From Effrenium voratum (taxonomy: Eukaryota; Sar; Dinophyceae; Suessiales; Symbiodiniaceae), in NCBI GenBank assembly GCA_963377175.1, contig CAUJNA010001224.1, positions 1,425,001 through 1,489,000 of the forward strand: a DNA stretch of 64,000 nucleotides, read 5' to 3'. Numbering within the stretch: the first letter of the stretch is position 1; every line of letters starts with the position of its first letter. Position numbers and translations under genes: made by a program. Below are positions 1-64,000 of the stretch, piece by piece. Under the pieces are notes generated by a model. It was not told where the DNA came from. It saw nothing but the letters and a program-made list of their open reading frames with translations, and searched no databases.

Positions 1-76
1 GAACTCTGAAAGACTGTACTATTGGCGGACGCATTCGTGATAGCGCTGATAGTTTAGACTTGTGAATCTCATTTTG

Positions 77-195
77 CCCCAACAGCTGAAATCTATGGGG
101 TCTCTGTCCAGATAGGCTCTAGAGTCGTTTGGGGCAGCTTTCAGGGAGGGTTCCGGAGGGTTCTAGAGGGTTGTGGGGCTGTTGGGGATATCGCC
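77..195 (+). repeat. Dispersed repeat, copy 1
   Basis: CCCCAACAGCTGAAATCTAT through GTCCAGATAGGCT and on to GTTGGGGATATCGCC matches 59405-59591 with an internal array of GAGGGTTCC-like units. Apart from this and purD exon 6, I see nothing gene-like in 1-935. Confidence 0.7.
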
Positions 196-935
196 TGGGC
201 TTTCAGGGAGGTCGGGGAGGGCGGGGGGAGGCTAGGGGGTCTGAGGGATGAAGGATGACCAAATTCTCCAACCTCTGACATGGAAAACCTCGTGCGGCGA
301 CCCAGCAGGGAGATCAGCAAGAGGAGGGGAGTACTAACATCCCACGTCCCAACACTAGACATTTTCCTTGGGAAACTTGGGGTCGCGCGAAGCCTCGGAC
401 CCTTCGACTTGGCTCCACCTTGGTGCCAGTGGAGCCCTGATGCCATGCGGGGTGCAAGAGCGGGAAAGGCATTTGGCAGAATGGGCGGCAAAACTGCCTT
501 CCTTTTTGGTCATGTGCATCAAAGCCATGGCAGGGTGCCATGCCAGTCGAAGAATTCATGGGTTCAAGCACAATGTTCAAGGAAGTTGAGCACCCAGCTT
601 TGGGGCAACCACGCAGGGCCTTGCCCCGTCTGCTGCTGCGGGTGCAGAATTGCAGCACTGGTATGCAATATGGCAGGTTGGCTATCGAAATGGTGGACCC
701 CTTGTTGGCTAAATTGTTTCTCAAATTAACCCACCGTTTCAGGGGACCCCCAATTTGAGAAACAGCCACATGATCAGGAGTTTAAATTAGGCACCTTTTG
801 GTGGACATCATTTCGGTGCGATTCATGTTCACCCACCCACTTTTAAGTTTTCAGGTGGCTCCCCCTTAAAATTGAAACAGCCACATCTCCAAATCGATCT
901 GCAGGGCTTCAGGGAAGCTCGGTTCGCCAAGCGTC

Positions 936-3900
936 AGCGCTGCCTCATGCTCGCCGGACTTAAATGTCCTCTCAGCTTGTCTGACAATCATCGCAGCTGC
1001 CCACGGCTCAAAGGGGACCAACAGCCGCTTCATCAAATTAAGGATGTATGTGATGAGGATGCCATGTTAACGGGAAAACAACAGCATTGCAACATGTTCT
1101 TGAGCGGGGCGGAGAGGGTCTGCCTTTAGTGACACATACCCAAATGAACTGCGGACTTTCCTTTGACTCATTGACATCGGCTTCTGCCACTTGCAACTGT
1201 ACATCCTTCTGTGGCTCAAACGCGAGGAGGGACATGTCAAGCTCATTGGGCTGGTGCCGTGTTGGGAACAACAAGACACCCTGCCAATAAAGCTGCAGCA
1301 TTGTGCACCAAATCAAAAGATCCCTCTCCCAATAAACTTACAAACAAGCTGCGTGAGAAACAACCTCGTTTCATTGGAGACCCGTGTTCGTGTTGTGAAG
1401 GCATCATATAAAAAGGGGTCGGCCCCCGTCAGACTAGAACAGTGTTGCAGGATGAAGCAAGTAATTCTGCTCACGCTCCAGTTTCCTTCACCTAGGTTGG
1501 AGTCAGGGCCAGGCAAGCGGGACATCCCAAAACCATGTCACTTGAGAACGTGGTCGCAAAGCAGCACATTGCCTTGCCCTAAGCAATAGCCAAGTTCAAG
1601 TCAGAGCAATTTGCAGCGATGCACATCAATCCACCATATTCCATGAAAACTCAGCAGCAACTGCAAACAAGCCACACATCATTGCAATTCAAACACATCC
1701 CGTCGGGTCACCCAACATCTGGAACATTTCTGGCCTTATTATTTTACCATGATCAAAGTCACCCCCTAAGTAGTGGGGGTAAAGGGAAACAACCACATTT
1801 TCTGTCTTTGATAAAACCCCAGAAACAGAATATCAAAATCATGACCCCAGAACCTGCGAGCGCACTCTCGGGCTCTCCTGTAGCTCGCTGTGGGCAGCTT
1901 GTACTTGGCGAAGAAGTCCTTGGAGAAAGCCTTCGAAGCCTGGCGTAAGCGCAAAACAAAGGCATACGAAGGCGGCCTGAGGAGTACATGTGGCCATGGG
2001 TCAAAATTGTGTATTTTGAGTGAACATCCCAATCCCCACTAAAATAGACTAAAATGGGTGGTGCACCTATCCCAAAGTGGTACCATTGGTTTTGAACCAT
2101 GGCCATGTCAGTGCACGATCCGTCAACCCCCCGATAAAAGGTTGACCCTTTTGCCTGCCAGATTCCCATAAAGCAAAAGGCCTGCAAGCTTTGCCCAAAA
2201 CTTGCTACCCGAATATTTCTTGTCCCCCATAAAGGTTCCCCCCTGCAGCCCCCTGAGCTTTAAACACGCACCAAACAAAGGGCTTTCCTGTTTGCTTGGT
2301 ATTTGCTTAGTCTGCCCTGAAAATCACCAAAATACGATGCCACCAGTAAACCCCTCGAGTTTTCCCGTGCTTGCGCTTGCTTCCATTGTCGCCAGCTGTG
2401 GGTCATTGCCATACTTGAAGTTGCACATTGCAGGGGGATTGGAGTGAGCTATCCTTTGGGCATAAACACCGAGAGTTTTGGAGCACCCCCCCTGATTGGT
2501 CTGGAGCCACGTAGTGACCTCGAGCCCCTTTCCAGCCAATTGAGCGGAAACAGGAACCTCGAGAACCTCTTTCGTCCTTGCCTTCTCGGTTTTTTTCTGA
2601 GGAATAGGTCTTAACTTGGCAACAGCAGTTTGTTTCGAGCCTGACTTGTCAATGACGGGCGGCTGGCCTCCAAAAGGGGGGCCTTTTAAAACCTTGTCAT
2701 GTGCAAGAAACTTTAGCACAAAAGATGCATTTTGGGGGAAACACATGGCTGTGGGTCAAAACCAATGGTACCATTTTGGGGTAGGTGCACCACACATTCT
2801 AGTCTATTTTAGTGGGGATTGGGATGTTCCCCTAGGACTACATGCCCCAACAACAAATTATAGAACCTTACCCGCAAACCTGGTCACATGCAGCAGGAAC
2901 ATCCAGATCCTGGATCAATTCGCACGTTTGCATTGGAGGTCCAATGGGTTGCACCACAGGTTTGCATTGACTGGCCGACGAATCCACTGCTCTTGCTGGT
3001 TCTTGGGAAGGAACCAAGAGGGGTTTTGTGCAGGAACCATTTGGGATCCCCAAACCACCAGTTGGATGGTTCACCATTCCAACTGGCTCAATCGAACCAA
3101 AACCTGCTCACCGACCAACCATGTGTTGTGAACCTGAAACCAGGGACGTCACTTCAGAACAACAAGGATCCCGTGGAAAGGGCTGCCTTCCGGGCTGCAT
3201 TCCGCTATGAAACTCAACCACAAAGCCGCCCGAAATCCCAACACGTGCCAGAAACAGGTTGCCTCCCCAACTTCCGCCATATGATAATATGTATAAACCC
3301 TCCGGTAAACCACATAAATCTGCAAGCAACCACAGTCGTTCGCCCCTTTGCAACCCATAAATCATAGGTTAAGCCATCAACAAAAAAGCCAGAAAAAAAA
3401 ACAAGAAGAAAACAAAACGACCACCCACATCTCGTTCGAAAACCGCGCGCCTCCAGCTCCGCGGCCTTCTGCGTGGGCCCGAAGCAGGGCAGCTTGGCTT
3501 CCTGCAGCGCGTCCGCCAGGCCCGCGCAGAGCGGCGCCTCGGGGCCCACGAAGACCAGGGCCACCGCCTTCTCCTCCGCGAGGGTGGGGTGGGCTGGGGT
3601 TGGGGTGGGGGCTGGGGGTGGGGTGGGGGCCGGGGGGGGGGTGGGTGGGGTTGGGGTGGGGGCTGGGGCTTGGGGGGTTGGATGGGGTTGAGTGGGGTTG
3701 AGTGGGTTGAGTGGGTTGAGTGGGGTTGGGGCTTGGGGGGGTTGGAGGGTTTATGGTGGGTTCGGATGGTTTTGGCCCGGGTGGCGGGTTTGGGGAGTGG
3801 GCTTTTGGGGAGTTGGGCGGGGCCTTTGGGGTGGGGCTGGGTGGCAGGTGGTTAAAAGCGAGGAAACCAAAAGGTTGAACAAGGTCGAAGCAAGGCGGTG

Positions 3901-5729
3901 GGGTCGCAAAAGGCAATTAATAATTAAGAAGATGATTAGCAAGTGGGTTCAAACAGATCAGAATGAGCTTTCGTGCATGGGACTGTGGTGGAACATTTGA
4001 GAAGGCTAATTCGATTCAAGCGTTGTTCCTACTGAGACTGGACATAGAAAACACAAGTCTTGGGCTGTCCACAGGGTGGATGTTCACAAATACTACCTGG
4101 AGTTTCTGCGCGCCAGCTCATCGCCGCTCACCGCGGAAGCCCTCAACGACTTTGAACACTTTGGACCCACCCGGGTGAAGGGAATGGACATGGTTCATGT
4201 GGGGAGATGGCCAGCAGTGAACATGAATTCTGGTAAGGGTGCCAGGAATTGCTTGCGAGCCACTGGCATATGTTGTTTGCATCTCTGGAAGCTACCACCG
4301 TAAACATGGTGCGGCTGAGTTGCAGCCAAGAATTGAACGATATGGATATGTGCCAAAAAAGTGGCCCCATAACTTGTGGCATAGCCCTTGAAAACCAAGG
4401 CGAACACCTCAACCATCACACACCCATGTACATCTTAACATTGAAAAACAACTCCCAAGAAAAAAAGAAAAAGAAACAAAAAACAGTTGGCTCCCTTTTC
4501 CATTGTCAATCGTGACTGATAACCAGGTCCCATCCGCCTTGGCGGCCGCAACCAAAGCCGGCACGTCGCTGTCGCCGATGGGGAGGTTGGTCATGCGCTC
4601 CTGGGCAAGGTTGGGTCTCCAGATCAGACGCGTCACGAGCGATTTCCCCTCCAAACCAACCCGGAAAAGGGAGCCAAAAACAACACACCCAGGCCCAACA
4701 GTATCTGGATCTTGGGTCGTTCACCCCATTTCTGTGCAAATGGGGAATCTTCTAAATACAGGTGCCTGCAAAGGCAAAAAACACAACTGCGTAGCTTACC
4801 CTCCCACCAACTAAATAACCTGAAACGCGAATGGGTCCTGGAAACAACAGTTGGCTGCTTGTGAAAGATGCGGGTGGAGAGTACACAACACCTCAAACAC
4901 CATCACCAATCATGACCATCGTGAAGCCCTGGCTGCAATGCTAGGCCGCAAACACGCCAACTGGCAGGGAACGATGATCGTATCCGGCCTCTTCACCCGA
5001 AATGCCTCCCACCTTTACATGCTGGACCTGCAAGGGGGAGAAGAGGCAGCCTTGGGGCACCCGATGTCTCCCAAAGGGAAGCGAGGCCGCTTCCTAAGGC
5101 CGGAGGCCTGGCCCGAGGGCACCCGAAATCCCCTCCCCTCTGCCTCCGTGGCGGTGCCGCCATTGCCCGGGGCGCAGAAGACGTGCCGCACCTGAGAGGC
5201 CCGCCGTGCCGTGCCAAGCGCCAAGCGCGCGCGGAAGCGATGGGGCCAAGTAGCTGTTTGGAAAGGCAAGGACCACCAGGTTGAGTCAAACAAAAGTCGC
5301 CAGGTGACCGCGGGGTTCAGTCTTTTTCATTTACCAGGGTTCCATGTTGGGTAGCTAGTTTTGACCCACAGCCACTTGGACCCTTGCAGCTTGCGGTGCA
5401 ACATTGAAGGCTGCCTTGGATTAGGGGGTGATTTAAGCCAGAAAAGCTGGGAAGCTAGGTCTCCTGTATGCTGGACATGGATTGTTTGCTTGAATACAGC
5501 GCTGGCGAGCTGTTTCCAACGGTCCCAGAAGAAGCAAAATACAATAATCTCCACAACCCGTTTGGAGACCCCAAGAGAATTTCACTTCCATGCACATGTT
5601 CCTCAAAGCCAACCTTTCAGGGGCCCGATGCCTACGCCCACCTCTCGAGCTCGCCTTGGGGGACTCTCGGAGCTTCACGGCAATGGCGTGCTCGCGCCCT
5701 CCTCCGCCCACCACCAGGACGTCCGCCAT
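936..5729 (-). CDS. purD: Phosphoribosylamine-glycine ligase (GARS), N-terminal six exons, continues past the left edge
   Basis: GARS is the second step of de novo purine synthesis, joining glycine to phosphoribosylamine with ATP. Exons: 5729-5655 ([20 protein letters not shown]), 5191-5144 ([16 protein letters not shown]), 4600-4538 ([20 protein letters not shown]), 3573-3451 ([20 protein letters not shown] and [12 protein letters not shown]), 1939-1878 ([20 protein letters not shown]) and a tentative 968-936 ([11 protein letters not shown]). The order matches the family: [23 protein letters not shown], CFGPTxxAAxLE, SKxFxKDF. Donors are GC, GC, GC, GC and GA, with phase kept throughout. The ATP-grasp core and C-terminus are not in the window. 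The start lies 0.9 kb downstream of the last NEK exon on the same strand. Confidence 0.94.
1991..2107 (+). mobile_element. Short inverted-repeat element, family A, copy 1
   Basis: The ends read TGGCCATGGGTCAAAA and its imperfect inverse TTTTGAACCATGGCCA. The middle contains GAACATCCCAATCCCCACTA and AAAATGGGTGGTGCACCT. It lies in purD intron 4, 52 bp upstream of the acceptor of exon 5. Confidence 0.85.
2744..2831 (-). mobile_element. Short inverted-repeat element, family A, copy 2 (truncated)
   Basis: This is an inverted partial copy: CATGGCTGTGGGTCAAAACC, then the ACCATTTTGGGGTAGGTGCA and AGTGGGGATTGGGATGTTC segments; the far end is missing. It lies in the same purD intron as copy 1, in opposite orientation. 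Confidence 0.75.
3577..3850 (+). repeat. G-rich GGGGTTGGGGTGGGG tract
   Basis: Degenerate GGGGTT/GGGGCT runs with strong G-quadruplex potential. On the minus strand it is a 270-bp C-rich tract ending just before the acceptor of purD exon 4 (3573), so it may act as an extended pyrimidine tract. Confidence 0.85.
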
Positions 5730-6185
5730 CGGAGTTGCTCGGCTCGGCGGTTCCGCGGTTCCGCGCTGGAGCCCAGGTGTTTACGGGGCGCGCGCATACA
5801 CAGGAAGTGAATCGAACATCATCCTGTTCGAAGACATGTTGGGAGAGGACGCAAATTGTTGCGGGGCCCAATGTTTGCATTCTCGGGGTGTCAGACGCAG
5901 CGAGCACTGGCTCCTTTAAACTTACCAATGTGTGTAATGTGTCCGAAGCCGGCCACACACTTCAAGCTGCATGAGTCCCCTCCAAGGATCGTATTGTCGG
6001 AAACACGCCATGGTAATGCACAAATTGGTAGCCATTGCCTTGACATCGCTTGCAGCCTTTCACTTCAACAGAACGCTTCAGCTAGCTGATCTCGACGTAA
6101 CAGGACAAAGAACTGAGTAAGAAGGGGCATACAGTAAAGCAACTGTGGCGACCTTCAGGGGCATACTTGCTGCCGAACTGCGAGC

Positions 6186-6530
6186 ACGCGCACACACACA
6201 CACACACAAAAGCAAACGCAAACAAGCAAGCAAACCAGCAAACCAGCAATCAAGGAAACAAGCAAACAAGCAAGCGCCAAATGCAAACACACATAGCCAA
6301 AACAAAAGTTAACATACAGAGAGAAAGACAGAGAGAGAGAGAGAGGGAGAGAGGGCGAGAGACGGTCAAATAGCCAGGCAACCAAGCAGTCAGAAAGTCA
6401 GACAACAATTCAAACTAACAAGCAATCAATCAAGCAACCAACAAGCAATCAAGCAGGTAAACTGGCAAACAAACAAAACATATGAATAAACAAACAAACA
6501 AACAAACAAACAAACAAACAAACAAACACC
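6186..6530 (+). repeat. Microsatellite cluster (CA)n, (GA)n, (CAAA)n, CAAG-type
   Basis: (CA)n at 6188-6209, CAAG/CAAC units to 6290, (GA)n at 6322-6362 and (CAAA)n at 6484-6528. It fills most of the space between the last NEK exon and purD; I see no exon in it. Confidence 0.95.
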
Positions 6531-6610
6531 ATGCTTACCAATTTCGGGTCGGGACCCCGCGACCCCACAAACAAATTAATTACTCCCTCGTGCAGTTAAC
6601 AAGGCCAGGC

Positions 6611-9484
6611 CTCCGGGGACATGTAGTAAGGAGTGCCCAGCATGGTGGCGGCCACTGCGGTGGTGCTCTCCAGCACCCGCGCGATGCCAAAGTCCCCAAC
6701 CTGACCGCCGGCCGGTTTTGATAGAACGGGACCCGGTCCAAGCTTCGGTACAGCGAGGACATCATGCAGCTGGTGTCACAAAAATTGTTGGCAATGAAGT
6801 GATCTGCTTGCCAGTTGCTAGCAGATCTTGCTGCATGCTGCATGCCTCCAGAACGTGCCATTTGTACTTACTCAATCCCGACGTGTACATCCTTCAAACA
6901 GAAAGCCACCCCTCGGCCTTTCTGAAAGGCACCCCACAGCCCTCCAGCCCCCTCCCTGACCTGTGCTCTCTGACGCCTCAGGCAGGGATCCCCTTTAGCT
7001 GTGGCTGGCTTATCCAATACTGAACCATGTTGCCTTACACGAGAAAGCGATGTCGTCAAATCCCGTCAAAATCTCGCTCAAATAAAGCCAATTTCAAGCT
7101 GGGGGCTGGGTATATATAGATAGATATACATATAGATATACATATATGGAATCCTGTCACAACATGAGCGGGTCTTGTACCAAGGGATCCCAACAAAAAC
7201 TGCCAAATACATGTCCTCCAGGTGCGCCTTCACCACGCGGTGCTCCACATCCAGCAGCCTCAAAGGGAAGCGCCAGCGGAATGTTGCCAGTGAAGGGAAG
7301 GCTGTTCTCATGGATGTCTCTGCATATATGAAATTGTCTCTATGTCTGAGATTGTGTGTGTACGAAATGCTCTTTTCGTATGAATGCATGCTAGTATGTA
7401 TGCATGCATGCATTTATGCATGTATGCATTTATGCATTTATGTGTTTATGTACGTCCGTACATACGTAAGCACGTACGCACGTATGTATGTATGTATGTA
7501 TGTACGTACGCACGCACGCACGCACGTATGTATGCAAGTATGTATGTATGCATTTGTTCATTTGGGTATGCATGTTATCTACTTATAGCCAAATGTAGCC
7601 TAAAGCTGAAACTTTGGGATCCGCACAGGGCAATCTCCCACACCTGTCCCAGCTTTGGCATGGAAAACTCCCAGCTCGATGTTGAGCATGTGTAGCATAA
7701 TGGCATGCATCAGCAGACGAAACACGCACCCACCGAAGCACAGCAAATCTGCGCTAGATCCAGCCCCAAAGCCAGCGGAAGGATCAGATTAATTCTGGTC
7801 CAGGAGCTTGTGCGAAGGAAGTCAAAAAGTATGAGAGGCCTGGTTAAGGATGCCAATATGAAGCGTGGTGGTTAATTCGGCCTTGTTGTAGCGAATGCGA
7901 ATAATCATGTGTTCTTTGTGTTCTTCACTTTGACGTGTGTTGTGTTGCTTGACTTTGATTGGTCACCGAGCAAATGTTATATGTTATGCTAACAAGCAGG
8001 CGGCATTGACTGGCCTTTACAACTTGGTTGAATCACAGGGGCACTTCCCACATGAATGCCGGTTCTAAACAGAAACGAACAGCCCGCGTCTGGGAAAATG
8101 ATGCGCACATATTGCTTCAAGTCTGCGCAGGCATCGTGTTTGAAAAGCGTGCGCGCACAAACAGAACATATTCGCTTGATTCTCCTTTGTCTCAATTCGC
8201 AAGTTTCCATCCCTGCGATGACAAAGGCCCAGCAGCATGTTGGAAGTCTTCAAGTCGCGGTGCAGGATGCGGCAGGAGTGCACCTGCGCCAACCGAGTGG
8301 AATGGCTGATCTTTGTTTTCTCTGAGCACTTCGGAATGCGTCAAAAAGACAAACTTATCAGTCACCCACTCGCAAAGGGACATGACCGGGACATTTATGA
8401 GAGGCATTTCTGACGGTCACACCGGAAAACAATCACTCAACCGCAACATCATCTACAGAGTAAAGAGGCACAAAAAAAAACTATGCGTGTTGTGGTGTTG
8501 TTCATATTCTATGATTTTGGGATGGAACTCGTGCCAGGCAATGTAAAAAAGCTGTAAGAGTTGGGGCTAGAGAAAAATTTCTGGCCAGTACCTGTGGCTT
8601 CTTCCACCGCAGCAAAGCAAATCGGACGCGACTTAGACTGCGCAGGTGTTTCTCAGACATGCTGCTTTACAACGCATCGCGCTCCCACGTTCTTAAACTA
8701 GTACATACGCTAGCAAGCCACCACGGCATGATTCCCGGAGCGACGCATTCAGGGCAAGCGTCCTTAATGCGTCCTTACTGAAAGATGTGGTGCTGGTTCC
8801 AGCATGAAACGCTTGCCCTTTGAGAAACGGGATGACCCTTTTTGTTGCACCCTTTTTGGGACTCCAGTTCAAAAAAAAATCAGAGGGCACCACGGAGCAT
8901 ACTGCACGAATCGGGACCTCTCAGCCAAAACAACTCAGCTGAGGTGGCGACATATTCCATGCCCTTCAGCATCTGCGCAAAGAGGTGCAAGACCGCTTCC
9001 TCCGGCAGGCGCCTCAGCTTGGCCGGCGTTGAACCCCCTGATCTTACTACCGCCTACTCTACCGCTTGCTCCGGGCCCGTGACGCCTTTCAAAAGCATGT
9101 CATGGACCTCTTTTGGGTCGATTGAACCTTGAACTGCAAAAACCAAGAGGTCCAAAAGCCCAAAGACGCCCAGCCAGCTTCTTTTGAACTTTGAACTGCT
9201 TCTTTTGAACCTTGAACTGCTTCTTTTGAACCTTGAACTGCTTCTTTTAAACCTTGAACTGCAAAAACAAAGAGGTCCAAAAGCCCAAAGACGCCCAGCC
9301 AGCTTCTTTTGAACCTTGAACTGCTTCTTTTAAACCTTGAACTGCAAAAAAACACAGAAAAACACACACACACACAATGATGTGGGGAACAAAAGAAGCA
9401 AAGCCCCAAAGAAGCCCAGCCAGCCCGTGCCGGGCAGCTCTTCAGCTTGCGCCAAGCTGTCCAGCCAGATCCGGAGGTCCCCAC
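6611..9484 (-). CDS. NEK: NEK kinase C-lobe exons (GDL to SPE)
   Basis: Five exons: 9484-9436 ([16 protein letters not shown]), 9012-8952 ([20 protein letters not shown]), 8283-8237 ([15 protein letters not shown] plus AT), 7258-7228 (a 31-nt microexon, [10 protein letters not shown]) and 6700-6611 ([10 protein letters not shown] through GTPYYMSPE). Donors are GC, GT, GC, GC and GC. The first exon starts with GT of a glycine codon and so needs an upstream exon ending in G, which the hinge exon at 44761 supplies. No N-lobe motif was found between 9485 and the pyrophosphatase stop at 10917. No exon for helices F-I was found between 6610 and the purD start at 5729; it may lie beyond the left edge or be lost. 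Confidence 0.88.
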
Positions 9485-12400
9485 CTGAGAGGCGAGGCCG
9501 CTGCCACGCTGGGGTGCTCCCAGATCATCTGGGGAGAGAATGGGGCCCCAAGCAAAAAACTACCAGGGAATGTTCTGCCGGTCATCTTCCCCATGCTTCT
9601 TGCTGTGTGGAGGAAGGAAAAGAGCAGAGAGAACATCCTTCGGTCGGGTGGCCTTGGGCCGTATCGCAGGTTCTGAGCTTGCAGAGTATAGTCCCCTGAT
9701 ATTCAATACGATTGCGGCGCCCATCATAAGATTGGTGCAACCCGGGCTAAGGCAGCAAACAAGGAAATTGGACCCCGCGATCATGTTGAAATCAAAGGCT
9801 TCAGCAAGGAACTCGGTAGCGACAGGGACTCCTCAAAGAGGATATGCGTGGTAGTCGCCAACAACCATCAGAAGCGTCGTGACAGCCCTGAAAAGCCCGG
9901 TGACCGGCAAGGGCATCTTCCTGCCGACCAGTCAAGGTGTAAGTCTCGGACAAACAAGGGAAGACATGCGTGCTGCGCATGAGACATCTGAGATAGCCGT
10001 CCCTTCAACCCAGAACACACCCAGAAATGCCATTCCGATTGCTAGCTAACATGATAAGATGCTTGCCACGGGCAGTCACATTCTGTCATGTGCCAGGATT
10101 AAATGATCTGAGATCCACTTTCGCAACAAGCAAGAGACCATACGCGGAGAAACGAGACCATTTTCCCTTGTTGACGGCTTCATGGGGGTGCTTGACTCGC
10201 GCGTCGTGTCGATGTAACCGGCCCTGCGAAAAGCAAGCGCGCAGCGCGTGTTACTTCGCCAGGCTAGAGCCCGAGTCCAGAGACAGTCAAGAGTGGGAAT
10301 CCTGCCAGGCGTTTACGTAGAAACATCACTGGACACCCGCTCTTGACACATGTCTTCAGTTCCTATAACCGGACTTCCTGGTGAAGTCCACGGAAAAAGA
10401 TGATGTCAACGGTTGCCTTGCTCCTTTTGGCCGAGCATGCCACCCGTTGCGAGAAAATGTCGCCGGCCGCCGGCGGTCCATGACGCCGCGATGCAGCTCT
10501 TGCCCCGTGAGTCCAAATGCTCCCAAGTGGCCCCAAGCCGGCCGTTTGCGCAAGAGAAACTATCCTTCTCGAGTTTGGGGTGACTGTTAATGTGAATCAT
10601 GTCATCAACGTGACTTTCGTAAATTGATCCTGTTGCCATTCAGGGGAGTAGGGAAGGGGAAGGGAGCCAATGAAAGAGAATCGTTCAGTGATCACTGGAC
10701 TCACAGGTGTGCCCAGCCAGCCAATCGCCAGCTCAGGCCCAAAAGAGCAGGCTGCATGCGCGTGCGAGTCTGCAAGTCTGCGAATCGCTGCGCCACCATC
10801 TGGCGTGCCTGAATTGTGCAAGCCGACTCACCCAACGTAGACTTGGGAAAGTATGCAATGAATTGTAGAACCCATGTTCCCGGCTCGCACAATTCGAGGC
10901 CAATTTGCTGTACCACTTACACCTTCAGCAAGCCGTGGCCGTTGTTGATCGCTGCAAAGTACGCCGCGAAGACCAGCGAGACGATAGCCTGGCTTGAACC
11001 AAATGGAGTGAGCTGCCATCCAGCACCCCCAACGAACAACCCTGGGAAAAAGCAGTTGCTGAGGTGTGCTGGAATACTGCAAAGCCGTGTTGAAGTTCAA
11101 CAAAGACAGCAATACCTGAGCGTCTTGTGCAGCAGAACAAACGTGAACATGACAAAAGAAAAACACCGAATATCCATGACAGCAATTCGGCTTGTGAAAA
11201 ACGTGGGTGCAAGGACAACCACATCATGCGGAAAGAACTGCCAGCAACATTTGCACGAAGCACTGCCTCATTAAACACTGCCGCTTCTCTTGCAGAGTTT
11301 GTTCCTATAAACTCAGGTGCAAAGAAGTTCTAGGAGCCGCGTGCTTAAAAAGTAAACCGCCCATACACGGACTCCGAGGGAATCGGCTTCGACTGAGCCG
11401 AGTCCTGCAGCTTCATCACGATGTTCAGGGCCGGGCCGGAGGTGTCCTGGAGCCGAGGCCGCGCCAAAAACGGAAACAGCTTACAAGGACGTCCTTGGTG
11501 AAGCACCAGGTCCTCCAGTAGAGAGCTTAGAGCAAGTTGGTGCCCGATTTTGTTCTGTGGTCTATGTTAGTAGGGGACTTTTCCCCAAAAAAGGAGGAAA
11601 AGGGAACTACTGGGGGGCCTAGACCATATTGCCACATCCGATGCTCCCATGGTTTCCAGCACACAGTGCAGAAACTGGTTGCCAATGGTACGCAAACACA
11701 CATGGCACGTGCTCACACAGTTGTACATATTGCTATGTGACTAATAGACCTTTCCCTTCCATGTTGCAACACACCCGTGTCAACAACAACACATCATGTT
11801 GAAGCAGCGTGAAATATGGCTGTTCCCTCGTAAAACAGTCGGCATGACATATTGTAAAGTCATATATAATCATATCCATGGCATCGCTGCCACACCAATG
11901 CAACTCCTTCACATGATGGCCGGTTGAATATGTGATTCCTACATCGCGGCATGGTCTCTCCTGCTGCTTGCGAGCAGAACAACTCCATCATGGTCGGCAA
12001 CATGGTGTGTATCTTCCAAGCTCACACATACCGTTAATAATACATAAAACTATTGTACAATAGTGTCTACTGTCTTGCTTGAAGGAAACATGAAACCTAT
12101 ACCACAGCCTCTGCAGCCCCCAAAGCCGGCGTCCCTCGACCCTTCTGAAATAACGAGACGAGACCATGACTTCTGCCTCTCATTTCACTCGGCTTCCAGC
12201 CATAGCCCTCCCCAAAAGGGTCCAAGTAACCTTTGAGAATGGCGTTTGAGCTCTCTTTTTTATGATTATTTTTATTCAACGTACATCCTTGAAAGGTTGC
12301 TTGGACCCTTAGGGCTCCCTTTCTGCTCCACCCGTGCCCAATCCCTTACTCAACAAAGAACTCTTAATGAGTCTTATCCCCGCCTGTTTTTTGGTTTTCT

Positions 12401-12925
12401 TTCAATGGCCCATGTTGGAAAAGTGGGCAGGACGCCTTAAAATGACCATAGTTCTTTAAGGCGTTGGAGTCCAAGTACTATGGCCATGGTTCTGTCCAAG
12501 TTTCCATAGTTCTTGGAAACATTGGAAAGCCGTGCTCCCCGTGGCTTCAAGGCCTTTTTCAACCCGACCGCGAGCCCCAGCCACCGAAAAAAGAGCGGGG
12601 AGTCCTTGAAGGGGTCCCCGACAGTGTCGCCCTGCACCGCGGCATCGTGCGCCTCCTTGGCCTTGGGAGCCGCAGCGATCTCCTGGCGCGGGCGCGAAAC
12701 GGACATCTGTTGGGCGGGTTCCGCCCCCAGCCAACAAGTGTGCTACCAAACAGGGCTTTTGGCGCAGGGTTTGGATCAAAATGCAGAGGTGCGACCAATC
12801 AACAGGGTTCCTCCATTTCTGTTTTGGTCTCACATTGTGAATAATGGTTCTAAGATGGGTAATTCATGGATTCTTAGAGGAACCAGCAACGAACCGAGAA
12901 CCCTCCACCAAAAGAAGATGGCGCC

Positions 12926-12986
<61 letters not shown>

Positions 12987-15900
12987 TCCATGTCTTTTGT
13001 TCTTCAGGTTGAGGGCCGAAAACTTATGCAAAGGGGCCAAACAAAAACTGGAAGACATAATTGCGTTGAGGAAACTAAGTGGCTGGTAGGAATGACCACT
13101 GAGATCATGAGCGTCAAACAATCATCATGATCCGTGCGTGCGTGGGTGTGTGCGTGTGCATGTGCCAGGTTGGGTGCTTTGTAGCTCCTTCTAAGATTCA
13201 AAGTGCAGTTTGGAAAGGGACCTGGAACTGGAAAAGTGTCCTTTAACTAGTTGGAATACAACTTCCTTTTATGAAAGAAAAGCCAAACGTTGTGCGCTTC
13301 CGTGAATGTGTTTGTGCGTTTGTGTCTTTGAGTCTTTGCGCGTGCATGGGTGTGTGTCTGTGTGTCTGTGTCTGTGTGTCTGTGTGTCTGTGTGTCTGTG
13401 TGTCTGTGTGTCTGTGTGTCTGTGTCTGCATCTGTATCTGTGTCTTGGTGCGCGTGCATGTGTAGGTTGAAGCACATATTTTGCTGTGCATCTCTCTGCC
13501 ACACATGGCACCTAGATCACGGTGTTCAATACAGTTAACAAAGAGCTGCTGAGGTACAACCATTGTTCAGTGCTTCGCAAGGCCGGGCGCATCCGGGTGG
13601 AAAGTCAAGGCCTGAGTTTGTTAAATTGGCTGACTCTCTAACAACAAGCTCACCCTGTCAGCAACATATGCCACTATAAGACATTTGAAACTACAAAACA
13701 TAACATGAATGATCAACAAAGTCAGAACCAGCACACAACATGACATACATGTAGGGTGAAATATCTGGTCCAATAAATATTTCACCCAGCTTCATTGAGA
13801 TGTTGTCGGATTCAGTTGCCATGTAAGACTGCCTCCGATATCTGACGAAATTACATCGGCATTGCTAAGTTGCTGCTAAGTTCGTAGAACCTACCAACTT
13901 CAAAACCACGCCGAACAACGCGGTACCTCAAACAAGACACTCCCGAATGAGATCGCGCACCATATCAAGATGACGTCCCGTCCTCGGGAGTCTTAGGATT
14001 CTTGGTATAGCGCAGCTCTGCATCGTCGGAGAAGCCGTTCTTGATGTACCTCGCAGGCCGCTGCAGGTACAAAGCCGCTTTCGTTAGGGACCCCAAAGTG
14101 AATTTACGTTGACGGTCCTCCTCCAAAGCTCTAAGGACCTATGCTAGGCGTACGCTCGGCCTATCTCCCATGGATAGCCCAGTTCTCGCAAACGGGTCCG
14201 TGTTCCCGTGCGTGTGTTTGTGGTGTGCTTGTGTGTTCGTGTGTTCGTGTGTTTGTGTGTTTGCGTGTTTGTGCGTTTGTGTGCGTGGTTGTGAGTTTGT
14301 GTGTTTGTGTGCTTGCGCAATCACAGTCACCGACTTCCAACAAGGATGCTGTCTGCCATCAACGACAAAACTATGCTGGGCATCTAGTTGTCAAAACAGG
14401 CACTCTGTGTTCTTGGCGATTCCGATCGGGCTAGCAACTCTGGACAGTGACAGGAAAAGGCAGCCAAGTGCGATTAGATTCTCAGAGCAAGCAACAGCTC
14501 CAACGCAGGGTAATTGACACACTGACAATATATGGTTAGCAAGAAACTGCCAAATTCTTAATCAAAAACAAAATCAACCACCATTCGACGGGTGCCGCCT
14601 TTGCTTGGACAAGTCTGCACCACGCCAAGCAAAAACTCAAGCACAACATCCCATCTTGCTTAGTCAAAAAAAACACGCTAGCAGCTCGAGTACCCTTGAT
14701 TAAGGACTCGGCGGATTATGAATCATGAGTCAACACCACACACGTATTTCGTTCACCAACGCCGCATGCTTGGTTGCGACTGGAGTTTGTTCGGGGCGGC
14801 TTCAGGAGTATTTCAGAACCAACAATTCCAAGCAAGTCCTGGCACATATGCATCAGCTGGACTGGAGCCGACGGAGCCGACCCATTGCTTCCAGGCACTT
14901 CTTGCAGTTGTCCCAAGCTCCGCCGGAGTTGGACATGGAGATGGCCAGCTGCACTGAGGAGCCCAGGGATCCCGTGAGCAGCCCGAACACGGCCTATCGG
15001 AATCGAGACACCGGACAGCCAAAAACCCCTGTTGAAAGTGGCCTGCAAGGGAGAAAAAGGATCCGTATAATATATATATATATATTTATATATTGTACAT
15101 ACTATATATGTATATATATAAGATAATGTATCCGTGGCATGAAAACAAGCATGTTTCTGTATGAACCCAAACCTCATTGTGCACCCGTTGTACCAAACAC
15201 TTAAAGGCATACAACCCTTGATATCAGCGTCGGAGAACCGTGCTAAAGAAAATGCTCCACAAAATGGAACGATTCCACCACCCAAAAAGGAACCAGCCCT
15301 CATTGGTTGACCAGGGGCCCATTCCATATTGTTTTGTTCTTGTTTTTCGTGTGTGTTTTTAATGCTTCACAACCGCGGCATTTTTTAATATATTATCTCT
15401 TGCATCATGCAACGAAGCCTTCACTGTTCGCCCGGACCGCCTGCGGGGACTCCCCCGTTAGTGTCGCGCACGGAAACTCTGACTCTGGCCCCGAAGCCCG
15501 CCCGCGCCAAGCGCCAAGTGAAGCGTCCCTTCAGCAAGGATTCGACCGAGCGATCCGACGACTCCCACCTGCACGCCGAAGAAGGTACCGGCCAACAAGG
15601 GGGAGAGGATCACCAGGCACGCCGGAGCCACCATCTCACGCAGCGAGGCCTTGAAAGCGAGCGGATCTGCACTGCGCAACTCCAAAGCCTGAAATGGCCA
15701 TGGGTCAAAAGCCCGTACCCCCAGTGAACATCCCAATCCCCACTAAAATAGGTTCTAAAATGGGTGGTGCACCGAAAACCCCAAAATGGGATCCCATTGG
15801 TTTTGACACCCACAGCCAAATACAAATTGGATCTCGAGGTAAAGGGCCTTCATGGAGAGCTTCTTTTACCCGGTGAGCTAGACGTAAGCAGATGGATTAT

Positions 15901-18900
15901 GAGAGTCCCCTGCAAGTTTTAGTAAACTAAATGTCTTCTGGCCTGAGCTGAATAAAGACAAAAAGAAAAGTTCATGACATCGACACCTCATGCGCTGAGA
16001 ACGGCTTTGCAATGCTGAACTGGCAATTGTTCATGTTTTTATTTTTATTTTTGCATTTTGCATTTTTCCAGTTTTTCGCGGGCATTTGTTGCTCGATTTA
16101 TGTCGCTGAGGTTGACTTTAGAGAAGTTCATTGTTTGGGTTTCAAGTTGTTTTTCGGTGGGAAGGGGGGGGGGCAGGACGGGACAATAATAATGCGCCTG
16201 TGTGCCCATTGTTGCGAAAGGCTTGATTCCTGCAGCATCGTTTTTCGCTGGCTGCTCGCCTTCGGAGAGTCGGAACGGAATTATCTTTTTTCATCTCGTT
16301 TGTTGTTTGAGGGCTCGGTGGCTTGCCCCGCCCCACCCCCCCTCCTCCCAAGCCCATCAATGATTGACGTTGTTGCGTTTGCTTGCGCGGGTTCGGTGGC
16401 TTGCCCCGCCCGGCCCCCTTAAACAAATCCTTTCGCTGGTTTTGGCGGCATGCCCCATCCAGCAATAGGGTGCCCAGCTCCCCCTTCCTCCAAAGTGAAG
16501 CCCGCCAACGATTGAAGTTGTTGCATGTGCTTGTGCTTGCGGGTTCGGTGGCTTGCCCCGCCCGGCCCCTACGCCTTCTGCAAGCAAGAGGGAAGGCGTC
16601 TCAGGGCAAAAGAGTCTCACAGGAAAGCTGTGAGCTGACGAACGGACATGCGTGATGCGACGCAAGAGCCGCCCAAGTCGTATGTTTCTTGCGGATCATA
16701 TTTTTCAAGCGGATAGATGTGTTTTTGCAGAGCAGATATGCTTGTTGCGGTGTGCGCTTGCGGGTTCGGTGGCTTGCCCCGCCCGGCGCCCACAATGACT
16801 TACGCTGGTTTCGGTGGCATGCCCCATCCAGCAGTAAGGATTCAGAAGGGGCGCTTCTGAAACCGCCCTTTTCCGGAAGCGTTCTCAGAAAGGCTTTCGT
16901 GTGTAAGGGCGGCTCGAAAAACAAGACTTTCGTGGGAAGTCTGCCTGCAAGTCGTGGGAAGTCTGCCTGCAAGTCTTGTTTGGTTTTTTGAAATTTCGGC
17001 TCTGACATGTTGAACTGCCCGTAGAAGGGAAATAGCGTGAGAAAGTCTACCAATGGCACGGGGGCCTGCTCGCAAAAAAGGCAGCGCAGTGAAGCAGCTT
17101 TGCTCCTACAAGAAGTGCAGAGCCAAGAAGGACGTGAAGAACAAGTGCCACACAGCTCGCCGTGAGGAAGTGGATCTTGAGCAATGTCGGCCCTTAAGAA
17201 GCCACTGTCAGACTGTAAAGTTCTGTGGTCAAACGCATTTAGACGCCTGCCTATCAAAAAAGAAAAAAGCTCCACCCGTTGGAAGGGAAGCTCTGGACAC
17301 GCAGCAACTGGCCAGTCTTTTTCAAACCTTGGTGGAGCTAGGCCGTGCCTGGGCAGCCGTCATGGGGTTATGCTAGCTTTTTCTGGGAGAGCGCGCTGAC
17401 TGCGTGCGGCAGCTGAGAACATCTTGGCTGCGCAACTTGGGCCCTCAAGAAGCACGCACTCCGGCCGTTTGCATCCCTGAAGGGGTGAACAAAAAAACAA
17501 CCTCCCGTGAAGTTCCTCTTCACAGTGGCCTGGCTACCTTGCTTCATAACTGGATGTTTCGTGAACCACTCCGGCACGCCCAGCAGCACAGCGAGCTTGT
17601 GCACCTTTGTGGCTATGTCGGCGCGCTCCTCCCCCGCAGTCATGAAGCGCTGTTGTTCAGCCAAAGGCCGTAGATGGAAGATGCTGAAAGTCTGCAAGGC
17701 CTCGAAGCACGGGAACTCCGCCGACACAACGTCTTTGGCCAAAGCGGTCCATGCCTTGAAGCGCTGCAAGCAGGACGCAACTGTCTGAGCCATCTGATGC
17801 TGCGGCGCACCGCCGAGCCGCCGGGGCTGGCGATCCACATACAGCACCCGCTGCGTTGACAGCAGCTGCAGCACGTGCTGCGTGAAGCCGGTCCTCAGGC
17901 AGCCCCCCTGATCAAAAAGCATGGTGATCCGCGTCGTGAACCGGCCCAACTCCGCACACAGTTGGCTGTTGTCTAGCGTCTCGCTGTCCAGAAAACGCAC
18001 CAGCTGAAGATTTTCTTCTCCAGCGTCAGCTAGCATGCCCAAAAGCACCAAGTTCTCCTCCGTGGCAAGCATCAGAAACTCCTTTGCTGCAGCGCCTACC
18101 CTTTCTTGTTTTCTTTCATCATGTAGGGACTGCGCTGTTGATAGAACAGCTTCCATTGTCAGGCACAACTTGGCAAAGGGGGTCGCCCAGGTGTCGAAGC
18201 GGTGTTTGGCGGCGCTGAACTTGGACGAGTTCTGCTTCCACATCGGGTTGTACTGCGTGGCGCGCACCTCCTGCGCATACTTCACCCGCACAACGTCGCT
18301 GTGGTGGATCAGCTGCGCGATGCTGCCTTTGTTCATCACTACCTTTTTGACCAACGTGTCCAGCACAGGGTCACACTTCCAAGTGCGACTCACTATCCTG
18401 GCAGAAGGGCCAGTACACTCGAAGAACATGCGGTGAAAATCGCATGGCCACAAACAAAAAAAGGGTCCTGCGGGCTGCGTGGGGCTTGTCTTTGTTTACA
18501 AACTTCAGGTTCGGAAAGACTTGCAGCGTGCCCGTGTCCATGTCTGCCAAATCGCAGTATAGCTGAGCAAAAGCTTCGTGCTCCGACGACAAGAGTTGTC
18601 CCGCCAGCTGCTCGTCGGCTGCTGCGTCGGCGTTGAACACCTCAACGCGCCCAAGCCACTGCTGAAACGCAACTGCGTCCAGCTGGGGACAAGCCACCTG
18701 AGCTGGCACAGTTGGCTTCAGGCAGTCCTTGAATTCTTCTGCCAGCAAAAGGGGTGGCCAAATCATGAAGCAAATGCACAACAGCCGTGGCAACTCCGAC
18801 CGCAGAGAAGTCATGAAGCTTCCGTGCGCCCAGAAGCATGTGCTGAGGACGCAAATCCTCTGCGCACGTTTGCCCTCGCAAGACAAGGATCGTCTTTGAG

Positions 18901-21900
18901 CAGTCCGAGTGCACAGTGACGCAGGAGGCAGCGTTGAGCGTTTGCCGCGTGCGAGCCCGCAGCGACTCGGCCAAGCAAAACTTGAGCTTCTGGGCTCGGC
19001 GGCGAAGGATCTTGCCGCCGGACCAGGCAATCCCATCATCACCGCCAACTTTTCCCTTGCGTGTAGCTCGCAGAACTGCGATGAACTCTTCGAGAGATGG
19101 GGCCATCAGGCGCAGTCGGATGTCTTCATTTGATGCTGCGGCCTGGTGCCTTTTGGTTTTCTCATGGTCTCGGAAGTGGCTGACCTGCAATGAAGCAATG
19201 GTTCGAAACTCCGCTGACACATGCCCAGCAGCTTTGCAGGCAGCACAGCTGACGGAGAAGTCGCCTGTGTCCCACTGCGCAGCCTCCAGCCACGGGAACT
19301 GCTCGGTCCACCGCCTGCCAAAGCGGGCCCATGCGCTCTGCGCGGACATTCCGGGCAGCTTGGGCCAGAGCTCTGTCCAAAGAGCGCTTGCGGAAAAAAC
19401 TTAAGTTTACGCACAAAGTTCCTGTCCAGAGGGTCTCTGGAATCCGAAGGTCGACTCAACAAGCCGCAGTGCTGTGGACTGTCCAAAGAACTAGAAACGT
19501 TCGAACACCGGGAATTTTGCGTTCCCCGAAATCCAAGAATTGTAGTCCACTCGACAGTCCGCAGCGCTGTGGTTTGTGGAGACAACTTATGGAAACCGGA
19601 GACCCTCTGGACAAATGGGGTCTGTGGAAAAAAACTTAAGTTTTTTTCCGCGGACCAAGCTGATCGGGCAAGCGTACGTGTCATGTGGGAAACTGGATGG
19701 ACGTGACCGGACTGTCTCTCGGCAACCCTTGATCCTCAGCACTTCATGACGCCGGACGTCCTGATTCAATGTCCTTGGCTGGCCGCATGTTTTAAGCACC
19801 GTTCGATCTGCGTTTGACATCTCTCTGCAGCAGCAGCGGGGGCACATCATGGTTACCAAACTCACAAACTTACGCGGCAGAGCGCGCAAAAGCCCAGCGT
19901 TGCGGCTCAGTTGGGCTCCCTGTCCGTGGGGTCGTCCTCCTCTTCCTCAGCTGGGTCTTCAGTGGCCGGCGGCGCGGCAGCCTTAGCCTTGACTCGTCTG
20001 CCCTGCTTGGGGGCTGGTCCGGCGCCTGGAGCAGGCGGCGCAGCTTTCAGCATGTTCTCCACCAGGTCGACCAGCGCCGAGCCACTGTTCGGCCCCCCGT
20101 TCTTGGCAGGAGGAGGCACTGGGCCAAGCTGCCCAGCCTTGCTTTTGGCTTTGCTCACCGGCGGCGCTTTTCCTCCGGCCTTGCCCCTCGTCAAGTTGCT
20201 GTCACCGCTGTCCGCCTGCGTCGTGGTTGGCAGGCACGGCGGGACCACTTGGTTTCAGACTGGTTTGAAAAATTAAAGCAGCAGAATAAACACTGCGTCT
20301 GTGCATAAAACAAAGCACTGGCCTGCAGAGCGTCGCGCAGCTCTGCAGCGTAATACTGACTGCTTGGGCTCTGCATGTGTGCCCACAAGCGGCCGAAGAG
20401 GTACTGCCGCACGACATTCATGTGAAGACTAGTCTGGCATTACCTGAGAAAGGCTTTTTCTCCATAAGGGCGGCCTCGGCAGCGTACCCGGGGCCCACCG
20501 TGAAGTCAATGACACATTGCACATTGTGCGAATGAATGAACTCTGCCCACAATTGCCATGGCTGCGAATGGAAAGACAGGGGCTCCAGGATGTCCGGCTT
20601 CCTCACCAAGAACTCAGACCCCGCAGGCGCGGCCCCGCCAACCTTGCAGCTTCCTTTGCACTTGTCAGACCACACATCCTTCTTGACCTTCCATGGGATC
20701 ATGTGAGATTGCTCTTTTGTCAGTGGCGGGCTTACCACCGGCCCCAACGTATTGCTTCGGTTGGTGCCAGAAAAATGCTTCCGGTTGCGGACGGGCATGT
20801 CAAGGGAATCCTTGGTGACGCAATAGAATTGCTCCATCAAGTTGAAATTGAAACCCCGCACTTTCTCGTACCGCTGGAAGTAGCTGCTCTCTTCCATCTG
20901 AACGTGCAGAACCCGCACCTGCTTGTTGAGCGCGCGCCCGGTGGCGTCCATGAAGCCACCCAGCAATGCTTTTGGCGTCAGACCTGCGGCAGACAAATGT
21001 TGAAACCGCCTGCAGTTTAATCCATGAATGTGAAATGCTGTTGGGCTCTCTGTTTGAATGTGGCAATACTACGTCAAGAATGAACTGTTGGCGGCAGGGC
21101 TGTTTTCACGCACGGTTTCCGAGTCAGGTGGATGCATTGCTGGCCGCGCAGGCGGGAATAGGTATGAATTAAAATGCAACAAGCATGTGCACAGCCAACA
21201 TTCCGCCGGCCTGGGCACTAAATTGCAACCATCGATGAACCACTAAGAAGTCGTCCATCGGCTGCCACTGCGAGCCCTGTGCGGGCAAGAAAGGAGGCAA
21301 GGAGCCGCCGAAACACTTCTAGCTAGGCTAACCAACGCAAAAGCCACTGCGCGACGCAGTTTTGCAGCTGCCTAGCAACACCGTCGTCAAGAATGTCCAG
21401 GTCCGGCCTCGGACTCGCTGGCGGCCCGTTGGCATTCAATCACGATCTCGCCGCTCTGCGGCACAGGGTCCGCCGAATCAGGCTGGGGCAAGCCACCAGA
21501 GCCTACTTTGCCTCCCGCAAGTGGATTCCCAGTGGCCTCTGGCTGAAGGCCAACGCCGTCGCTGCTGCGGCTGCCTTGCTCGTCAGTCTGACCCTTGCCC
21601 GCCGCGCTGCCGCCTTTGAGGCCCTTCCCGCCAATGGGCACAACCACGCCCATGAAGAAACCTACGATGACGCCAGCGACGAGCGCAATCGACATGGCTG
21701 CAGCTTTCACGCCAGTGATGGGGCAAGCCACCGAAACACGGCCGCGCCTGCTAACTTGTCTAAGAGCCGCCAAGCGAACACAGCGCGTCTTGACTTGCCA
21801 AGCACGGATGGTTTTGCAAGCGGGCCGCAGTGACCAAACCTTGGAAGCAATAGAAAACAACTGCCTTCTGAGCTGTCGCCATTGAGTCTGCGTAACCGCA

Positions 21901-24900
21901 CAATCAGGAAAACTTTAAGGTCACTAGTCCAGATTTGGCGTGGGGCCAGGCCCCACTAAAAGTCTGGTAGTAACAATGCGCGCGCCCGCAGCTTGCAGGC
22001 AGACTTCCCACGAAAGTCTTGTTTTTCGAGCCGCCCTTACACACGAAAGCCTTTCTGAGAACGCTTCCGGAAAAGGGCGGTTTCAGAAGCGCCCCTTCTG
22101 AATCCTTACTGCTGGATGGGGCATGCCACCGAAACCAGCGTAAGTCATTGTGGGCGCCGGGCGGGGCAAGCCACCGAACCCGCAAGCGCACACCGCAACA
22201 AGCATATCTGCTCTGCAAAAACACATCTATCCGCTTGAAAAATATGATCCGCAAGAAACATACGACTTGGGCGGCTCTTGCGTCGCATCACGCATGTCCG
22301 TTCGTCAGCTCACAGCTTTCCTGTGAGACTCTTTTGCCCTGAGACGCCTTCCCTCTTGCTTGCAGAAGGCGTAGGGGCCGGGCGGGGCAAGCCACCGAAC
22401 CCGCAAGCACAAGCACATGCAACAACTTCAGTCGTTGGCGGGCTTAACTTTGGAGGAAGGGGGAGCTGGGCACCCTATTGCTGGATGGGGCATGCCGCCA
22501 AAACCAGCGAAAGGATTTGTTTAAGGGGGCCGGGCGGGGCAAGCCACCGAACCCGCGCAAGCAAACGCAACAACGTCAATCATTGATGGGCTTGGGAGGA
22601 GGGGGGGTGGGGCGGGGCAAGCCACCGAGCCCTCAAACAACAAACGAGATGAAAAAAGACAATTCCGTTCCGACTCTCCGAAGGCGAGCAGCCAGCGAAA
22701 AACGATGCTGCAGGAATCAAGCCTTTCGCAACAATGGGCACACAGGCGCATTATTATTGTCCCGTCCTGCCCCCCCCCCTTCCCACCGAAAAACAACTTG
22801 AAACCCAAACAATTAACTTCTCTAAAGTCAACCTCAGCGACATAAATCGAGCAACAAATGCCCGCGAAAAACTGGAAAAATGCAAAATGCAAAAAAAACT
22901 TTAAAAACATGAACAATTGCCAGTTCAGAATGGCAGGGTGGCTGTCGCTCGGGTAAAACGATAAAGCCACTCAGTGGCAGCTACCTGGGCAAAGGGCCGG
23001 GAGGACGGTCGCATACGACCCTACCCGCCGGTCACATTTGACCCTACCCTACTTTGGCTTCAAAAACCATGCCAAAATGGCAGCGTAAAGCTCCAATTCC
23101 ACGACATGGCCACGCGAAACGCGCCGGTCACATTTGACCCTACCCTACTTTGGGCTCAAAAATCAGTGCCAAGTGGCAATACTATGTTCCACGGCAGGGC
23201 CACGCGAAACGCACCGGCCACAAGCGACCCTACCCTACTTTGCGTTCAAGCAACATTGCCAGCTGGCAACGAGATGGCAGCATCAAGCTCCAATTCCACG
23301 GCAGGGCCACGCGAAACGCACCGGTCGCATTTGACCGTACCCTACCTGACGGTTTCTTGCCAAATGCGTCACTTTAGGTCTTGAGGCTTTTACATCGCTT
23401 TCAGGTATAGTCATCACATCACTTTAGGGCTTTCTGGTTCGCTGTCACTTCTTTAGTTAGTCACCACATCACTTTAGGGCTTTCTGGCTTGCTGTCACTT
23501 CTTGAGGTAGTCACCACATCACTTCGGGTTTCTGGTGCGCTGTCACTCCTTTAGGCAGTTACCACATCACTTTAGGGTTTCTGCTGCGCTGTCGCTTCTT
23601 CAGGTAGTTACCACATCACTGTTAGGGTTTCTGCTGCGCTGTCACTTCAGGTATAGTCACCACATCACTCAAGGGTTAGGGTTTAGCTGTCACTTCTTCA
23701 GGTAGTTACCACATCACTTTTAGGGTTTCTGCTGTGCTGTCACTTCAGGTATAGTCACCACATCACTCTAGGGTTTAGGGTTTAGCTGTCACTTCTTCAC
23801 GTAGTTACCACATCACTTTTAGGGTTTCTGCTGCGTTGTCACTTCAGTTATAGTCACCACATCACTTTAGGGTTTTCTGGTTTGCTGTCACTTCTTTAGG
23901 TAGTCACCACATCACTTTAGGGTTGCTGCTGCGCTGTCACTTCTTGAAGTAGTCGCCACATCACTTTAGGGTTTCTGGTGCGCTGCCACTCCTTTAGGCA
24001 GTTACCACATCACTTTAGGGTTTCTGCTGCGCTGTCGCTTCTTCAGGTAGTTACCACATCACTTTTAGGGTTTCTGCTGCGCTGTCACTTCAGGTATAGT
24101 CACCACATCACTCTAGGGTTTAGGGTTTAGCTGTCACTTCTTCAGGTAGTTACCACATCACTTTTAGGGTTTCTGCTGCGTTGTCACTTCAGTTATAGTC
24201 ACCACATCACTTTAGGGTTTTCTGGTTTGCTGTCACTTCTTTAGGTAGTCACCACATCACTTTAGGGTTGCTGCTGCGCTGTCACTTCTTGAAGTAGTCA
24301 CCACATCACAGGTTTCTGCGCTGTCACTCCTTTAGGCAGTTACCACATCACTTTAGGGTTTCTGCTGCGCTGTCGCTTCTTCAGGTAGTTACCACATCAC
24401 TTTTAGGGTTTCTGCTGCGCTGTCACTTCAGGTATAGTCACCACATCACTCTAGGGTTTAGGGTTTAGCTGTCACTTCTTCAGGTAGTTACCACATCACT
24501 TTTAGGGTTTCTGCTGTGCTGTCACTTCAGGTATAGTCACCACATCACTCTAGGGTTTAGGGTTTAGCTGTCACTTCTTCAGGTAGTTACCACATCACTT
24601 TTAGGGTTTCTGCTGCGTTGTCACTTCAGTTATAGTCACCACATCACTTTAGGGTTTTCTGGTTTGCTGTCACTTCTTTAGGTAGTCACCACATCACTTT
24701 AGGGTTGCTGCTGCGCTGTCACTTCTTGAAGTAGTCACCACATCACTTTAGGGTTTCTGGTGCGCTGCCACTCCTTTAGGCAGTTACCACATCACTTTAG
24801 GGTTTCTGCTGCGCTGTCGCTTCTTCAGGTAGTTACCACATCACTTTTAGGGTTTCTGCTGCGCTGTCACTTCAGGTATAGTCACCACATCACTCTAGGG

Positions 24901-27900
24901 TTTAGGGTTTAGCTGTCACTTCTTCAGGTAGTTACCACATCACTTTTAGGGTTTCTGCTGCGTTGTCACTTCAGTTATAGTCACCACATCACTTTAGGGT
25001 TTTCTGGTTTGCTGTCACTTCTTTAGGTAGTCACCACATCACTTTAGGGCTTTCTGGCTTGCTGTCACTTCTTGAAGTAGTCACCACATCACTTTTGGTG
25101 CGCTGTCACTCCTTTAGGCAGTTACCACATCACTTTAGGGTTTCTGCTGCGCTGTCGCTTCTTCAGGTAGTTACCACATCACTTTTAGGGTCTCTGCTGC
25201 GCTGTCACTTCAGGTATAGTCACCACATCACTCTAGGGTTTAGGGTTTAGCTGTCACTTCTTCAGGTAGTTACCACATCACTTTTAGGGTTTCTGCTGTG
25301 CTGTCACTTCAGGTATAGTCACCACATCACTCTAGGGTTTAGGGTTTAGCTGTCACTTCTTCAGGCAGTTACCACATCACTTTTAGGGTTTCTGCTGCGT
25401 TGTCTCTTCAGTTATAGTCACCACATCACTTTAGGGTTTTCTGGCACTTCTTTAGGGTTTTCTGCGTTCTCAAACTCCACGGCTCCAGCTCCTTCTTCTC
25501 CTCCTTGGTGAGGCTGCGCTTCTTGTAGTTGTGCATAAAGTGGCTCAGAGCTGTTTCCGCTGGCAACTCTGCGTCCTTGTCTGCCAGCTCATGCAAAGCC
25601 TTCTGAACCGAAACCGGGCCACCTCGACGCAACATGGACGCTACCACGTGTTTCTGGCTTGGCAGCAACGCGTGCTCTGACAGGTTCTGCCTCCTGTCAA
25701 AGCTGCCGTGCTTCTCCACGGGCAGCCCCCGTATCTGCAGTTGCTGTTCAGTCGTATCGTATGTGGCACGGCCACGCCAGCCCTTCTGGCTGGCACATAG
25801 CGTACAACTTCTACAATAGAAGCGGTACTTGAAAACCGTAGAGCATGTCTTCTCCTTGCGGCATGAGTAGCCTATCTGCACATATTGGCCAGGGACTGTG
25901 CCGGCGACAGCTTCTTTCAGTCGTGCAAGGAATTGCTCTCGGTTGAGCAGGGAGGGCGTCCTCTCTTCCAAAAAGTTCACAAACTCAGGGTTTTGGAAAC
26001 CTCCCTTGGCTGTTGTCTGCGCTGCTGGCCGCTTCATGTCCGCGGCCGCGGGTCTCTTCATTGCAGCAGGGCGCTTCATTCTGGACACCAAGCAAGGATG
26101 TGCTGACGTGTTACTGGCTGACGTATTGCTTGTTGACGTGTCGCTTGCTGCTGCATGGCTGCTGACACGCTACCAATGGCATGCTTGCTAAGACAACAAA
26201 AACAGCGAGTGGCGCAGGGAAAACATCTTGAGCTTGCAAGAACATGTCTCCAGGTGCTCAGAAAGAACAAGACAACAACCCAGAATGCCCACGGGCCACA
26301 ACATAACAAGACAACAACCAAGAATGCCCATGCACATTGCCTCCAACAACAGAACTAACATACGCGATCATCCTTCCAGAGCAAAACAAAAGGCTCCGGT
26401 CACATTGACCCAACCTCACTCTCAAAAGGGGGCCCTTGAGTTGCTCGTTTTTTACAACGGAACAGGGGCCCCAGTCACATACGACCCTACCTCCGGTCAC
26501 CTTTGTCCCTACTGGATCGTTAGATACATCGAATGCCGCGTTCCAATTCCACGGCAGGGCCACGCGAAACGCACCGGTCACATTTGACCCTACCTCACTG
26601 TCAAAAAGGGGCTCTTCAGTTGCATGGTTGTTACAACGGAACAGGGGTCCCGGTCACATACGACCCTACCTCCAGTCACATTTGACCCTACCTCATCGTG
26701 AGGTAGGGTCAAATGCGACCACGTTGAGGTAGGGTCAAATGCGACCGTCCTGCCCAAAGGGCCGGGCCCTTTTCTGGGTTGCAAGCCATTGATCAGATTT
26801 CCACCGACAACAATCAACCATCCTGAACCACATGCTCCTCCAAACGGAGCGGCACCAAGTAAGCCTCTGCATTCCTCCGGCACATGAGTAACCGACTATA
26901 GACTACAATACCACTCGAAACCGACACAACCCAAAAAATAATACAACTTCGAAACGAAACCGACAGGGACCCAAAATTCCGATCCCTCTGCAAGATGGTC
27001 TGTTGCTCACCCCCCAGCAGAAAAACAGCAAGACTCTGGCGCGCCTGGGTGGAGATGTGAATGCAGGTCTTGGAGTCCGGCTTCAACTCTGTGCTACCCT
27101 CCAGCCTCGAAGTTCCGATTTCGGTGCAGATCAGCAAGCAATATTCCAGCTGCAAAGTAACGAACCCCAAACATTCCCCATGGTCCTTCCAGGAGACTCC
27201 TCTGAATATGAAGGTTTGGGAGGTGAATCCAGGATGAGCATAGGGAACCACAGGTTTCGGTCTTACTCGTAGTTTTGGGGTCAGCTTTTGAGCGGTCAGG
27301 GAACTCGGGGACCCATTGCCTGGAACAAATTTGGAGATTTGGTTCCTCAGGCAGTCGCAAAGACAATTTGTCATGACATGGTTCTTTCGATCAAACACCT
27401 CCTTTAAGAGAAGGGCCAAAATGGCCCCTTCCATCCGCCAGCTCGATGTCCGCTCCATGGGACTCTGGACAACGCAGCCTATGCTTTGTTTTTTGCGTGT
27501 GCGAACACCCAAGGTCAACCCCCGCAACAGGGATCCTTGCATTATACACCTGAACATTGCCTGAAAAAATGGTGGTGTCCCTTTATTTTGGTGTTGAAAA
27601 AGCCGCATGTTCCAAATGGTTGCCAGCAAGCTGAATTTCTTTTCAGGAGCCCTGCGCAAATCGAATCGGCTCTTCAGCGGCTCGGATCCGATCCGAGGCG
27701 CAGGGTCTTTCCCTTGGAGTCCTTGACGCTGAACTGGCGCTTCACCTCGGCCACCATCTCTCCGGCCGCCTGGCCCACCGACTTCATGGTCCTCGGCGAT
27801 CAAAACACTTTTTCCCTCGCTGCCCAAGTGGACTGGCCACTTGAAAATTAGTTGAAGCCTTATTGTTCACATACAAAATTTGGTCTTCCCACACTATTGA

Positions 27901-30900
27901 AACAAGTCGAGCCTCTTTGCTTCTCCCCAGTACCCACAGCGGGGGGTTCCAGTCTGGCGGTACCTGACATTTTCCTCAATGGGAAGCCGCGAGAAACAAC
28001 TCGGAAGGCACTACGGCGCAGGACAAACGAGACATGACATACACTTCATAGAATAGACGTGTCCCTCGCAAATACTTGTGTGCAGTCCAATGAATGAGTC
28101 AGTTTGGGAAAACCCTATGGACATGCTCCTTAAAGCTGGGATCCGGATCCCGCACTCAAAGTAACCACCCAAAGAACGCACGTGGTACCCACACGACTTC
28201 CCAATACAGCCAAGGAAAAACAAGTGCTACATGGGTGCACCAAAGGATAGCGGTAACAACGCAAACCCTACACACCAGATGGGGCCACATGTTTTATCCC
28301 GGCTTTAAGCTCCACCCCTGCCAGTGGCATTTGCTCCTACTCTCGTTGTGTATGTGTTTGCCTTGCTTCAAGGAACACTTGTTTTGTCCTGTGGCTCCCC
28401 AAGCATCTTGAGGGGCGAAATCAACACCCGTGGTGTTGATGAATATTGCGGGTCACGGGTGTCAGAAGACTGTCAGAAGGCGCTTCCAAGAGGCCGACGG
28501 GCCAAGTACCAAAATAGTGGAGGTCCAAGAACAATTGTGTAAAAACAAAACACACACACACACACGCACACACACACACACACAATTCCTGAAAAACGTA
28601 GGAAACCATAAACCAGCCAAAGCGAACTCAAGCTGCCCGGCATTTTACAGTAAAAGCAACAGGACATTTAGGAGGTTTCCGTCGCCTCAAACCAATCGAG
28701 TCGGACACCACGGAAAAAAATAAGAAGAAACAAATCGGTCCCAATCAAAAACCCGTAGGTCCCCAGCTTTCCGGGCTGTTTCTTGGTTGGAGGATCCCAC
28801 ATGCTCTTCCGGGGCCAGCTCTTTGCACAAAAAACCGTCGCTGTGCCGCCCGAGGCGCAGGGCCGCGAACCAGTACGGGATCATGCAGCCGATGATCAGG
28901 AAAGAGAAGGTCACAGGCTCCAGAATGTTGACCTCTCGTAAACTCCGCTCCTGTGTTGCCCCTGCGGGTGCCTAACGTCTCAACGTGAGAGCAAGATCTG
29001 CCCCATGGCCAGCCCGGTGTGGTTAGCTGACTTTTCAATGCGCCGGCCAAACTTTGCGGAAAGCTATCCCAAGTAGCTGAGCGTAATTTTTGGTTGGGCA
29101 GACAACAAAGACGCTCCCTTTGAAAGTCCTTTGAGCGTGACTTTGGCTTAGGCATCAAAGCAACGCTTGCCAAGCAAAAAGCGAGCCGTGATTGTAGTCA
29201 ACGAAATCGTCACGCTTTACTGTTGGTCAACATTATCTCTCTTCCTGTGTCTTGCCGAGACACGCCCGTCTTCACCCGCAGGCGGATCACAAAGGCGCCA
29301 TACAGAGCCAGCGACACCAGGGCCGCGGAGCCGATGGCAAAACCCTGGCAGTGGTTGGCGGCGCGTGAGCCGTCGGGAATGTTTGGCAGAGGCACTTCGC
29401 CCAAGTTGTAGAACCCGAACAAAATAGATGCAGAACCTTTAGTCCGACCATGTTCTTGAACTCCGGCATTGCTAATCCTAAGTCAGCGATGGCGTTCCTG
29501 TCAGCTTCTTGGTCGTTGCAGCAGGCGACAGGTGACCGGAGGTTGCTTCCAGGATATACTCATGACACTGTGGAAACTTTACTGCGCCCCCGGAATGGCT
29601 CTCTTCGCAAGTTCAATAGCCACATGAAGCCAGTAGAAAGAATCGGCTGTTTAATCAGCAAAGATGGTCTGTCAGGAAGGGCCAGGCGTGGGGACTCCCG
29701 GTGCAGTCAGATGGGTCTTGGATGGTCTTGGCAATCCAAAGAATTGCAACAGTGTGCACATCGCGTGTTTCTCATGGAGGCTTGGCTCCGAAGCAAAGAA
29801 GCCCTTTCCTGGCTGTATTCAAGCCTGATCACTGGTTGCCAACTATCCAAACACCGACACATCGACCTCAAGGCCACCAGTCGGGACCCTTTTCCTTCTC
29901 AAATGAGACGGAGGACATCTGCAAAATTGCGCGTACTGAAGCTTTCGGTTGGGACCTGGCTGGGGGACCAACAACTAAGCCATTGGGGCAAGAAATGGGC
30001 CGCAAAAGGACAACGCAATGGTTGCACCCGCATAAATGCAGCTCACTTTGCCACCAGAACGCCCAAAGAAAAAAAGGACCCAACCCCACCCGTGGCACTT
30101 GGGACAAGTGAGTCCTTGGACGTTTCCGGAAGCACCGACTTAGAATCTCAGGACCCCCACTATGGGTGGTTTCCTGGCGGACTCACGTTAAAAAACTCCG
30201 AATCGGTGCTCTCGAAAAAAAGAAAAGAAAAACAGACATACCTGGAGGCTCTATGGCAGCATTTTCTGCGCAGAACTCCGATTTTGGTCGCTCCTTACAA
30301 GTGTTGTTCCCATGTCACCAAGCACTCCCCGCCCCCCCCCCCTTGCCCGAAAAAACGGAGAGATGATGCCTCTGCTCTTCTACCCCTTGTACCCCAGGTG
30401 AATCATAGTGAAACCCGGCAGTAAAAAGGTCTACCCAGAAGAATGTAAGGAACTAAGAAGGCGGGCGCAGCTATTTATGCTAGGGATTGTCCCTTACCAA
30501 CCTTCACTTACCCGGGTTTTGAGCACGTGTCAGGTGTTGTTCCCATCTAACCAAGCACACCCCCCCTTTGCCCGAAAAAAGGAAGAGAGATGATGCCTCT
30601 ACTCTTCTACCCCAGGCGTAGTGGAGCTTCCCCTCCCCCGAGCCGCCCTCGACGCTCAAGGCTCGGCGCTCGAGGTCCGGCCTTGCCGATGGCTGCCGTG
30701 GTGTTGCCCGCGGCGTCCAGGGCGTCGGTGCGTCGCCGCACCTCCGGGTTGAAGAGGGCCATCTCCTCGTGCTGAACGGATTCTGGCCATACCCGGACAA
30801 CTCTCTTAGCCTTTTTTTCAGTAGAGAGGTTAGAATAAGGGCACCCTTTTTTCTGTAGTCTATTTTAGTAGGGGAACCGTCCCCCCACAAAAGGGTAAAA

Positions 30901-33900
30901 GGGCACTACTGGGGGACCTAGGTTCTTACGGGGTTGAAGCAACCCTCACGAGTATGGAAAGCTGACGGGCTCGGAAGATTGCAGTGGTTAACTTGCTGGA
31001 CCTTGGTAGGGGAGGAGCGCAGTTGGATTTGGAAGCTCCAACCACTAAACCTCAATAAGCAAAAATGAGAAACAAATGTTTCTAACAACAACCATGTTAA
31101 GGGTTTCAAGGCCTCTTTACAAGCATGGAAGCTGACAGGGTTCGGAGGATTACCGTCCTCTTGGAAACGCCTCTCCAGTCCCTTGCGTGAATGTCGGAAA
31201 TAGAGAAGCACGCCAACACCACCCTCCAAGAAAAGAAGCAAACACCAATCAGCTCTCGCATGGAAGCACAAGGCCCCTCTTGGAAAACGACTGTCCACCG
31301 GAATGACGGGATGGCCCAGAAAACAAGAACCGGGGATGCAAGCCCTATAGAGCAGAAATACCTCAGTCCTTTCCGACATGGGTAGGAAAATTGGACTTGA
31401 TTTGAGCTCGACAAGCTGCTAGAGTGACACTGCTAGAATCGTTTGAGACACATTTTGTGTATCATATTCTAGTATGCACAATCACGAATGCGCAATATGG
31501 ACTGCACGCCCGTTGAACACAACAACAAGCACATCGCATGGCTGATGGTGCATTCTCATACATCCCCTAACCGCGTCAACCAACAAAATGCGAAGCGTCT
31601 AGCGCACTTTGGAAACCAAACACTGCCAGCATCATTTCACCAGCGCTCAGTTGGCAGGCGCCGGTTTCCGAGTCTGACTTGAATGTTTCACGGCCACGCA
31701 ACTGAAAAGCCAGATGTCTGGCAAGAACCCTCGATGAACTCGAAATGCTGAGGACAATGCACAGGTTTGCCCAGGGCACCGCCCTCATGTGTGAAGCTGG
31801 GGCTTGGCAGCATGCAATATCATGCATGTGTGCTCAGACTACCGTTGAATCACCACCATGGTTGGGGTTCAAGCCCAATTCAACACAAAAACATGATTGG
31901 GGAGCAACATGCTCATAAGTCTTGGGCCGCTCAAATGAACCACTGGACGGCGTGACTTGTCGCGCGGAAAAAGACAAAATCCGGCCGGGCGGCCGCGATG
32001 CCGCCCGCGTTGTCGGAGATGGGGCCGAAGCCATCGATGGTGAGTCCGCAGCTCAGAGTGGCCAGCATGCCTCGCGTCCGACTTTGATTCGGTCGGCCAG
32101 GGATCCCTAGATTTCTGCCCAATTGGTTCAAAGCACCCCACCCATAGGAAACCAGGACACTCAGTTGGAAAACCTGCAGCAAGATGGGAAACCTGAGAAA
32201 CTCAGAGGTATGAAATGAAGGAGATCAATGGAGGTGTTTCCTGCAAAACTGAAAGATCTGTCCTTTTAAAATGGGGGACCCCACTCATTCACCCGGGGCT
32301 TATTATTTGGGGTCGACAGTGGCCGATCGGCGGGGACGAGTCGTAATGCGAATTGTTCTACGCCTTGCTTGAGCCTCTCGGATGAAGTTTCAACACCATG
32401 AGGCCTTGCAACATTGGGAAACCTGGTGCATGGCTTGCAGGGATTCTGCCAGACAATAATCCAAACGCAAAAGACCATGTTTTTGATACCAGACTGCTGG
32501 AGGTTTGCTTCTGATTTTTTGATACGCAGCAACAATCCTGACCTTCAGGCATTGAGATGAACCTGGATCAATCCGATTTTGTTTCTGTGCTCGAGCTCGA
32601 GTGAAGGAATAGCAGGACATAGCATGACCAGCTAAGGACACGTTTGGGGATTTGCCTTGGGGGCTGATACCTGCAGCCGACCTCAATCATACAACCAACA
32701 CCAATCGGGTAATCAACATCACTTCCCGAACACGACATTCACATCAGCAACATGCACCACGACACCAAGACCAGCACCGCTGCCGCCGCCACCACCGCCG
32801 CCGCAGCCACCAACAACAACATCAACAAAGCAGATCAAACAGATCAAACAAGTCAACAACTGCAAATCAACACCAACACCTGCACACACCCAACAAAAAC
32901 GATATGTTTGTGGGTTGGCACCACAGAATCGCCCCTTTGGTTGGTCAGCTTCAAGATGCCCAGTGCCGCCAGGGCGATGCCGTAGAGGTCGCAGAGCTGG
33001 AAGGACACGAAGATGGCGGAGGACAAAACGAAGACGGGGATGATGCAGCTCTTGTAGCCCAGCGCCAGGCCTCAGCTGAAAAAAGATGCATGGGTGTGTC
33101 TGTTCTTTGCCTGGTGTGGGGGTGATTGAAATGGAACCGAAGTGAAACCACACCATTTTTGGGGGTGGCCCGGCCCTGCTTTGAGCTAAACCCATGTCCA
33201 AAGATACGACTTCGAGAAAGGTGGGCGAATTCTCCCCAAGCCAGCGACAAAGCCATGCAGGCGAAAATTGCAGAGATGGCGTCTCTCCTGTTCAGTTCTG
33301 TGTGTGTGTGTGTAGCATGCGAACAAAGTACAAACTGTCTAGCTTCTCTTTTGCATTGTATTCATTCCGGAGCAAGCACAGGACGTCTTGTTATATAACA
33401 ACTCCACAAACATGCGATGGCAATTTTGAATGACACATTTTCCAAGAGTGAACAGACTAAACGTGGCTGGGCACTCACCGTTCAATAAACAGCGCCTTAG
33501 CAAATCACACACACACACACACAACCGACATGAGGTTGATGCATAGAATTTCTTTGACAGACTGCCATGGATGAAGATCCGGTTGACGTAGAACCTGTAG
33601 CAAGACCTACATCAACAGGGTTCAAATTGATTTGACTTTGGCAAATACCAGTTGGCCTACCAACCAAAGGGTTGAGTGCCATACAACTAGGTGGCATGCT
33701 TTTGACAGCGCGCGAGCGAAGCGGCCAGCACCGACGCCCAATAAGGAACAAAGGAGATTGCTGCGCCCAACCGCAATTCTTAGGCCATCCACCCAAGGTG
33801 GGTCAATCATGGAACTACTGCAAAAGACACACACACACACACTGCGGCAACCCCGTGTTGTGTCGAAGTCTCCAGTTCTTTCGAACATTTCCGATATCCC

Positions 33901-36900
33901 TGGAGCATGGGGGCTGCAATCCGGCTTGAGCAGGGATACGTACGCACAATTTGATCAGAATGGGAGCTCAATTCTGCAAGACCTGCGCACGTCAAAAGCA
34001 TGACGCGAACTTCACGGATGCCAAAAATCCCCATGCCAAAGTAAGAAGTGCGAATTCACTCAACGGGAATGCAACGTGCAGCCCTTTGCTTCGAATCCCT
34101 AGGGCCCCTTTGCTTCGAAGCGGCCCTGGATGATGTTCACCGCCGTGCCGAACTTGCACGCGGCGGCCAGCTCGCGGGTGGGGATGTAGGAGTGGGAAGT
34201 GAAGTACTCTGTGACCAGACCGATAATCAGGCCACCCACGCATCCCATGGTCGCCTCAGAATAGCTTAGGAACCAAGGCTTAGAAAGGAAAGTTGTTGAC
34301 AAATTGGCTCAACTGGGGATGTTAAATCGAGCAAGGCTTGCCTGAGCCACGGTTGTCAAATGTTACTCACCTGCAATGGACCCTTGAGAGACAGCGAGAG
34401 AGCTTGATGCTTCTGGGTGGATTTCATCCAAGATCTCAGAATGAGACATTTGCATCCCGCAGAAATCTGCATCCCGCAGAAATTGAAAAAGAACAGAACA
34501 CGGTGCTCAAGTGGCACACTTCGCTAACCTCACCAAAACAAGCATCGCCAACGTCCCAAGCGCAGCCAACCAGCAGGAAACATCGCCTCCCAAAGGAGCC
34601 AAGTTCCCACATGCCGAAACATGGAACGCCAAACAGCCCCATCGCCACCAAACCCACCTGAAACCTTGGCAACGTCCGTCCAACCTCGAACCCGCGTCAC
34701 ACCTGCCAAAAAAAAACCGCGCCGGCGAGGCGCGCACACGAAGGCCTTGAAGGGGCTGCCATGGATCTTGGCCGGGACTCCCTTCTCCGTAAGGCGAACA
34801 CCCTCCAGGCGGAAGTCTGCGGGCAGCAGGTGCACCGCCAGCAAATAGATCACCGGCCTCGGGCGGTGTCTTTCGAGACGTGGGGACCAGGGCTCCCTGC
34901 CCGGTTCCCCCCCGAGCCATGAGGGGTTCGAACAAAATTTAGGGCAGCGGTGACTTACACTGCCTTCATGCCACAGGCATGGCCCTTACAGCAAGTTCAC
35001 GATCTCTTCAACGGCAGCTGAGGCCGGAGGTTTCCCTGGCAGCACGTGTTCCCGAAATCTTAGGTGACTTGTGTGGCGTCTGTCCCCAAACGTAGCGACA
35101 CATGTGCTGGACATCTGGTCGGCATTGCGTCAACCTCACCCACCTTGACAAGTATTGAGGTTTACAAGGCGGCGGACACACGCAACAACGGGTGGGGTAT
35201 GCTCTCAATATCAAACCCACGTCATGCAAACAACTCGGAAGGCAAGGGGCAGCATAATCAAGGCTGTCAGAACCATCTGCACCTTCAGCACCCACTCGAT
35301 GTCGCCCTCCACCTTCACCTGGGTAAAGCGTCAAGCTGGTCAATAGCTTCCATGTACAGAAAGGATCAAGACAACAAGTATTCAAAAGGCTGCAATGTAC
35401 GCAATGCTGTGGGGATATCCATTTAATACCTCCTCGCACCTTCGAAGTGAACATTCACGACAGCCTTACTCAAGCGTTCCAAAGCTTTCTGCTGCATCAT
35501 CCAAACCGCGCACCGTTTCAATAGGGTACCAAACACACTAGCCTTGCCAAGCATCGAACGCACATGGCACCCTCCACGGTTTGGGATACTAAACCGACAC
35601 ACGTTTTGCATGGCGGGTGGACACGCATCACACGAAGTCGAGAAAACCCCTAGCAACATGCTGGGTGCTATGGGCCTTGCCATGGGTGCTCATTGGAAAA
35701 CAGTGGCATAGGGGGCCATTGCATGACCGCCGCGCAAGTAAAACCCGAGCCAGGGCGCTGGGCGCACGTTGGTGGCCACAAAGCCGCAAAGGATGCAGAT
35801 CACGATGCCGGCGGCCGAGATGGCCACGGGGAAAAGCATGGCATCCCAGCCGGCCACGGACAAGGTGTTGTCGGAGCCCTGAGGGCTTTCCCCTTTGAAC
35901 ATCCCACCAAGGGAACCTCACGTTAAATAGCCCCAAAAGGTGATGGGTTAAACCTGCCAAAGGGGAAATAGGGACGCGACTGTTTTTAACTCGGTTGTGC
36001 CGCCAACCAACATTGACGGGGGGTGCGGGGTTTGGTCATCACTGTGCTGCGTGTTGTTTCTGCGGGGATTTTGTCCTCGCTGTGTCATCGATCTGCAGGC
36101 TTGCTGCCCCAACAATCACGAAATGGGTGTTTGTTGAATTGCCCAAATCATGCATCACTTCTCCGAAGTCATGGGAACTCCGAATTGACAAACCGTTAGT
36201 TGACAAAAAACCAGGGGGGGTGTCGCATGTTCGACGGGTTCCTTCACTCTACTTGATCCAAGCCGTCAACTGAATCCAGGGTCATGGGCGTTGCCTCCAC
36301 GGCTGCCGCTGCAATCACCAGGGCCGCGCAGGTGCTCTCGGCGAAGGAGCCGAAAAGGTCGGCGCCCATGCCCGCGATGTCCCCCACGTTGTCGCCCACC
36401 TCAACCGGCGAAAACACCTCCCTCCAGTCGAACGCGTGACGCCGAAATATGGGGGCATGCAACTGCCTTCCCAACCGTTCCTAAACAGGCCTAACCCCAC
36501 CCTAAGCCCTAAGCTTTGTCCACAGTGTGACTTCGTTGCAGCGCGCGTCCGAGGCGCGTTGTCGGCGATGGTGGCGGGGTTGTTGGGATCATCCTCATCC
36601 AGGCCAGCAACAACCTGACAGGTCCATGTGGCAGCGGGCAGAGCCGGGTAACCTTGCACCATCATAAACTGTTGCACAAGGCAGGCAAGCAACCCTTGGA
36701 AAGCAGTTCTTGAAAGAGAAGAAAGCAGGGTCTTGCTCATGCATCCATCGCGCATGTTTAAGGAAGACAAATGGATGCCGTGTGTCCAGCCGCAAGTGCG
36801 AGAAGTCTCAACCCTATGACATGTTGAAAGAGGAAACACACCTGCAAGTCATACTCCTCGCATGGGTCATCTTGATTCGCCGAGAATGGTCGGTCACAAT

Positions 36901-39900
36901 CACATTGAGAAAAGGGTTCCCAAGGCATCTTGCCTCATATTCTCAAACTTTCTGCCGCGTGTGAGGTCCAACGAACTGTTCCCTTCCAACTACATGGTTG
37001 GTTGAATGTGTTGGACATTCGAGGAAACGAGTCGGTTGCTGCTTGCTGTAAGGTGCTGGAAACAACAGGAGCTGGAGAGCTGTCACCTTTGAAACAATCC
37101 CATGGTGCCCCAATTTGACAAATTGCATTGAAGCGTGAAGAAGGCAGGTTGTGCGGATAGAGCAAATAGGCGCAACAACTTTGTGGCCCTTTGCGTCCAC
37201 TGGAGAGACTCAAATCCAGCAACACGCCTCGGGGGAACCCTAACCTTTTCCCTGTCAAACCCAAAGGAAATGGATGTGCACTTGGTTCCGATCCCTGGCC
37301 GCAAGGCTGTTCCCTTCCAGGCCTTGCCCACCAGGTCAGCACCCACATCCGCCGCCTATAAAGAGCATTGCTTTGCATGCCACATGCAAAGTGCCAATGT
37401 GCATGCGCATCTTGTTACCACATGCTACCAAGAGTTGATGCTGTTGGACGGGTTGATGAGCAAACACTTTACACTCATGAGTTGCCCCCCAACAAAGCGG
37501 GTGTAACGTCTACTTATGCTTGACAGCTTTTCAGGAAGGATTTGCTTCCCATAAGATTGAGGGCAATTGGACAATTTGCGACTGCAAGTATGATGCTCAA
37601 CTAATCCAACCTGGGTATGCTCAACGCCTTGTCCCTGAAAAGGAGACCCCTGGACAAAGCACACACGTCCATTGAACCAGGAAAGCCACTCTCCCCCTGC
37701 TAAGTCTAAACACAAACCCCACGTACATCTCCCCCTGTTTTCATGAGTCGGAAAAACCAAAAACCAAAACACACATAACAAACCATCTAACCCCCTGTTT
37801 CAATGGGTCGAACAACTTTGATTGAAAAAAATGATGAAACATAACAAACCATCTAACCCCCTGATTTTTTAATGGGTCGTTAAAAAAGAAAGAAAGAAAG
37901 AAAAACATAACAAACCATGTCCATCTCCCAACCACGTCCTTGGTGTAGATACCGCCGCCCACGCGGCCGAACATCGCCACGGTGGAGCCGCCCAAGCCGT
38001 AGCCCGCCGCGCAGTCGAACAAGATCTCCCAGTCCTCCGCCTCCGGGTAGACCTCGAGGGTGGACCACGGGGCTTGGTTGGTTCATGGGATGGGCTGCAG
38101 CGACCGCCCGTACCACCCCCTTTTGTTTGTTGGGAGCGGGAAAGACCCAAACAAAAGAATGGGGAGGGCAAGGAAAGGCATGAAGGCTTCATGATGTTTC
38201 GAAGTTGGTCAAGTGGAAGGGAAAAGGAAGACAACCCCGATTCCAAGCTTTGAGAGCCCATGAAAACAGTCACAGGCTGCCCCTCTCTTATGGAAGTTGA
38301 GGAAAACACCCTATCACAAGCTGGGTTTTGATTGATCGCATCTTGGGGTCATTTGAGCCACCACCACTTGATAGAAAGGGCGCGTATCAGCATGTCATTC
38401 ATTGTGAGCTAAACTAAGTGACAGCCAACCAAAGTCTCATGGTTACAAACAAAGGCTCACGGGTCGTCGGGCCATGGTCGTCATCCATGTCATGTTGTCC
38501 CATGTTGTCCTCGTGTTCTGCCTTGAGCCTCTCCCAATGATCCCAAACTTTGCTGGGCCCCTAACCTCTGGGTCCCTTAAAGTCACATCCTCAAATGTAT
38601 CCTCTACATGTGCTTTAAAGGGCAATCACCCCCCCCAACAAAACTAGAGGACGATTGGCCCGAAAGCATTTTTCCACAGGTGCTCATCCAGCCGCGGAGA
38701 CACCTTTTTACATCGCTGCGGCGAGCGTGTCTGCGCGCGGCGATGCTCAGTGTGTATGGTCACATGAGAGCTCCATCCCGCGATTTCTCACGAAAGTGGT
38801 CTGCGCAAGCTGCCTTGTTCCAGGCTGCTGCGCGCAAGTTGCTCTTTGGAAGTTGCTGCGCGCAAGTGCTCTGTGAAAGTTGCTCTGCGCAAGTGCTCTG
38901 AGCAAGTTGCTCTGCGCAAGCGCTCTGCGCCAGTTGCTCCGTGCAAGCGCTTTGCGCATGTGCTCTGTGCAAGTTGGTCTGTGCAAGTTGCTCTGCGCAA
39001 GTGCTTTGTGCAATTGCTCTGTGCAAGTTGCTCTGCGCAAGTTGCTCTGCGCAAGTGACTCTGCGCAAGTTGCTCTGCGCAAGTGCTGCCGGAGCTGCGG
39101 GGGTGTGCTCCGCGTACTACGTTTGTACTTAAAAGTTGCGATTCTCCAGCCGGAGCTGCGGGGGTGTGCTCCGCGTACTACGTTTGTACTTAAAAGTTGC
39201 GATTTTCCAGCCTGAGCTGCGGGAGCACGCTCCGCATACTACGTCTGTACTTAAAATTGCGATTTTCCACCCGGAGCTGCAGGAGCACGCTCCGCGTACT
39301 ACGTTTGTACTTAAAAGTTGCGATTTTCAAGCCGGAGCTGCGGGGGTGTGCTCCGCGTACTACGTTTGTACTTAAAAGTTGCGATTTTCCAGCCTGAGCT
39401 GCGGGAGCACGCTCCGCACACTACGTCTGTACTTAAAAGTTACGATTTTCAGCCGGAGCTGCAGGAGCACGCTCCGCGTACTACGTTTGTACTTAAAAGC
39501 TGCGATTTTCAAGCCGGAGCTGCCGCGGACCAGGGGGGAATCGAACCCGCGACCGCGGGATTGCGAAAGCAGGCGCGCAAACCACGAGACAACTTCCAAA
39601 GGCCGTTTCGCGAGCAAGAATATTGCACGGCGCCACAGCGAGAGCGCTTCGACACGCACAATCTCCGCAGAGGGTTCGCCGAGACTAAGACAAATTCGCA
39701 CGGCGCCACAGCGAGAGCGCTTCGACGCGCACGATCTCCGCAGAGGGTCGCGCGCGGCCAGCAGAAATCGTAAAAAGTCCTCAGTTTTTGAACCTCGACC
39801 ACGCGAATCTCCGCAGAGCAGAAATCGCGCGCGCAGACGCGCAGAAATCGTAAAAAGTCCTCAGTTTTTGAACCTCGACCACGCGAATCTCCGCAGAGGG

Positions 39901-41543
39901 TCGCGCGCGCACCGCAGAAATCGTAAAAAGTCCTCAGTTTTTGAACCTCGACCACGCGAATCTCCGCAGAGGGTCGCGCGCGCCCGCAGAAATCGTAAAA
40001 AGTCCTCAGTTTTTGAACCTCGACCACGCGAATCTCCGCAGAGGGTCGCGCGCGCACCGCAGAAATCGTAAAAAGTCCTCAGTTTTTGAACCTCGACCAC
40101 GCGAATCTCCGCAGAGGGTCGCGCGCGCACCGCAGAAATCGTAAAAAGTCCTCAGTTTTTGAACCTCGACCACGCGAATCTCCGCAGAGGGTCGCAATCC
40201 CGAGCGACGATCAAACTCCCGCCCCGGCGCCTTAGAAACCTAAACTAACTTACATAGCTGCTAACGCCGAAGCTCTAAGCTCTACTCTAACTTGGCTCTA
40301 TGTAACTTGGCTCTATGTAACTTGGCTCTATGTAACTTGGCTCTATGTAACTTGGCTCTATGTAACTTGGCTCTATGTAACTTGGCTCTATGTAACTTGG
40401 CTCTACCTAACCTTGGCTCTATGTAACTTGGCTCTATGTAACTTGGCTCTATGTAACTTGGCTCTATGTAACTTGGCTCTATGTAACTTGGCTCTATGTA
40501 GGTTGGCTCTACCTAACCTTGGCTCTATGTAACTTGGCTCTATGTAACTTGTCCAAGGGCTCCGCACGGAAGAACCCTTCGCGATGCTTTCGGGAAAAAC
40601 ATTAAAAATATAAATAAAAATGAGACGCCTACATGTTCACTTTAAGGGACCAAACATAAACTCCACCTCCCTCTCCGGGCCTTGCGGTAGAAAGACAGCA
40701 GCGCCCAAAGCACCAAGACGCCCAGCGAGCACAGGGCGTAGCCCATGACGCTGCCGCCGCGGAAGGCCACGTTGAAGCCCTAAAAGGCTGGGAGGAATGG
40801 GGTGGTTGGGTTCAAGGGAAATCAGCACCCTTTCACCAGTTGGTGAGGTCAATGTAAGATAAGTCGCCCTTTGACCCAAAGAAAAGGAGCCCCAAATGCA
40901 GCCCCCAAACCATAGGGCAGTCTTGGGCTTCGGCCCCCAACCCCACCTCTTTGTAGCCCTTGTGGGCGCACTCCAAGGTGGTGCGGGCGTTGGAGAAGGT
41001 GGCGATCATCATGCCGAGGTAGCCGCACAGCATGGAGGTGAATGCACCTGTCACATGTGCGACAGCAAACAAAAGCAAGGCACCAAGCAAAAGATCTCCA
41101 TATCTCGTTGTGTTCTTAGTTGTCCTTCAAACACATTGCAAAAGAAGGGTCTACGCTTGCAAATGTTGTTCCCGTGTACTCTCTCTCTCTGTGATGTGTA
41201 TGTGTGTGTGTGCTGTGTGCTTGTGTGTGCGTGTGTCTGTGTGTGTTGTGTGTGCGTATGCGTGTTTGTGTGGTAAGTAAGGGTGGGTGTTGTGTGCATG
41301 CGCGTGTGCGTTGTGCGGGCGCGTGCGCATTGTGCGGGTGCAAGTGCACGTGCGTGCTTGCGTTCATGCTTGCGTGCCTGCCTGCATGTGTGCGTGTGTG
41401 GTGTCCAACTAGGATTAAACACTCCACCCGGAATCAAGACCAACGGGTGGCCCAAAAATAAAGCACATGCACCTGGAATAAAGACAAGCACCCGCCACCC
41501 GCGCAAAAAATAACAAAACAAACAACCAATAAAAAGGAAACGT

Positions 41544-41578
<35 letters not shown>

Positions 41579-44500
41579 AAGGAGAGGAGAGATAGCCAAG
41601 CCAACACCTTGTCCTTGCATCTTTGGCACCTTGTTCCTCAAATCCAAAATTGTTAGCTTTACCAAACCCATGTTTTTACATGTCTCTCGTTCAAAACCTG
41701 CCCACAATCAAACCCGCACATTATGTCAGGGGCTCCGAAATTAAGTCTTGTTGCCTGGCCCCCTGAAAAATACAACCTGCTCAATGCAATGGCCTCTTAG
41801 CTGTCAAGTAATTAGACAGCCTACAATGCTTCATGCTGTGTTGTTAGAATTTGGGCCTGCTTCTCAAATCCAACAACCAAAATTGTCAGCTTTACCAAAC
41901 CCATCCTTCATGAGAATATTGGTGTTTCGATAGCATAAATCCGTACCGTGTCCAAGAGCGCATAGCTGTCTTGAATCATGAAGTGAAACAGTGTGTGAAT
42001 AAAATATGAACACTTTACTTCGCTGGCCTACATATACCCATAGACTGCCATGTTCCGTGTGTGGACCTCTCAAGCTTTTGCTCTCCATGAGAAGCCAACG
42101 CCTGAGCACGCATGAAGCAGGCCCCGATATCGGCAGGAAACCGCGCCTGTCAAGAAGGCGCCAGCCGTCAATTCGCCCTGCAAGGGGCTCTTGGTGCCCC
42201 AAGACACCAGGAAGTAGATGACCAGCGAGAAGACCAGGCCTACCCATTGCAGGGTGATTGCGGAAAGAAGGGACCTGGAGATTTGTTGGCTGGGTTTTCA
42301 GTATGAGGGAACATCGGTAGAAGAAACAGAGTCTCGCAGGCTGTCAGATCAAGCGTCTTGCACCGCAAATACGCTTGCAAACTGCGGATCCCTTGGCCTC
42401 TTGGAAGCTGAAGAAGACAAACTAATATGTTTGCAGGGCAGAAAAGGTGTGAGCAGTTGATGAGCTTTTCATGCAAATGGCAGGGCGGTATTCAACGTTG
42501 CTCACTTTCAGAATGGCTGCAGGCAGGTTCAAGGATCGCATTTTCCACTGAGCATGGGTGTGAGGACTGCCAGCTTCCTGGATGCACAATGGATAAGTTC
42601 TGAATGACGGCTGAGGCGGATATGGAAACAACGATCCCCACTAAGTATTCGCTTCTTGGTAGAACGAGTGGAAATGTGAAAACATTCGGGACCTCCTCTT
42701 CGGTGGAGAGTGGGAGACAAGGGGACGCTACTGGGGAACTGCGGCCCTTTCGACGCGGGCACAACAAGTGGAGGTATCTGTCAATGGTTGAAAAAGGGCG
42801 GGTGAGTTGGGTAAGCCTTTGTTTGGCAGAGGTTTCAGGCCAGGAGAACATATAACGTGTGGAAGTAGACAAGCAGTCTTATCACGAGCCACCCTTTCTT
42901 ATTGTCAGCAAACCATGTCAAGACATGTTTGCACCTTCAATCCTCTTGAGAACACACCATGTAACAAAAAGCCGCCTGGGGAACTGACCCCGTTTAGCGG
43001 CTTTGCGGTGGATCCCCCAAAAAGAAGAACTGCCCCGCCCCATGAATCAACCTGTTCATTGCTTCCCGAGTCGCAGAAGGCGGTGCAAATGGCATACTCC
43101 ACCTTCAGGAACTGCACGGCTCCGTCCATGATCCTGGGTCGACCAAAGCGAAACTGATTGATAGCTTGCATAGGGAAACTAAATGGTTAAAGCACGGTCA
43201 GAAGCAACTTTGAAGCAATTGAAACCAGGTTACTGGCGCTAGCTTCTTCTTTGTGGGCACGGCAAAATCTTACCTGAAAGATATTGATCTCCAAACGGTG
43301 AGCTGTGGTTTCTGCCAGGGTGAACAATGGGTGAAGCTACAAGCTAAGGATCTTGGCGTAGATCTCAGGGACCAGCTTCTCCGGGGAGTCCTCCCCGGTC
43401 AGCGGCTTCGAGAGGTCCTGGAAATAATTGTCAGCCCTCCACGTGAGTGTTTCTGTTGATACCCGTTACAGAAGGGAAAGCCACGATTCTAGGTGGCGCC
43501 TTTTGGACAAATAGATGGCGGGAAATGGAATAAACCCATCTAAACCAGGGCCCTCTATTTTTGAAGCAAACCAACCAAAAGGGACACCTATGGCCACGAT
43601 GTTTTGGGTGGCTGCCCCGATTCTGGTACACCTGGGGAATTAGGGAGAAACCTTTAGGCAAGCTGAGAACCAGAATTGCGAGGCCCCCTTCCTTGGGCAT
43701 AAACCAAGCATCCAGAAAGAAGGTTGGGGGTACTGAGCTTTGACGCGTTCATAGCCCTAGGCAGCCGCGTGCCTGTGGAACGGCAGTCTCTTGCTCAAGA
43801 AAACCTGGTGCTGCTCCGCCTGAAGGCTGTGGCTATACCAAAGACTTCGGCATGCGTCAAAAGTGTTCTGTGCGCTGCGTCTTTTGCTGGTGTGCGTAGA
43901 GCCAGGCGCAGATGCAGCGCCATATCGCAGGAAAACAAGTTGGAGGCCATGCCCGGCATGTGAGCCATGCGGCCATGGGTGAAAACCCTGGTTAGCCCTT
44001 AGTGAACATCCCAATCCCAACTAAAATAGACTAAAATGGGTGGTGTACCTACCCCAACATGATGCCAATGGTTTTGACCCACAGCCATGTGAGCCACGGT
44101 TGGTGCCTGATTTCCCAAAAGCGATTTAGTGTCTGCACACAATGTCACCCTTTTGCTACAGTACCTCGGTGAATGTTTCATATCTACGGATCGGAAGGTA
44201 CATTATGCCGTGGCGTTTGGTCTGCCATGCCTCCCTAAGAGCCTTCAGCCCTTGCTTCGAATCCTGGCCATTGGGTGTCAGGGAGATCTTCTTGATGATC
44301 AAAAACTGGGCGAAGGCCGCAATCAAGCCCACGATGCACGAGGGCACGATGATCATGTCCACGTGCGACATCGTGCTGAAATCGGCGCGCAAGAGGCGCG
44401 GGGCAAGCTGTCGACGTCACTGAGCCAAAATTGCTGCGGGACGACTGAAAATAGTTGACTGGATCCCGACATTCCAGAGAACATTTGACTGCACTGCAGC

Positions 44501-47500
44501 AGGCAGGTCAAACTAAATAGTTCAGCGAAGAAAAGCCAGGTGCCGTCAACAACTTGGCATTGTTTCTGTGGGCCATTGTACGTCCTAATCCTGTGAGTCA
44601 ACATTTCTGCAGCCAGCACCTCGCTCTACAACACTATGCGGCAACGAGACTCAAGCAGCCATATGAAATGAAACCCGGTCAACGCAGAATCCAAATCCGC
44701 TCTGCGCTTCCCAACCAATATCCTACCCACTGATCAATCTGCCAAGGCCAAGCCCCCAGCCTGCGCAATACTCCATGATGTTGACCAGCGCCTCGCCAGC
44801 GCCGGCCCCTGCGACGCTGCGTGGGAGCCGAAGGCGCCCAACAGACGCGGGGAGGCGCACAACTTTGGCCCCTAGCCTGCAGTGCGAACATGAAGAAGCA
44901 ACGTGTCCCTGCACCGCAAAATGTGGTTGTAACATTCTAGCCTTGAGGGGCTGATCGGAAAACCAAAGATAAGCACTTGACAGGTACTCAGCCAACTCTC
45001 GGGGTGGAATCGGTGGCGTCTCCAATAGGCGCAACAGGCTATCCTGGTGATGCCGAAGATTAAGATGACTTGGTTTGGGTTCAGGTTCAGCTTCGCTTCA
45101 TCGGCCGGCAACGCGCCTGAATGAAGAAAGGACACTTGGTGTCTCACCTCGGCGCAAAAGGACAGGGCACCTTGCCGCGGGCAGTGGCTTGCAACACTCA
45201 GTCATCTCATTCTGCCTCCAGGGCCGGAACAAACCCAGCTCCTTGGGAGTCGGCTGCGGAAGTTTCCGAGACCGTTCTATGGGAAGAAGCCAGAAGCTGA
45301 TTGGCTACCCGCACCCAAGGTTGTGCGATGTGATGCCCATCCGAGGCCAGCGCCACATTGGGATGTTTCAACCTTCGGCAGAAGCAGTTCAGTTGACGTT
45401 CCGCTTGCGTTTCGCAACACCGGCCCCACTGGCCTCTGATAAGAAGCTAAGGATACCAGTTGGCCAAAACTCATAAAGATGGCAAGGCAAACAGCCAAGC
45501 AATAATTAAGCTACTCCCTGAATCAAGGTTGGGCTCCATCCACATCGTACAGCTCTTGAACGATGTCCGGAAACGTGTATACTGTATAAACCAAGCAAGC
45601 ATAGTTGGCACTCATGCCCTGAATGGGTCTTCAACGAGACAGCGAGGCTTGTGCCTGCCCCAAGTACATGCGCTCGTCAACAAGGCCCAACAAACAGTGT
45701 TTCCTCGATGATTGCTCTTGGCCGTTGAATAAATGCCCGACAATAGAACAGCAAAGAACAAACAACAACAACGGAAGACCACGAACGACCGGTGCCGCCC
45801 CCCAATCTGCAAGATCGTTAAGAGTTGGGGAACCATCAAATCCCAAACATGACTAGAGTTAGGCCCAGTTGTAGAATGTATATCTTATTGTTTGCTTCAC
45901 ATAGAGTCCCTGGTAAAATGTAAAACGTATCCTAAGTCTACCCCAGCAAATACCCAGTCATATAGTCCGTTGCTTATGTGGCCAGATTGACGAACCGGAC
46001 CAGCGAGCTTTAGGCCGCTCCTCTTCAACACCTCCACCTCCTGCAGGGCCAAAGCACGATCTTTGTCCTGGCCAGCTGACGAAAAATCATGGGATCAAGT
46101 ACTTCCACAACATAAAGTGAGGCTTCGCTCAGCTGATGATTTTGGGAACAATATCTTACTAACGTGTGGCGAACTCATGTTTATTGCCCACAGCTCTGCA
46201 TTGGACTGCTTTCGGCTGAAACCTGCATGTTGGCGTCTTCAGTGTCCTCCTCAGTTGATTTGATGATTGAATCTGACTGGATTGGCAGCAGCTACGGTGG
46301 ATTCCCCACATATTGCAAGTGAATCAACCACATTGGTAGATGGCCATGACTTGCGGGGTTACTCTTGTTCCCCTTGGCAAAACCCAGTGCATGGCATAAT
46401 AGAGCTCTTCGCGGCGCACAAATCCGCTTCCCAAAGAACTTAGTGCGGGGATTTCGAGGATGCGCTGCCTTCAATCGAATGCCGAACCAGCATAGTTGGA
46501 AGGTGACTCGATATCTCCATGCCCAGGCCCACGTATGTCATTCAACATCGCCCTGGCATAACGCTCCTACCTGGCCATGTCAGAGTGATTGGCGACTCAG
46601 CGCCTTGGCTTGCTCAACAAACAACTTGGATGGCAGCCGTCAATTCGTCGAGCCCCCTGTTCCAAATAGACGAACATCCATCACAGCACTGCTGGAGCCA
46701 ATGCTCAAGCTTCATTCGATGTAGTACGGTTGGAGGCCCGTGCTCGGATGGGATTTAAGTTTCCCTTTGATTTAGTATGGCCGGGTTTGGGTTCCCATTG
46801 TATTTAGTATTTCCAGACTTTTCTTTGGGGGGAGTAGCTTTGTGGGAATGATGAGGGTCAGATTGCTTGAGCAGGTCACGTGAGTCTGGGTATTGTGTAG
46901 TTTGTTAGTCGTTGTTCGAATAGTGTAGTCTTGGAAAGCTTGGTAAGGGGCTGGGACAAATCACAACCATATTATAGGATTGCATTTTATCAGCTTTGAG
47001 CCTTGGTGGTTGGAAGGGGGCAAATCTATGTCATAGTCTGTGTGTGCTTTATAGTGGGTACAACAACAACTAATCTTGGGGATACGTTTGTACGTATGGT
47101 AGCATTGACCCTCATTGACCCTGCTGTTCTGTTTGCAACAGGCCAAGCTGATACATGGGTTCCTCCCTTGCAGTTTGTAAGTGGCATTCAATTACACACT
47201 GCAATGCAAAGTGCAAACACATCCCGTTTGCCTGAGCGACCGACCCTCACAATCCCAACACCATTAACAGTCGCATGTGGAAATGGAGCACACCCAAGGA
47301 AGTTGAAATGTGCACGTGGCCAATTTGCTACGGATCTGGAAGAATGGCTATAAGAGATGCATTCAAGTGGTTGCCATGGATCAAAGGTCCGCTGCCAGAT
47401 AGTCCCGCCCGAATCCGCGCAGATCGTCCTTGAGGTGGTCAAGGAAAACAACTTTGGCCACAGCCTGGCGACGATGCGACGCGCAGTCAGCCGAGGTACA

Positions 47501-50447
47501 CTGCGCAGATCTGGCTATGACTTACACTACAATTCTGCAAGCAGGCCAAGGCCCCCCACATAGGCAAGGTTCTTGACGCATTCTTATAATAAGGGTTTTG
47601 AGAACCATTCTGGTGGGCACAGGGCCCTAATGATTAGCCGAATGCAATGCTGCGCTAACCCTGCTCAAAAGGCTTGTGGCAGCCAATTCTGATCTTCATA
47701 TGTTGACATGAACCACTGAGGACTGTGGGCAATTGAACAAAAATTGAAAGCCACGCCTGACATGTCACAGAATTAGTGAGAATTGAACGCACACCCCACA
47801 TCATGGGTGTACGCTGTTGACATGCAGACAACGAGCGGCGCCGCTCAGGTACCGATTCCAGCAACACATCATTAGCCAAAATATCAAGGTGCCTTCCTGG
47901 GTTAACAGAACTGAACACAGGCAACCCGGCAAAAGCGGAAATCATGATTTTGAGAAGTTGCGCAAGACCAGCCACATTGCAGAACTAACTGTGTGGACTG
48001 TTGTAATTGACCTAGGACTGTGTTACGTTTAGTACCCCCCTCTTCGGTATGGAGCAAGGACAGTGAATTCCAACTGAGTGTGTCCGTGGCATCAGCTTGC
48101 CTGAACGCTTTCAATGAAGTATCAACAGCGCTGCTGCAAAGGACAACACATTCGCCTGCAATGTAGCAAACATCCCCATGCATGCTAGGGTTCCAATACA
48201 AGTTGCGTGTCTGCAAACAAAGCGCACGGAGACCCAATTGTCGGGTATCCCAAGGGCTGGTCCCAGCCAAGGTTCAACAAGGGCCAACTTTGTCAACGAG
48301 CGGCTTTTATTCCATGGCCATCAATTGGTTCATGACGTCAGCAACCTCAAAGGGTGGACTCAGACATGTTGCTGTCTCCAAGCCCTCCTGTATGGAAGAA
48401 TGAAGTGTGAGGGAAAAAAGGTCACCTCCGAATGCTTGCACACCAACCGGCCTCAGTCATGATTCCAGCACCAAGCCTTCATCTCTTCGATCACCCTAAT
48501 GCTTGCTGCTTTTATTTTACTTCCCGATGGGTTTCTGCGGTTTCAATCGGCACCTGCTCCGGCTGCGGTGTGTCAGTGGACTCCACCAAGTGCCTGCAGC
48601 GCGGCTGGCTTCAAGCCATGGCTCCATCTCATGATCCATAATTTGGAAGAGGCGAGCCAACTCAATAATCTAGGTCCTCCAGTAGAGAGCTTAGAATAAG
48701 TTGGTACCCGATTTTTGTTCTGTAGTTTATGTTAGTAGGGGAACTCTCCCCCAAGATAGGGTAAAAGGGCACTACGGGGGGGCCTGGTAACAATTGCCCT
48801 ACATGGAGCTTGATATGGCCCGTCTTCTGGAAGACGATTCCTCGCTCTTTTCATGGTACGTATGTTTCAATGTCTGACTTGGAATACTGCAATGATGGGC
48901 TGTACTCACGGGAATGTCCAGATGCATGGAAGGGACTGCATCTTATCTTTTTTGCTACCACACACCTTGTACTTGACCTACTGTGTTGCAGATCCACTCC
49001 AAGCAGAGCTATTTAGGATCCTGTTACAGTGAGACCCAGGTATATTTGCCCCTGACCCTGGCCCACTTCCTTGATGAAAGTTACATGTTCCGAGGGTCAA
49101 CTCTCCAACGTGGCTCCAAATGTGTGAAGCAGAGCAATGCACGAAAGAGGGTCCCTGGAAGATCGGAGAGCGATCGCCAGCCCCGTAAAGTTTGCGGCAA
49201 GTCGCCGCCGGAAGTAACGAGCATGTGTCCAAGTTGGGCCCCTAAACGGCGGCTTTCTGTCGCTTCCTTTTGCGCACACTACTCGAACTGGGTCCCTACT
49301 TGCCGATTCCCAAGTGGCGGCTTCGCATCCTAAATATCTCATGATGTTGCCATCCTTCAAACAAATCCCGATAGCAAACACCTCCCGCAGCTGAACAAAC
49401 CCTTGCGTCACTGAAGTCCCATGTCAACCTGCGCCAACTCAAAACTCAAGGAGCTGCATCGGACTACATCACAATCACGTTTGAAGTATGGTTTTTTGAC
49501 ATACCCGTCACCATCTCGATTTTTAGCTGGTGAGGCCGGGTTGGATCTGTCCTCTGCAATTAGAAACAGCGCCATCCAAATGGGCACGCGCGTGCTTCGA
49601 GGGCCTCACTGTCTACTGGCCCGGTACCGATTGCTCTCAACATCACTGCACGGGACACACTCTGTCTAGATCAATGGTGTCCAGTCGAACTTGATTGAGA
49701 CATTGCACATGGCCATGGGGCCTCAGTCTAAGGCTTTGGTAGAGAGTAACAAATCGCCTGGAACGCGCATTTCATGTGACTTGGCAATGCCTGCATTGAA
49801 ACACAGCGTGGTGATGGTCCTTCATGCGTTGCTGCTCTTTCAATGACCTCATGGCCTCATGAAAATGGCTTTGCCATGCTTCGAGATGACTCTGTGAGCC
49901 TATGAGATGATGTTGATCATCTCAGCATCCAAGCACAAAAGAAGTTCTCAAACAGTTGATGTCCTGAGAAGGCGCTAAGTAAAGCCATGCTCGCGCTGCC
50001 AACACAAATCAGCAAGGCCACTAACAGTCCTAGAAGAGAAAGGACAAACACACACACACACACACAAAGAAAAAACCGGCCACGCCAAAGGGATGATGTA
50101 ATACTGTAAGGCCACACCAGCATCATACACCCGAGTTTTGCATGGCTCCACACCATTCACACTATATCAAACGAGTCACGGTCAAAATGACACGGGCAAA
50201 TTGGTTTCAGCCAGGTACGCGCCCAAATGAAAGTACATTGTTGGATATGTTGTCCAAACCTTATGAATTGATGCCCAAGGCAATTCTGTTGCTTAGCGGG
50301 GAATGTGGGCATGAACCTACAACCATCTCTCTAGAACCCAGTGGATGCTGAAGGGAAATACACATTTTCCTATGAACCACCAGGATACCCGGGCCCCCGG
50401 CGCTGTTCCATACTGACCCCGGCCGAGGAAGCGGACGCATCGGAAAC
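6611..50447 (-). CDS. NEK: NIMA-related (NEK-like) serine/threonine kinase, interrupted by a nested gene; both ends incomplete
   Basis: Eleven exons fit together in phase: 50447-50402, 48593-48554, 47464-47429, 46067-46021, 45372-45354, [one short exon not found], 44808-44761, 9484-9436, 9012-8952, 8283-8237, 7258-7228, 6700-6611. They encode, in order, the glycine loop ([10 protein letters not shown]), the beta3 lysine ([12 protein letters not shown]), the helix C glutamate ([10 protein letters not shown]), LKHPNV, the hinge ([11 protein letters not shown]), [10 protein letters not shown], the catalytic loop [18 protein letters not shown] and the activation segment [17 protein letters not shown] and GTPYYMSPE are typical of NEK kinases, which act in cell-cycle and flagellar/ciliary control. 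All catalytic residues are present. Exons before the glycine loop and after SPE were not found, so the model lacks helices F-I. The hinge intron (44760-9485, same strand) contains the entire pyrophosphatase gene. Alternatives are two partial kinase copies or an assembly join. Confidence 0.8.
7108..7565 (+). repeat. ATAGAT and ATGC/TATG microsatellites
   Basis: (ATAGAT)n near 7113-7145 and a long degenerate TATG/CATG/CGTA tract at 7385-7560. They flank the 31-nt NEK microexon (7258-7228). Confidence 0.9.
9124..9352 (+). repeat. Duplicated block with TTGAACCTTGAACTGCTTCT units
   Basis: A 50-bp block (AGAGGTCCAAAAGCCCAAAG and CGCCCAGCCAGCTTCTTTTG) occurs twice, separated by repeats of the 21-bp TTGAAC unit. 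It lies in the NEK intron between 9436 and 9012. Confidence 0.85.
9485..10916. other. Spacer between pyrophosphatase stop and NEK C-lobe
   Basis: I see no conserved motif. A GC-rich minus-strand patch at 10430-10560 is open in more than one frame but matches nothing I know. If the nesting is real, the pyrophosphatase 3' untranslated region and processing signal should lie here. Confidence 0.4.
10917..15688 (-). CDS. VP1: Pyrophosphatase exons 21-26 (C-terminus)
   Basis: Exon 21 (about 15688-15579) gives [20 protein letters not shown] then GTFFGVQ. Exon 22 gives [15 protein letters not shown]. Exon 23 gives [20 protein letters not shown]. Exon 24 gives [17 protein letters not shown]. Exon 25 gives [14 protein letters not shown]. 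Exon 26 gives [23 protein letters not shown] and a TAA stop. Donors are GT, GT, GA, GA and GA. These are the conserved last three helices and the second catalytic loop of the family. A short inverted-repeat element (15694-15817) ends only 4 bases from the exon 21 acceptor AG, and another (11508-11622) lies 62 bases upstream of exon 25. Confidence 0.95.
10917..44371 (-). CDS. VP1: Membrane-bound proton-translocating pyrophosphatase, complete 26-exon gene
   Basis: The product hydrolyses pyrophosphate and pumps protons across an internal membrane (vacuole or acidocalcisome type). Exons (high to low): 44371-44264, 43417-43353, 43133-43075, 42239-42147, 41047-40947, 40779-40681, 38052-37939, 37355-37323, 36614-36558, 36399-36295, 35878-35768, 35318-35251, 34857-34746, 34254-34125, 33070-32960, 32070-31994, 30765-30682, 29344-29276, 28932-28859, 27791-~27700, ~15688-15579, 14993-14899, 14049-13983, 12682-12605, 11446-11405, 10988-10917. 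Apart from the exon 20/21 join, every boundary keeps phase. The product is about 740 residues, the usual family length, with many hydrophobic segments. Signature motifs include [53 protein letters not shown] and [23 protein letters not shown] rather than GNTTKA points to the potassium-dependent subclass. The start is the ATG of [10 protein letters not shown]; the stop is TAA. Confidence 0.96.
11508..11622 (+). mobile_element. Short inverted-repeat element, family B, copy 1
   Basis: The ends are AGGTCCTCCAGTAG and the inverse CTACTGGGGGGCCT. The core has CTGTGGTCTATGTTAGTAGG. It lies 62 bp upstream of pyrophosphatase exon 25. Confidence 0.85.
12928..12983 (+). repeat. (GT)n microsatellite
   Basis: About 27 uninterrupted GT units in pyrophosphatase intron 23. 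Confidence 0.97.
13290..13465 (+). repeat. TGTGTGTC microsatellite
   Basis: Eight-base TGTGTGTC units. The long frames read across it are low-complexity artefacts. Confidence 0.95.
14205..14315 (+). repeat. GTGTTTGT microsatellite
   Basis: Degenerate GTGTTTGC/GTGTTCGT units in pyrophosphatase intron 22. Confidence 0.95.
15068..15122. repeat. AT-rich palindromic tract
   Basis: ATATATATATATTTATATAT followed by TATATATGTATATATATA can form a cruciform. It lies 75 bp upstream of pyrophosphatase exon 22. Similar short (AT)n tracts occur at 51916-51945, 55366-55393, 56519-56533 and 63693-63755. Confidence 0.8.
15694..15817 (+). mobile_element. Short inverted-repeat element, family A, copy 3
   Basis: It has the same ends (ATGGCCATGGGTCAAAA and TTTTGACACCCACAGCCA) and the same core. 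The outer end lies 4 bp from the AG of the pyrophosphatase exon 21 acceptor, so the element forms the 3' end of that intron. Confidence 0.85.
16015..16951 (+). repeat. Left terminal inverted repeat (937 bp)
   Basis: Its reverse complement matches 21992-22928 with the same length. It carries six subterminal copies of a motif related to TTCGGTGGCTTGCCCCGCCC, at about 16314, 16391, 16438, 16542, 16761 and 16807. Two of them are the variant with CATGCCCCATCC. Confidence 0.93.
17053..17673 (+). pseudogene. Tyrosine-recombinase-like fragment with one in-frame stop
   Basis: One frame runs from [20 protein letters not shown] to beyond [15 protein letters not shown], interrupted only by TAG at 17374-17376. 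The N-terminus is basic with a C-x4-C-like cluster (CSYKKC, NKCH). The later part ([20 protein letters not shown]) looks like the strand-rich core of a tyrosine recombinase or integrase domain, but the catalytic R-H-R-Y set is not visible, so this is a fragment at best. It is antisense to the tail of the transposase-like frame below. Confidence 0.4.
17368..19349 (-). pseudogene. Transposase-like gene with an N-terminal zinc finger, broken by two frameshifts
   Basis: Three minus-strand frames follow one another. 19349 to about 18770 begins with a finger-like [15 protein letters not shown] and [11 protein letters not shown] (CxxC plus H residues, TTF/BED type). It goes on to [15 protein letters not shown], which resembles the first catalytic aspartate region of RNase-H-like hAT transposases. 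About 18770 to 18463 continues with [13 protein letters not shown] and [14 protein letters not shown]. 18455 to 17368 carries the remaining 360 residues. The second shift falls in an A7 run (18456-18462), the first in a short A/G run. The assignment to hAT is tentative; the frame changes could instead be short introns. Confidence 0.4.
19390..19654. mobile_element. Nested hairpin element of about 265 bp
   Basis: The left end reads GCGGAAAAAACTTAAGTTT and the right end is its inverse. The arms go on to share TCCAGAGGGTCTCYGG and a GCCGCAGYGCTGTGG segment around a short centre. It lies inside the 6.9-kb element, upstream of the transposase-like frame, so it probably inserted there secondarily. 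No target duplication is clear. Confidence 0.65.
19907..20248 (-). CDS. Low-complexity charged tail in the element, perhaps the C-terminus of the preceding gene
   Basis: An open frame rich in A, P, K and E ([27 protein letters not shown]) ends at a TGA. It lies directly after the methyltransferase-like frame on the same strand and may be its last exon. No fold is recognised. Confidence 0.3.
   Translation of the reverse strand: MVPPCLPTTTQADSGDSNLTRGKAGGKAPPVSKAKSKAGQLGPVPPPAKNGGPNSGSALVDLVENMLKAAPPAPGAGPAPKQGRRVKAKAAAPPATEDPAEEEEDDPTDREPN
20220..20985 (-). pseudogene. Possible methyltransferase-like gene inside the element
   Basis: The minus strand is open for about 190 codons. It includes [19 protein letters not shown] and later [17 protein letters not shown], a DxxxGxG-type loop seen in S-adenosylmethionine-dependent methyltransferases. 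It then breaks near 20450 and resumes as [20 protein letters not shown], which looks like the following helix. The break could be an intron or a frameshift. No ATG opens the frame; an AG acceptor at about 20986 suggests an upstream exon. Confidence 0.35.
21387..21860 (-). CDS. Small single-pass membrane protein-like ORF in the element
   Basis: The frame of about 157 codons contains one strong hydrophobic segment ([20 protein letters not shown]) followed by a glycine/serine/proline-rich tail. It is the first minus-strand frame inside the right terminal repeat. The function is not recognisable. A copy of the terminal-repeat motif (GGGGCAAGCCACCGAAAC, near 21720) overlaps its coding region. Confidence 0.3.
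   Translation of the reverse strand: MFSIASKVWSLRPACKTIRAWQVKTRCVRLAALRQVSRRGRVSVACPITGVKAAAMSIALVAGVIVGFFMGVVVPIGGKGLKGGSAAGKGQTDEQGSRSSDGVGLQPEATGNPLAGGKVGSGGLPQPDSADPVPQSGEIVIECQRAASESEAGPGHS
21992..22928 (-). repeat. Right terminal inverted repeat (937 bp)
   Basis: This is the inverted copy of 16015-16951, with the same six motif copies in reverse order. The copies differ by a few substitutions, for example in the A/T-rich stretch near the outer end, so the two repeats have had time to diverge slightly. Confidence 0.93.
22984..23350 (+). repeat. Array of GGTCACATTTGACCCTACC-type repeats (left of satellite)
   Basis: Three to four copies of CGCGAAACGCRCCGGTCACA followed by TTGACCCTACCCTACTTTG are separated by 50-100 bp. 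They start about 55 bp beyond the 6.9-kb element and end at the satellite. The same unit returns at 26384-26745. Confidence 0.75.
23370..25447. repeat. Telomere-like satellite with 782-bp higher-order repeat
   Basis: Subunits of about 49 bp share CACCACATCACTTTAGGG and GCTGTCACTTC. Each carries the dinoflagellate/plant-type TTTAGGG telomere heptamer, sometimes doubled as GGGTTTAGGGTTTAG. The doubled motif starts at 23673 (variant), 23771, 24116, 24454, 24553, 24898, 25236 and 25335. Successive spacings are 98, 345, 338, 99, 345, 338 and 99, so the array repeats with a 782-bp super-period. Confidence 0.93.
25426..26079 (-). CDS. KRPAA-repeat protein with a Cys/His cluster, 3' end fused into satellite
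   Basis: From ATG at 26079 the frame starts with three MKRPAA units. It continues with a zinc-ligand-like stretch ([32 protein letters not shown], then [12 protein letters not shown]), reminiscent of WRKY/GCM or FLYWCH-type fingers found in transposon proteins. After [13 protein letters not shown] the frame runs into satellite sequence and ends at 25426, so the natural C-terminus appears lost. It lies in intron 20 of the pyrophosphatase. The assignment is tentative. Confidence 0.45.
   Translation of the reverse strand: MKRPAAMKRPAAADMKRPAAQTTAKGGFQNPEFVNFLEERTPSLLNREQFLARLKEAVAGTVPGQYVQIGYSCRKEKTCSTVFKYRFYCRSCTLCASQKGWRGRATYDTTEQQLQIRGLPVEKHGSFDRRQNLSEHALLPSQKHVVASMLRRGGPVSVQKALHELADKDAELPAETALSHFMHNYKKRSLTKEEKKELEPWSLRTQKTLKKCQKTLK
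26384..26745. repeat. Second GACCCTACC repeat array, ending in an inverted copy
   Basis: Direct copies (near 26394, 26466, 26572, 26650 and 26680) are followed by inverted copies (GGTAGGGTCAAATGCGACC at about 26703 and 26730). Together with 22984-23350 they bracket the satellite and the KRPAA frame. The bracketed block may have moved as a unit. Confidence 0.7.
27700..34254 (-). CDS. VP1: Pyrophosphatase exons 14-20
   Basis: Exon 14 (34254-34125) gives [17 protein letters not shown] and ends in NIIQ plus G. Exon 15 gives [20 protein letters not shown]. Exon 16 gives [17 protein letters not shown]. Exon 17 gives [16 protein letters not shown], the segment that separates potassium-dependent (A) from independent (K) enzymes. 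Exon 18 gives [18 protein letters not shown], exon 19 [20 protein letters not shown], and exon 20 [19 protein letters not shown]. Donors are GC, GC, GC, GC, GT and GC through exon 19. The 3' end of exon 20 is uncertain: several GA/GC donors after KRQFSVK would keep an open frame. Confidence 0.93.
30301..30613 (+). repeat. 80-bp direct duplication
   Basis: 30301-30383 and 30534-30613 share GTGTTGTTCCCAT, a poly-C run, TTGCCCGAAAAAA and GAGATGATGCCTCT. They lie in pyrophosphatase intron 17. Confidence 0.8.
30819..30922 (+). mobile_element. Short inverted-repeat element, family B, copy 2
   Basis: CAGTAGAGAGGTTAGAATAA begins it (outermost bases lost); it ends CTACTGGGGGACCTAGG. It lies 54 bp upstream of pyrophosphatase exon 17. 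Confidence 0.8.
34746..38052 (-). CDS. VP1: Pyrophosphatase exons 7-13 (first catalytic loop)
   Basis: Exon 7 (38052-37939) gives [20 protein letters not shown] then YTK. Exon 8 (37355-37323) is a 33-nt microexon encoding [11 protein letters not shown], the substrate-binding DxxxDxxxK loop. Exon 9 gives [14 protein letters not shown] and exon 10 [20 protein letters not shown]. Exon 11 gives [20 protein letters not shown], exon 12 [16 protein letters not shown], and exon 13 a helix plus a lumenal loop ending HGSPFK. Donors are GA, GC, GC, GC, GT, GC and GC. The metal/pyrophosphate-binding aspartates expected for the family are all present, so I see no sign of inactivation. Confidence 0.95.
37733..37915 (+). 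repeat. Three copies of an AACAAACCATCTAACCCCCTG unit
   Basis: ACATAACAAACCATCTAACC followed by CCCTGTTTCAATGGGTCG recurs with a spacing of about 60-65 bp, just downstream of pyrophosphatase exon 7. Confidence 0.8.
38785..39090 (+). repeat. GCGCAAGTTGCTCT tandem array
   Basis: About 20 imperfect copies of a 14-17-bp unit such as TGCGCAAGTTGCTC. It is open in several frames only because of the repeat. It is in pyrophosphatase intron 6. Confidence 0.85.
39090..39525 (+). repeat. 61-bp tandem repeat, about 7 copies
   Basis: The unit starts CCGGAGCTGCGGGGGTGTGC and contains TACTACGTTTGTACTTAAAA. Starts are spaced 60-61 bp, and two sub-variants alternate (GGGGGTGTGCT and GGGAGCACGCT). Confidence 0.92.
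39525..39600 (-). other. tRNA-like sequence with an intact B box
   Basis: The minus strand reads GTCGCGGGTTCGATTCCCCC, a consensus tRNA T-arm/B box. It is preceded by an anticodon-like CTTTCGC loop and a D-arm-like GTCTCGTGGTTTGCGCGCC. The 5' acceptor strand does not pair with the 3' strand, so it is more likely a tRNA pseudogene or SINE head than a functional tRNA. Confidence 0.4.
39617..40195 (+). repeat. Tandem block: two copies of an AGCGAGAGCGCTTCGAC unit, then six 72-74-bp units
   Basis: GCACGGCGCCACAGCGAGAG occurs twice (39627 and 39699). From about 39764 a unit with AAATCGTAAAAAGTCCTCAG and CTCGACCACGCGAATCTCCG repeats six times. Both unit types share CTCCGCAGAGGGT. Confidence 0.9.
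40284..40555 (+). repeat. 15-bp tandem array (TAACTTGGCTCTATG)
   Basis: About 17 near-perfect copies, with two variant units containing CTACCTAACC. It is the last of the arrays in pyrophosphatase intron 6 and ends 125 bp before the exon 6 donor on the minus strand. Confidence 0.95.
40681..44371 (-). CDS. VP1: Pyrophosphatase exons 1-6 (first membrane helices)
   Basis: Exon 1 (44371-44264) encodes [20 protein letters not shown] and the rest of helix 1. Exon 2 gives [20 protein letters not shown]. Exon 3 gives [18 protein letters not shown], matching the family's GAxxFLxxEY segment. Exon 4 gives a helix ending LTAGAFLTG. Exon 5 gives [12 protein letters not shown] and ATFSNART. Exon 6 gives [20 protein letters not shown]. 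Donors are GA, GA, GC, GC, GT and GC. Around intron 4 the sequence GACAGGYGC occurs at both splice sites. Intron 1 holds a 120-bp inverted-repeat element at 43970-44090. An in-frame codon lies 7 residues upstream of the chosen ATG, but a plausible AG acceptor separates them, so a short leader exon cannot be excluded. Confidence 0.93.
41190..41577 (+). repeat. GT-rich then (GA)n microsatellites
   Basis: A degenerate TGTGTGCG/GCGTGCAT tract to about 41400 and (GA)n at 41547-41576, in pyrophosphatase intron 4. Confidence 0.93.
43970..44090 (+). mobile_element. Short inverted-repeat element, family A, copy 4
   Basis: CGGCCATGGGTGAAAA begins it and TTTTGACCCACAGCCATG ends it, with the same core. 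It lies in pyrophosphatase intron 1, about 175 bp downstream of exon 1. Confidence 0.85.
44761..50447 (-). CDS. NEK: NEK kinase N-lobe exons (glycine loop to hinge)
   Basis: Six small exons cover the kinase N-lobe. 50447-50402 (GC donor) gives the glycine-rich loop. 48593-48554 (GT donor) gives [13 protein letters not shown]. 47464-47429 (GA donor) gives the beta3 strand with the VAK lysine. 46067-46021 (GA donor) gives helix C. 45372-45354, only 19 nt (GC donor), gives LKHPNV. 44808-44761 (GC donor) gives the hinge ending EYCA plus the first base of a glycine codon. Phases agree at every join except between LKHPNV and the hinge. There I expect one more short exon of about 8-12 residues in 45353-44809 and could not place it. 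The 44808 acceptor is an AG followed by GG. No C-lobe motif occurs in the 390 bp between this half and the pyrophosphatase start. Confidence 0.8.
48671..48786 (+). mobile_element. Short inverted-repeat element, family B, copy 3
   Basis: TAGGTCCTCCAGTAGAGAGC at one end and CTACGGGGGGGCCTGG at the other, with the same core as copy 1. It lies 78 bp upstream of the second NEK exon (48593). Confidence 0.85.
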
Positions 50448-51479
50448 CTCGAGCCTCGCAGTTGGGCCAGGGGCTCAAGTTGGGGGTAGTGAAGCGACCT
50501 GAAAATGACCCTCCGGGAATTCAAGGGATAGCAGCCCTTGACCCAAAAAACTGTCAGTGTTGGAGTCAGATGTAAATGTCCCCATGGAACTTCACTAAGC
50601 AGTTTTCCGTCAGCTGTCTCTTGGAGACACTTGGAGTGCACTCACAGTCCATGATGGAGGTGCATCTAGCATTAAGCGCGTCAACACCAGAAAGATGTTT
50701 GTTGTGGTTCTCGGCAAGCAAACACGACTCTGGCTGTCTATGATACCGGACAACCAACAGCTGGCCATTCCACAACCCTCCCGTGAGACTAAGTCAACAG
50801 GAGCTTCAGCATGGCACATGTTTGTTGCCACAACTTGCGACCTAACTTGCATCCAATCAGCATGGAAAGCGCCACCCACTCTGCCTCAGCTTTTGGCCCC
50901 CAACCGAGCAACATTTGCTTGATTCTCATCCATCAGCGAACCTTGACATGTTCCCCTTCCAAACATGGGAGTCCGCAGACTAGACTACTTGACTGCAAGA
51001 GCCACAGGCATGTCCATGCCAAGCGCAAACCAATGCGAATGGGAATGTCTTGCAGGGAACCCCAAGGGTTAATTCCTTTAAGTTGCCCCGCAGAAAGGGC
51101 GCCACGCCCAAGTCATGTCGATCTCAGACTTGGCAACTCAGGAGCCCAGCGGAGAGGATCCGGCTGGGGACCATCGGCTCGGAGCTGTCCTGCGCTGGAT
51201 GAAACTCGACAGAGGTTCTAACAAATCGCAGAAGGACTGCATCCAAATGTGGAAGCATTCGTGTCCAAGATTGAACATAGACCAACTAGCTCCACATAAT
51301 GTATATGTATACATACATATGTATATATGGTCCCGTGTTCCGTGTTGCTACCCCCCCCCCCCCCATATGGTATGGTCCCCCAGGACCCCCCCCCCCCCCG
51401 AGACCCCGAGCCCCCCGGATCCTGGCACCTACGGTCCCACCCCCACCCCGACCCCCTGAACTCGCACCCCGACACCCCG

Positions 51480-51830
51480 GCACCCCCACCCCCAGAACAA
51501 GCCAACCCGCAACCAACCATAAACCAACCCTAAACCAACCCTAAACTAACCCCAAATACACCCTAAACCAATCCCTAAACAATAAACCCAAACCTAAACC
51601 AACCCTAAACCAACCCTAAATACACCCTAAACCAATCAACAATAAACCCTAAACCGTACACCTCTAAACCTAAACCAACCCTAAACCAACCCTAAACCAA
51701 CCCTAAATCAACATAAATCAACCTAATCAACCCTGACACTGAACCAACCCTCAACTAACCCTAAATACACCCTAAATATACCCTAAACCAATTCTAAACC
51801 AACCCTAAACCACTACAACCCAACCACAGG
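51480..51830 (+). repeat. Interstitial CCCTAAA telomere-like tract
   Basis: Many copies of AACCCTAAACCA-type units (complement of TTTAGGG) with an 11-bp period. They are bracketed by C-rich runs at 51349-51500 and G-rich runs at 51843-51900. No gene is seen here. Confidence 0.85.
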
Positions 51831-54150
51831 ACCACAACCACAGGGGGGGGGGGGTACTTGTCTGACCCATGACCATTGGGGGGGGAGGGGGGGGGGGGCT
51901 GGCAACGCTGTACCATATATATATATATATATATCAATATGTAAACATGTTTACATGTGTCGGGACAAGCGCACACAGACACATACACAGACACAGACAC
52001 AGACACAGAGACAGAGACAATTGCAACCTTCCGTGGTGGCCAATTGGCACTTGCAACCTTCCGTGCTGCAGGTACACAGGTATACCGCGAAAACTCACGG
52101 CTCGCCCTCCTTTCCCACGGAAGTTGGCAACCGGAGCAGTCCTCATTGTCCAACTCCGCCTGTAAAGCGCAACTGAGCAACTTCCCCAGCACCATATCTG
52201 ATAAAGGTTTAGTGGTTTGTATGGTATCTAGTTATGCAAATCAAAAGGCTACATTGCAAACGCATGACTGCAAATGGCTCGACATATCTAATCCAGCTGG
52301 AAATCTATTCACACATGCCACTGTGAAGGCATACCAATATTAAACAGGTTGCAACATCTCAGCTTCCCAATATTTTCCAGGTGAATGGCTAGCTACGGGG
52401 TGGCCTTGCCACAATGGCCTCCCATCGCCTTAATCTCTCCACCAGAGTGGCACTTGCATGAGAGCATGCGGGTAGCCAGACCATGGAAACGATGCGAAAA
52501 CCTTGCAACTGGTAGGCCCGATCATGTCGTGCGCCTTAGGTGTGCTGGCTTCCTTGCAAGTGGATCTTACAAATGCCCCAACAAATAAACTCAAGGGCGG
52601 AACAGGCAGTTTGCTGCTGACAGGCACCCCATTCATCCCAGGCAGGCAGCATGGGGAGGAAGGCAAAAAATCGAGTGGGGCCTTTGGTGAATGTGATGTG
52701 GCCAAGGCCAAAGCAAAGAAGCTTCAGTACGGTGGGCGCACTTCTAAACCAAGCCAACCAATATGTCCGAGCTCTGGTAATTCCAAATAGCTTCCCCACC
52801 TTGCCATCATCAGAATCCTTATTCGGAAGCGACCCCAAACTTTTTTGTTCACCCCGGTGGCTCAAAGTATTGCTGCACTGGTGCAAAGCATCAATATTCA
52901 AGCCGCTCTAGCGAACTGTGCGGTCGTATGACCCGCACCTCACCCCTATGCGAATCGCAAAGGGATCAAGGACGGGACAACGAGTTGGCTCTTCCCGGCG
53001 CAGTTGCGCCAAGAGCCAAAATGTCAGCAAAAGTTCAGCGGTGAACTATGAGGCCCCAACCATGACGCTAAGCCATGGCCATCCAAGTACGGCTGGTTTG
53101 AATCCAAAGCACTGGGCTCCGTCAATGAAAACACCTCAGGCCCAGTGTGACAAGGACCTTGCTCATGATAGTTGGGGGAAAACATATCTTCCAACAATTT
53201 GATGGCTTGAGCCAATAAGTGCCCATCGGCATGTGTCTAAGTCCTGACTGTGCTCTTCCTGCATGTCTGTCTCACAGCTTGGGACGTGGGCGACGGATGT
53301 CTTTGATTGATGCCCCACGAGTGTCAGGGTATTGAGATTTCCTAAGCCTAGACGCATCTTGGTCCGTTGGGACTATCCATTTTCAGCTACCTCAGGTGAG
53401 CCCGCCCATCTGTTCTCCAAAATGCGTCTTGCTTGTATGCCCGGGGCGGCATTTAATCACTTTTGTGCTGGCAATGGCTGCGGCATTTCAAAGCGACTGC
53501 AAATCTTATGTGACACTCGGCTCGCTATGGAAGCATCAGCATGGCTGACCGCAATTGACCACGTTTCATCCTGGTAGTAACGGTCTGTAACGGTGAACGC
53601 GCAGCGCTCATATTTACTTGTCGGTGTTTTTTTCTAGCACAGGACGTGCTGCGTTCAGAGGGTAGGGCATGGCTTTAGAGTGCTGGACAGGAATTATCAG
53701 GCTCTGTAGCGGTCCCTACTGCGGTTTCCAGTTTACAAAGAGTGTGCAGTGTGTCCCTTATCAACAACGCGTATCCCTTATCTCAGATAGCTCAGGTAAG
53801 ATGCCCGCATAATCAAGTCCGCCCATTGAATACATTACTATGGCGTCTATCTGCCCTATGCGAAATGTGCTCATGGCTTCACCTCAAATACGTACTCCGA
53901 TGTGGGGGGTGCCACCCAACCGCAGGGTCCAAGGGAGCAGGCAACATGGCTATGCCATTTGTCTAGGTTGGCTAAGGCGAAGTTCGGTTCCAAAGAAGAA
54001 CCATAAACGAAGTCCTGGCTGTCCTCTCAGCACCAATCCTAACACATAGGAGCCGTCGCCAAAGCAACCCTCGTGTCACCAACTGGAATATCTCGGACCT
54101 TCGTTTCAAGGACTCGTTTTTGTTCTTGAGGGTTTTTGGTTATGTAATCT

Positions 54151-54240
54151 TGTAGTCTCATCCCGCAGTCTTTCCGTAGTCTTCCCATAGTCTTCCGGTA
54201 GTCTTCCCGTAGCCTCCGGTAGTGTTCCTGTAGTTTTTCC
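54151..54240 (+). repeat. 12-bp tandem repeat (GTCTTCCCGTAG)
   Basis: About seven imperfect copies. It is in a region without recognised exons. Confidence 0.85.
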
Positions 54241-55536
54241 ATCATCACAATCTTCCCGTGGTCGTTGGGTTATTTCTCATCTATCACAATTAAAAAAACA
54301 ATATTTATAAAACACAATTTGTGGAAACGGGGCTTTGTTTAGGCTTCGCCTTGCCTTCATTTCAAAAGCTGCCAATGTACAATCAGGATCCTTTGTTCGG
54401 AAGACTCGCTTTTGGGAGTTTTTGCCATATTCCACTTCAATATCCCTTGTACTATACCTAGCTCAAATGCGTTGCTCGAGTGATTGGTGACTGCCCTCTC
54501 TCCCCAACCCCCACCTCACCTCCCCCGCAGAGCAAAGCTTTTAGTAGCAAGGGACGCCTCAGTTCGATTCAGCAGGCAATATCTCCACAGCGAGTGGTTG
54601 TTTCCTGAAAAACTTGCTTTGCCTTGAAGACTGAACATCCATGGTGCTGGGCTCCTGAGGTCGCAGGTGCCCTTGGACACTGACCGGTCTCCCGTGCGCA
54701 CGACCAAGTCATCTTGAAGGCCAAACTGCTCCCGGTTCCAGCTTTCCAGCGGCGTTCCATTGACATCCACCTCCAAGTCCTCCAGTTGGTCCCATGTTAA
54801 AGCAGCCATATTCCAATTGAAGCCCCAGTCCTTTTGGATGCTTTGCCAAGGAGAGATGTCCAGCCCAAAACACCATTCCCAACTTCGGCAGTGTGCGCTC
54901 GTCCTCCTTGAGTCTGGACAGCTCCAGCCTATGTATCTTCCGTGTTTCATGGAAGAATACTTGGAAGCAAGCGCCCACCCACGAGATGCTTTTGGATCGG
55001 TGACTTCTGGAGATCGCAACGTAGCGAGTGCCCACGACGCTTCAACATCGCTGCTTCAAGGTCGAAGTTCCTTTGTTCTGGGACCCGTGAACGCGAGAGC
55101 GCTGCCGAAAGCTCTATGCCAGGAATGTGACTGTCCGAAACCTGCGGCCATGACAAAGGGCAGCTCCCATGGGTGCAGGAAAGCTTCCAACGCCCAAAGC
55201 CCGGGGCAGCAAACCTCAGCTGTGAGCCGAATGAGTATCGGTGTCTTGAAATGCAAAGCCAGTGTTTGAATTACGGCAAAGCCGAGGTTCACTCAGCCAA
55301 GTTGGGCGCGTTGGCAGTCAACCTTCAGAGGAATGCCTTGCCTCATGCTTGGCCAGTGGCGTGATATATGTATATATATATTATATATATAAAAAGGGAG
55401 GCCTTTTTGGAGTTCACAATTTCTAGTGGGGAACCCAAACACAAAGGGGAACACGGTGCCATTGAAAACACAAAAAGATCCTTGCGGGAATCAAAGCCGA
55501 GTGTCCGGGGACCAGCGTCAGGACGCGGGCGCGTGA

Positions 55537-58500
55537 TCAGGATTGCCGGAAGGTCAAGTTCAGTCGTCCAGCTGGCAGGACCTGGCGAAATGGAAACGCT
55601 GGGCAGAGCTCAGCGACTAGCAACTCACAGTTGAGACAGCAAACATCCTTACCCCTTAAAACTCCAAGCCCTGGGGAAGTTAATCTTTTACAGACATATA
55701 GCGCATATAGCCCATGTTACCCAAAAAGTTGAAAAAATGTGTTTTTAAGAGGTAAGCATCTAGCCAGCTATTTGGATATCCCACCAGTAGAGTCCATTGG
55801 TGCACTCGTGTATGACTCTTGGAGCACTCTGAGACAGGAATCCGCAGCTAGGTACAAACTTTCAAATTTTGAGCGAGTGATGTTCTGTCCCTCATGGGTC
55901 CCCATGTCTCGTCGTGTTTGAACACATTGTCACAATATCCTAACAGCTATATGGATCCATGGTGCCATGCCAAAGCGCTTCCTTGACAGCCTCTTGTGCT
56001 GTGTTCGCATGGATCAGCAAGGTATTCCTCATGCAAGCCCCAAAATATCTTGGATGCTGCAAGAATTTGTTCCAAAATGGGGAACAAGCAAAGTAAACTG
56101 CAGGCATGCATGTCTTCCCTCTTGCTAGAGCATGTCGACCAACTGACCGACAAGTAAGGTTCAGAAGCCTTGCGATCATTTGAAAGAGTGGCTGTTCCTT
56201 TCCATGCGAGATCATATCCATTTGTCGGAGGCAAATCATCATCGCTCCGTGCTGCTGGCAAACTGGTAAAAAACTGAATTCACGCTTGCCGACTGATAAA
56301 TCAATAATCCGACGTTTACACAGCAGCAGGAAGCAGCAAGAAGTGCACAACTTCAAAATCAAAACCAGCAGGCAGGTCAGGTGTTGTCCAGTACCAGGAC
56401 AAAAGGTTACGATGAGAAATTGGTCTTAATAACAAGACATCCCCCGGTTGATCCAACCAGGTACCAGGTGTGCTGGCATGGCCACATCCCTCCCAAGAAC
56501 GTTTAATGCAATAACATACATATATATATATATGTGTGTGTGTGCTGTCACATCATGGGCGAAGTGAGTTTTGTTTTACCCCATGCAGCCGAATTGGGAC
56601 AGGGTTGTTTCCAAGACCCTGGCAGAATATGGCTGGACCGCGGAAAGCCAACCCAAAACCCTCAGGCTTTGCTAGACTCGGATCAACCCCGGGCTCGGAA
56701 CTGGAAATCAAAGGACCTGGAAATCAAAGGCTAAACTGGACATTGGCTACAATTGGGCCAACAAGGAACACCCACCCCAAAGAACAATCCATTTGCTGTG
56801 GCCAACAACGGACAAAACACAGGAAGGGAAACAAAATCGCCGACTGAACCGCTGATAACGACGCCTCCTGCAGCTTCTTGGGCGTGGTGTTGGGGAAGAT
56901 CTTGGCCACTCCGTGGCTCAGCCGCCGTGCTGGGCCGCCAAAGATGAAGATGTCCCCAGACCTCCGGCCGACGCAAAGCTCGGCAATTCATGAGGTCCCA
57001 AATCCCGAGTTTTCCGGATCTTCCGTAGAGTGGGACACCACTCCCTTGAAAAAGGCCGCGAAAACACGCGGAAATCAGACCTGTCAGCACCTATCGCAGG
57101 TACCAACTTCGGGGTTATCGGTTATGAGAGTGTTGTACAAATGGATGGTGGCAGCCTACTCCTGTCGAGTAAAGTGATTTTCGTAGGCTTTAAGCATGGC
57201 TCACTCCATGATCAAAAGCAACAAACAATCGGTAATATTGTGTCAGCAAGAGGCTCCTTCTCCCAAACACTTCCAAACAGCAAACCTCGTTCAGGCTTGT
57301 GGCCACCCAACGACCACATGGCAATGGCAAGGGTCACATCAGCCAATGGAGGTTTCATAACTAAATTCCCCAATGGATTGTATATCCGAACCATTGTACA
57401 GTTCCGGGTGCGTGTCCGAAATAGGGAGACCGCAAGAACTGCGGTTGTCCTTTTAAAAAGGGCACCCTCAGAGAGATCCACAAGTGGTTTGTCAATTTTA
57501 TGAGCCACTGCCGATCTTGTGCGGCCACGTCGCTTCAACAGCACAGCGTCTTCGCCATACAAAAAGCGGCAGCTGCAGCCAAAGGACATGGACACCACCG
57601 GCACACCGGCGATCAAAGAGCACCTGGAACGCTTCAATGGGTTCCATGGGCTTCCCTAAGCCTGCTTCGGCAACGAGAAACAGGTCTGATCCAACAAAGG
57701 GCCTGCCTCCACTGGCTGGTGCCACAAGGTGGGAATGTGCCTGTTCCTCTCCTCGCCTCGTTTTGTCATTCCTGGTCGGTGGTAAAACAGCCATTTCTGT
57801 GGGACCCTGATTGGGAACACCCATTTCTGTTGAAAGTGGGCTAGTGCAAACATCCTAGACTCCGTACAGATTTCACTAGCCAGTGACAGCGCTCGCTTCT
57901 CCGGCTTGCCTTAACTCAAATTAGCCGCATGTTCAGTTGTCCTGCTATCATTGCATGAAAAATGCGAGAAACAAACCAACACTTCAAGAGGGGTGTTGTT
58001 TTTGGCGCTCCGTCACGTAGTACTGGAGCAGCATGGGTAACGAATGATGAAACTCCAGTCGAGTCACGCATCATTTTCTGCAGCCAGTAACAAAACAAGC
58101 AAGGCAGACTCAACAGTAGCAATTGCTTCACCGTATGCAAACACGGCTCACAAGCGCACAGTCGTTGGGCAGACAGCAGGGTCCGTGGTGGGCGCTTGCG
58201 TATCTTTGTTGTGGGTTGGATCCACTGACATGAGCCAAAAGCAATGACCCTTGAGCCAAAGCAACTGCTCCATCAAGCCTCCCCTATCCATATCCATTGT
58301 GCGGCTGGATCCCCCAACACCTGGCTGTTCTTTGGCTAGCCAAAAAGTAGTTCCTCGTAAGTTTCTTGCCAGCCAAAAAATAGTTCCGAGTTCCGCCTAC
58401 TCACTGGAGCAACATGCCGAGACCCGGGATCGAGCCGGGGACCTTCAGATCTTCAGTTCACAAACCGTTCATGAAGGAATGCGGGGGTGTCCCTGGTTTT

Positions 58501-60571
58501 TTCGTGGGGGTTCAACACTTTCGGAGCGGCCCCGACCCGAACCTTGTCAATCTGAGCTGTCCTCAGATCCCCCCTAAAAGTTTAACCTTTAGTGGGCTAA
58601 ATGGAAAACCCCACTAAACACAAAAAAACTAAAAGCTAAGGGGATGGCTGGGAGCCACCAAGCAATAAAGAGGTTGGTTGGTGAATATGGGGTCAACACT
58701 AAGCACCTTCCTCTCCACCACCTTCGCCCAGGCCAATTTGTTCGAGGCTCTCGCTCTCGTCGAGGTCCGCATGAAGCCCCAAAGAGCCCTCAGAGGTATA
58801 GTGGTTCACGATGCACGTGTCTGGCTGCAGATCCGGAAACATCTTCACGCCGCCTGGCGCGAATGAGAAGGACTGTCATGAAGGTGTGTGTGTGTGTGTG
58901 TGTGTAGGTCTGGTCAGCTACAAATAGGAATCTAATAGGAATGTTGCCACGCCACATACACACAACAAGAACAAAAGAAGTAGCGGACTATTTGCATGCA
59001 CGCTAAATCATTGTCATACTGACCCCTTTTCATGTGGCGTCGCAAGGCCAATTCGCTTCCTCCCTTCTTTCGGATCGCTTCCCCCATGGCACGATCAGCT
59101 TGTTCCAAAGCCAGTCATCCTTACTAATCCATGCCCAAAACAAGATTTAGCCGGAGTCGATTGAGTACTAAATCTATGAGTTCCAGGAGTCGTGGTGCAG
59201 TCCCGCTCCGAAAGCCCCTCGCTTAGATATCGCAATGTTGAACAAGGGTCCTTACAGTGAGAAAGGGAATTGAATGGACGCCTATCAAACCGGAAGCAAA
59301 GCAGAAAGCAACAACCTGGGCCACAGAACGGGCATCTCCAAGGCAACGCCCCAAAGGATCTTCATAGGGGGGGTCTTGATTTTGACATGGGGAGAGGCAT
59401 AAAATTCCCCAACAGCTGGAAGCTTTGGGGTCTCAGCCCAGATAGGCTGCGGGGTGGTCCGGGGCGGCCCTGAGGTAAGGTTCCACGAGGGTTCCACCAG
59501 GGTTGCACCAGAGTTCCACGAGGGTTCCACGAGGTTCTGCGACTGCGGCGAGCACTAACAAGAGCACCGCTTGCAGTTGGGGATATCACCAGACCTTATT
59601 CTCCTGAGGTGTCCGCGAAATTAGCATCAAAGCGACTACAAATCAGGGCAATGCGTAATGCCCCTGCAACAGTACAGGTGCAAACGCAGAAATCACGCAA
59701 ATGGCAAGCAAAGGAGTCGACAAAGTTTCACAGCACATTCCGGCTGAGAGGAGGGGGAAATTCATCAGGTTCAAATTCCACTTGTGGGGAATGCAATCGT
59801 CATTCCATCACCCTCAAGCATGTTGCCATCATTTGGCTCTCTGCCAAGCCAAGCTGCACTTCTGATCCAAATCGGAGAGCACGCCCTGGGCCAACGCGGA
59901 GAGAAAGGGCGGTAAAGGCAGCACAGCTCGATGGTCGATGTCCGAACGCAACGCTCCATAAGCATGGCTCTGCGTGTCCTGGGCACAGGAAGCGACGAAA
60001 ATGGGCCGTTCGATTGTCTGATGTCGTTAAGTCGAAGTCCCGTTGATTGAAATGCGAAGCATTGAAACTAGACTTCAGAACCGACAAAACGACGCTGGTG
60101 CCAAGTGTCCCAGTGTTTTCCAAGGCAAAAAGTCCGCAATTTCATCTCCCGATCGCCAAACTGCGGAGTGTAGAAGCCTTGAGGCGAAGCACCCAAAGCG
60201 AAAACCTCCTGGACGACCCGCGACTGCATCGCCATGGAAAGCATGTGCCTTGGGTTGCGAGCAAGTCAGAGCCAAAACATGGTTCCAAGATATCCCGGTG
60301 ACGTGTCCACATAGGCCTCCCGAAATGGGCTCCTTCAAACCAGCCCCAAAGGGTACCCCAAAAAACACTCACAGCCAAATGCTTTGGAAAGATTTTGAAT
60401 GGTTCAAGGAACAAGAGTTGGAAGTTCAGTCCTCGCTTCAAGAAGTTCGGCGCTGGCCCAACCCTCCCAACTCACGGCTCTATGCTGCCATGCCACTGAA
60501 TCAGCACGACACCATCTTGCAGCCGCCGCACCCGGGGCGGGTAGGCTTCATCAATTTGGCAGTGCCAGTGC
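55537..60571 (-). CDS. ALKBH: AlkB-family 2-oxoglutarate/Fe(II)-dependent dioxygenase
   Basis: AlkB enzymes oxidatively demethylate alkylated nucleic acids. Exons: 58853-58751 (FPDLQPDTCIVNHYTSEGSL then GLHADLDES), 57623-57537 (GVPVVSMSFGCSCRFLYGE), 56961-56868 (SGDIFIFGGPARRLSHGVAK) and 55581-55537 (LPAGRLNLTFRQS and a TGA stop). The iron ligands HxD and the distal H (SHGV) and the 2-oxoglutarate arginine region (RLNLTFR) are all present. FGGPxR and NLTFRQ resemble bacterial AlkB/ALKBH1 more than ALKBH8. Tentative upstream exons are 60571-60497 (YPPRVRRLQDGVVLIQ, like the AlkB N-terminal strand) and about 59103-59063 (DRAMGEAIRKKG). Donors after the core exons are GA. The region between the first two tentative exons is not fully resolved, so the N-terminal half may be missing exons. 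Confidence 0.85.
58411..58456 (-). other. 3' half of a tRNA-Phe-like sequence
   Basis: The minus strand reads AACTGAAGATCTGAAGGTCC followed by CCGGCTCGATCCCGGGTCTC and GGCA. This matches a eukaryotic tRNA-Phe(GAA) from the anticodon arm through a perfectly paired T arm to the acceptor 3' strand. The 5' half is replaced by unrelated sequence, so it cannot be a functional tRNA. It lies in the AlkB intron between 58750 and 57624. Confidence 0.65.
59405..59591 (+). repeat. Dispersed repeat, copy 2
   Basis: CCCCAACAGCTGGAAGCTTT through GCCCAGATAGGCT to GTTGGGGATATCACC matches 77-195. The middle GAGGGTTCCACCAGG units are expanded here. Confidence 0.7.
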
Positions 60572-61358
60572 CTCGAAAAAATGCTCATCGAGTCCCCCAA
60601 TGACTGAGTTTCGTGCGTAGCAACCCACAGCTCCTAGTAGGCAAATTAAGCTTGTAAGGCTACTCCGAGATGAGGCCCACATGGAAGTCGTCTATGCTCG
60701 AATTGCTCATCCCGCTTGATGTCGACTAAATTGTGATAACTTCCTATCCATGGAGCACTGTGCTGTCGCAAGTGTTTCGCTGGCGCAACACGAAGGACCT
60801 TCCAACCAGGTCAGTCGCAAGCAAGTCTGGCTCAACGTCCGTTTTTTGTTTTTGTCGAGCGTGCCCCCAAGCTAGAGCCTTGGGGAAGTGTGAGCCAACA
60901 ACACAACCGCTATGACATGCAACATACTCTATGTTTCGGCTTGAACGTCAGACTCTGAGCCTCACCAACATGTCACAATGAAACTGGGACGAACAGAAAG
61001 CACAAAGGAGGGTTCAGATTGAAGGGACTCATTGTCATAGCACCTGCGCTGCTCGTGAACAGTACAAGAAGGAATTTCCCAGGGCGCTCCAATCGTGCTC
61101 GAGTTTTCAGTCTGTCCATTTGTTGTTTCCCCCCGTTTCCTGGCACCACTTTTGAAGGGGACACTTGTTTGGATGCGGCTTACCCTTGACCCCAAGCTGC
61201 AAACGATGTCTGCTTTTGATGCGCAGCATTCATCAGCAACATCTATAATATGTCCAACACCTGCAATGAGAATAGGACCTCTATGGATCTCTACATCATG
61301 GTGAGCTCGTGTTCTAAATTAGTGAGATTCCCGTACATTTTGGCAGACTCCGAGTCGC

Positions 61359-61485
61359 TTCTTCCTGGCTGTGGCCACTTCCACGGAGAGTTCCCGTCCG
61401 GCCACCGCCAGCTTCTGCCGCGCCGCCCGCAGCACCAATTGCGCCGCGGTCTCAGAGTCGAACTTGGCATAGAGGTAGCCCCGGC
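61359..61485 (-). CDS. RNA-recognition-motif (RRM) exon, C-terminal half of the fold
   Basis: The minus strand reads RGYLYAKFDSETAAQLVLRA followed by KLAVAGRELSVEVATARKK after an AG acceptor at 61487-61486. RGYLYAKF fits the RNP1 octapeptide, and the rest matches helix 2 and strand 4 of an RRM. No RNP2 half was found. It could be the end of an RNA-binding protein gene or an upstream part of the AlkB gene, since some AlkB homologues carry an RRM, but the AlkB catalytic core here is not ALKBH8-like. Confidence 0.65.
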
Positions 61486-61889
61486 CTTAGTGACCAATGA
61501 AGGCTGGACGCGTTGACCCGGACATAGGGAGCTGTCTTGGGGAGATTAGCTCCGGAGCTCGATGTTGAAAAGATCGCAGGACATGCTTTCACAATGCCAA
61601 GTGGCCACATGGTCGCAAGCTGTCTTATAGGATAATTTTCAGCACCGCCCGCAACATAGCTACAGCACTGAGCAGGCGCCTGGTCACTGCACTCCCTCAA
61701 ATGCATGCCAAAGTGCATCGCTTGACGATGTGAACGTCGCCATACCTGCGGGACGGATCGCAATTGTGCTAGCAGAGAGGGGCTGCATTGCTGCATGTTC
61801 TATTCTGCAAGCAATGCATGTTTCCAGATGACACCAGAGCTGGGCTCCTGTCATCAAACAGGGAGCCTACAATCGCAAGTACACAAGCA

Positions 61890-62199
61890 ACGCACACAAA
61901 CACACAAGCAAACAATGACAAACCAACCAACCAAACAACCAACCCCACAGCCCAACCCCAACCCACCCACCCACTCACCCACCCACCCACCCACCCACCC
62001 ACCCACCAACCCACCCACCCACCAACCAACCAACCAACCTACCTACCCACCCACCCACCTACCCACCTACCCACCTACCTACTCACCTACCCACCTACCC
62101 ACCTACGTTCCTGCCGACCTACGAGTACCTATACATAGCTTGGCTACCAACCAACATACCCAGCCAGCCAGCCAGCCAGCCAACAAGCAGACAGACAGG

Positions 62200-62231
<32 letters not shown>

Positions 62232-62354
62232 TAGACCGACAGGAAGCCAGGCAGGCAGACAAACACACATGCAAGCAAGTGAGCGAGCGAGCAAACAATC
62301 AAACAAACAAACAAGCAAACAAAACAAACAGAAAGTCAAACAGGCAAGCAAGCG

Positions 62355-62404
<50 letters not shown>

Positions 62405-62454
62405 GAAAGAAACAAGGAGACAAAGAGACAAAGACACAAAGAGACAAAGAGACA

Positions 62455-62486
<32 letters not shown>

Positions 62487-62680
62487 CAGGCAGGCAGGCA
62501 CAGGCAGGCAGGCAGGCAGACAGACAGACAGACACACAAACGCAAACAAATGCAAACAAACAAACAAACACGCACGCAAGCACGCGAGCAAGAAAGCCAG
62601 CAAACAAACACAGAACCAAACAGAGACATTGAACAGCGCAAAGACGCATGCAGGGCACAGACAAGCAGACAAACAAACAG
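61890..62680 (+). repeat. 800-bp compound microsatellite (CACC, CAGA, CAAG, CAGG)
   Basis: Successive blocks of ACCC/CAAC (61920-62110), CAGC/CAGA (62160-62250), CAAG (62340-62405) and CAGG (62455-62520). It is strand-asymmetric, with almost no G in the first part. The 303-codon frame across it is an artefact. Confidence 0.95.
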
Positions 62681-62910
62681 GTCACACTGCCGTGGGCTCG
62701 TGGTGAGATGTAAGCGCCACATATCCTCAATCCACTGCGCTGGCCAATGAATTTTGCAAAGGCGACAAACGAGCGACAAGCAAGCAACAACAAACAACAA
62801 ACAGGCAAGCATGTAAGAAGGCGGCAAGCAATCAAGCGCACAAACATACTAACTCTTTCAAACTGCGCACGTCACTAGACAGCTGGAAAAAAACAACGCG
62901 CGGCTCATTT

Positions 62911-62992
62911 TCACGCTTCCATCAGCTCCAAGACCCCGAGAGCGTCATGCTGCTGCAGCAGCGGGTCAATAGAGCGGCCAGAGGTTTGTGCT
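62911..62992 (-). CDS. Possible terminal exon of an unassigned gene
   Basis: After an AG at 62994-62993 the minus strand is open through SGRSIDPLLQQHDALGVLEL and ends MEA then TGA. The GC-rich composition contrasts with its surroundings and resembles the other exons here. I do not recognise a family. It may belong with the exon near 63.85 kb. Confidence 0.3.
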
Positions 62993-63814
62993 ACTTTGGC
63001 CTGGGCACACGGGGCATATCTTGTTTGAGGCTACCCTTTCTAAGGGAAGCCCGATGAAAACCATCATTTATGCGGGGACCCCCATTTTGCCAGATACCCA
63101 CTTAGGGCTTGCTGAAAGCAGTGAAACATCATGTTTGCTCCTACGATCGTGTTTTAAATGGGCTTTGAAGCATCCTACAACTCAATTGCAATTATGTACA
63201 GCGCAGTACTTCTGTTGAGCTTATCGTTGTTTGATTCCGCTAAAATTCAAGCAAGGCAAAGTCAAGAAGGTGCTACGTGGGCCAACAACAAAAACTGATT
63301 GGCGTGATGGGATACGATTACACCAAATCACTTCATGCTTATGGACTAATAACAATGCTTGCACTTGTTCAGTCCCTAAGATTATTCCAAACAATCAGCT
63401 GTTGCTGAGAGGAGACCGATGATGTTGGTGAGCGTCCAAAAGAGTTCTTCTGGGCCCCTAGCTGGGGTCAGAGGTGGCGGAAGCAAACATCAACCTAGAT
63501 GAACTCCATGCAAGTGCGGACAACTGCCTGAGTGTCCTTGGAATCAGTGCACCTTACACGCAACGCACACTGCGCCTAACTCAGTACACCTGCCAGTGTT
63601 TGTCGGTCAATGCATTTGATGGTTGTTTCCCACTTCCATGCAATCAAAGCGATCTCAGGCATGCACACATGGGAGATTGGGAAACATCGTGACATATATA
63701 TATATATATACATATGTATAATATATACTTATATGTATAATATATATAATATGCCACGAGTCCGCAACCCATCATTTCTCAATTGCACGCCGTAGCCAAG
63801 GCGACCACGCTGCC
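62993..63814. other. No recognised gene
   Basis: Low-GC spacer between two unassigned minus-strand exons, with an (AT)n palindromic tract at 63693-63755. Confidence 0.4.
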
Positions 63815-63876
63815 CTTGGCTCCGAGTTGCGAGTTTTTGGAACTGGCGGATGTTCAGCTCGGCCTCGCGCACTGGG
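63815..63876 (-). CDS. Possible internal exon of an unassigned gene
   Basis: Following an AG at 63878-63877 the minus strand encodes DPVREAELNIRQFQKLATRS, a charged helical-looking peptide in a GC-rich island. No family is recognised, and the 3' end is not defined. Confidence 0.3.
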
Positions 63877-64000
63877 TCCTGCAGGGCTTGCGAATACCAG
63901 CCGTTTGCCCCGAATCCACGAGGGGATAGAATGGGACGACCTTCACCTACCCTCGAAAATCCGCACAGCAGAATGGGTGTGAAAAAAGGCGGGCGCTCCA

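Follow-up and report, generated by a model that had tools for sequence, protein, structure and literature searches.

In animals and plants, genes may be nested on the same strand as their host, with the inner gene lying within a host intron. Among the Suessiales, the available text on Polarella glacialis (PMC7245778) describes 6.5-8.4% of genes as nested, backed by full-length transcripts, with up to 24 nested genes per host and 15 in three introns of the Ala-tRNA ligase gene. For dinoflagellate retrogenes, the accessible portion of one report places a relict spliced leader in the -50 to -100 range and describes intron-bearing examples (PMC6050394). Here we describe a locus of Effrenium voratum at which four unrelated same-strand genes, encoding a membrane pyrophosphatase, phosphoribosylglycinamide synthetase (GARS), RPS27e and an Orai-like protein, lie in four introns of a predicted NEK-type kinase gene. 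As in P. glacialis, the organism belongs to the Suessiales, the inner genes lie within introns, and several are spread over several introns of one host. Unlike what the consulted portion of that report describes, a NEK kinase serves as the host, each of four introns carries a single multi-exon gene unrelated to the other three, two of these genes share their place with gene models of relatives, and the arrangement is known here from sequence alone. The locus resembles the animal and plant cases in having inner genes in host introns and differs in that spliced-leader addition would be expected and in its four unrelated inner genes per host. Because nested genes are reported in Polarella, at least in the text available, the kind of arrangement is already known; no report of this particular kinase locus was found in the literature searched.

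The window (the whole 64,000-nt stretch of DNA analysed) is numbered from its first base, and negative positions lie to the left of that base. Kinase exons were placed by spliced alignment of five full-length orthologous kinases, with an aligner that restricts acceptors to AG and donors to GT, GC or GA; the splice dinucleotides are therefore set by construction, while phase and identity are not. The exons form a single ordered path on the minus strand from 51189 to about -70762, leading us to predict that those flanking the pyrophosphatase belong to one NEK-type kinase gene of ~122 kb. The path scored 1582 on the minus strand of the 244 kb examined, as compared to 611 on the plus strand, 640 for the reversed protein and 598, 607 and 618 for three shuffled proteins. 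The alignment of P0001 comprised 44 pieces, 28 of which had the same boundaries in at least three of the five orthologues and were kept; an exon at -35816 (2/5 orthologues, less certain border) and the last kinase exon, read directly, were also used. Two of the 28 agreed pieces are only three residues long and two more (-42903 and -61958) have less than half identity. Among the first 18 agreed exons, 12 reach 80% identity to P0001 or more. The orthologue alignments did not find a first coding exon upstream of 51189, and N-terminal pieces placed there were dropped as their placement varied between orthologues.

Table. Features of the kinase locus in the window (orthologue counts give the number of the five full-length kinases that agree on a boundary)
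Feature	Position	Strand	Evidence
NEK exon before glycine loop, DSSEPMVPSRILS	51151..51189	-	6/13 to P0001; outside pieces common to at least 3/5 orthologues; moderate to low confidence
NEK exon, glycine loop FLGRGQYGT	50402..50454	-	identical boundaries, 5/5 orthologues
NEK exon HLVESTDTPQPEQ (HLVESTD)	48554..48593	-	4/5 orthologues
NEK exon with VAK lysine	47429..47464	-	5/5 orthologues
NEK exon, helix C	46021..46067	-	4/5 orthologues; 15/15 to P0001
NEK exon RLKHPNV (HPN)	45354..45372	-	4/5 orthologues
NEK exon VRHQVSFLHS	45117..45147	-	3/5 orthologues; 6/10 to P0001
NEK hinge exon, end EYCA+G, GC donor	44761..44808	-	4/5 orthologues
NEK hinge intron, 35,276 nt, contains pyrophosphatase gene	9485..44760	-	
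Relict spliced leader CCGCAGCAATTTTGGCTCAGT	44419..44439	-	17/21 to DinoSL; predicted trans-splice acceptor for the pyrophosphatase: AG at 44435-44434
Membrane pyrophosphatase gene, ATG to stop	10917..44371	-	collinear with AVP1 residues 14-760; PF03030
NEK exon GGDLRIWLDSLAQAE (GDL; starts GT GGG GAC)	9439..9484	-	5/5 orthologues; exact to P0027
NEK exon, helix E	8952..9012	-	5/5 orthologues; exact to P0027
NEK exon VHSCRILHRDLKTSN (HRDLKTSN)	8237..8283	-	5/5 orthologues; exact to P0027
NEK exon MLLDVEHRVVK	7228..7258	-	5/5 orthologues; exact to P0027
NEK exon DFG to APE (GTPYYMSPE), GC donor	6611..6700	-	5/5 orthologues; exact to P0027
GARS gene, 5' part in window	1..5765, on to -12815	-	in NEK intron after DFG-APE exon; exons 5765-5655, 5191-5144, 4600-4538, 3573-3451 and 1939-1878 exact to P0027

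A sequence-only reading of this DNA had proposed that a complete pyrophosphatase gene is nested on the same strand inside the hinge intron of the kinase, and the spliced alignment of full-length orthologues agrees. The hinge junction is as that reading gave it, EYCA G/GT GGG GAC; the alignment places it in phase 1, with a GC donor and an AG acceptor. Its division of the kinase into an N-lobe to the right of the pyrophosphatase and a C-lobe to the left also stands, with two amendments: the exon VRHQVSFLHS was absent from its list, and the C-lobe runs on to the left of the window. The kinase continues past GTPYYMSPE with the exon VCKGEPYRDKSDMWSLG at -14233, 20.8 kb further left and beyond GARS, and since the exons after APE sit left of GARS the kinase is incomplete within the window. 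The joined kinase protein matches PF00069 (E=3.7e-55, residues 19-278) and, among solved structures, has NEK1, NEK7 and NEK2 as its best matches; it is a NEK family member, having a kinase domain with G-loop, VAK, HRD, DFG and APE that is closest to NEKs. One kinase exon searched alone against the PDB detected kinases only weakly (best E=0.013).

The pyrophosphatase proved as complete as had been claimed, being collinear from its ATG at 44371 to a stop at 10919-10917. The joined protein spans profile positions 22-645 of 645 of PF03030 (E=5.6e-221), and this near full-length match identifies it as a membrane H+-pyrophosphatase. Where the sequence-only reading had counted 26 exons, alignment of a plant protein splits the gene into 32 pieces, several of them weak; the last (10496-10479) lies past the stop codon and was dropped. 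The gene carries many introns, a point against an origin as a retrocopy.

Upstream of its start codon the pyrophosphatase has the relict DinoSL of dinoflagellate retrogenes. As in those described in the available text of two reports (PMC6050394, PMC12014239), it lies shortly before the start (68 nt upstream of the ATG), TTTTGG is kept and introns are possible; unlike them, it sits in an intron of another gene, and it has 4 mismatches in 21. It is the sole DinoSL match with at most five mismatches on either strand of the 244 kb (15 kb of which is N), where shuffling the pattern 200 times yielded on average 0.02 matches with up to four mismatches and 0.37 with up to five. No such relict was found before GARS, RPS27e or the Orai-like gene on either strand of the 244 kb. 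Release of the pyrophosphatase mRNA by spliced-leader addition, which the sequence-only reading had raised, has indirect support from the relict, whose position falls within the range described for retrogenes.

That reading covered one of the four nested genes; the other three each occupy another intron of that host, and the introns with RPS27e and with the Orai-like gene come later in the kinase, left of the window. Across the four nested genes, the predicted joins of the host message are 44761 to 9484, 6611 to -14233, -27287 to -35816 and -44572 to -61958. Each inner gene is found between two exons of one host, with the right-hand exon for RPS27e (-35816, proline-rich, 7/10 identical) being the least certain border, as it comes from 2/5 orthologues. 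The kinase exon after the Orai-like gene (-61958) matches at 4/11, and a good exon follows at -62846. Without their inner genes the four introns would measure 1.8, 2.3, 3.1 and 4.4 kb. Joined proteins of the locus also match PF01667 (E=4.7e-20) and PF07856 (E=2.5e-9). A fifth nested gene was considered in the intron -18395/-26179 and rejected, the region showing by eye a reverse-transcriptase-like frame instead.

Comparison of gene order with relatives, suggested by the sequence-only reading, gave a divided result: in gene models, RPS27e and the Orai-like gene appear at the same places of the kinase, while the pyrophosphatase and GARS were not seen there. Two models read kinase, inner gene, kinase. 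P0121 holds the Orai-like gene between kinase parts 97% and 94% identical to P0003, an entry of transcript size that covers the complete kinase (568 aa; its longest contig has 1857 nt), and P0122 holds a piece of RPS27e, with kinase parts 100% and 95% identical to P0004 (Durusdinium trenchii). Judged by these models, the same two inner genes probably occupy the same host positions in relatives. The inner stretch of a further model, P0123 (Symbiodinium pilosum), gave only noise against the locus (27 pieces, score 262) and was for that reason left out of the shared nested genes. No full-length protein of this kinase under the name of E. voratum was present among the best 120 of 1697, all 55 of 55 and the best 120 of 2582 matches.

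We favor, with a probability of roughly 80%, the reading that one ~122 kb NEK kinase gene contains four same-strand inner genes, the kinase message being cis-spliced across them and the inner messages being made separately. It is conceivable that the kinase blocks are instead separate transcripts stitched together in trans, with the inner genes ending the transcript between blocks; the blocks resemble fillers between other genes on a single strand, and the accessible text of one report describes spliced-leader trans-splicing for dinoflagellate mRNAs (PMC6050394). However, the blocks follow the order of the protein along a single strand and keep their phases, which cis-splicing explains without an extra step, and we consider trans stitching quite improbable. 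The public E. voratum model P0027, from a contig of 1,438,410 bp, has the same exons as our placement (10 of 13 aligned window exons are exact; the remaining three lie at the left edge and match partially or weakly) but assigns the middle kinase block to GARS, joining MSPE to RGTAEPPSRATP-MADVLVV. The exact exons also agree with the dinoflagellate source that the sequence-only reading had supposed. Across GARS itself, 10 of 19 aligned pieces are exact to P0027 and eight are weak, these lying at -4999 to 0, in bases outside the sequence read. Were P0027 correct, a kinase-GARS fusion gene would have the block from GDL to APE as its 5' part, but such a gene would comprise half a kinase without its N-lobe. 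Full-length orthologues read MSPE-VCKGEPYRDK, an exon located on the same strand past GARS, and RGTAEPPSRATP appears to resemble a GARS leader in phase. A true fusion is very unlikely, and the join in P0027 is likely a model error.

Decay of the kinase through insertions, with a working copy elsewhere, would suit the mobile-looking insertions within the gene and the weak fit of some C-terminal exons. Against this, the catalytic motifs are kept, as is the high identity of most of the first 18 agreed exons. An assembly search with P0001, which scores the best candidates only, listed 80 matches, four of which read as this kinase (59-88% identity), all on contig C1224; the remainder had 23-57% identity, and no second high-identity copy was among the matches listed. 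As far as searched, the locus is thus single-copy for the kinase, and we give decay very little credence. Least probable of all is an assembly error that put unrelated sequence inside the kinase. E. voratum assemblies were scaffolded using transcripts, according to the available part of the report (PMC11114475), which names BioProject PRJEB61191 for Iso-Seq and RNA-Seq of the species, but the window is without any N, two inner genes stand at the same kinase places in the gene models of relatives, and the kinase-GARS order recurs in P0027 on a contig of another size.

Under the favored reading of one kinase gene with four nested genes, ordinary cis-splicing would make the kinase message by removing introns of 8 to 35 kb, and each inner gene would yield its own message apart from the kinase mRNA. 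The nesting, together with the models placing two inner genes at the same points in relatives, suggests that the cell likely does remove introns of this size. The pyrophosphatase may have arrived by retrocopying of an RNA that carried a spliced leader, and may then have kept or gained introns. Its relict may supply both a trans-splice acceptor, CCGCAG/CAATTTTGG, and a TTT(G) motif as a possible promoter, a role proposed for that motif in a review. The predicted pyrophosphatase message would have the spliced leader joined to CAATTTTGGCTCAGTGACG at 44433, and the other inner messages may likewise receive the leader. A primary transcript in which trans-splicing and polyadenylation took place within one of the kinase introns could not also give kinase mRNA, so that the outputs would compete unless separately started. 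That the locus is a conserved five-output RNA switch, one long transcript giving either the kinase by splicing out the genes or the four inner messages by trans-splicing, seems to us unlikely; if true, kinase dose would be inversely tied to the inner genes.

On the favored reading, a single strand has to accommodate both cis-splicing across introns of 8.5-35 kb and separate expression of four inner genes, and the locus makes the choice between own transcription starts and shared long transcripts for dinoflagellate inner genes directly testable. Automatic gene models here merge hosts with inner genes (P0027, P0121 and P0122), and such fused models make it likely that chimeras of this kind are present in some of the protein sets published for these algae. 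RPS27e was also placed on contigs C3043 and C402.

The predicted NEK-type kinase gene on contig C1224 of Effrenium voratum holds, on its own strand and within its introns, a pyrophosphatase, GARS (phosphoribosylglycinamide synthetase), RPS27e and an Orai-like gene (see table; negative coordinates lie leftward of window base 1). The queries for spliced alignment to the window and its flanks on C1224 were full-length orthologous kinases (n = 5: P0001, P0003, P0004, P0005, and P0006), with the aligner restricted to AG acceptors and GT, GC, or GA donors, such dinucleotides being true by construction. Within the window, kinase exons, ordered and in phase on the minus strand, were recovered in two blocks, one ending at 44761 and the other spanning 9484-6611, and the alignments bore out the proposal of the sequence-only reading that EYCA-G-GDL is joined at the hinge, completing a glycine. 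The joined two-half query was covered 100% by P0001 to P0003 at 73% identity, and therefore both halves fit one protein family; the joined kinase matched PF00069 (E = 3.7e-55), the nearest solved structures being NEK1, NEK7, and NEK2. The possibility that the kinase ended at GTPYYMSPE was ruled out by further exons leftward on the same contig, with a stop near -70762 after EWRRSAERPS. Identical boundaries were obtained in at least three of the five orthologues for 28 kinase pieces, the weak ones among them being two of only 3 residues and those at -42903 and -61958, which have under half identity. The P0001 alignment scored 1582, vs. 611 for the plus strand, 640 for the reversed protein and 598, 607, and 618 for shuffles.

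Features of the nested kinase locus on C1224
Feature	Position	Strand	Remark
Extra kinase exon between HPN and hinge	45147-45117	minus	missing from the list of the sequence-only reading
Relict spliced leader	44439-44419	minus	17/21 match; first base 68 nt upstream of pyrophosphatase ATG
Pyrophosphatase gene	ATG 44371, stop 10919-10917	minus	ends read in sequence
GARS	5765 to -12815	minus	kinase intron 6611/-14233
Next kinase exon VCKGEPYRDKSDMWSLGCVLYE	-14233 to -14300	minus	22/22 to P0001
RPS27e	-29114 to -34587	minus	kinase intron -27287/-35816
Orai-like gene	-46504 to -59478	minus	kinase intron -44572/-61958
Late kinase exon LLLWLPKHLDGSIDWQAAE	-70386 to -70443	minus	spliced alignment

That a pyrophosphatase gene lies between the kinase halves, as had been claimed, also held: it runs from ATG to stop, collinear with residues 14 to 760 of Arabidopsis AVP1, and the joined protein matched PF03030 over profile positions 22-645 of 645 (E = 5.6e-221). 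The gene starts 389 nt past the hinge exon and ends 1,432 nt ahead of the next kinase exon. Its 11.4-kb intron 27045/15649 contains an element of ~6.9 kb (16008-22935), likely a young transposon, with 951-nt terminal repeats in inverted orientation that are 99% complementary and several minus-strand open frames, as well as a 247-residue minus-strand open frame with KRPAA repeats (25429-26169). Repetitive open frames on both strands occupy 38750-40078 in a pyrophosphatase intron.

Spliced alignment placed the three further genes, which share the strand of the kinase, within its later introns. Nineteen GARS pieces were aligned with P0027, a public E. voratum gene model joining the kinase GDL-APE block to GARS: 10 were exact, one matched at 30/35 and 8 were weak, the latter lying beside or around a 5-kb stretch left out of the aligned sequence. 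The joined RPS27e and Orai-like proteins matched PF01667 (E = 4.7e-20) and PF07856 (E = 2.5e-9), respectively. The least certain border is the right side of the RPS27e intron, because the short, proline-rich kinase exon there (-35816) was given by only two of the five orthologues; should the weak exon at -61958 prove incorrect, the Orai-like intron would instead end at -62846. Without their inner genes the four host introns would measure 1.8, 2.3, 3.1, and 4.4 kb; for the other kinase introns measured (n = 17), the median length is 769 nt and the longest spans 7,783 nt. One kinase intron (-18396 to -26178) contains a reverse-transcriptase-like frame (GAPMGSPASP, LLLRYVDNR), as judged by eye.

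Gene models from relatives place the Orai-like gene and RPS27e at the same positions in the kinase as on C1224. P0121 (EukProt s896_g22.t1) runs from the kinase tail to SLREV, through an Orai-like protein, to kinase DAIVTCLL, and P0122 (EukProt g11997.t1) from the kinase to FASTAPA, through part of RPS27e, to LKLSEAPPPPP. Over its kinase parts, P0121 shares 97% and 94% identity with P0003; for P0122 the corresponding values, against P0004 (Durusdinium trenchii), are 100% and 95%. P0003, a 568-residue frame, comes from contigs no longer than 1857 nt, the size of a spliced message, from which we infer that the kinase message of that relative skips the Orai-like gene. Residues 85-253 of P0121, the N-terminal part that accounts for 59 of 60 listed assembly matches (best 49% identity), look by eye like a mobile recombinase that the gene model has fused with the kinase tail. 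At the place of the Orai-like gene, the kinase model P0123 (Symbiodinium pilosum) has ~220 residues of other sequence, with no Pfam match and no counterpart at the E. voratum locus.

This kind of arrangement is known, since nested genes have already been reported in Polarella glacialis: passages of that report give, for its two isolates, 4,898 (8.4%) and 3,359 (6.5%) predicted genes that lie within introns, with as many as 18 and 24 in a single host; one example has 15 across three introns, and full-length transcript support for nested genes is reported (PMC7245778). Neither the E. voratum genome paper (PMC11114475, main text) nor a 2024 review (PMC11453091) contains the word "nested", and we recognized no other dinoflagellate report among the papers listed by literature searches on nested genes, hits beyond Polarella being judged at listing level. 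The kinase locus, the four genes within it and the two positions common to relatives are the additions made here.

The relict spliced leader before the pyrophosphatase is the sole match with five or fewer mismatches on both strands of 244 kb, and upstream of GARS, RPS27e, and the Orai-like gene no relict was detected; 200 shuffled patterns gave means of 0.02 matches at up to four mismatches and 0.37 at up to five. Passages of a review describe relicts 50-100 nt ahead of the start codon as more conserved, TTT(G) as the best-conserved relict motif and a potential promoter, and retrogenes with introns as existing (PMC6050394). The pyrophosphatase may have arrived as a retrocopy, and its message could be produced by trans-splicing at CCGCAG|CAATTTTGG; the kinase message would arise by cis-splicing across introns of 35.3, 20.8, 8.5, and 17.4 kb. 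Were transcripts shared, one molecule would give either an inner or the kinase message, the two being mutually exclusive.

The window (C1224:1425001-1489000) is dinoflagellate DNA and contains no N bases. Ten of 13 aligned P0027 exons matched it exactly, the other three, at the left edge, being partial or weak; the P0027 entry sits on a 1,438,410-bp contig and is therefore likely from another assembly. The assembly searched comprises 1,155,904,702 bases in 3,699 contigs, with C1224 at 2,416,125 bp. Among 80 matches listed for P0001 in a search that scores best candidates only, four read as this kinase (59-88% identity), all on C1224, and the remainder were at 23-57%. P0121 matched one Orai-like exon, on C1224 (86% identity), with no second match over its Orai-like part among the 60 listed. 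The 75 matches of P0027 included GARS pieces on C1224 at 68-91%, long matches at 41-49% on C1, C2223, and C2291, and two pieces on C3410 (48 and 65%). The GARS-like frames on C1, C2223, and C2291 are long and open with no internal stops, in contrast to the intron-rich nested GARS, and are either paralogues or foreign DNA. For RPS27e, C3043, C1224, and C402 each contributed two pieces to the top of the 23 assembly matches.
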